Source: Janibacter sp. HTCC2649
Lineage (GTDB): Bacteria > Actinomycetota > Actinomycetes > Actinomycetales > Dermatophilaceae
Assembly (NCBI RefSeq): GCF_000152705.1
Contig: NZ_CH672413.1
Location: 3,503,046-3,567,045 of the forward strand
DNA length: 64,000 bases
Reading direction: 5' to 3'
This document shows, piece after piece, positions 1 through 64,000 of the stretch. A program made the position numbers and the translations under genes. Position 1 is the first letter of the stretch; the number at the start of each line of letters is the position of its first letter. Below the pieces are notes generated by a model that was not told the origin of the DNA, made no database searches, and saw only the letters and a list, made by a program, of their open reading frames with translations.

Positions 1-1
1 C

Positions 2-238
2 GCCGAAGAGCTCGGTGACGTGCTGCTCCAGGTGCTCTTCCACTCGCGGGTCGCCGAGGACGCCGAGTCGGCGCAGGACCAGTTCGACATCGACGACGTC
101 GCTGGTGGTCTCGTCGACAAGCTGGTCCGTCGTCACCCGCACGTCTTCGCCGATGGTGACGCCTCGACTCCCGAAGAGGTCGAAGCCGAGTGGGCGCGGA
201 TCAAGGCACAGGAGAAGGCCGCGAAACAGGCCCGCTGA
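2..238 (+). CDS. mazG: MazG family nucleotide pyrophosphohydrolase, C-terminal part (5' end outside window)
   Basis: Only the last 78 codons are present; the frame is open to the window edge, so the start lies upstream. The segment begins with EELGDVLLQVLFHSR, the alpha-helical metal-binding motif (ELGDxLxQ) of MazG proteins, which hydrolyse nucleoside triphosphates to the monophosphate and pyrophosphate as housecleaning enzymes. The tail ends in a basic, Lys-rich helix (QEKAAKQAR). Enolase lies 3 kb downstream, as in mycobacteria where mazG and eno are neighbours. The match over the visible motif is strong; substrate cannot be told from the fragment. Confidence 0.85.
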   Translation, partial: AEELGDVLLQVLFHSRVAEDAESAQDQFDIDDVAGGLVDKLVRRHPHVFADGDASTPEEVEAEWARIKAQEKAAKQAR

Positions 239-290
239 GGGTCGTGCTCGTGCGAGGGTGAGCCACCCGTTCGCCCGCAAGGAGCTCACC

Positions 291-836
291 GTGTCGTACC
301 AGCCACCACTGCCGCCCGGCCCTGGCCACGATCCTGGGTACGGTCAGGGCCCCGGCCATGGACCCGGTCCACACGCCTACTACGGCCAGCCCACCCAAGG
401 TGCGCCGACTCCGTACGGCGCACACCCGGCATACCTCGGAATGCCTTCTCCCGCACCACGATCCGCAGGCATGAACCCGTGGGTCGCCGGACTCCTCGGC
501 GCGTTCGGCGGAGTGGTGCTGACCGTCATCGGCATGACCGTGATCCCGATGCTCCTGTTCGGCTTCCTGCTCAGCGGGCCGATGGGTGACGGCGGATTCA
601 TGGAGAGTTCTCCACAACGCGTGACGGTGGCCGCAGATGGCTCCGTCTCGGGGACGGCGCTCGCGGAGGCGCTGGAGAGCGGGTGGTACGAGGACATGAC
701 CTGCCCGAACACGGCGGAGGTCGCCACCGATGTCACGACGATCTGCGAGGGCAGCGACGGAGTGGACCCCATGCGGGTGGTCGTCGTGTTCCGCGGCACG
801 GACGGAAGGTTTGGCACTGCCGACCTCTTCGAGTGA
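291..836 (+). CDS. Membrane-anchored DUF4333-like protein with Pro/Gly/Tyr-rich N-terminus
   Basis: 181 aa. The GTG start at 291 is chosen because AAGGAG lies 7 bases before it; the same frame stays open further upstream but there it overlaps mazG with unnatural composition. Residues 1-58 are a Pro/Gly/Tyr/His-rich cytoplasmic tail, residues about 62-95 one long or two short membrane segments, and the remainder is an exported domain. That domain ends with MTCPNTAEV...TICEG...VVVVFRGTDGRF, a layout like the DUF4333 family (two Cys, short beta repeat). Role unknown. It stands alone between mazG and the psuK promoter. Confidence 0.7.
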   Translation: MSYQPPLPPGPGHDPGYGQGPGHGPGPHAYYGQPTQGAPTPYGAHPAYLGMPSPAPRSAGMNPWVAGLLGAFGGVVLTVIGMTVIPMLLFGFLLSGPMGDGGFMESSPQRVTVAADGSVSGTALAEALESGWYEDMTCPNTAEVATDVTTICEGSDGVDPMRVVVVFRGTDGRFGTADLFE

Positions 837-866
837 GCGCGCCCACCGGGGCAAAGGTCACGCTGC

Positions 867-897
867 TTGACTTAGAAATACAAGTGGTGCTTAACTT
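867..897 (+). promoter_or_regulatory. Promoter of psuK-psuG, apparently leaderless
   Basis: The region is AT-rich against its surroundings. TTGACT (867-872) can serve as -35 and TAACTT (892-897) as -10 with a 19-base spacer. The GTG start codon of psuK is exactly six bases after the -10 hexamer, so transcription would begin at or next to the start codon. No Shine-Dalgarno sequence precedes the gene. Confidence 0.55.
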
Positions 898-903
898 TAC
901 AAC

Positions 904-2049
904 GTGAAACTCACTCCCCAGGAACAGACGATCCTGCGCCTGCTCCGTTCGGACCCGCTGCTCGATGCAGCAGGTCTCGCGGACCGCGTCGGCACCACGA
1001 AGGCCTCGGTCTCGGTGGCGCTGTCCAACCTCACCCGCAAGGGCGCGATCCTCGGTCGCGGCTACCTCGTGCGCGGCGAAGCAGCGGTGGTCGTCGTGGG
1101 GGGAGCCATCATGGACGTCAAGGCCCGCTCGAGCGCACCGCTCGACTCCGCGACCAGCAACCCCGGTGAGGTCGCGACCGACCCCGGTGGCGTCGGCCGC
1201 AACATCGCCGAGAACCTCGCCCGCCTGGGCACTCCGACCCACCTCGTGGCCTCGGTCGGGAGCGACTCCTTCGGTGACGAGCTCCTCGCCCACACCCGAG
1301 GTGCCGGTGTCCAGCTGGACCACGTCGTCACCGGCAGCAGGCCCACGGGCACCTACCTCGCGGTCCTCGACCACGACGGTGACCTCTCGGTCGCGGTCTC
1401 CGACATGAGTGCCACCGATGCCCTCACCGTCGCCGACATCGAACCGGCTCGCTCACTCATCCAGAACTGCGACCTGCTCGTCGTCGACGGCAACATCCCG
1501 ATCGAGGTCGCGACCTGGCTCTGCGACATCGCCAACAGCGCGGACGTGCCCGTCGTCATCGAACCCGTGTCCGTCGTCAAGGCTCGCCGGTTGCGCCCCC
1601 TCCTTGCGCCCGATCGGCCCATCCTCGCCGTGACACCCAACATCGCCGAGCTCGCTGCCCTCGTCGGCCACGACGTCGCCGACACGATCCCCGAGATCAG
1701 CCGCGCGACCACCGAGCTGCATGCCCTCGGTGTGCGGCACGTGTGGGTGCGGCGCGGGGCCCGCGGCAGCCTCCTCTCTTCGGCCCCGGCCGACTCCGCT
1801 GACACCTCCCGGCCGACCGTCACCACGAACACCGCTGTCAGCGCCGAGGTCGTCGACGTCACCGGCGCCGGTGACTCGATGACCGCCGGGTTCGTCCACG
1901 CCCTGCTCCACGATGACGACGCCGTCGCCGCCGCAGCCTTCGGTCAGGCCACCGCCGCCCTGACCACCGAGTCCGCGCACACCGTGCGCCCCGACCTCAC
2001 CCACGCGCTCGTGACCGGGCGCCTCACCACCCAGCAAGGAACCTCATGA
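904..2049 (+). CDS. psuK: Pseudouridine kinase with N-terminal winged-helix domain (PfkB family)
   Basis: 381 aa. Residues 1-55 form a winged helix-turn-helix (LTPQEQTILRLLRSDPLLDA, then GTTKASVSVALSNLTRKG). Residues 58-375 are a PfkB sugar kinase: GGVGRNIAENLARLG near residue 97 is the substrate-side signature and DVTGAGDSMTAGF near residue 318 carries the catalytic Asp and anion hole. With the adjacent glycosidase gene, the substrate is most likely pseudouridine, phosphorylated to pseudouridine 5'-phosphate. The HTH suggests the protein may also control its own operon; the AT-rich promoter just upstream would be the place. Stop and psuG start overlap as ATGA. Confidence 0.88.
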   Translation: MKLTPQEQTILRLLRSDPLLDAAGLADRVGTTKASVSVALSNLTRKGAILGRGYLVRGEAAVVVVGGAIMDVKARSSAPLDSATSNPGEVATDPGGVGRNIAENLARLGTPTHLVASVGSDSFGDELLAHTRGAGVQLDHVVTGSRPTGTYLAVLDHDGDLSVAVSDMSATDALTVADIEPARSLIQNCDLLVVDGNIPIEVATWLCDIANSADVPVVIEPVSVVKARRLRPLLAPDRPILAVTPNIAELAALVGHDVADTIPEISRATTELHALGVRHVWVRRGARGSLLSSAPADSADTSRPTVTTNTAVSAEVVDVTGAGDSMTAGFVHALLHDDDAVAAAAFGQATAALTTESAHTVRPDLTHALVTGRLTTQQGTS

Positions 2050-2999
2050 CCCTCAACGCTCCGACCAACACGACCCCGCACCCCGCCCTCGCCCTTGCCC
2101 CCGAGGTCGCCGAGGCCATCGCCCACGGCCGCCCCGTCGTCGCGCTGGAGTCGACGATCATCAGTCACGGCATGCCCTACCCGCGCAACGTCGAGATGGC
2201 CCGCGAGGTCGAGCAGATCGTCCGTGACGGTGGAGCCACCCCTGCGACGATCGCCATCCTTGACGGCGTCGCCCGCATCGGACTCTCCGCCGACGAGCTC
2301 GAGCTGCTCGCCACCCACGAGGACGTCGCCAAGGTGAGCATCCGCGACCTCCCGCACATCATGGCGACCAAGCGCCACGGAGCGACGACGGTTGCCAGCA
2401 CCATGCGCCTCGCAGCGCTCGCCGGCATCAAGGTCTTCGTCACCGGCGGTCTCGGTGGGGTCCACCGCGGCGCCGAGGACTCCATGGACGTCTCCGCCGA
2501 CCTCACCGAGCTCAGCCTCACCGACGTCGCCGTCGTCTCGGCCGGCGTGAAGTCGATCCTCGACATCGGCCGCACCCTCGAGGTCCTCGAGACGCTCGGT
2601 GTGCCCGTCGTGACCTTCGGCTCCGACGAGTTCCCCTCCTTCTACTCACGCTCCTCGGGGTTCACCGCACCGATGCGCTCCGACACGGTCGAAGAGCTCG
2701 CCGAGATGATGCGGGTCAAGTGGGACCTCGGACTCGCCGGCGGCATCGCCGTCACGAACCCGGTCCCCGCCGAGGACGAGATGGCCCCCGAGGCGATCTC
2801 GGCCCTCATCGACCAGGTCGTCGCCGAGTGCGGCGAGCGGGGCATCACCGGCAAGGACATCACCCCCTTCCTCCTCGGTCGCATCGTGGAGCTCTCCGAC
2901 GGCGCGAGCCTGGAGACCAACATCGCGCTCGTGCGCAGCAATGCCCGCCTCGGCTCCGCCCTGGCCCGCGCCTACGCGGACGTGGCGCCGGTCAACTGA
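2046..2999 (+). CDS. psuG: Pseudouridine-5'-phosphate glycosidase
   Basis: 317 aa, the usual length for the PsuG/IndA family, which splits pseudouridine 5'-phosphate into uracil and ribose 5-phosphate in the cytoplasm. The family motifs VVALESTIISHGMPYPRN, MATKRHGATTVAST and FVTGGLGGVHRGAEDSMDVS are all present, supplying the catalytic Glu, Lys and metal-binding Asp. The ATG overlaps the psuK stop by four bases, so the two are translated as a coupled operon. A strong hairpin follows the stop codon. Confidence 0.95.
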   Translation: MTLNAPTNTTPHPALALAPEVAEAIAHGRPVVALESTIISHGMPYPRNVEMAREVEQIVRDGGATPATIAILDGVARIGLSADELELLATHEDVAKVSIRDLPHIMATKRHGATTVASTMRLAALAGIKVFVTGGLGGVHRGAEDSMDVSADLTELSLTDVAVVSAGVKSILDIGRTLEVLETLGVPVVTFGSDEFPSFYSRSSGFTAPMRSDTVEELAEMMRVKWDLGLAGGIAVTNPVPAEDEMAPEAISALIDQVVAECGERGITGKDITPFLLGRIVELSDGASLETNIALVRSNARLGSALARAYADVAPVN

Positions 3000-3008
3000 C
3001 CTGAGCCA

Positions 3009-4530
<1,522 letters not shown>

Positions 4531-4540
4531 GGCAGTCCCC

Positions 4541-5080
4541 ATGGCGCGCGGCAGCAGTCGAGGACCCGGTTCGTCTCCACGACGACCGGCGTCCTCGCGA
4601 CCCACGCCGCGCGCCCGGGCCTCCCGCCCGTCCGTCCTGAGCCAGGTCGGCGAGCGCGCCGCCAACGGGTGGCGAGGGCGGCTCAACGCGGCCCGGGCCA
4701 ACCGCCGCACGGTCCGCCGCATCGGCATGGGCGTCGTCCTGCTCTTCCTCGTCATCCTCGTTGCGCCGACGCTGCGCGCCTACTGGCAGCAGCAGTCCGA
4801 CATCAGCGCCCTGCGGGACCGGGTCGCCCAGCAGAAGGTCACGGTCGAGAAGCTGCAGTCCGAACAGGCCCGCTGGGAGGACCCCGCCTACGTCGAGCAG
4901 CAGGCCCGCACCCGCCTCAAGTTCGTCAAGGCCGGCGAGAAGTCCTACACCGTGCTCGACCCGGTGGCCGACACGCGTGACCCCAAGGTCGCGCACGCGG
5001 GCGAGAGCAACGACCCCTGGTACGACACCATCTGGTCCTCGATGCAGGCGGCCGACGTGCCTGCCAACCAGCGCCGGTGA
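4541..5080 (+). CDS. FtsB/DivIC-type septum formation initiator
   Basis: 179 aa. A basic, Ser/Arg/Pro-rich cytoplasmic tail of about 58 residues is followed by one membrane helix (61-80, GMGVVLLFLVILVAPTLRAY) and a coiled coil (ISALRDRVAQQKVTVEKLQSEQ), then a short extracytoplasmic region with DPAYVEQQARTRLKFVKAGE, the hallmark of FtsB/DivIC. Such proteins join FtsL and FtsQ in the divisome. It lies directly behind eno, as in other actinobacteria. The long N-terminal tail is usual for the actinobacterial form. Confidence 0.88.
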   Translation: MARGSSRGPGSSPRRPASSRPTPRARASRPSVLSQVGERAANGWRGRLNAARANRRTVRRIGMGVVLLFLVILVAPTLRAYWQQQSDISALRDRVAQQKVTVEKLQSEQARWEDPAYVEQQARTRLKFVKAGEKSYTVLDPVADTRDPKVAHAGESNDPWYDTIWSSMQAADVPANQRR

Positions 5081-5604
5081 CCGCGACCCCCGACCGCGCA
5101 CCGGTCGCCCAGGAAGATCTCGACGCCGTCGAGCGCCAGCTCGGACGCATCCCCCGGGGAGTCGTCGAGGTCTCGCACCGCTGCCCCTGCGGCGAACCCG
5201 ACGTCCTGCGCACCCTCCCGCTCCTGCCCGACGGCACACCGTTCCCCACGTCGTTCTATGCCACGTGCCCCAGGCTCACCGGTGCCATCAGCACCCTCGA
5301 GTCCGTGGGCGTCATGCGTGAGATGACCGACCGTCTCGGCGAGGACGACGACCTCGCCGCCCGCTATGCCGCGGCGCACGAGGACTACCTGGCGCGACGC
5401 AACGAGCTCGGCCAGGTCGACGTCATCGACGGCATCAGTGCCGGTGGCATGCCCACTCGGGTCAAGTGCCTCCACGTCCTTGTCGCCCACTCGCTGAGCG
5501 TCGGGCCGGGCGTCAACCCGCTCGGCGACGAGGCCCTCGAGATGCTCCCCGACTGGTGGGCCAGCCACCCGTGCACCGAGCTTGCCGAGGACCCGCAGCA
5601 GTGA
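5077..5604 (+). CDS. DUF501 domain protein
   Basis: 175 aa; GTG start overlapping the previous stop (GTGA). The family markers are the Cys-rich segment HRCPCGEPDVLRTLPLLPDG, the FYATCPRL motif and GMPTRVKCLHVLVAHSL near the C-terminus, giving a conserved set of Cys and His that could bind metal. It is always seen between the ftsB-like gene and ppx in actinobacteria; the function is unknown. Coupled to both neighbours, so it is co-translated with them. Confidence 0.88.
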   Translation: MTATPDRAPVAQEDLDAVERQLGRIPRGVVEVSHRCPCGEPDVLRTLPLLPDGTPFPTSFYATCPRLTGAISTLESVGVMREMTDRLGEDDDLAARYAAAHEDYLARRNELGQVDVIDGISAGGMPTRVKCLHVLVAHSLSVGPGVNPLGDEALEMLPDWWASHPCTELAEDPQQ

Positions 5605-6551
5605 CCCGCGTCGGCGCCATCGACTGCGGCACCAACTCGATCCGTCTGCTCATCGCTGACGTCGATCAGTTAGGTCGGCTGGTCGACGTCGTGCGTCGCA
5701 CGGAGGTGGTCCGGCTCGGCTACGGCGTGGACCGCACCGGGGTCATCGACCCGGTCGCCATGGAGCGCACTCTCGTCCAAACCCGTGAGTATGCCGCCCA
5801 GTGCCGTGAGCATGCCGTCGAACGTGTGCGCTTCGTCGCCACATCGGCCTCGCGCGACGCCAGCAACGCGGCTGAGTTCGTCCTTGGAGTCGAAAGCGCC
5901 TTTGCCGCAGCGGGATTCGACGTCTCGCCCGAGGTCGTGAGTGGCGAGGCCGAGGCAAACCTGTCCTTCACTGGTGCCACCGGCGACCTCGTCGCCGCCG
6001 ACATCCCCGGCCCCTATCTCGTCATCGACCTGGGTGGTGGTTCCACCGAGTTCGTGCGCGGGACCGGACAGGTCGAGAGTGCGCGGTCGGTCGACATCGG
6101 CTGCGTCCGGATCAGTGAGCGCCACCTCACGAGTGATCCTGCGACCGACGAGCAGATCGCCGCGGCCAGGGCCGACATCACCGCCGCCATCGATCGCGCC
6201 GAGGAGGTCGTCGACCTGTCCGGCATCGCCACGGTCGTCGGACTCGCCGGCAGCATCACGACGATCACGGCGCACGCACTGGGACTCACGGCATACGCAC
6301 CGGATCTCATCCACCTCGCACACCTCACGCCGGCAGCGCACCGTGAGTCAGCGCAGGGTCTCCTGCACGCGACAACCGAGGAGCGCGCCGAACTCGGCTA
6401 CATGCACCCGGGTCGCGTGGACGTCATCGGAGCAGGTGCGCTCGTGTGGCACGAGATCCTCGGGCGCGTGCTCGAGCGTTCGCCGGACGCGCAGGTCGTG
6501 ACGTCGGAGCACGACATCCTCGACGGGATCGCGCTCAGCTGCGCGGGCTGA
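5601..6551 (+). CDS. ppx: Exopolyphosphatase / pppGpp phosphohydrolase (Ppx/GppA family)
   Basis: 316 aa; GTG start overlapping the DUF501 stop. ASKHA-fold motifs are present: AIDCGTNSIRLLIADV at the N-terminus, ATSASRDASN, EVVSGEAEA and DLGGGSTEF near residue 143. The protein is the short actinobacterial form without the C-terminal HD domain, releasing phosphate from polyphosphate or (p)ppGpp. Leu24 is encoded by TTA (5670-5672), one of only three in-frame TTA codons I found in the window. The last 17 bases overlap the convergent tetR-type gene. Confidence 0.9.
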   Translation: MTRVGAIDCGTNSIRLLIADVDQLGRLVDVVRRTEVVRLGYGVDRTGVIDPVAMERTLVQTREYAAQCREHAVERVRFVATSASRDASNAAEFVLGVESAFAAAGFDVSPEVVSGEAEANLSFTGATGDLVAADIPGPYLVIDLGGGSTEFVRGTGQVESARSVDIGCVRISERHLTSDPATDEQIAAARADITAAIDRAEEVVDLSGIATVVGLAGSITTITAHALGLTAYAPDLIHLAHLTPAAHRESAQGLLHATTEERAELGYMHPGRVDVIGAGALVWHEILGRVLERSPDAQVVTSEHDILDGIALSCAG

Positions 6552-7254
6552 CCCCGACCCCAGGGACCGTCTCGGCGGTGTAGGAGCCGAAACCGTTCCA
6601 GAGCACGGCCATGACGATCTCGACGGCCGTGTCGAGGTCGATCTCGGGGTTGCGCAGGCGCCAGGCCGCGACCCGCTCGTTGGTCGCGATCATGATCTCG
6701 GCCATGGCCTCGCGATAGACCATGGGGTAGGCCGCGATGGCCGCGTTGCCGCTGAAGCGCTCGGCGATCTCGCGGGCCTGTGCCTGGCGGAGGTTCTCGA
6801 TGTCCTGCCCGGCCACGACGGCGACGGCGGATTCCTGCATGTAGACCCGGAAGCTGCCGCGGCGCGCCTCGAAGAACTGCATGAACGAGCGGACCCCGGC
6901 CCGGAAGTGCGCCTCGACGGGGGAGTGTGGCGGGAGGGCGTCGAGGGCGGCCGCGGTCGAGGAGAGCAGGTCCTCGCGGGCGCGCGCGACGACGGCGACG
7001 AGGAGGTTCTCCTTGGAGCCGAAATGGTCGTAGATGACCGGCTTCGTGATGCCCGCCGCGGCGGCGATGGTCTCCATCGTCGTGTCCTGGTAGCCGTGCT
7101 CAGCGAAGACCGACTCGGCGACGTCGAGGAGCTGGCGTTCACGTTCCTCACGCTTCATCCGGGGCGCGCGGGGGGTGCCCTTGGCGGGGCCGCGGCGGCG
7201 CGAGGTGGGGGAGTCCGTGCCGTCGGAGGAGGCGGGAGAGGCCGTGAAGGTCAT
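6535..7254 (-). CDS. TetR/AcrR family transcriptional regulator
   Basis: 239 aa. After a 30-residue Arg/Pro-rich tail comes the TetR DNA-binding domain: ERERQLLDVAESVFAEHGYQ, TTMETIAAAAGITKPVIYDHFGSKENLLVAV. The rest is a helical ligand-binding domain. It is convergent with ppx and overlaps its last 17 bases. The start is uncertain: no Shine-Dalgarno lies before the ATG at 7254, and the Met of MKREER at residue 33 is an alternative. Target unknown; such regulators usually act on a neighbour, but no obvious partner lies upstream within 200 bases except the padR pair. Confidence 0.85.
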   Translation of the reverse strand: MTFTASPASSDGTDSPTSRRRGPAKGTPRAPRMKREERERQLLDVAESVFAEHGYQDTTMETIAAAAGITKPVIYDHFGSKENLLVAVVARAREDLLSSTAAALDALPPHSPVEAHFRAGVRSFMQFFEARRGSFRVYMQESAVAVVAGQDIENLRQAQAREIAERFSGNAAIAAYPMVYREAMAEIMIATNERVAAWRLRNPEIDLDTAVEIVMAVLWNGFGSYTAETVPGVGVSPRS

Positions 7255-7454
7255 GCGGGGAGGTCATCCGTTCTGAGTGTTGCGCGGGTGCATCCCTGAG
7301 CCTACCGGGCGTATCAGGGCGCTACTTGCGCCTTCTCGCAGGTCACGACACGCAGTCACTCCTGTTGTTGCCGCACTAATGCGGAGTGCGTAGTAGTGTG
7401 CACTGTGCGCCATCAGGTCGGTGGTGCTCATGAGACAGGAGGTGCCCGGAGATC

Positions 7455-7787
7455 ATGGACGCCACACAGCTCGTCAAGGGGGTGCTCGACCTCGCCGTCC
7501 TGGCCGTCGTCGCCCGCGAGGACGGCTACGGCTACGACGTCGTGCGACGGCTCCGAGCCGCCGGGCTCGAGGACGTCGGTGACGCGTCGGTCTACGGCAC
7601 CCTCCGTCGCCTCTACAGCGCCGGGGCACTCACGTCCTACGTCGTCCCGAGCGACGAGGGGCCGCACCGCAAGTACTACGGGATCAACGCGCAGGGCCGT
7701 GACGCCCTCGCCAGCCAGGGCAAGACGTGGGCCGCCTTCGCAGGGACGATGGCCGGCCTCCTCGACGAAGCAGGAGTGAAGTCATGA
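7455..7787 (+). CDS. PadR family transcriptional regulator
   Basis: 110 aa winged-helix repressor: LVKGVLDLAVLAVVAREDGYGYDVVRRLRAAGL and ASVYGTLRRLYSAGALTSY, then KYYGINAQGRDALA, are typical. ATG at 7455 has GGAG four bases before it. It overlaps the following membrane-protein gene by ATGA, the common PadR-HAAS pairing in which the regulator controls its own two-gene operon. A CACTA/TAGTG inverted repeat (7373-7377 and 7393-7400) upstream could be part of the operator, but the arms are short. Confidence 0.92.
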   Translation: MDATQLVKGVLDLAVLAVVAREDGYGYDVVRRLRAAGLEDVGDASVYGTLRRLYSAGALTSYVVPSDEGPHRKYYGINAQGRDALASQGKTWAAFAGTMAGLLDEAGVKS

Positions 7788-8857
7788 ACGACACCGTGGC
7801 GATGGAGGTTCGGGACTACGTCGTCGGCGTGCGAGCGGCCTTGGCGGACCTGCCGGCCGAGGACGTGGAAGAGTTCACGACCGGGATGGAGGCCGACCTT
7901 GCGGAGCGGTTGGCCGAGCCGGGCGAAGGCACCTTGCGTGACCGCCTGGGAGGACCGGATGTGTATGCCGCCGAGCTGCGTTCCGCTGCTGGCCTCCCTC
8001 CGCGCACAGCCCTGGTGCAGCCGAAGAAGCCTGTGGCGCAACGTGTTTCGGGACTCTGGTCCGATCTGAGCTCGAGCATGCTCACCGCCATGCCGTGGCT
8101 GAGCGACCTCCGCCCGGTCTGGTGGGCGGTGCGAGGCGCGTGCCTGGCCGTCTTACCTGCCCTAGTCCTTGGCGTCGGCCTCACGTGGCTAGCAATCTTC
8201 GGCGCTCTCGTCTCAGTGGTCGCCGGCTTGCTCGCCCGGCACGGGAGTCTGTCTGGTGGTTGGGTCCGCCCTGTCCGAGTAATCGGCAACGTCACTGCCG
8301 TGATTCTTCTACCGATTGCTTTCGTCATGTTCATTGATGGGCGGTACCCATCCGCCAACGACCAGATGTGGGCCGAACCGATGGCCTCGGCCGGACACGG
8401 TTTGCTGAACAACGGTGAGCAGGTGGCGAACCTCTACGCGTACGACTCGTCGGGACGGCGTATCGATGACGTGCGGCTCTTCGACCAGAACGGACGAGCC
8501 CTGGCAGTGGATGAAGGATCCATCCTCTACGGCCCGGTCGACCCGGTGGGAGCAGTGAATCCGCAGACGGGCGAGTTGATGGCGGACCTCGACGTCTTCC
8601 CACTGCGCTGGACCGGACACAAGGGCTGGCTCAAGTACAACGAGTGGGAGCCGCCGATGGCGATCACTCCGCTGCCCGGGCCGGTGCCGACCGTCGACGC
8701 CAGTCCGTCACCCACGGTGACGGCCACCCCCAACCCCGGGGCGAGCGTCAGTCCATCGCCGAGCGCCTCACCGAAGGTTTCACCGACGTCGCCGAGCTCA
8801 GGGGTCTCGGCGACTCCCACCCCGACGCCCAGCGCGAGCCCGAGCGCGTCGAGGTGA
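7784..8857 (+). CDS. HAAS-domain membrane protein with Ser/Pro/Thr-rich tail
   Basis: 357 aa. Residues about 5-70 form a HAAS signalling domain (VRDYVVGVRAALADLPAEDV, TLRDRLGGPDVYAAELRSAA). Three hydrophobic helices follow (about 120-160 and 180-197), then an outer domain of some 110 residues and a 50-residue tail of repeated [11 protein letters not shown] units, as in wall-associated proteins. Start chosen at the ATG overlapping the padR stop. Codon use is less strict than that of neighbours: it carries a TTA (8153-8155) and CTA Leu codons. Function beyond the PadR partnership is unknown. Confidence 0.8.
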   Translation: MNDTVAMEVRDYVVGVRAALADLPAEDVEEFTTGMEADLAERLAEPGEGTLRDRLGGPDVYAAELRSAAGLPPRTALVQPKKPVAQRVSGLWSDLSSSMLTAMPWLSDLRPVWWAVRGACLAVLPALVLGVGLTWLAIFGALVSVVAGLLARHGSLSGGWVRPVRVIGNVTAVILLPIAFVMFIDGRYPSANDQMWAEPMASAGHGLLNNGEQVANLYAYDSSGRRIDDVRLFDQNGRALAVDEGSILYGPVDPVGAVNPQTGELMADLDVFPLRWTGHKGWLKYNEWEPPMAITPLPGPVPTVDASPSPTVTATPNPGASVSPSPSASPKVSPTSPSSGVSATPTPTPSASPSASR

Positions 8858-8861
8858 GCCC

Positions 8862-8911
8862 CTTGCGTCCGCGCGGATGGCTGGAAAGCCGACCATCCGC
8901 GCGGACGCAAG
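8862..8911 (+). terminator. 19-base perfect hairpin, family B (TTGCGTCYGCG type)
   Basis: Perfect arms 8862-8880 and 8893-8911 begin four bases after the stop of the HAAS gene. The loop can itself pair as GGCT-GGAA-AGCC. Outer sequence TTGCGTCCGCG and the inner small hairpin recur at 54049-54092 and 59094-59141. No T tract follows. A single octamer CGGCATAC follows at 8916. Confidence 0.75.
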
Positions 8912-8943
8912 CGGGCGGCATACGCAGGCTTTATGGTGAGTGC

Positions 8944-9021
8944 GCCCCCGTGGCCCAACTGGCAGAGGCAGGCGACTTAAAATCGCTCCAGGTACGGGTT
9001 CGATTCCCGTCGGGGGCACCA
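8944..9021 (+). tRNA. tRNA-Leu (anticodon UAA), CCA encoded
   Basis: A 7-base acceptor stem pairs 8944-8950 with 9011-9017; discriminator A at 9018 and encoded CCA at 9019-9021. The D stem is GCC/GGC, the anticodon stem pairs 8971-8975 with 8983-8987 around loop CTTAAAA (anticodon TAA), and the T arm is ACGGG-TTCGATT-CCCGT. The variable region is only six bases (8988-8993), not the long arm expected of leucine tRNAs. A -10-like TATGGT (8932-8937) ends six bases before the first base. By anticodon it reads UUA. Confidence 0.93.
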
Positions 9022-9025
9022 GCGC

Positions 9026-9592
9026 TCAGCGGTCGAGGTCGTGACCCACCCGGCACGAACCCTGGCTGTCGCAACGAACGTCGGGTGGTCCGTAGCGGAT
9101 CGGCAAGGCCACGAACGTCGCGCACGCCGCGACCGCCAGAGCGGTCCCGGCCAGGCAGGCGCGAGTCAGCAGTCGCCTCGCCCGCGTGCCGGTCCCGTGC
9201 TGCACCAGGGCGACCAGGCCCATCCCGACCACAGCGCCCGCGGTGTTGACGATGACGTCAGTGATGTCGGTCCGCCCGACAGCCAGGACGTACTGGGCAA
9301 TCTCCATCCCCGCGCTCAGGCTCCCCGCCAGGAGGGTCAACCGCCAGCGCGGCGACTTCGGCGCAAGCAGGGCGAGATAGATGCCCAACGGGACGAAGAG
9401 CAGCAGGTTCCCCACCACCTCCATCGGCTGGCTGGCGCCGTCCCCGTTGCTGGCGGTGACGAAGGGCGTGAGCTTGACGTTGCGCACGCCGCCACCCACG
9501 CTCGGCCACTCCAGCTTCCACATCACGACCCAGACGAGCAGCGCAAGGTAGACGCCGAAGAGGGCGATGAGGGGGCGGCGGCTGGGCGTCAT
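9026..9592 (-). CDS. VanZ family membrane protein
   Basis: 188 aa, four or five membrane helices. The VanZ pattern is visible: an early helix (LIALFGVYLALLVWVVMW), EVVGNLLLFVPLGIYLALL, then EIAQYVLAVGRTDITDVIVN with the conserved Glu, Arg and Asp. Members are poorly characterised envelope proteins, named after a teicoplanin-resistance gene. Start set at the ATG of MTPSRRP at 9592; no strong Shine-Dalgarno, and a TTG or GTG slightly upstream is possible. Its 3' end stops four bases before the convergent tRNA. Confidence 0.8.
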   Translation of the reverse strand: MTPSRRPLIALFGVYLALLVWVVMWKLEWPSVGGGVRNVKLTPFVTASNGDGASQPMEVVGNLLLFVPLGIYLALLAPKSPRWRLTLLAGSLSAGMEIAQYVLAVGRTDITDVIVNTAGAVVGMGLVALVQHGTGTRARRLLTRACLAGTALAVAACATFVALPIRYGPPDVRCDSQGSCRVGHDLDR

Positions 9593-9775
9593 CCGCCCAT
9601 TCAAGACCACGCGATGTTGTCCCGCTGTCTGCTCTTTTCGATATGCCGCCGATAGGTCGAGACTCGATCGTTGTCCACAGGAGACCGTGCGGCGGGAACA
9701 CAGGGGGCCTCGAACACGATTGAATGGGTAGACGACGCGGTGGATCGCCACCGCGCCAGACATACGGAGGACACG

Positions 9776-10633
9776 ATGGCCAGCAATCCGGCCTTCAACC
9801 GACTCGAGAAGGACGCCCAGTCCGGTTATGCCGGGTTCCAGGGGGACGGCGCCCGCGCGAACCCCGGCAACAACGTCTCCTACGCCCAGCAGGGCGCAGC
9901 CCACTCGATGAACCCGCAGCAGCTCCAGGACATGTACAACGCGCCCACCGCGGGCCCGACCGACACCGGTCGCGTGACGATGGACGACGTCATCATGAAG
10001 ACGATGGGCCTGTTCGCCCTCGTCCTCGGCTTCGGTGCCGTCGGCTGGATCGTTGCCTCACAGAACCAGCAACTGGGCTTCATGCTCCTCATGGGCGGGA
10101 TGATCGGCACGCTCGTGCTCGGTCTCGTCATCGCCTTCAAGAAGACCCTGAGCGTTCCGCTCATTGTCGGGTATGCCGTCCTTGAGGGTTTGTTCGTCGG
10201 TGCCGTCAGCCAGGTCTTCGAGAAGCTGTACGACGGCGTCGTCCCCATGGCCGCCATGGCGACCGTTGGCGTGTTCGTGGGCATGTTCCTGGCCTACAAG
10301 AGTGGCCTCATCAAGGTCACGGACAAGTTCCGTCGCATCGTGACGATGATGATCTTTGGCTACGCGATCTTCGCGGTCATCAACTTCATCTTTGCGATGG
10401 TGACGAACACGCCGTTCGGCATCGGTGGCAACGGGATGTTCGGCATCGCGATCTCGGTCTTCGCCGTCGGCCTGGCCTCGGTCTCGCTGGCTCTCGACTT
10501 CGACATGATCGAACGCGCCATCGCGACCGGTGCTCCTCAGAAGTACAGCTGGCTCCTCGCGCACGGCCTCATCGTGACCGTGGTCTGGCTCTACATCGAG
10601 TTCCTGCGTCTGTTCGCCCGCATGCGCGACTGA
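9776..10633 (+). CDS. Bax inhibitor-1/YccA family membrane protein
   Basis: 285 aa; ATG at 9776 preceded by CGGAGG at a five-base gap. About 85 polar N-terminal residues precede seven hydrophobic helices (MGLFALVLGFGAVGWIVAS through LLAHGLIVTVVWLYIEFLRLFA). The final helices carry the acidic residues typical of the Bax inhibitor fold. The actinobacterial branch (YccA/YbhL-like) is of unknown role, possibly an ion leak. A small gene follows two bases after the stop. Confidence 0.88.
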   Translation: MASNPAFNRLEKDAQSGYAGFQGDGARANPGNNVSYAQQGAAHSMNPQQLQDMYNAPTAGPTDTGRVTMDDVIMKTMGLFALVLGFGAVGWIVASQNQQLGFMLLMGGMIGTLVLGLVIAFKKTLSVPLIVGYAVLEGLFVGAVSQVFEKLYDGVVPMAAMATVGVFVGMFLAYKSGLIKVTDKFRRIVTMMIFGYAIFAVINFIFAMVTNTPFGIGGNGMFGIAISVFAVGLASVSLALDFDMIERAIATGAPQKYSWLLAHGLIVTVVWLYIEFLRLFARMRD

Positions 10634-10635
10634 CC

Positions 10636-10905
10636 ATGCACCGCCTTCCCGACGACGTGTCGCGGGAGCTCGAGCGCGTGGTCCGCAGATGGCGAGAGCT
10701 GTCCGCGGACCACGCGCTCGCCGCATCCGGGGCCGTGCGTGAGCTCGTCCAGGACCTCGCCGCCGTCACTGCACACCAACCAGTGCCCGAGCTCGGCCCG
10801 GTCGTCCTCATCGACCAGCTGCGCGTCCTCGTGTGGGACGCAGCGTCAGCTGGCGTTCCCGACCTCACCGACCGACTCGCCGACCTCCGCCGCCGTCTTC
10901 CCTGA
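10636..10905 (+). CDS. Small hypothetical protein, helical
   Basis: 89 aa; starts two bases after the Bax-inhibitor stop, so probably co-translated with it. Composition is helical and amphipathic with an acidic/basic pattern (ELERVVRRWRELSADHALA; PDLTDRLADLRRRLP). No membrane segment, no Cys, no motif I recognise. Its last 60 bases overlap the 3' end of the convergent SGNH hydrolase gene. Its tight position argues that it is real; function unknown. Confidence 0.6.
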   Translation: MHRLPDDVSRELERVVRRWRELSADHALAASGAVRELVQDLAAVTAHQPVPELGPVVLIDQLRVLVWDAASAGVPDLTDRLADLRRRLP

Positions 10906-11940
10906 GGTTGTCGCCTCGTCCGGCGCGTCGGCCTGGGGGTCGCGCGCCTCCGGCACGGGGTCGTGACGACGTCGCAGCAGCACGGCCCACCGTCCGCGGG
11001 GTCCGCGAGCCTGGCCGCCGACCTCGGTCGGGGACACCTCGGACCCGGCATCCTTGACGGCCTGACCGGCAGCCACCGCAACGGGTCCAACACCCTCGCC
11101 GCGTCGCGCCTCGGGCGGGCGATCGGCCGTGTCGTGGCCCCACACGCCGAGCGCCGCGCACACCGACGGCAGCAGCGCAGCCGCGGCCCGGGCATATCCG
11201 GCAGCGGACGGGTGGAAGCGGTCCTCGCTGAACATCGTCTTGGGAGACGCGGCGAACTCCTTGCCGAGCAGGTCGCCCAAAGACACGGTGCGACCGCCGG
11301 CCTCGACGACCGCGATCGTCTGGGCGGCGGCGAGGTCGCGACTCCACCGACGGGCGAGCAGGCGCAACGGTTGGGCCAGGGGCTCGATCGTGCCGAGGTC
11401 GGGGCAGGTCCCGACGACGACCTCGCTGCCCAGGGCGCGGATGCGGCGCACGGTCAGCTCGAGGTGGCGCACGGCCGTGGCGCGGTCGACGCGGTGGGTC
11501 ACGTCGTTGGCGCCGATCATGATGACGACGACGTCGGGGGTCACCGACTCCAGCCCCTCGGCGAGCTGGCGCTGCAGGTCGCTCGACTCGGCGCCGACGA
11601 CCGCGGTGTTCGTGAGGTGGACGCTGCGCCCCATGAGGGCACTCACACCGCCGGCGACGATGGCGCCGACGGTCTCGGACGGGCGGTGCGCGCCCATGCC
11701 TGCCGCACTCGAGTCGCCGATGACGAGGATCTCGATGGGTTCACCCGGACCGGCGCCGTAGGTGCCGTTGTCGTCGGGGGAGGAGTCGAAGGGCGTGCCC
11801 ACGAGCCGGCGCGCGAGCAGCGCTTCACCCTTGATGACGCCGTAGCTCACCGCGCCCAGCGCAGCACTCGCCGCGGCCAGGCCGCCACCCCCGTATGCCG
11901 CAGTCGATGCGATCTTGCGTGCCCGTCGTGCGCGTCCCAT
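10846..11940 (-). CDS. SGNH/GDSL-type esterase, membrane-anchored
   Basis: 364 aa. A basic start and a hydrophobic stretch (GGGGLAAASAALGAVSYGVI) suggest an anchor or uncleaved signal. SGNH blocks follow: VIGDSSAAGMGAH (nucleophile Ser), IMIGANDVTH (block III Asn) and DRFHPSAAGYARAA (catalytic Asp and His). The final 100 residues are polar and low-complexity. It sits beside cbs, as its mycobacterial counterpart does. GAGGAG lies about 12 bases before the ATG and TAGCGT (minus strand, near 11970) may be the -10. The 3' end overlaps a convergent small gene by 60 bases. Confidence 0.87.
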   Translation of the reverse strand: MGRARRARKIASTAAYGGGGLAAASAALGAVSYGVIKGEALLARRLVGTPFDSSPDDNGTYGAGPGEPIEILVIGDSSAAGMGAHRPSETVGAIVAGGVSALMGRSVHLTNTAVVGAESSDLQRQLAEGLESVTPDVVVIMIGANDVTHRVDRATAVRHLELTVRRIRALGSEVVVGTCPDLGTIEPLAQPLRLLARRWSRDLAAAQTIAVVEAGGRTVSLGDLLGKEFAASPKTMFSEDRFHPSAAGYARAAAALLPSVCAALGVWGHDTADRPPEARRGEGVGPVAVAAGQAVKDAGSEVSPTEVGGQARGPRGRWAVLLRRRHDPVPEARDPQADAPDEATTSGKTAAEVGESVGEVGNAS

Positions 11941-12067
11941 GCTGTTGCCGACCTCCTCGATCTCTCGACCACGCTAACGCCAGGCAAGGACACGAGTGTT
12001 CCCACCCGGCATACCGGCAATATTTGCGGCGTCCCGAGGTCCGCGTGCGAGATGGGAGAATGGGCCC

Positions 12068-13444
<1,377 letters not shown>

Positions 13445-13464
13445 CGAACCGCGCAGGCAACGCA

Positions 13465-13479
13465 GGGCGCTCAGCGCCC
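13465..13479 (+). terminator. Small hairpin behind cbs
   Basis: GGGCGCT-C-AGCGCCC, a perfect seven-base stem 20 bases after the cbs stop, with a one-base centre. It is the first of three inverted repeats in the 317-base gap between cbs and the alkane hydroxylase gene; the others are at 13536 and 13622, and an operator-like cluster ends the gap. Confidence 0.4.
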
Positions 13480-13535
13480 GAGGCCCGTAGCGGCGAGGAA
13501 GTCGGCGCGAGAGCTCGTCGACTAGAACTCCCTGT

Positions 13536-13597
13536 CGTCTTCGTGCCCCGCACGGACCGCGAGCGCCAGCGAGTTGTCCGTGCGGGGCACGAAGACG
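13536..13597 (+). terminator. 21-base perfect hairpin between cbs and alkB
   Basis: Arms 13536-13556 and 13577-13597 are perfect inverted copies (CGTCTTCGTGCCCC...), with a 20-base loop. No coding function is visible. It would terminate readthrough from cbs. Confidence 0.7.
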
Positions 13598-13621
13598 GTT
13601 GCGTTCCGAGACGACAAACAC

Positions 13622-13662
13622 GGCGGCGTATGCCGGGAGCTAGCTTCCCGGCATACGCCGCC
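13622..13662 (+). terminator. 17-base perfect hairpin, family A (octamer pair)
   Basis: Arms 13622-13638 and 13646-13662 pair perfectly around GCTAGCT; each arm contains GTATGCCG or its complement (13628 and 13649). It stands only 24 bases behind the preceding 21-base hairpin, so the gap holds two strong stems in tandem. Confidence 0.75.
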
Positions 13663-13696
13663 TTCGTGTGTGGGGCAGGCATTTCTGGTTACCCCT

Positions 13697-13743
13697 TGCC
13701 AAGTTGGCACTTTACAAGTCATAGTTGTTTGTCAAGTAACTTG
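13697..13743 (+). promoter_or_regulatory. Operator-like palindrome cluster before the alkane hydroxylase gene
   Basis: Three palindromes made of AAGT/ACTT half-sites: TGCCAA-G-TTGGCA (13697-13709), ACTT-TAC-AAGT (13709-13719) and CAAGT-A-ACTTG (13733-13743). The block is AT-rich and includes promoter-like elements (TTGCCA at 13696, CATAGT at 13720). TetR-type repressors bind such repeats, and a TetR gene is the second gene of this operon. Confidence 0.6.
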
Positions 13744-13761
13744 GGCAAGGAGGCCTGCACC

Positions 13762-15189
13762 ATGGCGGCAAACGCGACCGTTCCCATCGGCTCGACCGAT
13801 GAGTGGAAAGACCCGAAGCGGTATCTGTGGCTCATCGGACTCGTGGTGCCGTCGCTGGCCCCGATCGGCCTGGGCATGTGGCTGCTCACGGACTGGTCGG
13901 CGTGGTTCTGGCTCGGGCCGATCGTCATCCTGGTCGTCGTGCCGGCCATCGACCTCGTCGCCGGACTGGACCGCTCGAACCCGCCTGACGACCTCATTGA
14001 GGCGCTCGAGAAGGACAGGTACTACCGGTGGATCACCTACCTGTACCTGCCGATCCAGTACGGCGGGTTCATCGGTGCCATGTGGATCGTTTCGGGGGCG
14101 AGTCCCTGGGAGCTGTCGCTCGTCGAGAAGATCGGCCTCGCGATCTCGATCGGGTGCATCGGTGGCATCGGCATCAACACGGCGCACGAGCTCGGTCACA
14201 AGCGTGAGGAGAACGAGCGCTGGCTGAGCAAGGTGGCGCTGGCGCAGAGCTTCTACGGCCACTTCTACATCGAGCACAACCGCGGCCACCACGTGCGCGT
14301 CGCCACGCCCGAGGACCCGGCGTCGAGTCGGGTGGGCGAGAACTTCTACCAGTTCTGGCCGCGCACGGTGTGGGGCTCGCTCAAGAGTGCGTGGCGGCTG
14401 GAGAAGCGACGGATCGGTCGGCGCAAGCAGCACCCGTTCCGCCTGTCCAACGACGTCCTCAACGCCTGGCTCATGTCTGCGGTGCTGTGGGGTGCGCTCA
14501 TGGCGTGGCTCGGCGTGGGGATCCTGCCGTATCTGCTCATCCAGGCGGTCATCGGTTTCTCACTGCTCGAGGTCGTCAACTACATGGAGCACTACGGGAT
14601 GCTGCGCCAGAAGGTCGGCCACGGCGACCGGCAGCGCTACGAGAGGGTCGACCCGTCGCACTCGTGGAACTCCAACAACGTCGCGACCAACGTCCTGCTC
14701 TATCACCTGCAGCGGCACAGCGACCACCACGCGAACCCCACCCGCCGCTATCAGACCTTGCGCGACTTCGAGGAGTCGCCGGCACTGCCCACCGGGTATG
14801 CCGGGATGATCGTTCTCGCGCTGGTCCCGGCGATCTGGCGTCGGGTCATGGACCCGCGGGTGCTGCGTCACTTCGATGGCGACCTGAGCCGAGCCAACTT
14901 GTCTCCGCGCAAGCGAGAGAAGCTGCTCGCAGCTCATCCGGTGCCGGTTGCGCCGGGTCGTGCCGGTGCCCGGGTCGATGGTGCGGCTGGTGGCAACGTC
15001 CTGGTGGATGAGGTTCTCGCGGCGCGCTGCCCGGGCTGTGGCTACACCTATGACGTGGTCGCGGGGGAGGAGCGAGAGGGCTTCGCCGCCGGGACCTCGT
15101 GGGGGCAGATCCCCGATGACTGGTGCTGCCCCGACTGCGGCGTTCGGGAGAAGGTCGACTTCGTGGTGGTGGAGCCGCGCGCGGCATGA
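13762..15189 (+). CDS. alkB: Alkane 1-monooxygenase fused to rubredoxin
   Basis: 475 aa. Integral-membrane non-haem di-iron hydroxylase that oxidises the terminal methyl of alkanes. Six hydrophobic helices alternate with the His boxes HELGHK (from residue 142), HNRGHH (172), the HYG motif in NYMEHYGMLRQ and LQRHSDHHANPTRRYQ. Residues about 418-470 are a complete rubredoxin (CPGCGYTYD ... IPDDWCCPDCG), so the electron carrier is built in, an arrangement known from actinobacterial AlkB/AlkW enzymes. ATG at 13762 has AAGGAGG seven bases before it. Overlaps the tetR-type gene by four bases. Confidence 0.95.
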   Translation: MAANATVPIGSTDEWKDPKRYLWLIGLVVPSLAPIGLGMWLLTDWSAWFWLGPIVILVVVPAIDLVAGLDRSNPPDDLIEALEKDRYYRWITYLYLPIQYGGFIGAMWIVSGASPWELSLVEKIGLAISIGCIGGIGINTAHELGHKREENERWLSKVALAQSFYGHFYIEHNRGHHVRVATPEDPASSRVGENFYQFWPRTVWGSLKSAWRLEKRRIGRRKQHPFRLSNDVLNAWLMSAVLWGALMAWLGVGILPYLLIQAVIGFSLLEVVNYMEHYGMLRQKVGHGDRQRYERVDPSHSWNSNNVATNVLLYHLQRHSDHHANPTRRYQTLRDFEESPALPTGYAGMIVLALVPAIWRRVMDPRVLRHFDGDLSRANLSPRKREKLLAAHPVPVAPGRAGARVDGAAGGNVLVDEVLAARCPGCGYTYDVVAGEEREGFAAGTSWGQIPDDWCCPDCGVREKVDFVVVEPRAA

Positions 15190-15797
15190 TGAGCCTCGTG
15201 ACGAGTGAGGGTGTGAAGGCGGCGTCGGCGACGTCCCTGCGCGAGCGCATCATCGAGGCGGCGTCGGACCTGACCATCGAGCAGGGCTGGTCCGGCGTGA
15301 CGATGAGCAGGCTCGCCGAGCGGGTGGGTGTGAGTCGCCAGACGATCTACAACGAGGTCGGCAACAAGCCCGACCTGGCCGAGTCGCTCGTGCTGTGGGA
15401 GCTGGGCCACTTCCTCGAGGCGGTCAATGCTGGCTTCGACGCCCACCCCGATGACCTCATCGCCGCTGCCCGGGAGGCCATCCGGCGGGTGCTCGAGAGG
15501 GCCTCGGTCAATCCCCTGCTGCGCGCCGCCATCTCGGCGACGGAGGGCACCGACACGGGCCTGCTCCCGTTGCTCACCACGGACTCCGAGTCGCTCGCCG
15601 CAGCGGCTGCTGTGGTCATCGAGCTGCGGTTGGGAGGCTACGAGCACCACATCGAGCCGCACCGTTTGGGCGCGCTCGTCGACATGATCGTGCGCCTCGT
15701 GGTCAGCCACGTGATCCGAGCCTCGGGCACGCCGGAGGAGTCGTCGGGCCACATCGCGTGGATCATCGAGCAGGCGCTCCGACCCGATCGTTCCTGA
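15186..15797 (+). CDS. TetR family regulator of the alkane hydroxylase operon
   Basis: 203 aa. HTH: SLRERIIEAASDLTIEQGWS and MSRLAERVGVSRQTIYNEVGNKPDLA; the remainder is the helical ligand-binding domain. Two adjacent ATGs (15186 and 15189); the first overlaps the alkB stop. Known actinobacterial alkB-rubredoxin operons carry such a regulator (AlkX type) that represses its own operon and is released by fatty acids; by position I infer the same here, with the repeats at 13697-13743 as its site. Confidence 0.87.
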   Translation: MMSLVTSEGVKAASATSLRERIIEAASDLTIEQGWSGVTMSRLAERVGVSRQTIYNEVGNKPDLAESLVLWELGHFLEAVNAGFDAHPDDLIAAAREAIRRVLERASVNPLLRAAISATEGTDTGLLPLLTTDSESLAAAAAVVIELRLGGYEHHIEPHRLGALVDMIVRLVVSHVIRASGTPEESSGHIAWIIEQALRPDRS

Positions 15798-15906
15798 GGT
15801 TGACGAGGTCTGCTCCGGCACCGTCGTAGCGAGGGCGACGTGGCCCGCGAGCTCTCCCACGACCAGACCGGCGGTGGGTGGGCAGGAACACACCCCGATG
15901 CCCTGA

Positions 15907-17973
<2,067 letters not shown>

Positions 17974-18000
17974 GCCACCCTCACCGGGGTCCCGCTCCGC

Positions 18001-18037
18001 ACGTGCCTTTGCTTCACCTGCTGGAGCAAGGGCACGT
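18001..18037 (+). terminator. Hairpin behind fadH
   Basis: 13-base stem (18001-18013 with 18025-18037, one T-G pair), 28 bases after the fadH stop. No T tract. Confidence 0.6.
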
Positions 18038-18129
18038 CCTGAGCCGACCCATGACGGACCCCGCGATCCGCTGGATTGGCCGGGCTTCGACAGCCCGACA
18101 CCGACGCTGGCCATGGCACCCTGTCAGGC

Positions 18130-18411
18130 ATGACCGGATGGTGGTGGCTCGTCGTCGTGCTCACTGTGCTCGGCGTCATCCTGCTCGCGGTCGGCTTCCT
18201 GCAGCTGCGCGGCGCGCGACCCACCGCCGAGATCAAGAGTGGCTTCGGTGGTCCTGCCGGGAGCTCCGACGTCGGTTCACACCCCGGGTTCAACGCACCC
18301 GGCCCGCGCGATCACTGGAAGGTCGGGGCGCCCCTGCGCATTGCCGGGTTCAGCTGCCTCGCCGCCGCAGCCACGGTCGGCCTGATCCTGACGATCGCCA
18401 AGGCCTTCTGA
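18130..18411 (+). CDS. Small membrane protein, two helices
   Basis: 93 aa. An N-terminal helix (WWWLVVVLTVLGVILLAVGFLQL) and a C-terminal one (IAGFSCLAAAATVGLILTIA) bracket a polar loop. No family recognised. ATG at 18130 is taken because the membrane helix follows at once; an in-frame upstream ATG at 18076 overlaps the fadH terminator region. No clear Shine-Dalgarno. Stands alone between fadH and a convergent GNAT gene. Confidence 0.6.
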   Translation: MTGWWWLVVVLTVLGVILLAVGFLQLRGARPTAEIKSGFGGPAGSSDVGSHPGFNAPGPRDHWKVGAPLRIAGFSCLAAAATVGLILTIAKAF

Positions 18412-18450
18412 GCAGGCGATTGCCGGCCAAGGGCACGAGTCGGGCCCTGC

Positions 18451-18488
18451 GTGACGAGTCGGCGGTTGCTGAGGTGGCGACTCGTCAC
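18451..18488 (+). terminator. Hairpin between convergent genes
   Basis: GTGACGAGTCG (18451-18461) and CGACTCGTCAC (18478-18488) are perfect inverted copies in the gap between the small membrane protein gene and the convergent GNAT gene; a bidirectional terminator is likely. Confidence 0.6.
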
Positions 18489-18508
18489 AGAACCCCCGAC
18501 ACCTGGGG

Positions 18509-19081
18509 TCAGGCGGTCCAGTTGGACTCGAGGACGGCCATGTAGTGGACGTCGATCCACTCGCCGTCGAACAGCAGCGCCTCGCGACCAGTCCCCTCGT
18601 GGACGAACCCGACCTTCTCGTAGACATGGCGAGCCCGCGGGTTGAAGTCATAGACCTCAAGCGTGATCCGGTGCAGCCCGAGCACTCGGAACCCGTAGTC
18701 GACGATGAGCCGCGTCGCCTCGGTGCCCAACCCGCGGCCACGCCCAGCCGCGCCGATGAGGGTGCGGAACCAGCACGACCGGTTGCCTTCATCCCAACCG
18801 GCGAGCACGACCTCGCCGACCAGCCCGCCACTCCCGCGATCAATGACGGCCAGTACCAGTCGGTCATCGGCCTCGGCCCACCCGCCATAGATCTCACGGA
18901 GCCTCTCGAGCGGCATGCCCTCCGGCTCCTGCGAGCTCGCGTTCACCGAACCCGTGAGGCGCGCGATCTCGGTGTCCTCGCGGATGATCGCGTCGATGAC
19001 GTCGGCGTCTTCTGCCCGGATCGGGCGCAGGGTCACCAGCTCGCCCTCGAGCGTCGGCTTGGCAGCGAAGTCGGCAGTCAC
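18509..19081 (-). CDS. GNAT family N-acetyltransferase
   Basis: 190 aa of the RimJ/RimL-like subfamily: LVTLRPIRAEDADVIDAII, SCWFRTLIGAAGRGRGLGTEATRLIVDYGF (acetyl-CoA loop RGRGLG) and ITLEVYDFNPRARHVYEKVGFVHEG. GTG at 19081 gives the usual start shortly before the first strand, with AGCAGG upstream; an in-frame ATG at 19150 would add 23 residues of unusual Cys/Gln-rich composition. Substrate unknown. Confidence 0.8.
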   Translation of the reverse strand: MTADFAAKPTLEGELVTLRPIRAEDADVIDAIIREDTEIARLTGSVNASSQEPEGMPLERLREIYGGWAEADDRLVLAVIDRGSGGLVGEVVLAGWDEGNRSCWFRTLIGAAGRGRGLGTEATRLIVDYGFRVLGLHRITLEVYDFNPRARHVYEKVGFVHEGTGREALLFDGEWIDVHYMAVLESNWTA

Positions 19082-19157
19082 GAACGCCTGCTGTGCCCCG
19101 CAAGGTGCGTGACGGCATCTCGGATTGTTTGGTTGGCGGAACAGATCCACGCCTGAA

Positions 19158-19859
19158 CTAGCCCGGCCCGTTTAGTGGTTCGGGGGGCCGGTAGTTCCGC
19201 TGTGCCATCTCCTCGACCCTTTCAAGCGGGTACCTGATACCGTCCTCGCCAAAATCCATGCCTTGCCACCAAGTATCCAATGCTGCCCGGGTGATGCCTA
19301 GCCTCCGAGCGGTCTCATCTGGCGTAAGGAGTTCTCGGTCGAACCCTTCCCGCTGCATCTCGATTGCAGCTGACTGCAGCGCACGCAACCCCTTAACGAC
19401 AGCCGCGAGGTTGATGCCGCTGATTGAAGTCAGCAGGGGACCCTCAGGCGTTTCCGAGCTGGAGGCGGCCAAGCCAGGGCGGGTGGAGAACTCGTGCCTC
19501 CGCCACCTGTCCAGGGACCACACGGACTTTCCTTGGACCTCGTCGCCCCAGTGTTCTTCAATGTTTCGCCAGTCGCGCAGCTGTCTCTGAAACGGCAACG
19601 TTGGTGTCGAACCGCGGCGATCTGCCATTAACCCCCGGGCAGTCACTGCTTGTGCGGCGGCCAGCAGGAAGAAGTACATCTCGTCCAACTCGTCTTGGTA
19701 GGCGGTTGCCAATGCCGGCGGCCACGTGCCCGATACGAATCCAATGGCATCGCGAACTCGCTCTGTCTCGCGATGCGCTTCCTGAAGTCGATCGTGTTGC
19801 TTGATAGCCCGACGAAAGACCGCTACAACCTTGGCTGCGGGCCAGCGGTCCGGGCTCAC
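19158..19859 (-). CDS. Unknown protein with C-terminal helix-turn-helix, coupled to msrA
   Basis: 233 aa. The GTG start at 19859 overlaps the msrA stop (GTGA), so it would be translated with msrA. Residues 1-185 are largely helical with no motif I recognise ([31 protein letters not shown]). Residues about 188-230 look like an excisionase/MerR-type helix-turn-helix ([20 protein letters not shown] ... [14 protein letters not shown]). G+C is visibly lower than in neighbours and one Leu is TTA (complement 19629-19631). Both suggest transfer from elsewhere. Function unknown. Confidence 0.65.
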
Positions 19860-20548
19860 GCGGGCGGAACGATGTCCGTCTGCGCGGGGAGGTTCGCGAC
19901 ACCGATCGGGCACGTGAGTCCGTTGGGGCCGTGGTTGCAGTAGCCGTTGGGGTTCTTGTGGAGGTACTGCTGGTGGTAGTCCTCGGCGTACCAGAACGGC
20001 CCCACTTCGTCGGCCGGCGAGAACTGTGTGGTGATCTCGCCAGCGTTGACGCGGGTCAGCTCTCCCTGGAACGCCTCACGCGTCGAGCGAGCGGCCGCCT
20101 CCTGCTCCGGCGTGGTCCAGAAGATCGCCGACCGGTAGGCCGTGCCGATGTCGTTGCCCTGCCGGTTGCCCTGGGTGGGGTCGTGGTTCTCCCAGAACGC
20201 CTTGAGCAGGAGCTCGGGGGTCGTCCGAGTGGGGTCGTAGGCAACGAGGACCGCCTCCGCGTGCCCGGTGCGACCCGTGCAGGTCTCCTCATACGTCGGG
20301 TTGGGCGTGAAGCCGCCGATGTAGCCAGCGGCCGTCGTCACCACACCCGGCAGCTTCCAGAAGATGCGCTCGGCGCCCCAGAAGCAACCCATCGCGACAT
20401 AGAGCACCTGGGTGCCCTCGGGCCAGGGACCCTCGAGGGGCGTGCCGAGCACCTCATGGGTCGTCGGCACCGTGAACGGTCGGGTCTCCCGACCTGGCAG
20501 AGCCTCGGCGGCGGTGGGCAGGGTGGTCTTGGCGCGCGATCCGAACAT
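19856..20548 (-). CDS. msrA: Peptide methionine sulfoxide reductase A
   Basis: 230 aa. Reduces Met-S-sulfoxide. Active-site motif [12 protein letters not shown] with Cys55, the central [20 protein letters not shown] and [21 protein letters not shown] motifs, and the C-terminal resolving-Cys region [16 protein letters not shown]. Start at the ATG of MFGSRAKT, which has CAGGAG seven bases before it; the upstream in-frame region lacks such a signal. The N-terminal 45 residues before the catalytic domain match the longer actinobacterial MsrA form. Coupled to the unknown gene downstream. Confidence 0.95.
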
Positions 20549-20666
20549 GGGGCACTCCTGATCTGTGACTTCGTACACCTGTGAGGTTGTCCCGAGCTGG
20601 GGGGTCTGTCCCGTGCAATGCTCCGGAGCACTCAATGATTCCCGAGGTTGCTGCGTCTAGGTGGGT

Positions 20667-21185
20667 ATGAACACGAACGAGGGGGCGGATCTCGATGCGT
20701 GGCTCGATGGGGCCATGCCGCGGATCCATGGTCTCGCCTACGCGCTCACGGGCGACCAGCACGCGGCCGAGGACCTGAGCCAGGAGGCGCTCGCGACGGT
20801 CGTGAGCAAATGGCGCACGGTCTCGCGAGCGCAGAACTCCACGGCATACGCGAGAAAGATCGTCGTCAACACGTTCCTGAGTCAGAAGCGCAAGCGGTGG
20901 ACCAGGGACGTCGTCTCCGACGCCGCCGTCACCGAGCTCGTGCCCTCCACGGACGACCACGCCGACGATGTCGTCGATCGTGACGCTCTCCTCGAAGCAC
21001 TGAGCGGGCTGCCACCGCGACAACGCACTGCCGTGACCCTGCGCTACTTCGAGGACCTGCCCGACGTCGAGATCGCCGCCCTCATGGGTTGCTCGGTCAG
21101 CACCGTCCGCTCGTCCATCCACCACGCCCTGGCCGCCTTGCGCGCGGGCTCGGTCGCTCACACCTTCAAAGGAGTCTCGTCATGA
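20667..21185 (+). CDS. ECF sigma factor, SigE-family (actinobacterial)
   Basis: 172 aa. Sigma-2 region: IHGLAYALTGDQHAAEDLSQEALATVVSKW; sigma-4 region: LSGLPPRQRTAVTLRYFEDL, EIAALMGCSVSTVRSSIHHALAAL. ATG at 20667 (GTG at 20661 is an in-frame alternative). CGTCTA at 20654-20659, an ECF-type -10 sequence, ends seven bases before the ATG and no usable ribosome site exists, so the gene may be leaderless and self-activated. Overlaps the next gene by ATGA. Confidence 0.88.
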   Translation: MNTNEGADLDAWLDGAMPRIHGLAYALTGDQHAAEDLSQEALATVVSKWRTVSRAQNSTAYARKIVVNTFLSQKRKRWTRDVVSDAAVTELVPSTDDHADDVVDRDALLEALSGLPPRQRTAVTLRYFEDLPDVEIAALMGCSVSTVRSSIHHALAALRAGSVAHTFKGVSS

Positions 21186-22660
21186 CCACTCAACTCGAGG
21201 ATCAGCTCCGCGAGGTGCTGCGCGATGCGCCCGAACCCGACTGGCGCGCCCTGCGTGCAGCGATCGACACACGTGCAACAGGCAAACGACGCGCTCGTAT
21301 GCTGCGCGCCACCGTCGGCGGGGCGGCCGCCGCTGCCGCCGTGGTCGCCATCGCCGTGGGCGCGGCGAACTCGGCGATCTTCACGGGACAAGAGGCCACG
21401 CCAGCGAAGTCGAACCGTCCCACGGCGAGCGGGACCCCGTCGCCGTCAGTGCCGGCCACGACGGCGTTCGCGCCGCGCGTGAAGCTGGCCAATGGCGACT
21501 ACCGCATGCCGATGGCCTTCCCCGACGTCGCGCCCCAGGGTGCGGCAGCGCCAGCGGGGCTGGAGCGCGCTGCCACCAGTTCTGACATGGTTCCTCTGTC
21601 CCGGATGGCCTCCGTCGGCTGCCTGACAAACCCCGAAGCAGCGACGCCCCAGCCTTGGGGGAGCGACTCCTGGGACTACCGCCCGAAGGGAGAAGCGAAG
21701 GCGCCGGCCAGCGCGGAGGTCACCCTGACCGGCTGGCCCACCACCACGGCCGTGACAGCGATGCAGCAGCTCGCGGACAACTCCGGCGCCTGCGCCTTCA
21801 GCCGGCCCTTCCGGAAGGTCGCGTGGCCCGGACTCGCTGCCACTGAGGCAAACCAGTTCGTCGTCGAGGAGCCAGTGACGCCCGGCGGCAAGCGCTTCGT
21901 CGCCATTCGCCGAGTCGGAGACGTGACGGTTGACGCGTGGACCTCCGGCTCGGACGAAGCGCGTGCCCTCGCCGAGTCCCGTCGGCTCGTGGACGCAAGT
22001 GTCGACGCGCTTCTGGCGAGCAAGGCACTCGTCGAACCTCAACCTGCAGTCTGGTCGTGGCCCGATGGTCGCAGGGAAGCCTTTCCCGACGGGGCCGCCT
22101 TCATCCTGCCCGCCATCGCTCCGTCACCCGAGGCGGTCGGCACCCCCTCGCTCACCCGTGACGAGCCCTGGGGCAACTCCTCCATGGGGACCGTCCCTGT
22201 CTTCGGATCACAGGTGGGAGACCCGGCACATCCGGGTCAACGGGCCGTGGCCGTGCGCGAGGCCATGTACGTCCTGTCCGGGCCGGGTCTGGATGCCAAC
22301 AAGGGGGTGCTGCCTACGACGTCCGTGCTGTGGTCCTCCTTCCCCGATGGACAGAAGGCGTTCGACGAGATCGTGGCGAACCGTGGCACGGCCCGCTGGT
22401 TCAGCGCGCCCGTTCGAGAGGCGTGGGCGGGGCACGATGAAGCGACCACCTTCCTCGCCGATCAGGCCGACCAGTTCGATCCTCCCTTTCCGAAACAGAT
22501 CGCCCTCCGCCTCGAGGGCGACGTCCTCATAGCGGTGGTGGCACAGGGGCGGACGCAGGCCGAGGCTCGCACGATCGCCACCAGGCTCGCTGACGAGTCA
22601 GCCAAGAACCTCGCGAGCTTCGGGCGCGGCCCCGACGGTCGCCCCGGCAACGGCAAGTAG
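21182..22660 (+). CDS. Membrane-anchored partner of the ECF sigma factor (putative anti-sigma factor)
   Basis: 492 aa. Residues 1-40 are cytoplasmic (QLEDQLREVLRDAPEPDWRALRAAI), one helix follows (41-62, ATVGGAAAAAAVVAIAVGAA), then a long exported domain of about 430 residues with two Cys pairs' worth of Cys and no family I recognise (WDYRPKGEAKAPASAEVTL; WSWPDGRREAFPDGAAFIL). The topology and the ATGA coupling to the sigma gene fit an anti-sigma factor with a large sensor domain, but the short inner part lacks a zinc HxxxCxxC motif, so the anti-sigma role is inference. Confidence 0.65.
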   Translation: MTTQLEDQLREVLRDAPEPDWRALRAAIDTRATGKRRARMLRATVGGAAAAAAVVAIAVGAANSAIFTGQEATPAKSNRPTASGTPSPSVPATTAFAPRVKLANGDYRMPMAFPDVAPQGAAAPAGLERAATSSDMVPLSRMASVGCLTNPEAATPQPWGSDSWDYRPKGEAKAPASAEVTLTGWPTTTAVTAMQQLADNSGACAFSRPFRKVAWPGLAATEANQFVVEEPVTPGGKRFVAIRRVGDVTVDAWTSGSDEARALAESRRLVDASVDALLASKALVEPQPAVWSWPDGRREAFPDGAAFILPAIAPSPEAVGTPSLTRDEPWGNSSMGTVPVFGSQVGDPAHPGQRAVAVREAMYVLSGPGLDANKGVLPTTSVLWSSFPDGQKAFDEIVANRGTARWFSAPVREAWAGHDEATTFLADQADQFDPPFPKQIALRLEGDVLIAVVAQGRTQAEARTIATRLADESAKNLASFGRGPDGRPGNGK

Positions 22661-22667
22661 CGTCGGT

Positions 22668-23393
22668 TTAGGCCTTGGCGTAGATGCTGACGTGGGCGTC
22701 GTTGCCGGTGTAGGGCTGGCGCTGCCATCCGCCCCAGCGCTCGACGAGTTCCAGTCCGGCTATGCGGGCCATGAGATCCAGTTCGCTGGGCCACGCCAGT
22801 CGGCAGGCGATCGGCGCGAAACGTATGCCATCCGCCGCGATCCGCACGTGGTTCTCGTCGAGGACCTGCGTCGCCGGGTCGTAGGAGCAGACGTCGAGAG
22901 TGACCGCGTCCGCCTCCACCCGCTCGGGGCGGGTGTAGGAGTGGATCGGCAACCACGCGCTCGGCACGGCAGCCTCGATGACGAAGGCGCCGTCGTGGTC
23001 GAGGTGGCGCGCGGCGTTCTCGAAGCACTCCACCTGACCGTCCTGGGTGAGGATGTTGAAGATCGTGTTGTAGACGAGGTAGACGAGTCCGTATCTCCGG
23101 TCCATCGAGGTCGTCGCCATGTCGCCGACGCGCACGTCGAGCTCGGCACCTCCGGGTCGCGTCCGCAGCACGTCGACCATCGACTGCGACAGCTCGATGC
23201 CGTCAACGCGAACACCCCTGCGCGACAGGGGAAGTGCCACCCGGCCGGCGCCGATGGCGAACTCCAGGGCAGCTCGCCCCGACGCGAGCCCGGCGAGGAA
23301 ATCGGCGCAAGCGTCCTCGTCGCCGCGCACATGGGCTTCTTGGAGCGCTGCGACCTCTGGGCCGAAGCTGGTCTCTGGCGTGAATCCCTGCAT
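22668..23393 (-). CDS. Class I SAM-dependent methyltransferase
   Basis: 241 aa. Motif I is LEFAIGAGRVALPLSRRGVR, followed by VDGIELSQSMVDVLRTRPGG and DVRVGDMATTSMDRRYGLVY; the rest fits the methyltransferase-25 type. Substrate unknown. Start set at the Met of MQGFTPETSFGP (23393), because a -10-like TTTATT on the minus strand (near 23434) lies just upstream; Met at 23444 (MGLFGRD) is the alternative. Divergent from the tandem-GNAT gene and tail-to-tail with the sigma-factor operon. Confidence 0.82.
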   Translation of the reverse strand: MQGFTPETSFGPEVAALQEAHVRGDEDACADFLAGLASGRAALEFAIGAGRVALPLSRRGVRVDGIELSQSMVDVLRTRPGGAELDVRVGDMATTSMDRRYGLVYLVYNTIFNILTQDGQVECFENAARHLDHDGAFVIEAAVPSAWLPIHSYTRPERVEADAVTLDVCSYDPATQVLDENHVRIAADGIRFAPIACRLAWPSELDLMARIAGLELVERWGGWQRQPYTGNDAHVSIYAKA

Positions 23394-23481
23394 GGCCCCG
23401 AGTCTGGAGCGATGACGCGCCGCATCGCGACCGAATAAACCCATTGGCTCGGCGCATGCCCGAGCGTGGACGATGGGGCGT

Positions 23482-24477
23482 ATGGGTATCCGCATCGTTC
23501 CAGTCACCACGCTCGACCCGGCGCAGGCCGAGCTGGCGCAGGCGTGGAACGAGGCAACCATCGTCTCGACGGCGGCAACGATGGGCGAGGACCACGATGC
23601 CCGTTCACTGGCTTCTCACCGCGTGCGCGAGGAGTCCCCGAACTGGGACCACCGTTACCTCGCCGCCATCGACGACGAGGCCAGAGTGGTCGCCAGTGCC
23701 GCGCTCGCCCTGCCCCTGCGCGACAACCTCCAGCTCGCCCTCTTCCGGATCGACGTCCTCCCGGAGCGCCGCCGTCACGGCATCGGGACAACCCTGCTCG
23801 AGCACCTCACCCAGCTGGCCCGTGATGCCGGGCGTACCTCGCTCGCCGCAGAGACGGCATACCCGAAGGACGGAACGGATCCGGGCGAAGCGTTCGCACG
23901 CCGCAACGGGTTCGATCTCGCCCAGACGAACCACCGCAACGACCTGGACGTCACGGCATACGCCTGGGAAAAACGTTCGGAGACAGCGGAGTACGCGATC
24001 GAGACCTCGACCGACGACACGCTCGACGAGTGGCTCTTGGACCGCGCGATCCTCCAGCAGCGGATGAGTACAGACGCCCCGATCGGCGAGCTCGACCTCG
24101 AGGAGGAGGACTGGGACGCCGAACGGCTCAGGGGCGAACGGCAAGCGAGCCGCAAGAGCGGCCGCCGCGTGATCGAGTCCGTCGCGCGTCACCTCGCAAC
24201 CGACCACCTCGTCGCCTTCACGCAGCTGCAGGTCCCGACGGCGGAACCCGAGCTCGCCTATCAACACGACACGATCGTGCTGCGCGAGCACCGTGGGCAC
24301 GGTCTCGGCGCAGCCCTCAAGGTGGCCAACCTGCGCGCCCTGCGCGCTGAGTTCCCGCAGACCCGCACCGTCCGCACCTGGAACGCCGTCGAGAACGCAC
24401 CGATGATCGCCGTCAACGAAGCCCTCGGCCACCGCACCACCGCCATCGAACGGGAGTGGCAGAAGCGGCTCGCCTGA
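23482..24477 (+). CDS. Tandem GNAT acetyltransferase
   Basis: 331 aa, two GNAT domains. First domain, residues 1-155: FRIDVLPERRRHGIGTTLLEHLTQLA. Second, about 165-331: HDTIVLREHRGHGLGAALKV and VRTWNAVENAPMIAVNEALGHR. Tandem GNAT proteins of this kind occur widely in actinobacteria; mycothiol synthase has the same two-domain plan, but this protein lacks clear MshD features. Start at ATG 23482 or 23473 (nine bases earlier, in frame); neither has a strong ribosome site. Confidence 0.8.
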   Translation: MGIRIVPVTTLDPAQAELAQAWNEATIVSTAATMGEDHDARSLASHRVREESPNWDHRYLAAIDDEARVVASAALALPLRDNLQLALFRIDVLPERRRHGIGTTLLEHLTQLARDAGRTSLAAETAYPKDGTDPGEAFARRNGFDLAQTNHRNDLDVTAYAWEKRSETAEYAIETSTDDTLDEWLLDRAILQQRMSTDAPIGELDLEEEDWDAERLRGERQASRKSGRRVIESVARHLATDHLVAFTQLQVPTAEPELAYQHDTIVLREHRGHGLGAALKVANLRALRAEFPQTRTVRTWNAVENAPMIAVNEALGHRTTAIEREWQKRLA

Positions 24478-24498
24478 AGTGACGCCGACCACGCGGCA

Positions 24499-24504
24499 TA
24501 CGCT
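24499..24504 (+). promoter_or_regulatory. -10 box of metB, leaderless arrangement
   Basis: TACGCT, then six bases and the ATG of metB. The box overlaps an octamer copy (CGGCATAC, 24494-24501). No ribosome site. Confidence 0.5.
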
Positions 24505-24510
24505 GTCGGC

Positions 24511-25698
24511 ATGACTGACGACACCCTCGGCTTCTCCACCCGCGCCCTCCACGCCGGGCAGGACCCTGACCCCACGACGGGCGCCGTCGTCACCCCGATC
24601 TACCAGACCTCGACCTACAAGCAGGACGGGATCGGCGGCTTCCGCAACGGCTACGAGTACAGCCGCAGCGCCAACCCCACCCGCACCGCGCTCGAGACCG
24701 GTTTTGCGGCCCTCGAGCAGGGTGAGCGCGGGTTCGCCTTCGCGTCGGGACTCGCCGCCGAGGACGCGATCCTTCGCGCGCTGCTCAGCCCCGGTGATCA
24801 TGTCGTCGTGCCGTCGGACGCCTACGGCGGCACCTACCGCCTGTTCAACAAGGTCCTCAAGCACTGGGGCGTCGAGCACACGATCGCGGCCATCGCCGAC
24901 AACGACGCCGTGCGTGCCGCGATCCAGCCGGGCAAGACCCGCATCATCTGGGTCGAGACGCCGACCAACCCCATGCTGAGCATCGCCGACATCAAGGCCC
25001 TGGCCGAGATCGCGCACGAAGCTGGCGCGCTGCTCGTCGTCGACAACACGTTCGCGTCGCCCTACCTCCAGCAGCCGCTCGCTGATGGTGCCGACGTCGT
25101 CATGCACTCGACGACGAAGTATTGCGGCGGCCACTCCGACGTCGTCGGCGGCGCTGTCGTGGTCGGCCACGGGGTCACGGTGCCGTGGTTCGACAACGAG
25201 TCCGCGAGCGACCGGATCGGGTTCCACCAGAACTCCATGGGTGCCATCGCCGGACCCTTCGACTCGTGGATCGTCCAGCGCGGGCTCAAGACCCTGGCCA
25301 TCCGCATGGAGCGCCACTGCGACAACGCCGAGAAGATCGTCGAGTTCCTCCAGGGCCACGACGGCGTCACGGCCGTGCACTACCCGGGCCTGCCCGAGCA
25401 CCCCGGCCACGAGGTCGCCAAGCGTCAGATGAAGCGCTTCGGCGGCATGGTCGCGTTCCGCGTCAAGGGTGGCGAGGACGTCGCGGTCAAGGTCTGTGGC
25501 GAGACCCAGATCTGGACCCTCGGCGAGTCCCTCGGCGGCGTCGAGTCGCTCATCGAGCACCCCGGCCGCATGACCCACGCCTCCGTCGCCGGTACCGAGC
25601 TCGAGGTGCCCTCGGACATGATCCGGCTCTCCGTCGGCATCGAGGACGTCGAAGACCTCATCGCCGACCTCAAGCAGGCCCTCGACCGCCTCACCTGA
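24511..25698 (+). CDS. metB: Cystathionine gamma-synthase / gamma-lyase family
   Basis: 395 aa, Cys/Met-metabolism PLP enzyme (fold type I). DTLGFSTRALHAGQDPDPTTGAV start, YSRSANPTRTALE, the Tyr in SDAYGGTYRLF and the PLP Lys in MHSTTKYCGGHSD are all present; C-terminal SLGGVESLIEHPGRMTHAS is characteristic. It makes cystathionine from O-acyl-homoserine and cysteine, or cleaves it. With cbs at 12.1 kb the cell can run transsulfuration; direction cannot be told from sequence. The MutL-type gene follows after three bases. Confidence 0.92.
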   Translation: MTDDTLGFSTRALHAGQDPDPTTGAVVTPIYQTSTYKQDGIGGFRNGYEYSRSANPTRTALETGFAALEQGERGFAFASGLAAEDAILRALLSPGDHVVVPSDAYGGTYRLFNKVLKHWGVEHTIAAIADNDAVRAAIQPGKTRIIWVETPTNPMLSIADIKALAEIAHEAGALLVVDNTFASPYLQQPLADGADVVMHSTTKYCGGHSDVVGGAVVVGHGVTVPWFDNESASDRIGFHQNSMGAIAGPFDSWIVQRGLKTLAIRMERHCDNAEKIVEFLQGHDGVTAVHYPGLPEHPGHEVAKRQMKRFGGMVAFRVKGGEDVAVKVCGETQIWTLGESLGGVESLIEHPGRMTHASVAGTELEVPSDMIRLSVGIEDVEDLIADLKQALDRLT

Positions 25699-25701
25699 CC
25701 T

Positions 25702-27027
25702 GTGCCTTCTCGTGATGCAGGGCTCGTCCTGTGCGTCGACGTCGGGTCGACCTTCACCAAGGCTGTCCTCGTCGACGTCACGTCGGGCGCCCTCGTGGGC
25801 GCGGCGTCGCACCCGACGACGATCGAGTCGGACGTCATGGACGGAGTCGATCGGGTATGCCGTGAGCTCGCCTCCCACGGACCCGTCACCGAGACGCTCG
25901 TGTGCTCGTCCGCGGGCGGCGGGCTGCGCATCGCCGTGGTGGGTTATGAACGCGAGGTCACGGCCGAGGCCGGGCACCGCGTCGCCCTGTCAGCCGGTGG
26001 GAGGGTCGTCCACGTCTCGTCGGGATCGCTGACGGGGGAGGGGGTGCGCGAGCTGCGCGCGGCCGCTCCTGACCTGGTGCTCCTCGTGGGTGGCACGGAC
26101 GGTGGCAACGCAGAGGTGTTGCGGCACAATGCAACTCGACTTGCCAGCGCCCGTGTCACGATGCCCATCGTCGTCGCCGGGAACGCCGACGTCGCCGACG
26201 AGGTGTCGGCCGAGCTGGCTCGCACCGGGCGTCGTCACACGGTCACGAGCAACGTCCTGCCCCGCATCGGCGTCATCGCACCGGACGCCGCGCGAGGTGC
26301 GATCCGGGCCGCGTTCCTCGAGCACGTCATCGGCGGCAAGGGGCTGTCGCGCGGGCGCGGGTTCACGGAGCTGGTCCGCGCAGCGACCCCCGATGCCGTC
26401 CTCCAGGGCGTCGAGCTCCTGGCCGACGTGCGCGGTGAGGACGTCATGGTCATCGACATCGGCGGCGCGACCACCGACGTCTACTCCGTCCTTCGCCCCC
26501 AGGGCGAGGACGCCGAGATCGAGCGCGACGTCGCCGGATCCATGTGGCACGAACGCACCGTCGAGGCCGACCTCGGCATGCGCTGGAACGCCCTCGGCGT
26601 CGTCGAGGCCGCCTCTCGCGAGCACCTCTCGCTGTCCTCCGGAACGCAGGAGTATGCCGTGCAGGTCACCTCTGACACGGCGCACCGGGCGTCGACCCCG
26701 GGGGAGTGGGAGCACGAGGCCGAGCTGGCCCGGGTCGCCGCCACCGTGGCCGCCCGCCGCCACGGTCGTCCGCGAGTCGTCGGCGATCGGCCGCGACCGC
26801 TGGCCGATGTGGGGCTCGTGCTCGGCTCGGGTGGGGTGCTCAGGCACGGACCGGACGCGGTGGCCGGTGGGGTGCTCAACGCGGTGGTGACCGACCACGC
26901 CGGTGGGTGGACGGTCCCGGCGGCGGCAGCGCAGGCCGTCGACACGGCATACCTGCTCTTTGCCTGTGGTCTGCTCGCGCAGGGGCACCCTGCCGCAGCG
27001 CGCACGCTCGCGGCGACCATCGCCTGA
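25702..27027 (+). CDS. MutL/GlmL-type ASKHA ATPase (B12-mutase accessory family)
   Basis: 441 aa, GTG start three bases after the metB stop. ASKHA motifs: VLCVDVGSTFTKAVLVDV at the N-terminus, TLVCSSAGGGLRIAVVGYE, LLVGGTDGGNAEVLRHN and VMVIDIGGATTDVYSV near residue 255. This is the family named after MutL of glutamate mutase, also found with lysine or ornithine aminomutases, thought to reactivate B12-dependent mutases. No mutase subunit or B12-binding domain is in this window, so here it is an orphan joined to metB. Annotators sometimes mistake it for the mismatch-repair protein of the same name. Confidence 0.82.
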   Translation: MPSRDAGLVLCVDVGSTFTKAVLVDVTSGALVGAASHPTTIESDVMDGVDRVCRELASHGPVTETLVCSSAGGGLRIAVVGYEREVTAEAGHRVALSAGGRVVHVSSGSLTGEGVRELRAAAPDLVLLVGGTDGGNAEVLRHNATRLASARVTMPIVVAGNADVADEVSAELARTGRRHTVTSNVLPRIGVIAPDAARGAIRAAFLEHVIGGKGLSRGRGFTELVRAATPDAVLQGVELLADVRGEDVMVIDIGGATTDVYSVLRPQGEDAEIERDVAGSMWHERTVEADLGMRWNALGVVEAASREHLSLSSGTQEYAVQVTSDTAHRASTPGEWEHEAELARVAATVAARRHGRPRVVGDRPRPLADVGLVLGSGGVLRHGPDAVAGGVLNAVVTDHAGGWTVPAAAAQAVDTAYLLFACGLLAQGHPAAARTLAATIA

Positions 27028-27070
27028 GGGCTGGTCCGAAATTGGGTGGGCGCTGAGTTCCTAACCAGAG

Positions 27071-28470
27071 TCAAGCCACTTGGCGGCTCGTAGGCTTGGT
27101 GTTGGCGGGCCCGGATGTTGGAGCGCTTTGCGACTTCTGTGACTCCGGGCTCGCCGCCTGCTTGCGGCGGTCGCGCATCTGCTTGTGGCGGAGGTTGTCG
27201 CGGTGCCGCGCAGGGATCTGGTATCGCTCTTTGACGATGGCTCGGCCCTCGGCTTCGGTGATGGGGGTGCCGTCGACGTCGCGTAGGGCGTAGGGCTGGC
27301 CGGTGCGCATGCAGGTCGCGATGCGGGTGAGCAGTTGGGTGGCCAGGTGGCAGATCGCGGAGTCATGGTGGCGGTCGCCGACCATCAGTCGCTGGTATTT
27401 CGCGGCGATCTGCGGGTCGATCTTGCGGGCTTGGTCGGCGGCGGTGAACAACATTTCGCGCAGCAGGGGGTCGCCGGCTTTGGTGATTGAGGACTCGACC
27501 TTGCGGACCCCGGACTGGCTGACTTTGGGGACCAGCCCGGTGTAGGCGCGGATCGCGGCCAGCGAAGTGAACCGGTGCGGGTCGCCGATCCGGCCGGCGA
27601 TGACGGCGCTGATCACCGGGCCCACTCCGGGGGCGGAGGCCACGATGCCCTGGGGGTCGGCTTCGGCGTAGAGGTTCGCGACCCGCTCGTCGATCTGCTT
27701 GATCTGACGGGTCAGGAACAAGGCTTGCTCGGCCTCGTGGCCGATGTCGTCGGCGAGCTCGGCAAAGTCCATCCCGGCAGGTCCCCACAGGGCGAGGGTG
27801 TCTTTGGCTGCCACGACCAGTCCTGCTGCGTGATCCTGACGCCACGCACCGCGCGAACGAGCGATCAGGAACCTGGCCAGCCGTGCCTGACCGAGCCGGA
27901 TCACCGCGTTCGGGTCGGCATAGCGGGCCAGAACTCGAGCGCAGCGATGCCATAGTTCGACCCGAGCACCTCGTACCAGGCAGGGCCCAGGAGCTCGACC
28001 AGAGCGTCGAGCCGGGAGTAGACCGCAGTGCGGCGCTTGACCATCGTCGAGCGCTGCTTGACCAGCCGCCGTAGCGCGTCGGCTGGTCCCTGGCCGGAAT
28101 ACTCACGCAAGCCTTCGGGGTGCAGCATCGGCAACCTGGCGAGCAGTTCAGAGTCGATCCGGTCGTTCTTGGTGTGCTTGGAGTAGTACTTCCGCAGGTC
28201 CGCCGACTGCGTCGTCGGGACCATCACCACCCGGGCTCCGCGACGCCGGAACCATTCCGCGACCACGATCCACGCATTGCGGGTGGGCTCAACAACGACC
28301 GTCAAATCGCCCGGGTCACAAAGGCCCAGATCGGCCCACAACCGATCAAGATCCGCGGGCCGGGTCCAGAACTTTCTGCCCCGCCACACGGTCGCGCCAT
28401 CGCGTACGAGTGTCGCTTGATGCGCAGCCCTGCAGGCCACGTCGATACCCAATGTCAATACCATCGTCAC
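27071..28470 (-). pseudogene. IS110 transposase split by a one-base frameshift
   Basis: The first part (28470-27901, 189 codons) holds the RuvC-like DEDD domain: D10 in LGIDVACR, E61 in VVVEPTRNAW, D103 and D106 in KNDRIDSE. The second part (27904-27071, 277 codons) is the Tnp domain with APGVGPVISAVIAGRIGDP, RAYTGLVPKVSQSG and the Ser of QSG. The frames switch near 27930. Adding one C after the codons for ALEF restores an unbroken reading ALEFLARYADPNAVIRLGQA, so a single-base deletion is the simplest cause. The two parts overlap by GTGA. Programmed frameshifting is not expected for IS110. Confidence 0.85.
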
Positions 28471-28477
28471 CGCTCCT

Positions 28478-28510
28478 GTCAGTCGGATCCTGATCCATCA
28501 GGTGACTGAC
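28478..28510 (-). ncRNA. Structured non-coding end of the IS110 element (possible bridge RNA region)
   Basis: Directly upstream of the transposase start. GTCAGTC (28478-28484) pairs with GACTGAC (28504-28510), and inside it CCTGAT pairs with ATCAGG, giving a two-step stem. IS110 elements encode a bridge RNA in the non-coding end next to the recombinase; this region is the right place and size. The RNA itself is inferred, not seen. Confidence 0.35.
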
Positions 28511-28709
28511 CCTCGCGGCCGCGGCCCAGACATTCTCTAAGCAGGAGTCCACGCCAACCGGCTGGCTCCAAGTTCCCGAACAGGGACACCGCATCGACCA
28601 GACACCGGCTCGCGGACGACCACTCAGCGCTCAGGGATCACCACGTGTCCCGGTCGGTGGTTCGGCCGCCCGCGAACCTACCCCAACGCTAAATGTCGGT
28701 GGCTCGCCC

Positions 28710-28715
28710 TACGCT
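28710..28715 (+). promoter_or_regulatory. -10 box of the VOC-ABC operon, leaderless arrangement
   Basis: TACGCT, seven bases, then ATG at 28723. No ribosome site. Confidence 0.45.
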
Positions 28716-28722
28716 CGCAGGC

Positions 28723-29151
28723 ATGAGTGAAGACGCCGCTCCTGTCCGACCCGACCTCCGCCTCGACGTCGTGGTGCTCGACTGCCCCGACCCCCTCGCC
28801 CTGGCCCGCTTCTACGGCGACATCCTGGGGTGGACGCTGGAGGAGGGCTCCGACGGCGAGTGGGCCACGCTCGAGCCGCCCGGTGGTGGCATCAAGCATG
28901 GACAGGCCGGCGGCGGCACGTCCTTGGGCTTCCAGCGCATCGACGACTTCGTCGCGCCCACCTGGCCCGGTGGCGCCCACCCGCAGCAGTTCCACCTCGA
29001 CTTCGTCGTGCCCGTCATCCCCGAGGCCGAGCCGGCCGTGCTCGCCGCGGGAGCGACCGTGGCCGCGGACCAGCCCAGCGAAGATGGCGGTTTCAGGGTC
29101 TACCTCGATCCGGCCGGACACCCGTTCTGCCTGTGTGGGAAGGCGAGCTGA
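28723..29151 (+). CDS. VOC family protein (glyoxalase-like)
   Basis: 142 aa. Two beta-alpha-beta-beta-beta modules: RLDVVVLDCPDPLALARFYGDILGW and QQFHLDFVVPVIPEAEPAVL, ending with VYLDPAGHPFCLC, whose His/Glu positions commonly bind metal. Reaction unknown; many actinobacterial paralogues exist, some giving resistance to drugs by binding them. The stop overlaps the next gene (TGATG), linking it to an exporter. Confidence 0.88.
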   Translation: MSEDAAPVRPDLRLDVVVLDCPDPLALARFYGDILGWTLEEGSDGEWATLEPPGGGIKHGQAGGGTSLGFQRIDDFVAPTWPGGAHPQQFHLDFVVPVIPEAEPAVLAAGATVAADQPSEDGGFRVYLDPAGHPFCLCGKAS

Positions 29152-30119
29152 TGAAGGAGCTCGTCATCGAGGCCGAGAACCTCGTCAAGAGGTTCGGTGA
29201 CTTCACCGCCGTCGACGACGTGAGCTTCGCCGTGCCGAAGGGTTCGGTCTTCGGTCTCCTCGGGCCCAACGGCGCGGGCAAGACGACGACCGTGCGGATG
29301 ATGACGACGCTGGCGGTCCCCACGAGTGGCTCCGCCCGGGTCGCCGGCCACGACGTCGTCAGGGAACCCGAGGCGGTGCGCGCGAGCATGGGCCTCACCG
29401 CCCAGAGCGCCACCGTCGACGACCTCCTCACCGGGCGTGAGAACCTCCGCCTCATCGGCGACCTCTACGGCCTGGACCGGAAGTTCGTCCGCAAGCGATC
29501 CGACGAGCTGCTCGAGCAGTTCTCGCTCACGGACGCGGGCGACAAGGTCGTCAAGGACTACTCCGGCGGCATGCGGCGCCGCATCGACCTCGCGGTCAGC
29601 CTCATCGCCCACCCACCGGTGCTGTTCCTCGACGAGCCCACGACCGGCCTGGATCCGCGCAGTCGAGTCGAGCTCTGGGACGTGCTGCGGGACCTCGTGC
29701 GAGACGGCACGACGTTGCTGCTCACGACCCAGTACCTCGACGAGGCGGATCAGCTCGCCGACAACATCGTCGTCATCGACCAGGGCCGGATCATCGCCCA
29801 GGGCACTCCGCTGGAGCTCAAGAACCAGTCCGGGGCCGCGAGCCTGGTCGTGACGGTCTCGCGCCACGACGAGGTCCACCAGGCCGCCGAGCTGCTTCGC
29901 GGCGTGGTGGGCGAGGTCCACGTCGACGCCGACGCCCGCAAGCTCACGGCACCCGGTGGGGACGTCCCCGCCCTCACCCGGATCGCCGCCCAGCTGGACG
30001 AAGCCGGCATCGAGGTGGACGACCTCGGGATGCAACGCCCCAGCCTCGACGACGTCTTCCTCGCCCTCACGGGCCACAAGGCCGAAGACACGAGCAACAA
30101 GGAAGAGGTGTCGGCATGA
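29151..30119 (+). CDS. ABC transporter ATPase, DrrA-type (drug export)
   Basis: 322 aa. Walker A GLLGPNGAGKTTTVR, Q-loop LTAQSATVDDLLTGRENL, signature YSGGMRRRIDLAVSL, Walker B PVLFLDEPTTGLDPRSR and switch His replaced by Gln in LLTTQYLDEADQLAD, as is normal for the DrrA subfamily. The C-terminal 90 residues carry the usual DrrA extension. With the following permease it forms an exporter of the daunorubicin-resistance type; substrate unknown. ATG shares one base with the VOC stop. Confidence 0.93.
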   Translation: MKELVIEAENLVKRFGDFTAVDDVSFAVPKGSVFGLLGPNGAGKTTTVRMMTTLAVPTSGSARVAGHDVVREPEAVRASMGLTAQSATVDDLLTGRENLRLIGDLYGLDRKFVRKRSDELLEQFSLTDAGDKVVKDYSGGMRRRIDLAVSLIAHPPVLFLDEPTTGLDPRSRVELWDVLRDLVRDGTTLLLTTQYLDEADQLADNIVVIDQGRIIAQGTPLELKNQSGAASLVVTVSRHDEVHQAAELLRGVVGEVHVDADARKLTAPGGDVPALTRIAAQLDEAGIEVDDLGMQRPSLDDVFLALTGHKAEDTSNKEEVSA

Positions 30120-30964
30120 GCGCCGCCACAGAGGCCGCAGTTCTCGACCGCACGGCCCCGCGACCCAGCGGTGCGGGCCAGCTCCGCCAGATCACGACGC
30201 TGGTCCGGCGCAACCTCACCCATATCAAGCGCCAGCCCGAGATGCTCACCGACGTGACGATCCAGCCGATCATGTTCGTGCTGCTCTTCGCCTTCGTCTT
30301 CGGAGGATCCATCGCGATCCCCGGTGGTCAGTACAAGGCGTGGCTCCTCCCCGGGATCATGGCGCAGACGATCGCGTTCAGCGCCTTCATCGTCGCCATC
30401 GGGCTCAACACCGACATCGGCAAGGGGATGGTCGACCGGCTGCGATCGCTGCCGATCCAACGATCCTCCATCCTCATCTCGCGCTCGATCGCCGCCCTCA
30501 TCCACTCGAGCATCGGCGTCGCGGTCATGTCCGTGACCGGGCTGTTCATCGGGTGGGGGATCCACGAGGGCGTCCTCAAGGGACTGCTGAGCTACGGCCT
30601 GCTCCTCCTCTTCGGGTTCGCCATGATCTGGGTCGGCATTCTCGTCGGCTCGGCCATGCGATCGGTGGAGGCGGTCAACGGCCTGATGTTCACGACGATC
30701 TTCCCGATCACCTTCTTGTCCAACGCCTTTGCGCGCACCGAGGTCATGCCGTCGGGGTTGCGCACCGTCGCCGAATGGAACCCGATCAGCGCCCTCAGCC
30801 AGGCGATGCGCGACAACTGGGGCGTGGGCGGTTTCCCGGTGCGCGCCGACGCGCCGTGGCCGCTCCACCACCCCGAGCTGGCGACGATCATCTGGTCGGT
30901 CGCCATCACGGCAGTCATCGCCCCGCTCGCGCTGCGGGCGTTCAACAAGCGCACCACCGACTGA
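30116..30964 (+). CDS. ABC transporter permease, DrrB-type
   Basis: 282 aa, six membrane helices, ABC-2 family. After a polar start: LVRRNLTHIKRQPEMLTDVTIQPIMFVLLF, then GLNTDIGKGMVDRLRSLPIQ, the conserved cytoplasmic stretch, and FPITFLSNAFARTEVMPSGLRTVAEWNPIS, the DrrB signature. Overlaps the ATPase gene by ATGA. Ends nine bases before a strong terminator. Confidence 0.92.
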   Translation: MSAATEAAVLDRTAPRPSGAGQLRQITTLVRRNLTHIKRQPEMLTDVTIQPIMFVLLFAFVFGGSIAIPGGQYKAWLLPGIMAQTIAFSAFIVAIGLNTDIGKGMVDRLRSLPIQRSSILISRSIAALIHSSIGVAVMSVTGLFIGWGIHEGVLKGLLSYGLLLLFGFAMIWVGILVGSAMRSVEAVNGLMFTTIFPITFLSNAFARTEVMPSGLRTVAEWNPISALSQAMRDNWGVGGFPVRADAPWPLHHPELATIIWSVAITAVIAPLALRAFNKRTTD

Positions 30965-30972
30965 CCCAAGCA

Positions 30973-31034
30973 GTCGAGAGGAGACAACGCGCCGTCCGCG
31001 CTCACCGTGAGGCGGCGCGTTCTCTCCTCTCGAC
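30973..31034 (+). terminator. 22-base hairpin behind the ABC operon
   Basis: Arms 30973-30994 and 31013-31034 with one mismatch. Outer GTCGAG and inner AACGCG.. resemble the stem at 32326-32386. It ends 11 bases before the -10 box of ilvA. Confidence 0.75.
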
Positions 31035-31044
31035 CGGGACTGAG

Positions 31045-31050
31045 TAGCCT
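31045..31050 (+). promoter_or_regulatory. -10 box of ilvA, leaderless arrangement
   Basis: TAGCCT, six bases, ATG at 31057; no ribosome site. Confidence 0.45.
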
Positions 31051-31056
31051 CACGCC

Positions 31057-32310
31057 ATGACACCCACATCGTCGTCGGTGACGGTGGCCGAGATCCGTGC
31101 CGCCGCTGACCTGCTCTCCACCGTCATTGCTCCCACACCCATGGAGTTCAATCGCGGTCTCTCGGCACGAGTCGGTGCCGATGTCTTCCTCAAGTGCGAG
31201 AACCTCCAACGCGCCGGGTCCTTCAAGATCCGTGGCGCCTACAACCGCATGTTCCACCTCACCGAGGACGAGAAGGCGCGCGGCGTGGTCGCCGCAAGCG
31301 CCGGCAACCACGCCCAGGGCGTCGCCCTCGCCGGGCAGATGCTCGGCATCGCGGTCAAGGTCTACATGCCGGTGCGCGCGCCCATGCCCAAGGTCCAGGC
31401 GACCAAGGCCTACGGCGCGACGATCGAGCAGATCGGCGCGACCCTCGACGAGAGCCTCGTCCACGCCCGGGCCTGGGCCGAGCAGACCGGCGCCATCCTC
31501 ATCCACCCCTTTGACCACGACGACATCGTCGCCGGGCAGGGCACGTGCGGCCTCGAGATCCTCGAGCAGTGCCCCGACGTCAAGACGATCGTCGTCGGAC
31601 TCGGCGGCGGCGGGTTGCTCGCCGGCATCGCGGTGGCCGTGCGCGAGCTCAGGCCCGACGTTCGCATCATCGGCGTGCAGGCCGAGCAGGCCGCGGCCTA
31701 CCCGGCTTCGCTGGCTGCGGGCCACCCGCTGGCCGCCGCCAAGATGTCAACGATGGCTGACGGCATCGCCGTCGGACTTCCCGGAGACGTGACGTTCCCG
31801 ATCGTGCGCGACCTCGTCGACAGCGTCGAGACGGTCAGTGAGGGCGGGATGTCCCGCGCCCTGCTCTTCCTCCTGGAGCGCGCCAAGCTGGTCGTCGAAC
31901 CGGCCGGAGCCTCCGCCGTCGGTTGGCTGCTGGAGAACTCAGAGTCCGAGGCAAAGGAGGCGATCGAGGGTCCCGTCGTCGCCGTGCTCTCCGGCGGCAA
32001 CATCGACCCGCTCCTGATGTTGCGGATCATCCGCCATGGACTGGTGGCCGCCGGTCGCTACCTCCAGTTCTCGGTGCGTGTGCCCGACACCCCCGGTTCG
32101 CTGGCCGCGATCCTCGCCGACTGCGCCGGTGTCGACGCCAACATCCTCGAGATCGAGCACATCCGCACCGGCCCCCGGATCAACGTCGACGAGGTCGAGA
32201 TCGCGCTCCGGCTCGAGACCCGCGGCCCCGAGCACTGCGAGCGCGTCCTCGCAGCCATGCGCGCCAAGGGCTACACGGTCATCCACGAGGCCGACCCTCT
32301 GGGGCACTGA
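31057..32310 (+). CDS. ilvA: Threonine ammonia-lyase
   Basis: 417 aa. Deaminates threonine to 2-oxobutyrate, entry to isoleucine synthesis. PLP fold-type II: KCENLQRAGSFKIRGAYNRM carries the PLP Lys, AASAGNHAQGVALAG the substrate loop and VGLGGGGLLAGIAVAV the phosphate loop. Residues about 335-417 form a single ACT-like domain (QFSVRVPDTPGSLAAILADC), so feedback control by amino acids is likely. One ACT-like domain and the length match the TdcB/IlvA short form rather than the two-domain enteric IlvA. Flanked by strong terminators on both sides, so a single-gene unit. Confidence 0.92.
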   Translation: MTPTSSSVTVAEIRAAADLLSTVIAPTPMEFNRGLSARVGADVFLKCENLQRAGSFKIRGAYNRMFHLTEDEKARGVVAASAGNHAQGVALAGQMLGIAVKVYMPVRAPMPKVQATKAYGATIEQIGATLDESLVHARAWAEQTGAILIHPFDHDDIVAGQGTCGLEILEQCPDVKTIVVGLGGGGLLAGIAVAVRELRPDVRIIGVQAEQAAAYPASLAAGHPLAAAKMSTMADGIAVGLPGDVTFPIVRDLVDSVETVSEGGMSRALLFLLERAKLVVEPAGASAVGWLLENSESEAKEAIEGPVVAVLSGGNIDPLLMLRIIRHGLVAAGRYLQFSVRVPDTPGSLAAILADCAGVDANILEIEHIRTGPRINVDEVEIALRLETRGPEHCERVLAAMRAKGYTVIHEADPLGH

Positions 32311-32325
32311 ATCTCGCACCATGAA

Positions 32326-32386
32326 GTCGAGGTAGTAAGAAACGCCGGGACCGATGACTCGGCACGGCGTTTCGTACTACCTCGAC
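32326..32386 (+). terminator. 22-base hairpin between ilvA and greA
   Basis: Arms 32326-32347 and 32365-32386, one mismatch. Lies between convergent genes and would stop both. Shares GTCGAG at the stem base and AACGC near the loop with the hairpin at 30973. Confidence 0.75.
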
Positions 32387-32424
32387 CGCCAGGGTGGCCC
32401 GACGGACGCTTCAGATCGGGACGG

Positions 32425-32913
32425 TCAGCCGGTGAAGGGCTTCGCGGAGAGGATCTTGACGTCGATCTGCTTGCCGTTGGGCGCCTCGTAGGTCACCGAG
32501 TCGCCGGCCTTCTTGCCGTTGACGGCCGAGCCGATGGGGGACTGCTCGCTGTAGACCTGCAGGGAGCCGTCGGCGATCTCGCGCGAACCGAGGAGGAAGG
32601 TCTCCTCGTCGCCGAAGATCTCGACCGTGACGAGCATGCCGGGCTCGACGATGCCGTCGTCGGGAGGGGTCTCGCCGATGATGGCGTTCTCGAGCAGCTG
32701 CGTCAGCTGGCGGATGCGGGCCTCGTTCTTGCCCTGCTCCTCGCGTGCCGCGTGGTAGCCGCCGTTCTCCTTGAGGTCGCCCTCTTCGCGGGCAGCCTCG
32801 ATCTTGGCGACGATGTCGGCCCGACCCGGACCGGACAGCTCTTCGAGCTCGGCCTTGAGGCGGTCGAACGCCTCCTGGGTCAGGTAGCTCGTCTTGACGA
32901 CGGTCGCGCTCAC
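32425..32913 (-). CDS. greA: Transcription elongation factor GreA
   Basis: 162 aa. Rescues backtracked RNA polymerase by stimulating transcript cleavage. N-terminal coiled coil with YLTQEAFDRLKAELEELSGPGRADI and the tip acidic pair in EAAREEGDLKENGGYHAAREEQG; C-terminal FKBP-like domain ending SVTYEAPNGKQIDVKIL. GTG start with GAGGAG ten bases before it. Followed in the same direction order of mycobacteria: greA, DUF4307, and mca on the other strand. Confidence 0.97.
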   Translation of the reverse strand: MSATVVKTSYLTQEAFDRLKAELEELSGPGRADIVAKIEAAREEGDLKENGGYHAAREEQGKNEARIRQLTQLLENAIIGETPPDDGIVEPGMLVTVEIFGDEETFLLGSREIADGSLQVYSEQSPIGSAVNGKKAGDSVTYEAPNGKQIDVKILSAKPFTG

Positions 32914-33116
32914 TGAACTTCACTCCTCGGGTGCCCGAGTCGAGGCGGGTTCAGCCGCCCGGAACACGGGGATGATGGTCCTACGTGAAAGGGTCCGGGG
33001 CCTGAACCTCGTGCGGTTCGGTGGGCCCCAGACCCGTTGGTGCAAAGAACAAGGATAGCAACGTCGCCGCAGGAAAGCACGTTGTTGGGGACTCGTCGAT
33101 CCCACAGCGCCGCAGG

Positions 33117-33479
33117 TCAGGGCACTCTGACGCAGGACGAGACGACCCCGACGACCGCGCGAGCGCTGGTGCGCACGGTCACCGTGCGGTTCACCGACTT
33201 CGCGCCGGACGGGACATCGTCGTCGGCGACGCCGACGCGGCCGTGGCGGGTGTCCTGCGCTTCGACGGTGCAGCGCACCGCCGCGCCGTCGGGCCGGTGC
33301 ACGTCGTACGACACCGTGATCTGCGCGTCACTGACCACCTTGTATGCCGTGACGTCGGCCCGCAGCGCGTTCGCCGACGCGAGGGCGAACCACACGATGA
33401 CCGCCAGGATGAGCGATGTGCCGAGGGCGCCGATCACCCACCAGCGAGTGGTGCCGGGGGCCGGGCGGGGAAGTGGCAT
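33117..33479 (-). CDS. DUF4307 membrane protein
   Basis: 120 aa. One N-terminal helix (WWVIGALGTSLILAVIVWFALA) and an exported beta-rich domain with a Cys pair (RCTVEAQD ... SSCVRV). This is the partner always found between greA and mca in actinobacteria. Start at the ATG of MPLPRPAPG (33479), CAGGA upstream. Divergent from mca by 100 bases. Function unknown. Confidence 0.82.
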   Translation of the reverse strand: MPLPRPAPGTTRWWVIGALGTSLILAVIVWFALASANALRADVTAYKVVSDAQITVSYDVHRPDGAAVRCTVEAQDTRHGRVGVADDDVPSGAKSVNRTVTVRTSARAVVGVVSSCVRVP

Positions 33480-33579
33480 CGAGGGTCCTGGGTCGAGAGT
33501 GGTGGAGCGCACAGCGAGTGCGAAGATGGGGCGAGCCCATTGTCGCTGGTGCGACCCCCGATTCTTAAAGGACCCTCTC

Positions 33580-34521
33580 GTGGCAGACCGCCTCCGTCTC
33601 ATGTGTGTGCACGCGCATCCCGACGACGAGTCGAGCAAGGGCGCCGCGGTCATGGCGAAGTACGTCGACGAGGGGCATGACGTCCTCGTCGTCTCGTGCA
33701 CCGGCGGTGAGCGCGGCGACGTGCTCAACCCCAAGCTCGCCAACGATGCACACACCCTGCGCGACCTCGCCCAGGTCCGTCGCGACGAGATGCGCCGCGC
33801 CCAGGAGATCCTCGGTGTCGACCACACCTGGCTCGGTTTCGTCGACTCGGGTCTGCCCGAGGGTGACCCGTTGCCGCCGCTGCCCGACGGTTGCTTCGCC
33901 CTCGAGCCGGTCGAGGTGGCGACCGAGGCCCTCGTGCGCGAGATCCGTCGCTTTCGCCCGCACGTCATGACGACGTACGACGAGAACGGTGGCTACCCCC
34001 ACCCGGACCACATCATGTGCCACACCGTCTCGATGGCGGCCTTCGAAGCGGCAGGCGACCCAACGGCATACCCCAGTGCTGGTGAGCCGTGGCAGCCGCT
34101 CAAGGTCTACTACAACCAGACGTTCAGCCGTGGACGGGTCGTCGCCTTCCACGAGGCCCTCACCGCACTCGGTGAGGAGAGCCCGTATGCCGCGTGGCTC
34201 GAGAACTGGCCACCGGAGCGTGAGCGCGTGGTCACCACGCGAGTGAAGTGCGACGAGTGGTTCGAGCGGCGCGACCAGGCGTTGCTGGCACACGCGACGC
34301 AGATCGACCCCGACGGCAACTTCTTCAAGGTGTCGCGCGAGGAGCAGGCGCGGGTCTGGCCGTGGGAGGACTACGAGGCCGGGCTGTCGTACGTGCCCAT
34401 CGTCGAGGGCGAGGACGACCTCTTTGCCGGCCTGCCCGCGGACCTCGCCGAGGCCGACGCCCTCGCGACGTCAACCGACCTCACCATCGCGCACGACGGA
34501 CGCAAGGAACGCACCGCATGA
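33580..34521 (+). CDS. mca: Mycothiol S-conjugate amidase
   Basis: 313 aa. Zinc hydrolase that cleaves mycothiol conjugates, releasing mercapturates for export and glucosaminyl-inositol for recycling. Zinc ligands: H13 and D16 in VHAHPDDESSKG, H141 in YPHPDH. The segments TGGERGDVLNP, LGFVDSGLPEGDP and MTTYDENGGYPHPDHI match Mca rather than MshB. GTG at 33580 has AAAGGA eight bases before it. The gene marks the organism as a mycothiol producer. Overlaps the next gene by ATGA. Confidence 0.95.
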   Translation: MADRLRLMCVHAHPDDESSKGAAVMAKYVDEGHDVLVVSCTGGERGDVLNPKLANDAHTLRDLAQVRRDEMRRAQEILGVDHTWLGFVDSGLPEGDPLPPLPDGCFALEPVEVATEALVREIRRFRPHVMTTYDENGGYPHPDHIMCHTVSMAAFEAAGDPTAYPSAGEPWQPLKVYYNQTFSRGRVVAFHEALTALGEESPYAAWLENWPPERERVVTTRVKCDEWFERRDQALLAHATQIDPDGNFFKVSREEQARVWPWEDYEAGLSYVPIVEGEDDLFAGLPADLAEADALATSTDLTIAHDGRKERTA

Positions 34522-34958
34522 TCGCCCCGCTGCTCACTCACCTCGCCCTGCTCCCGCTGTCGGTGACGCCCTCACCCAGTCCCACCACGGCGACCGACGG
34601 CACGCCGAGCCAGCAGGCAGCGCCGGGCCTGTGGGCCTTCGTCGCGTTCCTGTTCCTCGCGATCGCGCTGTGGTTCCTGATGCGCAACATGAACGCGCGC
34701 CTGCGCCGAATGTCCTACCGCAGCAGGGCTGCTCAGGAACCCGCAGCCGAGTCAGACGTGGTCGTAGAGCGCGATCGAGGCGGCGATGTAGTGCGTGATG
34801 AAGGCCAGGATCGTCAGGGTGTGGAAGATCTCGTGGAACCCGAACCATCGGGGCGAGGGGTTGGGACGCTTGATGCCGTAGACGATGGCGCCGAGCGTGT
34901 AGAGGGCGCCACCGGTGATGACCAGGGTCACGACGGTGGTCCCCGCGTGACGAAGTAG
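34518..34958 (+). CDS. Small membrane protein downstream of mca, with atypical C-terminus
   Basis: 146 aa. Signal-like start (IAPLLTHLALLPLSV), Ser/Pro/Thr linker, one helix (LWAFVAFLFLAIALWFLM) and RNMNARLRRMSYRS, the usual end of the small protein found behind mca in actinobacteria. Here the frame runs on for about 70 residues of Asp/Gly/Arg-rich sequence overlapping the convergent hemolysin III gene by 207 bases. The tail is probably not ancestral: a stop codon soon after RMSYRS was likely lost. Function unknown. Confidence 0.65.
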   Translation: MIAPLLTHLALLPLSVTPSPSPTTATDGTPSQQAAPGLWAFVAFLFLAIALWFLMRNMNARLRRMSYRSRAAQEPAAESDVVVERDRGGDVVRDEGQDRQGVEDLVEPEPSGRGVGTLDAVDDGAERVEGATGDDQGHDGGPRVTK

Positions 34959-35459
34959 CGGTCCGAGGAAGAAGACCGCGACGGAGCCCAGCGCGACATA
35001 GACGGGCACGTAGAGCCAGCGGGGCGCGTGGATCCACAGGAGCCGGAACGCGACGCCGGCGATCGCTCCGCCCCAGACGATCGCGAGGAGCGTGATGGCC
35101 TGGTTGCGGGGGAGCAGCAGCGCAAAGGGCGTGTAGCTGCCCGCGATGATGAGGAAGATGTTGGAGTGGTCGATCCGCTTCAGGGCCGTGCCCCACTTGG
35201 GTGACCAGTTGCCGCGGTGATAGACCGCCGACATCGCGAAGAGCAGCACCGCCGTCAGGGTGAACACCGCCGCGGAGGCCCGTGCCTGGACCGTGTCGCT
35301 CAGGACGACGAGGACGAGGCCACCGATGAACGCGATCGGCGCCATGGCCAGGTGGAGCCAGCCGCGCAGCTTGGGCTTGACGACATCGAGCACCGCATCG
35401 ACGCGCTCTTCGAGAGCATCGATGGTGCGGGGTTCACGTCGCTTGTCCATATTCATCAC
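34752..35459 (-). CDS. trhA: Hemolysin III / TrhA family membrane protein
   Basis: 235 aa, seven helices, PAQR-like fold. Conserved metal-site residues: SAVYHRGNW (Ser/His), RIDHSNIFLIIAGSYTPF (Asp/His) and FHEIFHTLTILAF (His-x-x-x-His). Members affect membrane-lipid homeostasis; the haemolysin name is historical. Three Met candidates (35459, 35456, 35450) lack a clear ribosome site. Divergent from uppS across a short region holding a perfect palindrome. Confidence 0.9.
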   Translation of the reverse strand: MMNMDKRREPRTIDALEERVDAVLDVVKPKLRGWLHLAMAPIAFIGGLVLVVLSDTVQARASAAVFTLTAVLLFAMSAVYHRGNWSPKWGTALKRIDHSNIFLIIAGSYTPFALLLPRNQAITLLAIVWGGAIAGVAFRLLWIHAPRWLYVPVYVALGSVAVFFLGPLLRHAGTTVVTLVITGGALYTLGAIVYGIKRPNPSPRWFGFHEIFHTLTILAFITHYIAASIALYDHV

Positions 35460-35465
35460 AACGAT

Positions 35466-35483
35466 ACCTACGTTTGCGTAGGT
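35466..35483 (+). promoter_or_regulatory. Palindromic operator candidate between trhA and uppS
   Basis: ACCTACG-TTTG-CGTAGGT, perfect seven-base arms. It lies seven bases before the first Met of trhA and 57 before the uppS start, so a bound repressor would mask the trhA promoter. TetR-type operators often have this form. Confidence 0.55.
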
Positions 35484-35527
35484 TCCGAGCCGGTGAGGTG
35501 GTCTACGTCTCGCTGTGCGCCCAGCGG

Positions 35528-35533
35528 TACGGT
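35528..35533 (+). promoter_or_regulatory. -10 box of uppS, leaderless arrangement
   Basis: TACGGT, six bases, ATG at 35540; no ribosome site. Confidence 0.45.
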
Positions 35534-35539
35534 GACGAC

Positions 35540-36301
35540 ATGGCGCTCAGCGATGTTCTCTACGCGGCATACGAGCGTCGGCTGACCAAGCGACTGCCCC
35601 CGGAGAGTGTTCCTCGACACGTGGGGGTCATGCTCGACGGCAACCGTCGCTGGGCCAAGGCGCGGGGGGCCGGCACGAGTGAGGGCCACCAGGCCGGTGC
35701 CGACAACATCGCCCACTTCCTGTCCTGGTGCGAGGAGGTCGGGGTGGAGGTCGTCACCCTCTGGCTCCTCTCGACCGACAACCTCAGTCGCGCCGAGTCC
35801 GAGCTGCGTCCGCTCCTCGGCATCATCGAGCGGACCGTTGACGAGCTCGCCGACTCCCACCAGTGGCGGCTCAACCCGGTCGGAGCCCTCTCGCTCCTGC
35901 CAGCCGCCACCCGGGAACGCCTCGAGGGGGCTGCGACTCGCACGGCCGAGGTCGACGGTCTGCTGGTCAACATCGCCGTCGGCTACGGAGGTCGCCGCGA
36001 GATCGCCGATGCGGTTCGGTCCTTGCTGCTCGAGCACGCCGATCGCGGCACGACGATCGAGGAGCTGGCCGAGTTCCTCGACGTCGAGCACATCGCCGAC
36101 CACCTCTACACCAAGGGCCAACCCGACCCCGACCTCGTCATCCGCACGTCGGGGGAGCAGCGGCTCGGCGGCTTCCTGCTGTGGCAGAGCGCCCACTCCG
36201 AGTTCTACTTCTGCGAGGCCTACTGGCCCGACTTCCGCAAGGTCGACTTCCTGCGGGCCCTGCGCGCCTACGGCGAGCGCAATCGCCGCTTCGGAGCCTG
36301 A
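35540..36301 (+). CDS. uppS: cis-Prenyl diphosphate synthase (UppS family)
   Basis: 253 aa. HVGVMLDGNRRWAKARG holds the catalytic Asp, then SEGHQAGADNI, STDNLSRAESE and the C-terminal LVIRTSGEQRLGGFLLWQSA and EFYFCEAYWPDF. These enzymes add isopentenyl units in cis to make undecaprenyl/decaprenyl diphosphate, the carrier for wall synthesis. The neighbourhood (hemolysin III beside it) matches the mycobacterial Z-farnesyl synthase locus, so a short-chain product is possible; chain length cannot be read here. Confidence 0.93.
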   Translation: MALSDVLYAAYERRLTKRLPPESVPRHVGVMLDGNRRWAKARGAGTSEGHQAGADNIAHFLSWCEEVGVEVVTLWLLSTDNLSRAESELRPLLGIIERTVDELADSHQWRLNPVGALSLLPAATRERLEGAATRTAEVDGLLVNIAVGYGGRREIADAVRSLLLEHADRGTTIEELAEFLDVEHIADHLYTKGQPDPDLVIRTSGEQRLGGFLLWQSAHSEFYFCEAYWPDFRKVDFLRALRAYGERNRRFGA

Positions 36302-36308
36302 GCACACC

Positions 36309-36322
36309 TGACACTTGTGTCA
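36309..36322 (+). repeat. Palindrome behind uppS
   Basis: TGACAC-TT-GTGTCA, eight bases after the uppS stop; either a weak terminator stem or an operator for the phoH2 unit. The 298-base gap to phoH2 otherwise holds one possible small reading frame. Confidence 0.4.
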
Positions 36323-36475
36323 CACCAGCACCATCCGACTCAGGGGTTTCACCGACGTCGTGTAAAGCCTGCGTGAACACCTCGACACGCGGCGCGCCTG
36401 CGTGACAGGTGAGCGTGTGCCGGTCGTAGCGTCAGTGCCAACGCGTCACCCTGATGCGTTCGGGAGGCCCATCGC

Positions 36476-36589
36476 ATGGAGCACACCACGCTCCGGAGGA
36501 GGGACCGGTCCCGGCTCCCTGCTCGTGGCAGTGAGCCGACCGGGATCCACACCTTCGAGTCAGCGCACCTACAGATCGTGCGCGCCTAG
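36476..36589 (+). CDS. Possible 37-codon leader gene before phoH2
   Basis: ATG at 36476 with GGGAGG eight bases before it, 37 codons ([18 protein letters not shown]...), TAG at 36587 overlapping the AGGAG site of phoH2. Very basic N-terminus. In mycobacteria a small gene (phoAT) precedes and controls phoH2; this frame is in that position but I see no sequence proof of kinship. Confidence 0.3.
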
Positions 36590-36599
36590 GAGCCCCGCC

Positions 36600-37955
36600 G
36601 TGGCCACACCCTCGAGTTCCACTGCTACCCCACCTGTCTCACCGGAGATCGCCGAGTCGCCGATGTTGACCTACGTGCTGGACACGTCGGTCCTCCTGTC
36701 CGACCCGCGCGCGATCCTGCGGTTCAAGGAGCACGAGGTCGTCCTGCCCATCGTGGTCATCACGGAACTGGAGGCCAAGCGGCACCACCCCGAGCTGGGT
36801 TTCTTCGCGCGGGCCGCCCTTCGGCTGCTCGACGACCTCCGCATCAAGGCTGGTCGCCTCGACGCACCCGTGCCCGTCGGTGACGATGGCGGCACGCTGC
36901 GGGTGGAGCTCAACCACACCGACTCGTCGTCGCTGCCCGCGGGCTTCCGGCTGGGTGACAACGACACCCGCATCCTCTCGGTCGCCAAGAACCTCTCCAA
37001 CGAGGGGCGCATCGTCACGATCGTCAGCAAGGACCTGCCGATGCGGGTCAAGGCGTCGGCCTGCGGGATGGAGGCGCAGGAGTACCGCGCCGAGCTCGCT
37101 GTCGACTCCGGCTGGACGGGGATGTCCGAGGTCGACGTCACCGTCGAGGAGATGGACCACCTCTACGAGTACGGCCGCCTCGAGCACCTCGGCGCCGCCG
37201 AGATGCCGTGCCACACCGGCCTCAAGCTGCTCTCGCCCCGAGGCAGCGGCCTCGGCCGGGTCGGCGCCGACAAGCAGGTGCGTCTCGTCAAGGGCGACCG
37301 GGACGCCTTCGGCCTGCACGGTCGCAGCGCGGAGCAGCGCATCGCCCTCGACATCCTGCTCGACCCCGACATCGGCATCGTCAGCCTCGGCGGCCGCGCG
37401 GGCACCGGCAAGTCCGCCCTCGCGCTGTGTGCCGGCCTTGAGGCGGTCATGGAGCGTCGCCAGCAGCGCAAGGTCGTCGTCTTCAGGCCGTTGTATGCCG
37501 TGGGCGGCCAGGAGCTCGGCTACCTCCCCGGTTCCGAGTCGGAGAAGATGAACCCGTGGGGACAGGCCGTCTTCGACACCCTGTCGGCGCTCGTCTCGCG
37601 TGAGGTCGTCGAGGAGGTTCTCGACCGCGGCATGCTCGAGGTCCTGCCGCTGACCCACATCCGTGGCCGCTCCCTCCACGATGCGTTCGTCATCGTCGAC
37701 GAGGCCCAGTCGCTCGAGCGCAATGTCCTCCTCACGGTCCTGTCGCGCATCGGCCAGAACTCCAAGGTCGTCATGACCCACGACGTGGCCCAGCGCGACA
37801 ACCTGCGCGTCGGTCGCCACGACGGCGTCGCCGCGGTCATCGAGAAGCTCAAGGGACACCCGCTCTTCGCGCACGTCACGCTCACGCGCAGTGAGCGCAG
37901 CCCCATCGCGGCCCTCGTGACGGACCTGCTGGAGCAGGAGCACGGCGACCTCTGA
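36600..37955 (+). CDS. phoH2: PhoH2-type PIN domain ATPase (RNase/helicase)
   Basis: 451 aa. Residues 20-175: PIN nuclease, acidic residues in [25 protein letters not shown] and [14 protein letters not shown]. Residues 235-451: PhoH ATPase, Walker [17 protein letters not shown], Walker [15 protein letters not shown], and [13 protein letters not shown]. Mycobacterial PhoH2 unwinds and cuts RNA and acts as the toxin of a toxin-antitoxin pair. GTG at 36600 has AGGAG seven bases before it. A family A hairpin follows. Confidence 0.93.
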
Positions 37956-37986
37956 GGCCCAGTTCTCGAGCAAGAACAACGCGTCG

Positions 37987-38021
37987 GTATGCCGGTCGCT
38001 CACCAGGAGCGACCGGCATAC
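37987..38021 (+). terminator. 14-base hairpin behind phoH2, family A (octamer pair)
   Basis: Arms 37987-38000 and 38008-38021, perfect, starting with GTATGCCG and ending with CGGCATAC. A smaller stem GTTCT/AGAAC stands at 37962-37977. Confidence 0.75.
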
Positions 38022-38152
38022 TCACGCCGTGAAAGGGTGTGACCCGAGTCACCGCCCGTTCGGTGGATGGGCGCCCCCGTGGGAGGCCACCCTGAGGGGC
38101 CCGGTTTGGCCATTCGCGGGTCATCGCGTAAATTGGTCTCGATTTGGTAACG

Positions 38153-38180
38153 CAGCCCGACTGCTCCGTCAGCCGGGCTG
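38153..38180 (+). promoter_or_regulatory. Terminator-like hairpin in the leader of the transglycosylase gene
   Basis: CAGCCCG (38153-38159) pairs with CGGGCTG (38174-38180), extended inward by CTG/CAG, followed by TTCTGTGT. It stands only 11 bases before the ribosome site GAGAGGA of the next gene, while TAAATT at 38129 is a candidate -10. A terminator here, inside the leader, suggests attenuation. The 173 bases before it (37956-38152) hold the phoH2 terminator and no frame I trust. Confidence 0.4.
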
Positions 38181-38208
38181 TTCTGTGTCGTGAGAGGAAA
38201 CCCTTCGT

Positions 38209-38964
38209 ATGAGCAGGTACCGCGGAACTCACCGCGGGCGCCACGCCCGTCCATCCGAGGGACCCCTGACGCAGGCGCTCGGCGTCGTGCGTCGCCCCGC
38301 TGTCACGGCCGGGATGGCCCTCGCCCTCGTCGGGACCGGAGCCGTCGGTGTCGGCACCAACGACGCCGTCGCCGACTCCGAACCCTTCACCCTCAGCGCG
38401 TCCGCGGTGAGCCAGGCCGCGCTCTCCGCGAAGGAGAGCTTCGCCGACAGCAACCGCATCTCGAACGAGCGAGCCGGCGCCAACGCGCAGCGTTCCGCCG
38501 TCGAGGCCAAGGCCCAGGCCGCAGCGAAGGTCAAGGCCGACGCGGCCGCCGCAGCTGCCAAGGTCAAGGCTGCAGCCCTCGCCAAGGCCCGTCTGGCCGC
38601 TTCGCAGAAGGCCGCCCGCGACCAGCAGCGCGCCTCCCTCATCGCGGGCGCCCAGGCCGACCCTCGTGGTGCGGCCCGTGCGCTCATGAGCGACTACGGC
38701 TTCAGTGGCGACCGCCAGTGGGGCTGCCTCAACCTCCTCTGGGAGGGCGAGAGTGCGTGGAACTTCAAGGCCGAGAACTCCTCCTCTGGTGCCTACGGCA
38801 TTCCGCAGAGCCTGCCCGCCAGCAAGATGGCCAGCGTCGGCGCGGACTACCGCACCAACCCGGTCACCCAGATCAAGTGGGGCCTGAACTACATCAAGCA
38901 GTCCTACGGAACGCCCTGTGGCGCCTGGGACTTCTGGAACAACCGCTACCCGCACTGGTACTGA
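38209..38964 (+). CDS. Secreted lytic transglycosylase-like protein
   Basis: 251 aa. Basic start, signal segment (VTAGMALALVGTGAVGVGTNDAVA), an Ala/Lys-rich helical coil (residues 80-145) and a compact C-terminal domain: ALMSDYGFSGDRQWGCLNLLWEGESAWNF, SSGAYGIPQSLPASKMASVG and TQIKWGLNYIKQSYGTPCGAW. The Glu in WEGES and the GIPQ motif fit lysozyme-like SLT domains, acting on wall glycan. Two Cys may form a disulfide. ATG at 38209 with GAGAGGA upstream and a hairpin in the leader. Rpf-like proteins are relatives, but the Rpf domain itself is not seen. Confidence 0.85.
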   Translation: MSRYRGTHRGRHARPSEGPLTQALGVVRRPAVTAGMALALVGTGAVGVGTNDAVADSEPFTLSASAVSQAALSAKESFADSNRISNERAGANAQRSAVEAKAQAAAKVKADAAAAAAKVKAAALAKARLAASQKAARDQQRASLIAGAQADPRGAARALMSDYGFSGDRQWGCLNLLWEGESAWNFKAENSSSGAYGIPQSLPASKMASVGADYRTNPVTQIKWGLNYIKQSYGTPCGAWDFWNNRYPHWY

Positions 38965-39041
38965 GGGACCGCGCCTCGCGGACGCTCTCCGCCGAGGCTG
39001 ATCGACCCGGAAACAGGTGCCCGTTTCCGGCCAGCATGCTC

Positions 39042-39047
39042 TAATTC
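39042..39047 (+). promoter_or_regulatory. -10-like box of the acyltransferase gene
   Basis: TAATTC five bases before the GTG at 39053; no ribosome site, so a leaderless start is likely. Confidence 0.35.
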
Positions 39048-39052
39048 CTGCT

Positions 39053-40216
39053 GTGACCGCGAGCAGTTCGGTGACGCTCGACGCGTCCAAGCCCTCAGGA
39101 CCGCAGTCGGCGAGCTATGTCGCCGGACTGACCGGTCTGCGCGGCTTTGCGGCCATGAACGTGGTCCTGGTCCACGTCTCTGTGCTCACGCCCCACGCGT
39201 GGCTGGGTCTGCACGGCTTCGGCCCGATCGCGCTGTTCGTCCTCTCGGGATACCTCCTGATCAAGCCGTGGTCCAAGGCGGCCGTGACCGGTCGGGCCCT
39301 GCCATCGCTTCGCTCGTTCGCGATCAGGCGAGTGCTCCGCATCTTCCCCGCCTACCTCGTGTGTCTCGTGCTCGTGGCGATGCTCATCCCCACGTCGCAG
39401 CCGCACGGCAGTGCGCAGTGGCTGCGGGCGCTGACCCTCACGACGATCTACTCGGGTGACTACGGCCCACCCGCGCTGTTCCACACGTGGAGCCTCTGCG
39501 TCGAGTTCGCGTGGTACGTCTTCGCGCCGATCATGGGTGGGCTCGTCGTCCTCGCCGTGCGCAGCTCGCGGCACGGCCCCGCACGCGGGCTCACGGCCCT
39601 GGCCGTCTGCGCGCTCGTGACCCCGGTGTTCCTCCTGTGGGAGGAGCGCGGCCTGGACGCGGCGCAGTCGAGCGCTCACTTCTGGCTACCCGCCTGGCTC
39701 GCGGCCTTCGCCCTGGGCGCCATGGTCTGCCATGTAGAGACGATGCATCAGGCGGGCAGGACGTCCGCTGCCGTGAAACTGCTCGTGGGCCTCGCGTCGA
39801 AACCAGTGGTGCTGCCGATCCTCGCCGTGGTCCTGCTCTATGTCGTGCAGTCACCGACGCTCGGTGGCGGCTACAACTTCGAACCCACGACGGCGACCCA
39901 GGACAACACGCGCTACTTCGCGAACATCGGTCTTGCCCTGGTGCTGCTCGTGTCGATCATCTTCTCGCCGCGCCCCAGCATCATCGCCCGCGTCTTCGCG
40001 ACGCGCCCCATGGAGGCGCTGGGCCGGTGGTCCTACGGCATCTACCTGGCCAACCTGCCGCTCGTGCACGTCATGTCCTCGCACTTCCCGTCGTCCACGC
40101 CGGGTGAGTTCATCGTGCGGGTGGGTGCGATCACGGCCGCGAGCATCGGCCTGGGAGCGGCCGCCTACGCGCTCATCGAGCGTCCGGCGATGGATCTGTC
40201 CCGTCGCCTGACCTAG
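39053..40216 (+). CDS. Acyltransferase 3 family membrane protein
   Basis: 387 aa, about ten helices. LTGLRGFAAMNVVLVHVSVL with the catalytic His, ALFVLSGYLLIKPW, SFAIRRVLRIFPAYLVCLVL and LFHTWSLCVEFAWYVFAPI are the family landmarks. Such enzymes put acetyl or other acyl groups on exported sugars, peptidoglycan or lipids. No partner gene points to the substrate. The last 44 bases overlap the convergent gene. Confidence 0.88.
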   Translation: MTASSSVTLDASKPSGPQSASYVAGLTGLRGFAAMNVVLVHVSVLTPHAWLGLHGFGPIALFVLSGYLLIKPWSKAAVTGRALPSLRSFAIRRVLRIFPAYLVCLVLVAMLIPTSQPHGSAQWLRALTLTTIYSGDYGPPALFHTWSLCVEFAWYVFAPIMGGLVVLAVRSSRHGPARGLTALAVCALVTPVFLLWEERGLDAAQSSAHFWLPAWLAAFALGAMVCHVETMHQAGRTSAAVKLLVGLASKPVVLPILAVVLLYVVQSPTLGGGYNFEPTTATQDNTRYFANIGLALVLLVSIIFSPRPSIIARVFATRPMEALGRWSYGIYLANLPLVHVMSSHFPSSTPGEFIVRVGAITAASIGLGAAAYALIERPAMDLSRRLT

Positions 40217-40865
40217 CACTGAGGGCCGGCTCGGCGTCGTTCTCGTTCTTGGGGCCAGTCTCGGGCTCGTCGTCGTCGAAGTCGTTCCTCGTGCCCGTGG
40301 TGAACCCACCGACGATGTAGCCGCCGCCGATGGTGGCCAGCAGGGCGAGCACGACGAGTCCGACGCCCTCGAAGAACTGGCTCTGGGTGGACTGACCGCA
40401 GAGCGCTGTGGTCATGGCGTTGCCCGTGGGGGAGAGCGCTGACCCGCACCGGAGGAGGGCCGAGTCCGAGCCGTGCGTGAAGACAGGCTGGAGGAGCCGG
40501 ACGACGCCGAAGGCGGCCACGGGGACACCCACGATCGACGCGACGATGGCGCCCTGGAGGAAGCCTTGGGTGGGGCGCCGGCTGGCGAGCAGCTGCCCTG
40601 CGCCCAGCAGCACGACGCCGGCAGCGATCAGACCCATCACGAGCACGCGGGCGGCCTTCCAGTCGTCGACGCACACGACGGCGGCAAGGTTGTCACCCAT
40701 GGGGGAGGCCGGGGAACCGCATCCGAAAGGGCGGAGGTTGGCGCCCGGCACCGACAACGGTCGCAACCACACGATGACGGCGGCGGCGAAGAGCAGGAGC
40801 GCCACGACCCGGAAGGCTCTCACCGTCCGGTCGCCGCCAGGTCCTGACTCGATGGCGTCATTCAC
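40173..40865 (-). CDS. Membrane protein with internal two-fold repeat (Cys-containing)
   Basis: 230 aa, four helices. Two modules: helix, then FGCGSPASPMGDN...VVCVDD, helix; and helix, then LRCGSALSPTGNA...ALCGQS, helix. Each exported loop has CGS-x-x-SP-x-GN/D and a second Cys, so each may hold one disulfide. The polar C-terminal tail is acidic. ATG at 40865 has GGAGGAG ten bases before it. Function unknown. Confidence 0.75.
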   Translation of the reverse strand: MNDAIESGPGGDRTVRAFRVVALLLFAAAVIVWLRPLSVPGANLRPFGCGSPASPMGDNLAAVVCVDDWKAARVLVMGLIAAGVVLLGAGQLLASRRPTQGFLQGAIVASIVGVPVAAFGVVRLLQPVFTHGSDSALLRCGSALSPTGNAMTTALCGQSTQSQFFEGVGLVVLALLATIGGGYIVGGFTTGTRNDFDDDEPETGPKNENDAEPALSARSGDGTDPSPDAR

Positions 40866-40991
40866 GATGGGCTCCTCCGGACTGAATGGGCGTGTTCCGG
40901 GGTCAGTCTGAACGAGGTGGGGGCCGATGAGGGGCGGTTGCGCGATTTCGCGAGGTCAGCCGTCGGGACAGCCGTCAGGGCGCCGGTCCCG

Positions 40992-42002
40992 TCAGAGGCG
41001 GCGCAGGCGAATGTTCGTCACGGCGTGGTCGGCACCCTTGGAGAGCACCAACGTGGCTCGGTCACGGGTGGGCAGGACGTTGCGCAGCAGGTTCGGCTCG
41101 TTGATCCGCTCCCAGATCCCCGCAGCGGTCTCGCGCGCCTCGGCGTCGGTCAGCGCCGCATACCGGTGGAAGTACGACTCAGGGTCCGCGAACGCGGTCT
41201 CACGCAGTCGGAGGAAGCGCTCGATGTACCAGATGCGCAGCTGCTCCACGGGGGCATCGACATAGACCGAGAAGTCGAAGTAGTCCGACAGCACCTGACG
41301 CGTCCGCAGGTCCGAACGCACTGTCGCTGGCTGCAGCACGTTGAGTCCCTCGACGATGAGGACGTCCGGCTGGTCGACGACGATCTCGGCCCCCGGAACG
41401 ATGTCGTACGTGAGGTGCGAATACACGGGAGCGACGACACGCGGCATACCGGATTTCACGTCTGCGACGAAGCGCAGGAGAGCCCGGCGGTCGTAGGACT
41501 CGGGGAAACCCTTGCGCTGCAACAGTCCTCGCGCCTCGAGGTCAGCGTTGGGGCGGAGGAAGCCGTCGGTCGTGATGAGGTCGACCCGGGGCGTCTGCGG
41601 CCAGCGACGCAGGAGCTCGCGCAGGACGCGCGCCGTCGTCGACTTGCCCACGGCCACCGACCCGGCGATGCCGATGACGAACGGAACCTTCGCCGGCCGG
41701 TCGCCGAGGAAGTCGGTCGTGACCCGGTGCAGCCCGGCCGTCGCGTTGACGTAGAAGGCAAGCAGACGCGACAGGGGGAGGTAGACCTCCTCGACCTCCC
41801 GCAGGTCCACGCGGTCACCGATGCCTCGGATCCGGCCGATGTCGCCGGGGGTGAGGCTCAGCGGGTGGTTCTCCCGACGGGCCGCCCAGTCGTCGCGGGA
41901 GAAGTCGAGGTACGGCGAGGGCACGACCGCCGTCGGCTCGGACCCGGACGGGGGAACTGGCCCGGACGGGGGAACTGCGGGCGTGACAGACACGCGCGCC
42001 AT
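40992..42002 (-). CDS. coaA: Pantothenate kinase, type I
   Basis: 336 aa. First step of coenzyme A synthesis. P-loop [19 protein letters not shown], then [35 protein letters not shown], and [24 protein letters not shown] are all type I features. About 20 residues longer than usual at the N-terminus, where a 17-base direct repeat (41943-41978) encodes a doubled VPPSG unit. Start at the ATG at 42002; ATG at 42014 is in frame. Divergent from glmS. Confidence 0.93.
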
Positions 42003-42086
42003 TGTGGCGCACATGCGGGGTGAGCGGACGGCATACGCCGTCGTCGGCGCGCGACGCGGTGGTTCGGGAGACGCGATCCGAGCCAT

Positions 42087-42092
42087 TACGCT
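42087..42092 (+). promoter_or_regulatory. -10 box of glmS, leaderless arrangement
   Basis: TACGCT, seven bases, ATG at 42100; no ribosome site. No room for a glmS ribozyme. Confidence 0.5.
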
Positions 42093-42099
42093 TGCGGCC

Positions 42100-43959
42100 A
42101 TGTGTGGAATCGTCGGATATGTCGGCAGTGCCATGGATGATCGCGCCGAGAGCGTGGTCATGGAGGGCCTGGCTCGCCTGGAGTACCGCGGCTACGACTC
42201 GGCCGGTATCGCCCTCGTCACCGAGGAGGGCGTCCAGTCGGACAAGCGCGCAGGCAAGCTCGAGAACCTGCGCAGCGCCTTGGAAGCCCACCCCCTCGCC
42301 CCCTCGCGCACGGCGATCGGTCACACCCGCTGGGCGACCCACGGTGGCCCCACCGACGGCAACGCCCACCCCCACCACGGTGGCAACGACGACAAGCTCG
42401 CCCTGATCCACAACGGCATCATCGAGAACTTCCACTCGCTCAAGAAGGAGCTCCTCGCCGAGGGCGTCGACTTCCTCAGCGAGACCGACACCGAGGTCGC
42501 GGCCAAGCTCGTCGGCCGCGCGTTCGACCAGACCGGTGACCTCACCCAGGCCATGCAGCAGGTCGTCAACCGCCTCGAGGGTGCGTTCACCCTTCTCGCC
42601 GTGCACGCCAACCAGCCCGGCGTCGTCGTCGGTGCCCGTCGCAACAGCCCACTCGTCGTCGGTCTCGGAGAGGGCGAGAACTTCCTCGGCTCCGACGTCG
42701 CCGCGTTCATCGGCTACACCCGCCACGCGCTCGAGCTCGGCCAGGACCAGATCGTCACGATCACCCCCGAGGGCCACGAGGTCATCACCTTCGACGGTGA
42801 GCCCGCCGAGGGCAAGGCCTACGAGGTCACCTGGGACGCCGCGGCCGCCGAGAAGGGTGGCTACGCGACGTTCATGGAGAAGGAGATCTTCGACCAGCCC
42901 CACGCCGTCGGCGACACCCTCCTGGGTCGCACCGACGAGAGCGGTCGTCTCGTCCTCGACGAGCTCCGCATCAGCGAGGAGCAGCTCAAGAACGTCGACC
43001 GCATCACCGTCGTCGCCTGCGGCACTGCGGCGTATGCCGGCATGGTCGCGAAGTACGCCATCGAGCACTGGACCCGCATCCCGGTCGAGGTCGCCCTGGC
43101 GCACGAGTTCCGCTACAGCGACCCCATCGTCAACGAGCGTTCGCTCGTGGTGAGCATCAGCCAGTCCGGCGAGACCATGGACACCCTCATGGCCGTCAAG
43201 CACGCCCGCGAGCTCGGCGCGCTGACGATCTCGGTCTGCAACACCCACGGCTCGACGATTCCACGCGAGTCCGACGCCGTGCTCTACACGCACGCCGGAC
43301 CCGAGATCGCGGTCGCCTCGACCAAGGCCTTCCTCGCGCAGATCACCGCCTGCTACGTCCTCGGCCTCTATCTCGCCCAGCTGCGTGGCGGCGCCTTCGC
43401 CGACGACGCGCAGGCCGTGATGAAGGAGCTGCACGGAGTCCCCGCCAAGCTCGAGGAGCTCCTGGGCAACATGGACCGGGTCAAGGAGATCGCCCGCTTC
43501 ATGGCCGACACCCGCTCGGTGCTCTTCCTTGGCCGCAACGTCGGCTACCCCATCGCCATGGAGGGCGCGCTCAAGCTCAAGGAGCTCGCCTACATCCACG
43601 CCGAGGGCTTCGCGGCCGGCGAGCTCAAGCACGGCCCGATCGCGCTCATCGAGGCCGGCCAGCCGGTCTTCATCGTCGTCCCCGGACCCGACACGCCGCA
43701 CGAGCTGCACAAGAAGGTCGTCTCCAACATCCAGGAGATCCGCGCTCGCGGCGCTCGCACCATCGTCATCGCGCAGGAGGGTGACGAGGACGTCGTGCCC
43801 TTCGCCGACGAGGTCATCCGCGTGCCCCAGACGTCGCCGCTCCTCCAGCCGTTGCTGACGGTCGTGCCGTTGCAGATGTTCGCGCTGCACCTCTCGACGG
43901 CCAAGGGTCTCGACGTCGACCAGCCGAGAAACCTCGCCAAGAGCGTCACGGTCGAGTGA
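42100..43959 (+). CDS. glmS: Glutamine-fructose-6-phosphate aminotransferase (isomerizing)
   Basis: 619 aa. Makes glucosamine 6-phosphate for peptidoglycan. The start is fixed by Cys2, the glutaminase nucleophile, in MCGIVGYVG; then [19 protein letters not shown] and the linker EKEIFDQP. Two SIS domains follow ([53 protein letters not shown]) and the C-terminal LAKSVTVE. Heads an envelope and tRNA-modification run. Confidence 0.97.
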
Positions 43960-43960
43960 C

Positions 43961-44311
43961 GTGATCGTCGGCACCGGGATCGACGTCGTCGACATCGCGC
44001 GTTTCGCTGAGACGCTCGAGCGCACGCCGGGGTTGCTCACGCGCCTGTTCACCGAGAGTGAGCGGGGGTTGCCGATGCGTTCTCTCGCAGCGCGATTCGC
44101 GGCCAAGGAGGCCCTGGCCAAGGCCCTTGGTGCCCCCGTTGGCCTGGCCTGGACCGACGCCACCGTGGTGCGCGACGAAACCGGTCGCCCGAGCATCGAG
44201 ATGATCGGGACAGTGGCCGCGCGCGCCGCCGAGCTCGGCGTGAAGCACATGCACGTGTCGCTGTCCCACGACGCAGGGATTGCTTCTGCCGTCGTCATTG
44301 CGGAGTCCTGA
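43961..44311 (+). CDS. acpS: Holo-[acyl-carrier-protein] synthase
   Basis: 116 aa, normal length. Transfers phosphopantetheine from CoA to acyl carrier protein. [14 protein letters not shown] (metal Asp), [12 protein letters not shown] (Lys-Glu) and [16 protein letters not shown] are characteristic. GTG one base after the glmS stop. Using CoA, it links to the divergent coaA nearby in pathway terms. Confidence 0.95.
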
Positions 44312-44337
44312 GTACCCCAACTGCAGAGGATCCACCT

Positions 44338-45828
44338 GTGATCGAAGCGTGGTCGCCCGAAGACGTGTATGCCGCCGAGGCAGCTCTCGAGGAGGAGCTT
44401 GCTTCGGGTGAGCTCATGGCCCGAGCTGTCGAGGGCCTGGCCGACGTCGTCGCGGCTCGCGTCTCGCAGCTCGGCGCCGAGACCGTCGTCGCCCTCGTGG
44501 GCGGCGGAAACAACGGAGCAGATGCCCTGTATGCCGTGGCTCAGCTCGCCGAGTCCGGCGTCAGTTGCGCTGCCGCAGTGGACCTTTCGCGCGTCCACGA
44601 GGGCGCGCTCGAGGCGGCGCGGGCTGCCGGCGTCGTGCTGGTCTCGGGCGCAGAGGCGCTGGAGGACATCGCGGAGGCCGACATCGTGCTCGATGGGATC
44701 GTCGGGCTGGGCGGACGTCCGGGGCTCCCGGAGCAGGCGGCGGCGTGGGTCGCGGCCATCCCCGACGACGCGCACGTGATCGCGGTCGACCTGCCCTCCG
44801 GTCAGGCGGCGGACGGTTTGGGGTTCGACCCCGATGGTGTCCTCGCCGACGAGACGGTGACGTTCTCGGTGGCCAAGCCCGTCCACCTCCTCCCACCGAC
44901 CGAGCAGGCGTGCGGCATGCTCACCGTCGTCGACATCGGGCTCACCTTCGACACCGGTCCGGCCGTCGTCCGTCTGACCTTCGATGACGTCGTCGACGTG
45001 TGGCCGGTGCCCGGCCCCGAGGACGACAAGTACTCGCGGGGCGTCGTCGGCATCGTCGCCGGTGGCGAGAACTATTCGGGCGCAGCGGTTCTCGCTGTCA
45101 CGGCCGCCGTCGAGGCCGGTGCCGGGATGGTGCGCTACGTCGGCACGCCCACGCCCGAAGGGCTCGTCCGTGCCGCCGTCCCCGAGGCCGTCCACGGTGA
45201 GGGCCGCGTCCAGGCCTGGGTCGTCGGACCCGGGCTCGACATCACGTCCACGCGGCGTGACGCGACGACCCAGCTCGAGGTCGCCCGCGTGGCGCTCGGG
45301 GGCGAACAGCCCGTGCTCGTCGATGCCGGGGGGCTTGACCTCGTCGACGACGACGTCATCGAGGCCCGTCGTGGTCGTCCCACGCTCCTCACCCCCCACG
45401 CTGGCGAGCTCGCGACCCTGCTCACCCGCCTCGGCGCCAGCCGGCGGTCGCGCAAGAGCATCACGGTCGAGCGTGCTGCCGTCGAGGCCGAGCCCCTGCG
45501 TCACGCGCGCGCCCTCACCGAACGCACCGGAATGACTGTCCTGCTCAAGGGTTCGACGACGCTCGTCGTGCCCGCCGACCCGAGCGAGCCGGTGCGCTCC
45601 CAGGCCGACGCGCCGCCGTGGCTCGCGACCGCTGGCGCCGGCGACGTCCTCGCCGGGCTCATCGGCACCCTCCTCGCCGCCGGCCTTTCTCCTGCCGACG
45701 CGGGCGCCCTCGGTGCCCTCGTCCACGGGGTCGCCGCCGACCGAGCCAGCGCGGGAGGTCCGGTACGCGCCCTCCGGGTCGCCCACGGCATACCCGAAGC
45801 AGTGGCACACCTCCTCACCCGAGGGTGA
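44338..45828 (+). CDS. nnr: Bifunctional NAD(P)HX epimerase / ADP-dependent dehydratase
   Basis: 496 aa. Repairs hydrated NAD(P)H. N-terminal epimerase (YjeF-N), residues 1-215: VVALVGGGNNGADALYAVAQ, IVLDGIVGLGGRPGLPE, VIAVDLPSGQAADG. C-terminal dehydratase (ribokinase-like), 230-490: VVGIVAGGENYSGAAVLAV, LLTPHAGELATLL, VLLKGSTTLV and ATAGAGDVLAGLIGTLL with the catalytic Asp. GTG at 44338 with AGAGGA upstream. Confidence 0.94.
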   Translation: MIEAWSPEDVYAAEAALEEELASGELMARAVEGLADVVAARVSQLGAETVVALVGGGNNGADALYAVAQLAESGVSCAAAVDLSRVHEGALEAARAAGVVLVSGAEALEDIAEADIVLDGIVGLGGRPGLPEQAAAWVAAIPDDAHVIAVDLPSGQAADGLGFDPDGVLADETVTFSVAKPVHLLPPTEQACGMLTVVDIGLTFDTGPAVVRLTFDDVVDVWPVPGPEDDKYSRGVVGIVAGGENYSGAAVLAVTAAVEAGAGMVRYVGTPTPEGLVRAAVPEAVHGEGRVQAWVVGPGLDITSTRRDATTQLEVARVALGGEQPVLVDAGGLDLVDDDVIEARRGRPTLLTPHAGELATLLTRLGASRRSRKSITVERAAVEAEPLRHARALTERTGMTVLLKGSTTLVVPADPSEPVRSQADAPPWLATAGAGDVLAGLIGTLLAAGLSPADAGALGALVHGVAADRASAGGPVRALRVAHGIPEAVAHLLTRG

Positions 45829-45874
45829 ACCCCAGCGCCGTCCAGGACAGCCCCCACCTAGACTTGATCGCCTC

Positions 45875-47050
45875 ATGACCACGCCAGCTGCCCCCGTCTC
45901 CGCCGCACCGCCCGAGGGCGTCTCGGCATGGGTGACGATTGACCTCGCCGCGATCGCCGACAACGTCCGCGAGCTCGATCGACGCTCGCCCGGCGCCGAG
46001 GTCATGGCGGTCGTCAAGGCCAACGGCTACGGCCACGGACTGGTCCCGAGCGCCCGCGCCGCCGTCGCCGGTGGCGCGACCTGGCTTGCCGTGGCCCAGT
46101 TCAACGAGGCCCTCGACCTGCGGGCCGCCGGAGTCACGACCCCGTTGCTGACCTGGCTCTATGCGCCGGGGGTCGACTTCGGCGCGGCCATCGACGCCGA
46201 CATCGACATCTCGGTCTCCGCGCCGTGGGCACTGGACGCGGTCGTCGCCGCCGCACGCGCACGGGGCCGCGCCGCCCGCATCCACGTCAAGGTCGACACC
46301 GGCCTGGGGCGCAACGGCGCCCTGGGCCAGGGCTGGACCGATCTCATTGCCGCCCTCGGGCCCGTCGTGGCCGAAGGCGCCGTCGAGGTCATCGGCGTCT
46401 GGTCCCACTTCGCGCGCGCCGACGCCCCGCAGGACCCCACCGTCCTGGGCCAGCGCGACCGCTTCGTCGAGGCTGCCGAGGAACTCGAGCGGGCCGGCAT
46501 ACGCCCACAACTCCGGCACCTCGCGAACTCCGCCGCCACGCTCACCAACCCCAACGCCCACTTCGACCTGGTGCGCCCCGGCCTCGCGGTCTACGGACTC
46601 TCGCCCGTGCCCGATCTCGGTTCGCCGCAGGACTTCGGGCTGCGCGAGGCCATGCGGGTCACGGCCCGTCTGGCCCTCGTCAAGGAGGCGTCGACGGGGC
46701 AGGGCGTGAGCTACGGCCACATCTACACGACCCCCGAGGACACCGTGCTGGGGCTCGTGCCCATCGGCTACGCCGACGGCATCCCGCGGCACGCCGGGAA
46801 CGTCGGACCGGTCAAGGTCGGCGATCGTCGTCTCACCGTGGCCGGCCGGGTCTGCATGGACCAGTTCGTTCTCGACCTCGGAGCGGGGTATGCCGGCGGT
46901 GCCGGTGACGAGGTCGTCATCCTTGGCCGTGGGGTCGACGACGAGCCGACGGCCCAGGACTGGGCGACGGCGATCGACACGATCAACTACGAGATCGTCA
47001 CGCGCATGAGCGACCGGTTGCCTCGGGTCTTCATCGGTGGGGACGTCTGA
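45875..47050 (+). CDS. alr: Alanine racemase
   Basis: 391 aa. Provides D-alanine for peptidoglycan. PLP Lys in VMAVVKANGYGHGLVPSA, catalytic Tyr in GVSYGHIYTTP, with VDTGLGRNG, SHFARAD and AGRVCMDQFVLDLG. TAGACT (45858-45863) lies ten bases before the ATG, giving a leader of a few bases at most. Overlaps the hydrolase gene as TGATG. Confidence 0.96.
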   Translation: MTTPAAPVSAAPPEGVSAWVTIDLAAIADNVRELDRRSPGAEVMAVVKANGYGHGLVPSARAAVAGGATWLAVAQFNEALDLRAAGVTTPLLTWLYAPGVDFGAAIDADIDISVSAPWALDAVVAAARARGRAARIHVKVDTGLGRNGALGQGWTDLIAALGPVVAEGAVEVIGVWSHFARADAPQDPTVLGQRDRFVEAAEELERAGIRPQLRHLANSAATLTNPNAHFDLVRPGLAVYGLSPVPDLGSPQDFGLREAMRVTARLALVKEASTGQGVSYGHIYTTPEDTVLGLVPIGYADGIPRHAGNVGPVKVGDRRLTVAGRVCMDQFVLDLGAGYAGGAGDEVVILGRGVDDEPTAQDWATAIDTINYEIVTRMSDRLPRVFIGGDV

Positions 47051-48255
47051 TGGTCAGCGTGGGCAGGGCGATGGGATTCGGCGCGGCCGCGGCGGCTGCG
47101 GCCGGTGCTGCAGCGGCCGGCGTGGCCGTGGATCGCGCGGCAGCGGCCCGGCGTCGCCTGGGTGCGCTCGATCCTGCCGACGGGTTCGCGCACAGGGCCG
47201 ACCTCGAGCTCAAGGTCATCGCCAGCGACGGGCTCAACCTCCACGTCGAGGTCGACACGCCGGACGACCTCGACCCCGCGCTGCCGACGATCGTCATGTC
47301 GCACGGCTACTGCCTCAGCCTGCGCGGTTGGGTGCTGCAGCGGCGTGCGTTCGTGCAGGCCGGCTACCGGGTCGTCCTCTGGGACCAGCGCAGCCACGGC
47401 GAGTCCGAGAAGTCGGAGCTCGCGCACTGCACCATCGACCAGCTCGCCAACGACCTGCGCGCCGTCATCGATGCGACCTGCCCGGACGGCCCGCTCGTCC
47501 TCGTCGGCCACTCGATGGGTGGCATGACGACGATGGCGTTCACCCGCCTCCACTCCGAGCTCGTGCGTGAACGCGTCACGGCGGTGGCGTTCGTCTCGAC
47601 CGCGGCCGGGGGAGAGGGCCTCACCGACCTCGGGATGGGACCGCTCGTCGGCCGCGCCATCGGCCAGGCGGGTCCGCGCGTGCTCTCGCGCCTTGCTCCG
47701 CACCAGAAGTGGTTGGCGCCCGTGCGTCGCATCGGACGCAACGTCGAGGACCTGCTCGTCGACCGCTTCTCGTTCGACTCACCGGTGAGCGAGGCGACCG
47801 TGCGCTTCGCCGCCGACCTCATCCTCGCCACGCCGTTCGAGGTCATGGCGGCGTTCCTTCCGGCGCTGCGGATGCATGACGAGCACGAGACCCTGGCCGC
47901 CCTGCTCGACAAGCAGGTTCTCGTCATCAACGGCACCGGAGACCTGCTCACGCCGCCGCAACGCAGCGAAGAGATCGTCGAGCGCCTGCCCGGTGCAGAG
48001 CACGTCGTCGTCGAGGAGTCCGGGCACCTCATCATGCTCGAGCACCCCGAGGTCGTCACGGGCCAGATCCTCGCCCTCATCGACCGCGCCGAGGCCGATG
48101 CCGCGGCCGGCATCGCGGTGAGCGACAAGCCCCGGGTGCGCCGCAAGGTCATCGACATCGCCAAGGGTCGACTGGTCCGTCGGGCCAAGGCGGCGTCGAA
48201 GTCCCCGGAGAAGGCCGAGGCCCGGGCCAAGAGCCCAAGCAAGGCGAGCTCATGA
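47050..48255 (+). CDS. Alpha/beta hydrolase
   Basis: 401 aa. N-terminal Ala-rich hydrophobic segment (signal or anchor), then MSHGYCLSLRGWVLQRRAFVQ, VLWDQRSHGESEKS, nucleophile elbow VLVGHSMGGMTTMAF, Asp in LVINGTGDLLTPPQR and His in VEESGHLIMLEHP. Basic Lys-rich tail. Between alr and tsaE, as in mycobacteria; substrate unknown. Confidence 0.9.
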   Translation: MVSVGRAMGFGAAAAAAAGAAAAGVAVDRAAAARRRLGALDPADGFAHRADLELKVIASDGLNLHVEVDTPDDLDPALPTIVMSHGYCLSLRGWVLQRRAFVQAGYRVVLWDQRSHGESEKSELAHCTIDQLANDLRAVIDATCPDGPLVLVGHSMGGMTTMAFTRLHSELVRERVTAVAFVSTAAGGEGLTDLGMGPLVGRAIGQAGPRVLSRLAPHQKWLAPVRRIGRNVEDLLVDRFSFDSPVSEATVRFAADLILATPFEVMAAFLPALRMHDEHETLAALLDKQVLVINGTGDLLTPPQRSEEIVERLPGAEHVVVEESGHLIMLEHPEVVTGQILALIDRAEADAAAGIAVSDKPRVRRKVIDIAKGRLVRRAKAASKSPEKAEARAKSPSKASS

Positions 48256-48707
48256 GCGGGCGCGTGTTCGCGACGGCCGACGACACCCGGGCCTTCGGCG
48301 CGGACCTGGCCAGCGAGCTGCGGGCAGGCGACCTCGTCATCCTCACGGGAGGGCTCGGGGCCGGCAAGACCACGCTGACCCAGGGCCTGGCCGAGGGGCT
48401 CCGCGTGCGTGGCCCCATCACGTCACCGACGTTCGTCATCGCACGCATCCACCCGTCGCTCGTGGGCGGCCCGTCGCTCGTGCATGCCGACGCCTACCGC
48501 CTCGGCGGGATCTCAGAGCTGGACGACCTCGACCTCGACGCCTCACTCGAGGACAGCGTGACCGTGGTCGAATGGGGCCAGGGCGTCGCCGACGACCTCT
48601 CCGACGACCGGCTCGAGATCGTGCTCCGCGCCGACCCCGGGACCGAGTCACGAACCGCCGAGATCATCGGCCACGGCGAACGCTGGAAGGACGGTCTGTC
48701 GTGCTGA
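48252..48707 (+). CDS. tsaE: tRNA t6A biosynthesis ATPase TsaE
   Basis: 151 aa. Walker [21 protein letters not shown], then GPITSPTFVIARIHP, HADAYRLGG and VTVVEWGQGVAD. Works with TsaB and TsaD to load threonylcarbamoyl onto A37 of tRNAs reading ANN codons. Overlaps the hydrolase stop (ATGA) and the tsaB start (seven bases). Confidence 0.95.
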   Translation: MSGRVFATADDTRAFGADLASELRAGDLVILTGGLGAGKTTLTQGLAEGLRVRGPITSPTFVIARIHPSLVGGPSLVHADAYRLGGISELDDLDLDASLEDSVTVVEWGQGVADDLSDDRLEIVLRADPGTESRTAEIIGHGERWKDGLSC

Positions 48708-49363
48708 TCCTCGCCATCGACACCTCCACCTCCGCCATCACGGTGGCGCTGCACGACGGGACCCGGGCCATCGCGCAGGGTTCCCACCTCGATGCGCGCG
48801 CCCACACCGAATGGCTGGCCCCTCTCATCTCGACGTGTCTGTCCGACGCGGACAAGCAGCCGTCCGACCTCACCGGCGTGGCCTTCGGCGTCGGCCCCGG
48901 CCCGTTCACCGGGCTGCGGGTCGGCATGGTCACCGGTCTCACGATGGGGCACGCCCTCGGTGTCCCCGTCCACGGAGTCTGCAGCCTCGACGCCCTCGCA
49001 GCACAGGCAGCCGAGCTCGTCGCCGACGGCGAGCTGCTCGTCGCCACTGACGCGCGCCGCAAGGAGGTCTACTGGGCCCGGTATGCCGTCCGGTCCGGTT
49101 CCGTGGAGCGCCTCACCGAACCTGCCGTCGACCGCCCCGCCGACCTCCCCGACGAGGTGCGCGCCCTGCCGAGCGCTGGTCGTGGCCCGGTGCTCTATCC
49201 AGAGCTGTTCGCCACGGCCCTGCCGGTCCTCGACGTCGACGCCGCCGTGCTGGCAGCCGTCGCCGTCGCCCGGATCGAGACAGGAGAGCCGATGCCGGTC
49301 GAGCCGCTCTACCTGCGTCGCCCCGATGCGCTCACGACGGCCGAACGGGCGGCACGCAAATGA
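48701..49363 (+). CDS. tsaB: tRNA t6A biosynthesis protein TsaB
   Basis: 220 aa. ILAIDTSTSAITVALHDG, LTGVAFGVGPGPFTGLRVGM and ATDARRKEVYWARY define the TsaB type of ASKHA fold, a partner of TsaD. GTG at 48701 overlaps tsaE by seven bases. Overlaps rimI by four. Confidence 0.95.
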   Translation: MLILAIDTSTSAITVALHDGTRAIAQGSHLDARAHTEWLAPLISTCLSDADKQPSDLTGVAFGVGPGPFTGLRVGMVTGLTMGHALGVPVHGVCSLDALAAQAAELVADGELLVATDARRKEVYWARYAVRSGSVERLTEPAVDRPADLPDEVRALPSAGRGPVLYPELFATALPVLDVDAAVLAAVAVARIETGEPMPVEPLYLRRPDALTTAERAARK

Positions 49364-49839
49364 CCGCCGAGGTGGTGACGGGACTGCGCGAACTCGCGTG
49401 GACCGACATCCCGGGCCTCGTGGCACTCGAGGGCGAAGCGTTCCCCGACGACGCGTGGGCCGAGGCCTCGTGGTGGGGCGAGCTGGCCGGTAGGCCTCGC
49501 CGCGACTACGTGGTCGTGCACCGCGAAGGTGAGCTGGCGGCATACGCCGGTCTTGATCACGGCGGCCAGGTCGCCGACCTCATGACGATCACCGTCGCGC
49601 CCCGACACCGCGGAACGGGTCTGGGCGTCCAGCTCCTCGACGAGCTCGAGTCGCGGGCGACGACGGCCGGGGCTGAAGCCCTGATGCTCGAGGTGCGAGC
49701 CGACAACGCACCGGCGCGTGCGCTCTACGACCGACGTGGCTATGACGTGCTCACTGTGCGTCGCGCCTACTACCAACCCGGCAACGTCGATGCCTTGGTC
49801 ATGCGAAAAATGTTGGCACAGAACGGAATTGAGTCATGA
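49360..49839 (+). CDS. rimI: Ribosomal protein S18-alanine N-acetyltransferase
   Basis: 159 aa GNAT protein: [40 protein letters not shown] (acetyl-CoA loop) and [20 protein letters not shown], with [13 protein letters not shown] at the end, all typical of RimI. It acetylates the N-terminus of S18. Fits between tsaB and tsaD. Confidence 0.93.
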
Positions 49840-50882
49840 GCGCCGAGCAGCCGCTGGTCCTCGGCATCGAGACGTCCTGCGACGAGACCGGCGTCGGCAT
49901 CGTTCGTGGCGAGACCCTGCTCGTCGATGCCGTCGCCAGCAGCGTCGATGACCACGCGCGCTTTGGCGGTGTCGTGCCCGAGGTCGCCAGTCGCGCGCAC
50001 CTCGAGGAGATGGTGCCGACGATCGAGCGGGCCTGTCGCGAGGCGGGGGTGCAGCTGCGGGATCTCGATGCCATCTCCGTGACGTCCGGACCGGGACTGG
50101 CCGGTTCGCTCATGGTGGGAGTGGCCTCCGCCAAGGCACTGGCGCTCTCGCTGGGCATCCCGCTCTACGGCGTCAACCACCTCGCGTCACACGTGGCCGT
50201 CGACATCGTCGAGCACGGCCCGCTGCCCGAGCCGACGATGGCACTGCTCGTCTCCGGCGGGCACTCGTCGCTGCTGCTCGTCCCCGATGTCACGTGCGAC
50301 ATCCGCAGCCTTGGCTCAACCATCGACGATGCTGCGGGCGAGGCCTTCGACAAGGTGGCCCGGGTCCTTGGTCTGCCGTTCCCCGGTGGCCCGCACATTG
50401 ACCGCATGGCGCGGGACGGCCAGGTCACCATCGACTTCCCGCGCGGGCTGACGACGGGGCGCGACATGGAGCGCTACCGCTTCGACTTCTCGTTCTCGGG
50501 GCTCAAGACCGCTGTCTCACGGTGGGTCCAGGCCAAGGAGGCCGCGGGGGAGCCAGTGCCGGTCGCCGACGTTGCCGCGTCCTTCCAGGAGGCTGTCGTC
50601 GATGTGCTGACCCGCAAGGCAGTCCTGGCCTGTCGGGAACAGGGCGCCGAGAACCTGCAGATCGGTGGTGGCGTCGCGGCGAACTCACGACTGCGGGCGA
50701 TGGCCCAGTCCCGCTGTGACGCCGCGGGTATCGAGCTGCGGGTCCCGCGCCCCGGACTGTGCACCGACAACGGCGCCATGGTGGCTGCCCTCGGCGCCCA
50801 GATGGTCGTCAAGGGCCGCGACGCCTCACGACTCGACCTGCCCGCAGACTCATCGATGCCCGTCACCCAGATCCAGAACTGA
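49836..50882 (+). CDS. tsaD: tRNA threonylcarbamoyltransferase TsaD
   Basis: 348 aa. [17 protein letters not shown], metal His in [55 protein letters not shown] and [11 protein letters not shown] are all conserved. Catalytic subunit of t6A formation. Overlaps rimI by ATGA; last gene of the run. Confidence 0.97.
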
Positions 50883-50897
50883 CCTCGGCCTCACCGC

Positions 50898-52196
50898 TCA
50901 CTTGCAGGTGACGAGGCCCATGCGTTCCTTGAGGGCGATGACGCGCAGCACCGAGGACTCGAGCTGGGTGGCGAAGGCCTCGTCGGCGCGCGCCTTGTCC
51001 GCGAGCGCCCTGGCCATCGTCGGCACCGACTTCGGGTCGCCGGTGAGGAGGATGTCGCCGCCGGCCGAGATGTAGTCCACGGCACGCTTCGCTGCGGGGA
51101 TCGAGCGCACCGACTTGGCGTTGATGTCATCGGTGATGACGACGCCCTCGAAGCCGAGCTTGCCGCGGAGGAGGGTGGTGATGATCGGCTTGCTGAACAT
51201 CGCCTGCGTCTTCGTGGCGTCGAGCCCCGGGTAGCGAGCCGAGCTCACCATGACGAGCCCGGCACCCGCCTTGACCCCGGCGGTGAACGGCGCGAGGAAG
51301 GGGTCCTTGGGCGTCGCCACGGTGTCGGTGATGCCGGTCGTGTTGAAGTCGGTGTTCTTCTGGACGCGCCCCAGCCCGGGGAAGTGCTTGACCGTGCCCA
51401 TCACACCACCTTCGATCATTCCCTTGAGGAACGCGGTCGAGGCCTTGGTGACCGTTGCGGGCGTCGAGCCGTACTGACGGCCGTACTTGCCGATCGGCTC
51501 GTTGGCGGTGCCGATGTCGGCGGGCACCGTGTCCGTGACCGGGGCGAGGTTGACGTTGATCCCCACGGCCTTGAGCTCGCCGGCCCAGACCTTGGCGGCG
51601 GCGGTGAGCTGCGAGGGGGACATCTGCGCCTGGACCTTGGCCGAGGGCACCTTGGAGAAGCCTTCGCCGCGCAACTGCCGCACCTCGCCGCCTTCCTGGT
51701 CGGCGGCGAGAAGCAGGGGTATGCCGGCCGTCGCCGCAGTCGTGGCCTGCGCCTGGAGGTGTGAGCTGGTCTGCTTGACCCGGGCCGCGCCGTCCCAGCC
51801 GCCGAGGTAGATGACGTTGCCGACGTGCTGGTCGGCGATGAGCCCGTCCAGTGCGGTGCGGGATGCCGAGGTGTCGAACGCGACCATGAAGAGCTGCCCC
51901 AGGGACTGCTCCTCCGTGAGTGCGTCGGCCTTGCTGCGGGCGCAGGCGCTGACGTTCGCCGGTTCGCCCGTCGCGGGCCCAGACGCAGAGGTGCTCGCGC
52001 TCGCCGAGGGGGATGGCGTGGGAGACGCGCTGCTTGGTGTGGTGTCCGTTGCCGATCCCGTGCCTGCAGGGCTGCTGGAGGTGTTGCTGTCCGGGGTGTC
52101 GCCTCCACCGCAGCCTGCGGCGAGGACGCCCGCGAGGGCGATCGCGACGGTGGCGGTGAGGCGGCGGCGGGCAGAGGTCGTGGAGCGGGAAGTCAC
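50898..52196 (-). CDS. Glycoside hydrolase family 3 lipoprotein (NagZ-like)
   Basis: 432 aa. Lipobox LAGVLAAGC (Cys about residue 29) after a basic start, then an 80-residue Ser/Thr/Pro linker. GH3 domain: EQSLGQLFMVAFD, LLLAADQEGGEVRQL, GTVKHFPGLGRVQ with the Lys-His pair, and the nucleophile Asp in VVITDDINAKSV. Probably trims N-acetylglucosaminyl units of wall or glycan at the outer face. GTG start, with TAGCGT six bases before it on the minus strand and no ribosome site. Confidence 0.9.
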   Translation of the reverse strand: MTSRSTTSARRRLTATVAIALAGVLAAGCGGGDTPDSNTSSSPAGTGSATDTTPSSASPTPSPSASASTSASGPATGEPANVSACARSKADALTEEQSLGQLFMVAFDTSASRTALDGLIADQHVGNVIYLGGWDGAARVKQTSSHLQAQATTAATAGIPLLLAADQEGGEVRQLRGEGFSKVPSAKVQAQMSPSQLTAAAKVWAGELKAVGINVNLAPVTDTVPADIGTANEPIGKYGRQYGSTPATVTKASTAFLKGMIEGGVMGTVKHFPGLGRVQKNTDFNTTGITDTVATPKDPFLAPFTAGVKAGAGLVMVSSARYPGLDATKTQAMFSKPIITTLLRGKLGFEGVVITDDINAKSVRSIPAAKRAVDYISAGGDILLTGDPKSVPTMARALADKARADEAFATQLESSVLRVIALKERMGLVTCK

Positions 52197-52202
52197 CCCA
52201 CG

Positions 52203-52228
52203 ACGCTAGCCGACGCACGGCATACGCT
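52203..52228. promoter_or_regulatory. Head-to-head leaderless promoters
   Basis: On the minus strand TAGCGT (complement of 52203-52208) lies six bases before the GTG of the GH3 gene; on the plus strand TACGCT (52223-52228) lies six bases before the ATG of the nucleoside hydrolase gene. The intergenic gap is 38 bases, so each -35 region falls near or on the other's -10. An octamer copy (52218-52225) overlaps the plus-strand box. Confidence 0.5.
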
Positions 52229-52234
52229 CGGCCC

Positions 52235-53209
52235 ATGGCTCTTCCTGTGATCCTCGACGTCGACACCGGAGTCGACGACGCGTGCGCCCTGATTCTGGCG
52301 ACGCTCCACCCCGACCTGGACCTTCGCGCCGTCACCTGCGTCGGCGGGAACGCGCCCCTCCCGGACGTCGTCCGCAACACGCTCACCGTCCTCGAGGCAT
52401 GTGGCGCGAGCGCGGTCCCGGTCGGTGCCGGGGCGTCGCATCCGCTGCTCGAACGGCCGGTCGACGCGCGTCACGTCCACGGTGACGACGGCATGGCCGA
52501 CCTGGGTTGGCCGGCGCCTCGAGGCGCTGTCGACCCGCGTCATGCGGTCGACCTCTTGCGCGAGACGATCGACGTCGCGGCGGCCGAGGGAACGCCGGTC
52601 ACGCTCGTGCCCCTGGCGCCGATGACCAACATCGCCCTGCTCGCGCGCATGTACCCAGAGTCGTTCGCCCGAATCGGCCGCATCGTCTTCATGGGCGGCG
52701 GCGCGATGGTGAGCAACGCGACCGCATCGGCGGAGTTCAACGTCTTCCACGACCCGGAGGCCACGGCCATCGTGCTCGACGCGAGCGTTGACCACGACGT
52801 GTCCGTGACGATGTATGGCCTCGACGTCTTCTACGGACCCCAGATCACCCTCGCCGACGCAGACGAGCTCGCTGCCCTCGACGATCGCGGTCCCGGCGCC
52901 CTGGGAGCCGGTCTGATGCGGTTCATGAGCAAGCGTCTCACCAGTGACAGCGCCACGATCGGCGACGCCGGCGCGGTGGCGCTGCTCATCGATCCCGGGG
53001 CCGTGCGGACCGAACGACTACCCGTGCGCGTCGAGCTCTCCGGCACGTGGACTCGCGGCCGCACCATCGTCGACACCCGCGACTGGTCCGGCGACATGAA
53101 GCACGACCCGCACGGACTCGCCCACGCGCAGCACGTCGAGGTTGCCCTCGAGATCGACGGACCGCGCGTCGCCCGCCTCTGGGTCGACACCATCAAGGGC
53201 GCCCACTGA
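52235..53209 (+). CDS. Nucleoside hydrolase (inosine/uridine-preferring type)
   Basis: 324 aa. Calcium site VILDVDTGVDDACALILAT, VGGNAPLPDVVRNT, PLAPMTNIALL, GGGAMVSNATASAEFNVFHDPEA and a late Asp in GDAGAVALL. Cleaves ribonucleosides to base and ribose. Ribokinase follows with a one-base overlap, so released ribose is phosphorylated. Confidence 0.92.
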   Translation: MALPVILDVDTGVDDACALILATLHPDLDLRAVTCVGGNAPLPDVVRNTLTVLEACGASAVPVGAGASHPLLERPVDARHVHGDDGMADLGWPAPRGAVDPRHAVDLLRETIDVAAAEGTPVTLVPLAPMTNIALLARMYPESFARIGRIVFMGGGAMVSNATASAEFNVFHDPEATAIVLDASVDHDVSVTMYGLDVFYGPQITLADADELAALDDRGPGALGAGLMRFMSKRLTSDSATIGDAGAVALLIDPGAVRTERLPVRVELSGTWTRGRTIVDTRDWSGDMKHDPHGLAHAQHVEVALEIDGPRVARLWVDTIKGAH

Positions 53210-54039
53210 TGGGCCGCGTCATGGTCCTCGGGTCGCTCAACGTCGACCTCGTCACCCGCGTCGAACGCCACCCCAGCCCCGGCGAGACGCTCCTGGGTGA
53301 AGGGCTGGACCGACTGGCCGGTGGCAAGGGCGCCAACCAGGCCGTCGCAGCTGCAGCCGCCGGTGCCGAGGTGCTCATGGTCGGGTGCGTCGGAGACGAC
53401 GGCGGAGGAGCGGCCTATCTCGAACGCCTGCGCGACAGGGGAATCGACGTGTCCCGCGTCCGCACTGTCGCGGGCGAGGCCAGCGGTCACGCCCTCATCG
53501 CCGTCGACGACCGAGGCGAGAACAGCATCATCGTCATCCCCGGCGCCAACGGCCTCCTTGACGCCACCGAGATCGCCGCGGTCGACGCTCTCGGCCCCGG
53601 TGACGTGCTCCTCCTGCAGCTCGAAGTACCGCTCCCGGTGGTCTGTGCCGCCGCCCGGCGGGCGGCGCACGTCGGTGCCCGAGTCGTCATCAACACCGCA
53701 CCGTATGCCGCCCTCCCGGCCGATGTGATCGCGCTCGGCGACCCGGTGGTCGCCAATGAGCACGAGATGGTGGCCCTTGCCGAGTCCGGCGCCGAACCCG
53801 CCTCACTGCTCGTGACCTTCGGCGCCAACGGCGTCACCTGGGACGGCGAGACCGTCCCGGCACACCGGGTGGATCACTTGGCAGTGCGCGACACCACAGG
53901 GGCGGGAGATGCCTTCTGCGGCGCCCTGGCCGCAGCCCTCGCCACCGGAGCCGACCGCGCCGGAGCCCTCGAGGCAGCCTTGTCAGCGGGAGCCGCCGCA
54001 GTCCAGCATGTCGGCGCTCAGCCCGACCCCGCCCTCTGA
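53209..54039 (+). CDS. rbsK: Ribokinase
   Basis: 276 aa, PfkB family. VLGSLNVDLVTRVERHPSPGET, GGKGANQAVAAAAAG and DTTGAGDAFCGALAAAL with the catalytic Asp. The C-terminus is slightly short compared with the usual 300. ATG shares a base with the hydrolase stop. Converts ribose to ribose 5-phosphate. Confidence 0.9.
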   Translation: MGRVMVLGSLNVDLVTRVERHPSPGETLLGEGLDRLAGGKGANQAVAAAAAGAEVLMVGCVGDDGGGAAYLERLRDRGIDVSRVRTVAGEASGHALIAVDDRGENSIIVIPGANGLLDATEIAAVDALGPGDVLLLQLEVPLPVVCAAARRAAHVGARVVINTAPYAALPADVIALGDPVVANEHEMVALAESGAEPASLLVTFGANGVTWDGETVPAHRVDHLAVRDTTGAGDAFCGALAAALATGADRAGALEAALSAGAAAVQHVGAQPDPAL

Positions 54040-54048
54040 CCCAACCTT

Positions 54049-54092
54049 GCGTCTGCGGATGTGGTTGCCGGAACCGCCGAATCCGCAGACGC
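54049..54092 (+). terminator. Hairpin, family B, between convergent genes
   Basis: GCGTCTGCGGAT (54049-54060) pairs with ATCCGCAGACGC (54081-54092); the loop pairs again as GGTT/AACC. Preceded by TT as in the other family B copies. Stops rbsK and the convergent methyltransferase gene. Confidence 0.75.
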
Positions 54093-54102
54093 CAGGGATG
54101 GG

Positions 54103-55341
54103 TTAGGCGGGGGAGACGATGAGGGCCGTGGGGGCTCCGCCGACGCGCGTGAGCACGACCGTGGCCTGCTCGCCGCTGCCGGCCTTGGTCCCGATCTTGA
54201 GGTCGCGGCGCAGCTGCTCGTCGTCGAGGCGGATCCCGCGCTTCTTGATCGTCAGGCCGGTGACGCCGTGTTCGCGAAGCCAACCACGCAGGCTCTTGAC
54301 GGTGAATGGCATCGCCTCGTGGACGGCATACCGGCGCGTGTAGGACAACGACACGTTGCGTGAGGTGAGGACGTAGCCGGTGCCCTCGTCGGACTCCATG
54401 CCTTCGGTGCTGCGGGTGACGGCGCCGACGAGTCCGGCTCGGATGACCGCCTTGTCGACGTCGTGGAGCCAGGTGCCCACGTCGACCAAGGACGCAGCCG
54501 TCGGTGGCACGGGGTCAGCCATGGACTCGGTGACCACGGACGGTGACGAGTCCGGGCCCATGACTCGCGCGGTGCGACCACGGGCCATGACGAGGGGTCC
54601 CCACCAGATGGCGCACTCGACGACGTCGCCGGCCCACGAGGTCCACTGGGCCTCGGTGCCGTTGGGGATCGCGGCGTGGTCGAAGCCGGGGCTGAGCTTG
54701 ACCCCCGTCGCGGGCACGACTGCGGCGACCTGCTGCACGTAGTCCCAGGACGGCGAGATCTCTTCGAGGCGGAAGGTGCGGCGGGTGCGACCGGTGATGT
54801 CGGCGACGCCGCGGGTGCGACGGGCCGGGTCGAGCCAGGCACCCACCCGGTTGCGTCCCGGGTCGAAGCCGAAGTCGGCGTCCTCGGCGTGGCCTACGCG
54901 GGCGCGCGAGTCCGGCCACGGCCGCAGGTTGGCGTCGGCAACGGCGGCCGTCACGGGGTCGGAGTCGACGGCGCGCACGGTGACGCCGAGCGAGGACAGG
55001 GTCACGGCGTCGGCCCCGATGCCACAACCCAGGTCATGGACCTGCGCCAGACTCGCCCGACTGAACCGATGGGCGTGAGCGACGGCGACCTCCAGGCGGG
55101 TCGCCTGCTCGAGCCCGTCAGGGGTGAAGAGCATGTCCGCAGCGAACTCGCCGAACTTGGCCGTGGCCCTCGCGCGCAGCCGTTGTTGGGTCAGCGCAGC
55201 AGCCGTGAGGTCCGAGGAGTGTCCGGCACGGCGGAGGCGGTCGTGGAGCGTGAGGACGTCGGAGTCGCTGTAGGGCGGGAGGGAACGCAAGAGCTCCTGC
55301 CCCTCAGGGGCAGCAAGGGCCCTCACCGTGCTCACGTCCAC
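54103..55341 (-). CDS. Class I methyltransferase with THUMP-like C-terminal domain
   Basis: 412 aa. Residues about 85-200: SAM-binding core (VHDLGCGIGADAVTLSSLGV, VRAVDSDPVTAAVADANL, WLDPARRTRG). Residues 330-412: THUMP-like domain (SLRGWLREHGVTGLTIKKRG, LDDEQLRRDLKI). A nucleic-acid substrate is likely but unknown. GTG start with GAGAAGG upstream. Near tsaD-groES in many actinobacteria. Confidence 0.85.
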   Translation of the reverse strand: MDVSTVRALAAPEGQELLRSLPPYSDSDVLTLHDRLRRAGHSSDLTAAALTQQRLRARATAKFGEFAADMLFTPDGLEQATRLEVAVAHAHRFSRASLAQVHDLGCGIGADAVTLSSLGVTVRAVDSDPVTAAVADANLRPWPDSRARVGHAEDADFGFDPGRNRVGAWLDPARRTRGVADITGRTRRTFRLEEISPSWDYVQQVAAVVPATGVKLSPGFDHAAIPNGTEAQWTSWAGDVVECAIWWGPLVMARGRTARVMGPDSSPSVVTESMADPVPPTAASLVDVGTWLHDVDKAVIRAGLVGAVTRSTEGMESDEGTGYVLTSRNVSLSYTRRYAVHEAMPFTVKSLRGWLREHGVTGLTIKKRGIRLDDEQLRRDLKIGTKAGSGEQATVVLTRVGGAPTALIVSPA

Positions 55342-55426
55342 GGAGCAACCTTCTCATTGCGTCCTCCGGGTCGCCGCGTGCGGCATCCGCTGGGCGGGTG
55401 CCGCACGCGTGGGGGACGCGAGGGGT

Positions 55427-57532
55427 TCAGCTCCCGAAGGTCAGGGTCGACCAACCGGAACCGATCTTGAGACGGGTTGCGAAGCCACCAGTGCCCGTGC
55501 CGCGGTAGGCCCACAGGGCCCCGGCCGAGTCCTTGGCGACGAGGTCGACGGCGCCGTCTCCGTCGACGTCACCGAGGCCGGTGAAGCCCGAGTAGGTGGC
55601 GAAGCCGCTGCCGATCGTCTTGGCCCCGAGGTAGGCGCCGGTCTTCGAGAACCGCAGGAGGAACAGCGCGCCCGCGTCGCTCTTGGCCATGAGGTCGGTC
55701 CCGCCGTCACCGTCGAAGTCGCCGATGGCCTCGAGCTCGCGCAACCCGCCCCAGCCGGCGCCCTTGCTCACGCGCGACTTCCAGGACCCGGTCCCGGTGC
55801 TGGGGTAGAGCCACAAGGTGCCGGTCGCGTCGCGGCCGAGGAGGTCGACGTTGCCGTCGCCATCGAGGTCGCCGGGCGCGATGACCGCGGTGAAGCTCTG
55901 CCATCCCGAACCGACGGTCGAGCTGGAGGCGATCGTGCCCGTACCCGTCCCGCGGTCGAGCGTCAGCGTTCCGGTCGTGGATCGGCGCAGGAGGTCGGGT
56001 ATACCGTCACCCGAGAAGTCTCCCGGCGCCAGGATCTCCGGCACGGCGGGGTGGCCCGACGTGATCGGGGTGCGTGCGAGCCAGCCACCGCGACCGTCGG
56101 TCGGGTAGTTCCACAGGACCCCTGAGGAGTCACGGGCGATGAGGTCCGAGAACGCGTTGCTGGCGAAGTCGGTGCCGACCGACGAGCCCAGCGGGATGAG
56201 ATAGGTGGACCGCAGGTTGAGCCTGGTGCGGAAGGTCTCGGCACCAACAGCCACGGAGGTCGCCGTGCCGTTGAGGACGATGGTGTCGGCCCGCCCGCCG
56301 AAGAAGGCGCCCTTGCCGTCGCGACCGATGCTCATCGAGACGAACTGTCCGATCGATGACCAGTTGTCCGTGATGGCACTGACCGGCATCGTCAGGTAGG
56401 TCCACGTGTCGGGGGCATCGACGAACACCCCGTCGTAGGGGTCGGCCTTGGCCACCTGGTAGGCCACACCGGAGCCCACGATCTGACCACCGTTGGTCGA
56501 GCTGAACTCGGTGTTGGCGATAGTGGTGCCGTACTTGCGGATCTGGCCCGAGGTCCCGGCCACGGCCGCGTCGGAGTTCGGGTGCTCGGGGTTGGCGCTC
56601 GTCAGGCCGGGGTACACCTGGCAGGACGTCGTGTCACAGATGTCAGAGGTGTAGGGACTGCCCAGTCGCGCTGCGGCATACGTCCGCGCAGCGACGGCCT
56701 GGGCCTTGACTGCCTCGAGGCCCCATGATGCCGGCATCTCTGCGGGGACGACCGACCGGAGGTAGCTGTCCATGAGGACGACGTTGATGGTGGCGGTGAA
56801 CCCGACGAGGCCGGGTCGGTTGTCCTGCGCCGCGCGGATCCCGCCGCGGTACTGGCGCTTGCCCGACGGCGTCCTCACGCTGAGGACGGAGGAACCGATG
56901 GAGCCGTCACCGACGAAGGTGAGGTCCGCGGCCGTGCCGAAGCCCGGGCACGTCGTCGGGTAGTTCCACCACCCGACGAACCCGTTGACGTTGGGGTAGT
57001 AGCTCTGGACGTTCCACTTCCCACCGCTGAGGGGTTGGACTCGCCATTCCGTGGCGCCCGGCTGCGTCAGCGCCGCCGTGCAGGTGCCGTCGGTGAGGGT
57101 GAGGCCGGCTTCGTCGTAGACCGAGGTGGCTGAGGTGCCCAGTGCACTGAGGCGAACGCGCACCTGCGGGTTGCCAATGCTGGCGGAGGTCGTCCCCGGG
57201 TAGTAGAAGTCGAGGATCTGCGCGACTGTCCTGCCCTGACTGGCGGCGCCGCGCGCCCCCCACTGCGACATTCCTCGCCCATGCCCGAAGCCGCGCCCGC
57301 TTAGCCCGATGACCGGCCCCGTGCTTGCCGCCGCCGTCTTGCCTCCCGCCTCAGGCGTCGCGTCCTCGGCGACGCGTTGGGTGGCCAACGTGTCCGCGGC
57401 CGGCTTCGCCGCGGTGGTCGAAGCCACCGGCGCGGTCGTGCCTCGCGGGGCAGCGGACGAGGCGTTCGCAACAACGGTCATCGGTGCGGCAAGGAGGACC
57501 GCGGCAGCCGCGATCGAGGTCAGACGGTTCAT
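55427..57532 (-). CDS. Secreted SpoIID/LytB-domain protein with FG-GAP-like repeats
   Basis: 701 aa. Signal peptide (MNRLTSIAAAAVLLAAPMTV). SpoIID/LytB domain, about residues 75-440: RGFGHGRGMSQWGARGAA, YYPGTTSASIGN, YLRSVVPAEMPASWGLEAVK and AARTYAAARL. The C-terminal 230 residues hold four FG-GAP/VCBS repeats (GDFSGDGIPDLL, GDLDGDGNVDLLGR, GDFDGDGGTDLMAK, GDVDGDGAVDLVAK), calcium-binding beta-propeller blades. Likely acts on, or sits in, the cell wall. Start at the signal-peptide Met; ribosome site weak. Confidence 0.88.
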   Translation of the reverse strand: MNRLTSIAAAAVLLAAPMTVVANASSAAPRGTTAPVASTTAAKPAADTLATQRVAEDATPEAGGKTAAASTGPVIGLSGRGFGHGRGMSQWGARGAASQGRTVAQILDFYYPGTTSASIGNPQVRVRLSALGTSATSVYDEAGLTLTDGTCTAALTQPGATEWRVQPLSGGKWNVQSYYPNVNGFVGWWNYPTTCPGFGTAADLTFVGDGSIGSSVLSVRTPSGKRQYRGGIRAAQDNRPGLVGFTATINVVLMDSYLRSVVPAEMPASWGLEAVKAQAVAARTYAAARLGSPYTSDICDTTSCQVYPGLTSANPEHPNSDAAVAGTSGQIRKYGTTIANTEFSSTNGGQIVGSGVAYQVAKADPYDGVFVDAPDTWTYLTMPVSAITDNWSSIGQFVSMSIGRDGKGAFFGGRADTIVLNGTATSVAVGAETFRTRLNLRSTYLIPLGSSVGTDFASNAFSDLIARDSSGVLWNYPTDGRGGWLARTPITSGHPAVPEILAPGDFSGDGIPDLLRRSTTGTLTLDRGTGTGTIASSSTVGSGWQSFTAVIAPGDLDGDGNVDLLGRDATGTLWLYPSTGTGSWKSRVSKGAGWGGLRELEAIGDFDGDGGTDLMAKSDAGALFLLRFSKTGAYLGAKTIGSGFATYSGFTGLGDVDGDGAVDLVAKDSAGALWAYRGTGTGGFATRLKIGSGWSTLTFGS

Positions 57533-57603
57533 AGGATCAGCATTCCCCAAGTGGTGCGGCGGCGACAGAGTCATGGCGAGTACCTGCCACACCCCCGAGT
57601 CGA

Positions 57604-58437
57604 TCAGGTGGCAGTGGTGCTCTTGGCACTTTTCCACACGTAGGGCGTCGTCGTCGACACTTTGACGAGGCCCGATCGCTCGAGGATGGGTCGGGAGAAC
57701 TCGGTGGAGTCGCTGTTGATCCACCGCTTGTCCTGGGCGATGGCCGACCGCGCTCGAGCTGCAGTCAGTGCCCGGTAGATCCCGCGGCCACGGTGCTCCG
57801 GCCGGGTGGCCCCACCCCAGATCCCGGCGAAGTCGGTGCCCTCGACGGGTTCGAGCCGGCCAGCGCTCACCATCTCGCCGGCCTCCTCGGCGACCCACAT
57901 CTCCATGTCGTCGGCCGTGCGGAGTCGATGGATGATCTCCTCGTACATCGCGTCCGTCTCGGCCTCGTCATCGCCGAAGACCTCGCCCTGCATGAGCACC
58001 ATGGCTCGCACATCGGCCTCGTCGTGGACCTGGCGAATCGTGACGCCCTCGGGCACCTCGAGCTCGAGGGCGAGCAACGCAGCGTCGCCGATCATCACCG
58101 ACTCGCTCTCCTGCGCCTCGAAGCCGGCGGCCAGCAGCGCCTCGTGCAGGCCCGGGGCGTGGTCGTGGCCGCGCGTCTTCCACTCGACCTTGAGGATCTC
58201 GGGCATCGCTCCGTAGTGCTCCACCGCCGCCGCCACGAGCCCACGCACCGACTCCTCCGTGGCCGGCCCGCTCGCGCTGGAGAGGTCGCGATAGGTGATG
58301 AAGCCCCTTCCGCCCAGGTAGGTCGCGAGCAGCAGTGGCCCCAGTGCCGTGGTGCTCAGCGCGGAGGGGACTTCCGCGTCACGGCGGAGCTGGCTGTCGT
58401 AGGCCTCGAGCAGGATGGCGGGATCAGGTTCGGTCAT
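57604..58437 (-). CDS. GNAT family N-acetyltransferase
   Basis: 277 aa. C-terminal GNAT domain, residues 130-270: VTIRQVHDEADVRAMVLMQG, GIWGGATRPEHRGRGIYRALTAA (acetyl-CoA loop) and SRPILERSGLVKV. The first 130 residues are a degenerate second module. ATG at 58437 with AAGGG upstream. Substrate unknown; divergent from groES. Confidence 0.82.
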   Translation of the reverse strand: MTEPDPAILLEAYDSQLRRDAEVPSALSTTALGPLLLATYLGGRGFITYRDLSSASGPATEESVRGLVAAAVEHYGAMPEILKVEWKTRGHDHAPGLHEALLAAGFEAQESESVMIGDAALLALELEVPEGVTIRQVHDEADVRAMVLMQGEVFGDDEAETDAMYEEIIHRLRTADDMEMWVAEEAGEMVSAGRLEPVEGTDFAGIWGGATRPEHRGRGIYRALTAARARSAIAQDKRWINSDSTEFSRPILERSGLVKVSTTTPYVWKSAKSTTAT

Positions 58438-58516
58438 GCCCCGACCCTTGCGCTCGCAGACGGTCACCGCAATCCCTTTACGCACGCTCTGCCGACAGCG
58501 AACACCGTGAGAACTT

Positions 58517-58543
58517 TTGGCACTCGAGTTGACCGAGTGCTAA
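58517..58543 (+). promoter_or_regulatory. CIRCE operator 1 (HrcA site)
   Basis: TTGGCACTC-N9-GAGTGCTAA, one mismatch from the HrcA consensus. The -35 TTGACC (58529-58534) lies inside it. Confidence 0.92.
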
Positions 58544-58557
58544 CGGCGACCTAGATT
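58529..58557 (+). promoter_or_regulatory. groES promoter
   Basis: TTGACC (58529-58534), 17-base spacer, TAGATT (58552-58557). Transcription would start near 58564, at the edge of CIRCE 2. Confidence 0.85.
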
Positions 58558-58564
58558 TGGACCA

Positions 58565-58591
58565 TTGGCACTCGCCCTGTGTGAGTGCCAG
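58565..58591 (+). promoter_or_regulatory. CIRCE operator 2 (HrcA site)
   Basis: TTGGCACTC-N9-GAGTGCCAG, 48 bases from the first. The two HrcA sites flank the promoter, so repression should be tight and relieved by heat. Confidence 0.88.
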
Positions 58592-58701
58592 CGCAGGCGG
58601 ACCGACTCGACCCCCGCGACGGCGTGTTGGTTCCACAGTTCGGCGCACATTTTGCAGCTCAATTGTCCACCTTCGACTCATCCCAAAGGGGAGGTCACAC
58701 A

Positions 58702-58995
58702 GTGTCGGTTTCCATCAAGCCGCTCGAGGACCGCATCGTCATCAAGTCGCTCGAGGCAGAGCAGACGACGGCGTCCGGTCTTGTCATCCCGGACACCGCG
58801 AAGGAGAAGCCCCAGGAGGGCGAGGTCCTCGCGGTTGGCCCCGGTCGCATCGACGACAACGGCAACCGTGTCCCGCTCGACGTCAACGTCGGCGACAAGG
58901 TCATCTACAGCAAGTACGGCGGCACCGAGGTCAAGCACGGCGGCGAGGAGTTCCTGATCCTTTCCGCTCGCGACGTCCTCGCGATCGTTTCTTGA
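58702..58995 (+). CDS. groES: Co-chaperonin GroES
   Basis: 97 aa, standard length. [20 protein letters not shown], mobile loop [41 protein letters not shown] at 58702 with AAAGGGGAGG before it. Under two CIRCE sites. The leader is about 137 bases. Confidence 0.97.
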
Positions 58996-59032
58996 TCACA
59001 GCCTGAGCGAGCGTTGCTTTTCTGAACCACCA

Positions 59033-59076
59033 CGTATGCCGTGGGCTCACCTCCCATGGTGCGCTCACGGCATACG
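59033..59076 (+). terminator. Hairpin, family A (octamer pair), between groES and groEL
   Basis: CGTATGCCGTG (59033-59043) pairs with CACGGCATACG (59066-59076). It could stop part of the groES transcript. Confidence 0.65.
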
Positions 59077-59093
59077 CGCATCACCACCACTGC

Positions 59094-59141
59094 TTGCGTC
59101 TGCGTCGATGGCTGCTAGAGCCACCACGGGCGCAGACGCAA
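59094..59141 (+). terminator. Hairpin, family B, between groES and groEL
   Basis: TTGCGTCTGCG (59094-59104) pairs with CGCAGACGCAA (59131-59141); inner TGGCT/AGCCA pairs again. Ends 19 bases before the groEL start. Confidence 0.65.
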
Positions 59142-59148
59142 CGATTAG

Positions 59149-60786
<1,638 letters not shown>

Positions 60787-60820
60787 GCTGAACCCGTGAA
60801 GCCCCAGCGCTTCTGATCAC

Positions 60821-60873
60821 AAACGCGTATGCCGCGTGCTCCCGTACAGGGGGAGCACGCGGCATACGCGTTT
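60821..60873 (+). terminator. 23-base perfect hairpin behind groEL (twin copy 1)
   Basis: Arms 60821-60843 and 60851-60873, loop GTACAGG, octamers at 60827 and 60860. The inner 49 bases recur exactly at 62670-62718. Base pairs outside the shared core are A-T here, and end in TTT. Confidence 0.85.
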
Positions 60874-60911
60874 CTCGGGTGGTGCCGCGTTGCGACGACG
60901 CCGCCGTCGTG

Positions 60912-61790
60912 TCACCAGGTCCAGCGGAGTCCGAAGAGGCCGGGGCCGAAGTCCTGGACCGTGCGGTGGACAGAACTCCCCATGGGTGAGATGACGGAGG
61001 TGGACAAGCCGGTGTCGTCCTCCTCGATCCGTTCGTTCCACCGTGGGGGGTCGCCGTCGAAGCGCACCCACAGCCCCGCATGAGCCAACCGCCTCTCGGC
61101 TGAGCACGCGAAGTGGGTGACGTCCTCGGTGTCCACGATGTCGGTGCACGAGTACTCGACGACGGCGGTCTCTCCGATCGCGAGACCGCGCGGCAGCAAC
61201 AGCTCCCAGACCGCCCAGCCCGTCGCGGAGTCGTAGGCCCAACGCCCCTCTTCGGCACCCCTCACCGAGATGGTCGGTCGGCTCTCGGTCGGGCTGTCGA
61301 TCGACAAGGGGACCATGAGGCGGCGGCCGCCCTCGACACGAGATCGCCAGAGGCTCCGGTTGGAGGCGGACCGGATGCGCCGATCAGCCCCGATCTCGAT
61401 GACGACACTGTCGCTCAGCCGCTCCAGCTCGGCGAGGTCCACGCAGCCAATCGTCTCCAGGAGTGGCTGCAGGACGCCGGGTGTGCCCGCGATGCTGTCG
61501 GTGGCATCAGCGCGGCTTCGGCGCAGTCGACGCGAGGGTCCGAGGCGAGCGGTCAGGTCACCCCTGCCCAGTCCAAGGATGTCCTCCAGATTGTCGAGCA
61601 CGTCGAGCGAGTGCCGGTGCTCGGGGCGTCGTGCTCCCGTGCGCCAGAACCTCAGAGCGCTCTCGCTGATGGGGGTTCCCAGGTGCTCCAGGCGTCGCCG
61701 CAGCTCGGCGAGAGTGAGGCCGCGCTCCCGGATGGCTGCATCGAGGGTCGAAGCGAAGTCGCTGGTGCGCGTCGACGGTCTGCGGTCCAT
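60912..61790 (-). CDS. XRE-like DNA-binding regulator
   Basis: 292 aa. N-terminal helix-turn-helix, residues 8-75: STLDAAIRERGLTLAELRRR, ISESALRFWRTGARRPEHR, LDNLEDILGLGRGDL. Then a long domain of unknown fold with EYSCTDIVDTEDVTHFACSA and two or three Cys. TATTTT seven bases before the ATG (minus strand) and no ribosome site: leaderless. Divergent from the response regulator, with a 12-base palindrome between them. Confidence 0.75.
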   Translation of the reverse strand: MDRRPSTRTSDFASTLDAAIRERGLTLAELRRRLEHLGTPISESALRFWRTGARRPEHRHSLDVLDNLEDILGLGRGDLTARLGPSRRLRRSRADATDSIAGTPGVLQPLLETIGCVDLAELERLSDSVVIEIGADRRIRSASNRSLWRSRVEGGRRLMVPLSIDSPTESRPTISVRGAEEGRWAYDSATGWAVWELLLPRGLAIGETAVVEYSCTDIVDTEDVTHFACSAERRLAHAGLWVRFDGDPPRWNERIEEDDTGLSTSVISPMGSSVHRTVQDFGPGLFGLRWTW

Positions 61791-61836
61791 GCGCGTCAAA
61801 ATAGCCGCTGGTCGTGCCTCATCCCGGCGTTTGACT

Positions 61837-61865
61837 CCACACACACGGACCTCCCGTGTGTGTGG
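61837..61865 (+). promoter_or_regulatory. 12-base palindrome between regulator genes
   Basis: CCACACACACGG (61837-61848) and CCGTGTGTGTGG (61854-61865), perfect, five-base loop. Lies upstream of the -10 boxes of both genes (minus TATTTT at 61798-61803; plus TAGCGT at 61876-61881), so an operator for one of them. Confidence 0.55.
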
Positions 61866-61951
61866 CGCCCTCACGTAGCGTCCAAAATCCACGACGTGGC
61901 TACTCGGAGTTGGCCGCACACAGTGAGATGTCAGGGGAGAGGGCGAAACGA

Positions 61952-62608
61952 ATGCGGATCGTCATTGCGGATGACCACGAGCTCTACCGAAGCGGAATGC
62001 TGACCGTGTTGGGTGACGAGCCGGACATCGACATCGTGGCCGAGGTCGGGTCCCTTCCCGCGGCCGTCGCGAAGTGTGTGGACCTCGACCCTAACGTGGT
62101 CATCCTCGGCCATCGACCACCTCGCCACAGCGGGATCGAAGCGTGCCGGGCCATCAGTGACAGGGCCCCGCGGACGAAGAGCCTCATCCTCACGGGCTCC
62201 GGGGACGAAGGGGACCTGGTCGAGGCGATGGCGGCCGGCGCGAGTGGCTACCTCCTCAAGGATTTCCCTGCACAGCAGATCATCGAGTCGCTGCGCCTGG
62301 CCCACCGGGGTCAGGCCCTGATCCCTCTGGGGATGAGCAGTCAGTTGATCCGCGAGCTGTCGCAGCCCCGGCAGACGCCAGGGGAGTCGACGACCCCTCG
62401 GCTCAGCGATCGCGAGCTCGGGGTCCTGCAGCTGGTGGGGCAGGGCAAGGGCAACAAGGAGATCGCCGCGCAGCTGTTCATCAGCCAGAACACCGTCAAG
62501 AACCACATCCAGAACATCCGCAACAAGCTCAACGTGGGATCGCGGATCGAGCTGGCGATGCATGGTGCGGAGCAGGAGATGGGCGATCGGACGGGTCCGC
62601 CTCGATGA
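61952..62608 (+). CDS. LuxR-type response regulator lacking the phospho-acceptor Asp
   Basis: 218 aa. Receiver: IVIADDHELYRSGMLTVLGD (acidic pair D8 D9), switch Thr in LILTGSGDE, Lys103 in GYLLKDFPAQQ. The site normally Asp (L-L-D-x-x-M-P) reads VILGHRPPRHSG: Gly53 replaces Asp. DNA-binding domain: LSDRELGVLQLVGQGKGNKE, AAQLFISQNTVKNHIQNIRN. So it is a NarL-type regulator with a pseudo-receiver. No kinase gene nearby. ATG at 61952; Met at 61928 is possible. Confidence 0.85.
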   Translation: MRIVIADDHELYRSGMLTVLGDEPDIDIVAEVGSLPAAVAKCVDLDPNVVILGHRPPRHSGIEACRAISDRAPRTKSLILTGSGDEGDLVEAMAAGASGYLLKDFPAQQIIESLRLAHRGQALIPLGMSSQLIRELSQPRQTPGESTTPRLSDRELGVLQLVGQGKGNKEIAAQLFISQNTVKNHIQNIRNKLNVGSRIELAMHGAEQEMGDRTGPPR

Positions 62609-62666
62609 CGAAGGGCATGGTCCGCCGACCGCCGTGGTGGTGACGCGCGCGTCGGTCGTGCACGCC

Positions 62667-62721
62667 GAGACGCGTATGCCGCGTGCTCCCGTACAGGGGG
62701 AGCACGCGGCATACGCGTCTC
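62667..62721 (+). terminator. 24-base perfect hairpin (twin copy 2)
   Basis: Arms 62667-62690 and 62698-62721, loop GTACAGG. Core identical to copy 1 at 60821; outermost pairs are G-C/A-T changed together on both sides (GAG/CTC instead of AA/TT). Lies between the response regulator and the convergent secreted-protein gene. Confidence 0.85.
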
Positions 62722-62740
62722 TCAGGGCGTGCCCGTGGGC

Positions 62741-64000
62741 TCAGGTGACGTTGACCGTCACCGTCGCCACCGTGTCGTTGCGACTGTCGCCCACGAGGAC
62801 ACGCACCGTGTGGGCCCCGGCTGTCGCCCAGGTGTGCGAACCCTTGAGCGTGGCGGTGCCGTCGGAGGCCACCGTGATGGTCGCGTCCGTCGTCGGGCTG
62901 CCGTCGCCCCAGGCGACGCGAGCGGTGTAGCCGCCCTCGGCGGGGACCCCACCGTTGGCGGTCCCGAGCGTCACGGTGGAGGCGACGCCGGCCTTGGCGG
63001 TCGCGCCCGATGCCGGCGTCACCGTCAGGGGAGTCCCGTTGTCGGCCACCGAGAAGATGTGGATCCGACCGTTGGCATGCGGGTCTCCGGTCTGCGTCGG
63101 CAGGGTCACCGAGGCCACCGTCTTGCCAGCGGGGATGGTGAGCGGTGCGGTCGCGAACAGCTTGAGGTGGCAGCCGTCCGTGCCCGTGCCGTTGAGGCGT
63201 GAGGTCATCTCCACCGCGAGGATGTTGGTGAACTTCACGTCGCCGCACCAGTCGCCGTACTGGATCTTGTATGCCGTGCTCGTCCCGTCCGTGTAGGTCA
63301 CCGTGCCAGTGGTGTCCTGGTCCTTCTGGGTCGCCGTGCCGATGAGGCTCAGCTTCGTGGCGCCCGGCGCGAGGGTGACGGGCAGGGTCTGCCCAGCGCC
63401 GGTGGCGTTGTCGTTCTCACCGGCCGGGATCGCCGGCATGGCGAACTTCAGGTCCGTCCCGGGGACGGTGATCAGCTTGCCGGGGGAGGCGCCGGCTTCG
63501 GCCAGCGCCGGGCGTGAGACGCCGGCCTGGTCACCGTCGCAGACGCTCTGCTCTCCGGGGTCGCCGATGCAGACGAGGTCGAACCCGGAGGCGTACGACG
63601 GTACGACGGCCTGGTGCACCGTCACGGAGCCGACGGCGCTCGCCTCACCCTTGGGGTCCTTGACGGTGAGCACCGTCTCGTAGACGCCGGGGTCGGCCCA
63701 CGTGTGGCTGCCCTTGACGCTGTAGGACCCGAGGTCGCCCGCGGTGATCGTGCCGGCCGACGACGTGCCGTCGCCCCACGCGATGGTGGCGGTGTAGTCG
63801 CCCACGGCCGAACCCTTGCCGCCCGAGAAGGTGCCGATGGCCCCGCTGATGGAGGTGCCTTCGATGCCCTCGAGGGTGCTGGACGCGCTCACCTTGAGCC
63901 CGGTGTTCTGGGCGTGTGAACCGTCCGTGAGGAACTCGATCTCGGACAGGGTCGGCGTCCCGGTGCTCGCCGTGACGACGAGCCGGTAGGCCGTGTACGT
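62741..64000 (-). CDS. Secreted multidomain protein, C-terminal part (start outside window)
   Basis: At least 419 codons; open to the window edge (RLVVTASTGTPTLSEIEF near 63960). Two PKD-like modules: YTATIAWGDGTSSAGTI with GSHTWADPGVYETVLTV, and YTARVAWGDGSPTTDATI with GSHTWATAGAHTVRVLV. Between them a carbohydrate-binding-like region (LSLIGTATQKDQDTTGTVTY, YGDWCGDVKFTNIL, PLTIPAGKTVASVTLP) as seen at the C-termini of GH92 and other actinobacterial glycosidases. A secreted glycoside hydrolase is likely; the catalytic part is not in the window. Confidence 0.7.
   Translation of the reverse strand, partial: TYTAYRLVVTASTGTPTLSEIEFLTDGSHAQNTGLKVSASSTLEGIEGTSISGAIGTFSGGKGSAVGDYTATIAWGDGTSSAGTITAGDLGSYSVKGSHTWADPGVYETVLTVKDPKGEASAVGSVTVHQAVVPSYASGFDLVCIGDPGEQSVCDGDQAGVSRPALAEAGASPGKLITVPGTDLKFAMPAIPAGENDNATGAGQTLPVTLAPGATKLSLIGTATQKDQDTTGTVTYTDGTSTAYKIQYGDWCGDVKFTNILAVEMTSRLNGTGTDGCHLKLFATAPLTIPAGKTVASVTLPTQTGDPHANGRIHIFSVADNGTPLTVTPASGATAKAGVASTVTLGTANGGVPAEGGYTARVAWGDGSPTTDATITVASDGTATLKGSHTWATAGAHTVRVLVGDSRNDTVATVTVNVT

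Follow-up and report, generated by a model that had tools for sequence, protein, structure and literature searches.

A strand-balanced octamer of Knoellia and related genera as a putative DNA-uptake-sequence-like self tag

The window, that is, the whole 64-kb stretch of DNA analysed here, belongs to a genome of the genus Knoellia (G000) and carries 52 exact copies of the octamer GTATGCCG, or CGGCATAC on the opposite strand, 26 of them forward and 26 reverse. These are the copies already reported in the earlier note, with every listed start exact and none missing or added. Against 0.93 copies expected on both strands under an order-1 Markov model, or 1.22 under an order-2 model, the over-representation described there, with an expected figure of about 2, is confirmed. 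Among the 8-mers of the window, GTATGCCG ranks fifth by raw count, behind CG-rich words, and first by order-1 z-score. According to our own gene calls, 34 of the 52 copies fall inside genes, which bears out the claim that many are genic, and the other 18 lie within intergenic DNA or at its border.

The genic copies, given with the strands of gene and copy in brackets, are located in gene 5601-6551 (+) at 5789-5796 (+) and 6289-6296 (-); in 7784-8857 (+) at 7963-7970 (+); in 9671-10633 (+) at 10171-10178 (+); in 10846-11940 (-) at 11893-11900 (+); in 12068-13444 (+) at 12073-12080 (+); in 13762-15189 (+) at 14796-14803 (+); in 15940-17973 (+) at 16755-16762 (+) and 17874-17881 (-); in 20661-21185 (+) at 20842-20849 (-); in 23473-24477 (+) at 23855-23862 (-) and 23954-23961 (-); in 25702-27027 (+) at 25855-25862 (+), 26652-26659 (+) and 26945-26952 (-); in 33169-34521 (+) at 33342-33349 (+), 34064-34071 (-) and 34185-34192 (+); in 35474-36301 (+) at 35565-35572 (-); in 36600-37955 (+) at 37493-37500 (+); in 41821-43959 (+) at 42029-42036 (-) and 43032-43039 (+); in 44338-45828 (+) at 44367-44374 (+), 44529-44536 (+) and 45786-45793 (-); in 45875-47050 (+) at 46495-46502 (-) and 46888-46895 (+); in 48701-49363 (+) at 49081-49088 (+); in 49360-49839 (+) at 49538-49545 (-); in 50898-52196 (-) at 51719-51726 (+); in 53209-54039 (+) at 53703-53710 (+); in 54103-55341 (-) at 54324-54331 (-); in 55427-57637 (-) at 56674-56681 (-); and in 62741-64000 (-) at 63269-63276 (+). 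Intergenic copies occupy 3011-3018 (-), 3142-3149 (+), 8916-8923 (-), 12007-12014 (-), 24494-24501 (-) and 52218-52225 (-), together with 427-434 (-), which is intergenic or at a gene edge, and 41442-41449 (-), whose intergenic placement by our gene calls is uncertain.

The remaining copies form five inverted pairs, each with a forward copy in the left arm and a reverse copy in the right arm of a long predicted hairpin (-34.9 to -55.6 kcal/mol, z -6.8 to -9.5) that sits 31-183 bases past a stop codon by our gene calls. Three of the hairpins are terminator-like and stand behind genes: 13618-13669 (-42.0 kcal/mol, z -8.70; arms 13628-13635 and 13649-13656), 37979-38030 (-39.3 kcal/mol, z -9.35; arms 37987-37994 and 38014-38021) and 59033-59076 (-34.9 kcal/mol, z -6.82; arms 59034-59041 and 59068-59075). 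Two lie between convergent genes, at 60821-60873 (-49.1 kcal/mol, z -9.15; arms 60827-60834 and 60860-60867) and at 62667-62721 (-55.6 kcal/mol, z -9.45; arms 62674-62681 and 62707-62714). Six pairs had previously been described as hairpins behind genes; the description stands for these five and fails for the pair at 3011 and 3142, whose copies are 131 bases apart in outward order and form no terminator-like hairpin. Of the 19 pairs of copies within 50 bases of each other, 18 are inverted. From their place and fold, we infer that the inverted pairs reflect a secondary use of the octamer as putative terminators.

The complete genome (4,235,068 bases) contains 1,486 forward and 1,496 reverse copies, 2,982 in all, as compared with 59 (35 and 24) for the reversed pattern used as a control; this corresponds to about 0.7 copies per kb, or one per about 1,420 bases. 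The motif is non-palindromic and sharply defined, with no surrounding cloud of one-mismatch variants: these number 232 versus 210 for the reversed control in this genome, and 155 versus 192 in other Knoellia. A longer dispersed repeat was rejected, the flanks of the octamer showing weak preferences alone, some of them for A or T. The earlier note had proposed a check for strand bias, and both strands proved alike: they are balanced over 18 stretches along C1 (chi2 8.5, 18 df), and no bias relative to replication was detected in an analysis without a located origin, so that a strand-biased type of site is unsupported. At the 20 kb scale, the copies are spread more evenly than a Poisson process would place them (variance/mean 0.35, P 0.006, 18 stretches), and their nearest-neighbour spacings fit an exponential distribution.

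In a 364 kb sample of the same genome we counted 214 genic copies, as against a mean of 17.4 and a maximum of 30 in 100 synonymous shuffles, and the density was threefold higher in intergenic DNA (1.9 per kb) than in genes (0.65 per kb). The over-representation is therefore not a product of codon usage. Counts near those predicted by codon-pair usage, with no intergenic excess, had been named beforehand as the outcome that would speak against the uptake-sequence pattern, and we found the opposite on both points. Reading positions that encode Tyr-Ala or Ala-Tyr hold 169 of the 214 genic copies, as the earlier note had observed for the window, and copies occupy all six reading positions. This intergenic enrichment is marked in G000 and in G033, the genome of a relative, and slight in G024 (0.95 versus 0.66 per kb, 5 copies). 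In G020 it is slight for the variant word GAATGCCG (0.84 versus 0.66 per kb, 7 copies) and reversed for GTATGCCG (intergenic 0.24 versus genic 0.41 per kb, 2 copies); it is also reversed for a related word in G055 (0.56 versus 0.63 per kb).

An integrated conjugative element of 88 kb in the Knoellia genome holds 6 copies versus 68 expected, a result from one element whose borders were drawn after the gap in the motif had been noticed. Sites of the motif in G000 are strongly conserved: in eight Knoellia species they are exactly kept in 118 of 160 comparisons, while control octamers of like A+T content are kept in 20-36%. Rare codons, too, persist when they lie inside the motif: TAT is kept in 32 of 35 cases there versus 42 of 112 outside, and GCA in 34 of 45 versus 100 of 477. 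At the com locus, sites are kept in 27 of 57 comparisons across nine motif-rich genomes, drawn from motif-rich genera, and in none of 36 across eight motif-poor genomes.

Counting in close relatives, another check proposed at the outset, showed at least 400 copies in 106 of the 186 genomes of the Dermatophilaceae / Intrasporangiaceae, and no other family reaches 400 copies in a sample of 396 genomes of the phylum. Summed over these 106 motif-rich genomes, which fall in 30 genera, the strands again carry nearly equal numbers (100,849 versus 101,150). The main word is common to all nine Knoellia genomes; three of the 30 genera (g25, g52 and g68) bear the motif in some species and only background levels in others. 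Variant words, each known from one or two genomes of a genus, replace GTATGCCG partly or wholly in some genera: GAATGCCG in G020, G117 and G119, and GGATGCCG in G033. Another family, f19, carries CGGATGCCNCG, a word that shows no intergenic excess there. A weaker case for GGATGCCG is G024, with 36 copies versus 8.1 by shuffle; because the motif-poor G009 also exceeds its shuffle (21 versus 7.5), this variant is weakened, above all in G024. No other dialect appeared in the 20-74 kb inspected from each of the motif-poor genomes G009, G010, G017, G018, G022, G030, G031, G143 and G166, a span in which a sparse tag could escape, and G041, flagged as a candidate, has no such word in 60 kb. A longer dispersed repeat was observed in G090.

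The earlier note had also suggested looking for com and pil genes. Knoellia does have ComEA, ComEC and both kinds of Tad/Flp genes, but such genes also occur in motif-poor relatives, and the distribution of the machinery searched does not follow that of the motif. All 27 genomes examined from other genera of the family contain ComEC, motif-poor ones included; ComEA and the DUF4244 Flp pilins likewise occur in motif-poor genomes, and TadF in 19 of the 23 motif-poor genomes searched. TadF of the tad-1 type matched weakly in the motif-rich G004 and G008 and was unmatched in the motif-bearing G033, a single contig. DUF4244 was unmatched in 14 of the 186 family genomes, seven of them motif-rich, among which only G088 is more than 90% complete. 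The best T2SSE matches in the nine Knoellia genomes range from 1e-45 to 1e-65, and the 1e-120 class, taken for type IVa PilB, is absent from them. Thus none of ComEC, the T2SSE ATPases, TadF or DUF4244 separates motif-rich from motif-poor genomes by its presence, and ComEA, compared by eye between the two groups, shows no difference in length or domains. Literature searches yielded no data on DNA uptake or transformation in Knoellia, and the matches listed for the octamer as text look unrelated by title.

Given the copy number, the strand balance, the excess over shuffling and in intergenic DNA, the hairpin pairs, the depletion in the element, the motif-linked conservation, the even spread of copies and the variants, we consider it likely that GTATGCCG serves Knoellia and a large part of the Dermatophilaceae / Intrasporangiaceae as a self tag resembling DNA uptake sequences. 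The resemblance to uptake sequences pointed out in the earlier note is thus supported by those genome-level hallmarks that can be tested in Knoellia. The motif would be bound by a candidate DNA receptor at the cell surface, which most probably belongs to a Tad/Flp pilus or to the ComEA/ComEC route and would favour the uptake of kin DNA; recombination of the imported DNA would spread and restore motif copies. If mutation and import were in slow balance, some one-mismatch variants might be expected to persist; their lack of excess counts against an uptake function, as do the machinery genes of motif-poor relatives and the slight or reversed intergenic excess of some words. A broader proposal, which we advance only tentatively, is that of a third, independent lineage of uptake sequences, present in two or more families of actinobacteria, whose dialects share an ATGCC core (GTATGCCG, GAATGCCG and GGATGCCG, and CGGATGCCNCG in f19) and whose putative Tad/Flp-pilus or ComEA-type receptor would set the partners of DNA exchange. 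We hold it with less confidence because GGATGCCG mildly exceeds the shuffle in a motif-poor control and the word of f19 lacks an intergenic excess. We know of no uptake sequence previously described in Gram-positive bacteria. If true, the actinobacterial case would mean that genome-wide self tags have evolved repeatedly, and natural transformation would be predicted for all 30 genera with motif-rich genomes; genera that contain both motif-rich and motif-poor species offer a natural contrast for the receptor search.

Several other processes could enrich a short word in this way. A Chi-like site for internal self-recognition or recombination control, which a nuclease-helicase or some defence system would read, also predicts enrichment in the core and depletion in the conjugative element, and it agrees with the persistence of the searched uptake genes in motif-poor relatives. 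Chi and the FtsK-orienting sites (KOPS) favour, however, one strand with respect to replication, at odds with the balance along C1, and to our knowledge inverted pairs behind genes are no feature of Chi; we regard such a site as unlikely. Somewhat less probable still is a HIP1-like repair or methylation process that drives up the octamer with no role in DNA transfer. The threefold intergenic excess and inverted pairs of the Knoellia genome, the nearly motif-free conjugative element in the same cell, the change of word between genera and the non-palindromic octamer all argue against it, even though it would account for so sharp a word without an excess of one-mismatch variants, for the strong conservation of homologous sites, for the use of all six reading positions and for the lack of a clear intergenic excess in G020, G024 and G055.

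The even spread of copies at the 20 kb scale is what a binding site for a nucleoid or chromosome-organising protein across the core chromosome might produce, but nearest spacings are exponential, the inverted pairs behind genes are left unexplained, and presence in some species of g25, g52 and g68 against background levels in others would be odd for a basic chromosome function, making this very improbable. Codon-pair or dicodon bias, chance and a dispersed mobile repeat are scarcely credible: the prevalence of Tyr-Ala and Ala-Tyr among genic copies favours the first, but the synonymous shuffles speak against both bias and chance, the density is higher in intergenic DNA, and conservation covers the octamer and weak flank preferences without extending to a longer repeat.

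Among known systems, HIP1 is a palindromic, highly iterated octamer of cyanobacteria; it resembles GTATGCCG in being mostly genic and kept at homologous sites and differs from it in its palindromy, and we know of no inverted terminator pairs or such variants for it. The Neisseriaceae DUS, which occurs in dialects and is read by the minor pilin ComP, is matched in its hundreds to thousands of copies, inverted terminator pairs, low density in ICEs and genus variants. The meningococcal DUS has 12 letters, part of which is GCCGTCTGAA, and includes ATGCCG, an overlap with our octamer that is probably due to chance. Here the host is an actinobacterium with no strongest-class T2SSE (PilB) match in nine Knoellia genomes, and the octamer contains on neither strand the 5'-CTG-3' core of the DUS (PMC12616744). 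The motif is also sparser, with one copy per about 1,420 bases as compared with about one per 400-1,100 for the DUS (PMC7371117). As a putative self tag spread over the whole genome, whose core is sharp and whose flanks show weak preferences, some for A or T, it resembles the Pasteurellaceae USS; it differs in motif and phylum, and it lacks on either strand the 5'-GCGG-3' USS core (PMC12616744). Transformation of Micrococcus luteus, a carrier of comEA and comEC, depends on both of its tad clusters (PMC6370729 and PMC4322843), and Knoellia likewise possesses both kinds of Tad/Flp genes along with ComEA and ComEC; terms for an uptake sequence are absent from the two M. luteus papers searched for them. 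A 2023 paper states that no such motif has been reported for mycobacteria (PMC10526031), and a paper of 2025 still gives the Neisseriaceae and Pasteurellaceae as the only families known to select DNA at the cell surface by short motifs (PMC12616744).

Every one of the 52 positions that the earlier note had listed for GTATGCCG in the window proved exact, 26 on each strand, and the window holds no extra copy. The octamer tops the window's 8-mers by order-1 Markov z-score (52 copies vs 0.93 expected); its order-2 expectation is 1.22, and under order-2 scoring a few single A/T-rich words with near-zero expectation outrank it. The huge over-representation claimed for the motif holds across the whole source genome, G000, with 1,486 + 1,496 copies vs 35 + 24 for a reversed control, that is, the octamer read backwards, which has nearly all dinucleotides in common with it. 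Codon usage was considered as the cause of this excess in 364 kb of core G000 DNA, comprising the window and 15 further stretches with 365 genes called by our own codon-usage script rather than a published gene finder; five stretches at 140-240 kb were left out because an island sits there. In this sample 214 copies lay wholly within genes, whereas 100 synonymous shuffles averaged 17.4 and never exceeded 30, and codon usage is thereby rejected. The genic copies occupy all six reading positions, and the reading of them as Tyr-Ala or Ala-Tyr codons was borne out, with 169 of the 214 in those two positions. Density reaches 1.9 per kb outside genes (68 copies in 35.7 kb) vs 0.65 per kb within them.

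All eight letters of the motif are sharply defined: one-mismatch variants number 232 in G000 vs 210 for the reversed controls, at 282 vs 2 for the motif itself, and the corresponding values in other Knoellia are 155 vs 192 and 229 vs 3. Flanking preferences are weak and clearest in the 68 intergenic G000 copies (A at -7; G at -1, +10 and +12; T at +14 and +19; C at +15), while other Knoellia favor T at +9 (58% vs 15% background). Neighboring copies no more than 50 bases apart form 19 pairs, 12 forward-reverse, 6 reverse-forward and one direct, where a Poisson model predicts 10.7 such pairs overall, half of them inverted; the probability of 18 inverted pairs among 19 is 8e-5. The inverted-pair hairpins described behind genes were upheld for five pairs in the window, which lie 31-183 bases downstream of a stop codon by our own gene calls and fold at -34.9 to -55.6 kcal/mol, but not for the claimed pair 3009/3140, whose copies stand 131 bases apart, unlike the others. 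Intergenic copies are densest behind genes, though not confined there: their density per kb is 2.5 for convergent gene pairs, 1.6 and 3.0 for codirectional ones and 1.2 for divergent ones. Separately, an identical 49-base block occurs in two hairpins 1,847 bases apart, each between convergent genes (window 60823-60871 and 62670-62718), and likely reflects a recent copying event.

Retention of the sites was assessed by comparing G000 with eight other Knoellia species at two loci, where the aligned parts are 76-84% identical. The motif was retained exactly in 118 of 160 site comparisons, vs 20-36% of octamers with three A/T letters. TAT codons were retained in 32 of 35 cases inside the motif vs 42 of 112 outside (Fisher P about 1e-8), and GCA codons in 34 of 45 vs 100 of 477 (Fisher P about 2e-13), P values that are only indicative because every relative is compared at the same G000 sites and the relatives have a common history. 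Between genera, in a single region, the 20 kb com locus, with identity of 69.5-74%, sites were kept in 27 of 57 comparisons with nine motif-rich genomes vs 0 of 36 with eight motif-poor ones. Motif-rich Humibacillus kept 0 of 3 G000 sites, and the variant genome G020, counted separately, kept 2 of 10.

The motif is widespread in the host family, Dermatophilaceae / Intrasporangiaceae. Among 186 genomes from 53 genera, 106 are motif-rich (at least 400 copies), 14 carry 150-399 copies and the remaining 66 fewer; motif-rich members occur in 30 genera, three of which (g25, g52 and g68) also contain background-level ones. Phycicoccus elongatus, Humibacillus xanthopallidus and Ornithinimicrobium sp. 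CNJ-824 are among the motif-rich genomes; Dermacoccus abyssi, Intrasporangium flavum and one uncultured Phycicoccus stay at background level, and so do all 11 genomes of other families counted alongside these. The ratio of motif to reversed control over the 106 motif-rich genomes has a median of 11.9 and a minimum of 2.5. In some of them (G023, G087, G088, G091 and others) the control itself is elevated, perhaps because the extended motif there is GCCGTATGCCG, in which case the ratios are too low in those genomes. When 396 genomes were sampled evenly across the phylum, none outside the family reached 400 copies; of the four family members drawn, G000, G200 and G089 were motif-rich and G017 was not. 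The nearest outsiders were G281 by count (386 vs 176 for the control) and G503 by ratio (161 vs 30). As a side observation, G090, at background level for the tag though its genus has motif-rich genomes, carries a roughly 30-base dispersed repeat around GTGAATCCGCG (loci L186 and L187), alike in 8 of 9 copies.

Related words accompany or replace the octamer in several relatives. GAATGCCG occurs alongside the main word in G020 (3,135 copies, control 27, with 1,025 of GTATGCCG), G117 (730, control 22) and G119 (388, control 5). G033 is a good case for a GGATGCCG variant: 120 kb hold 122 copies vs 9 expected and lack GTATGCCG, with 89 copies in genes vs 16.3 after shuffling and 3.1 per kb intergenic vs 0.81 genic. 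In G024 there are 36 genic copies vs 8.1 shuffled, with a slight intergenic excess. This variant is less well grounded than the others, since the motif-poor control genome G009 has 21 copies in genes vs 7.5 shuffled and, in many genomes, GVATGCCG outnumbers its reversed control two- to threefold. Beyond the host family, G055, a member of f19 in the same order (probably Microbacteriaceae, judging by the family's size and very small genomes), carries the related 11-letter CGGATGCCNCG, at 53 genic copies vs 4.2 shuffled and 2,287 vs 11 genome-wide; in this genome, the only one of f19 compared with a shuffle, CGGATGCCNCG showed no intergenic excess. Over 1,000 copies were found in 4 of 199 f19 genomes, and the genera differ strongly.

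Competence and pilus genes, which the earlier note proposed to seek, are present in G000: ComEA, with HhH and SLBB domains, adjoins ComEC, and the genome also has a DUF4244/Flp-type Tad locus, a tad-1-type TadF and, as judged by eye, a CpaB-type Tad locus that includes two Flp pilins. Tad/Flp-type pilus genes of three kinds thus seem to coexist in Knoellia (G000 loci L034, L035 and C1:1367808-1368260; G003 locus L037). M. luteus carries comEA and comEC and requires both of its tad clusters for transformation (PMC6370729 and PMC4322843). The machinery evidence is permissive only, because ComEC, TadF and DUF4244 also occur in motif-poor relatives. ComEC was found in 27 of 27 family genomes of other genera, motif-poor ones included, and TadF in 19 of the 23 motif-poor genomes searched (that of G150 has an internal stop); motif-rich G004 and G008 gave only weak TadF matches, and motif-bearing G033 gave none. 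DUF4244 was found in 172 of the 186 family genomes. Seven of the 14 without a match are motif-rich (G088, G095, G118, G121, G154, G203, G224), and all of these except G088 are less than 90% complete.

Strand bias, another suggested check, is absent over 18 G000 stretches (chi2 8.5, 18 df). Copy counts per 20 kb vary less than a Poisson model predicts (variance/mean 0.35, P 0.006), and nearest-copy spacings in these stretches show no departure from the exponential (P 0.24). The exception is C1:149,900-237,630 (loci L001-L005), with 6 copies vs 68 expected, the one island considered, its borders drawn by us from gene content after the gap was noticed. A Pfam scan of seven island proteins gave matches including a tyrosine integrase, a TrwC relaxase, a TraG-type coupling protein, IS110 and Mu/IS21-like transposases and a metal P-type ATPase, and no match for one. 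On this basis we read the island as a likely integrated conjugative element; its G+C content resembles that of the remaining chromosome.

The interpretation as a DNA-uptake sequence, put forward in the earlier note, remains the best one, and we consider it fairly probable that GTATGCCG functions as a tag of this kind, a role inferred from the patterns described. Our literature search, covering titles and the beginnings of abstracts, with most subscription journals outside its scope, found no uptake sequence in Actinobacteria and no match for the host family or Microbacterium, and uptake-sequence terms do not occur in PMC12849477. Uptake sequences are stated to be known from two proteobacterial families only (PMC12616744), and none is said to have been reported for mycobacteria (PMC10526031). 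The sequences of Neisseriaceae (DUS) and Pasteurellaceae have their own cores, and the G000 tag falls outside both families because it lacks either core. Its depletion in the island mirrors neisserial integrated conjugative elements, in which DUS density falls, as PMC7371117 describes.
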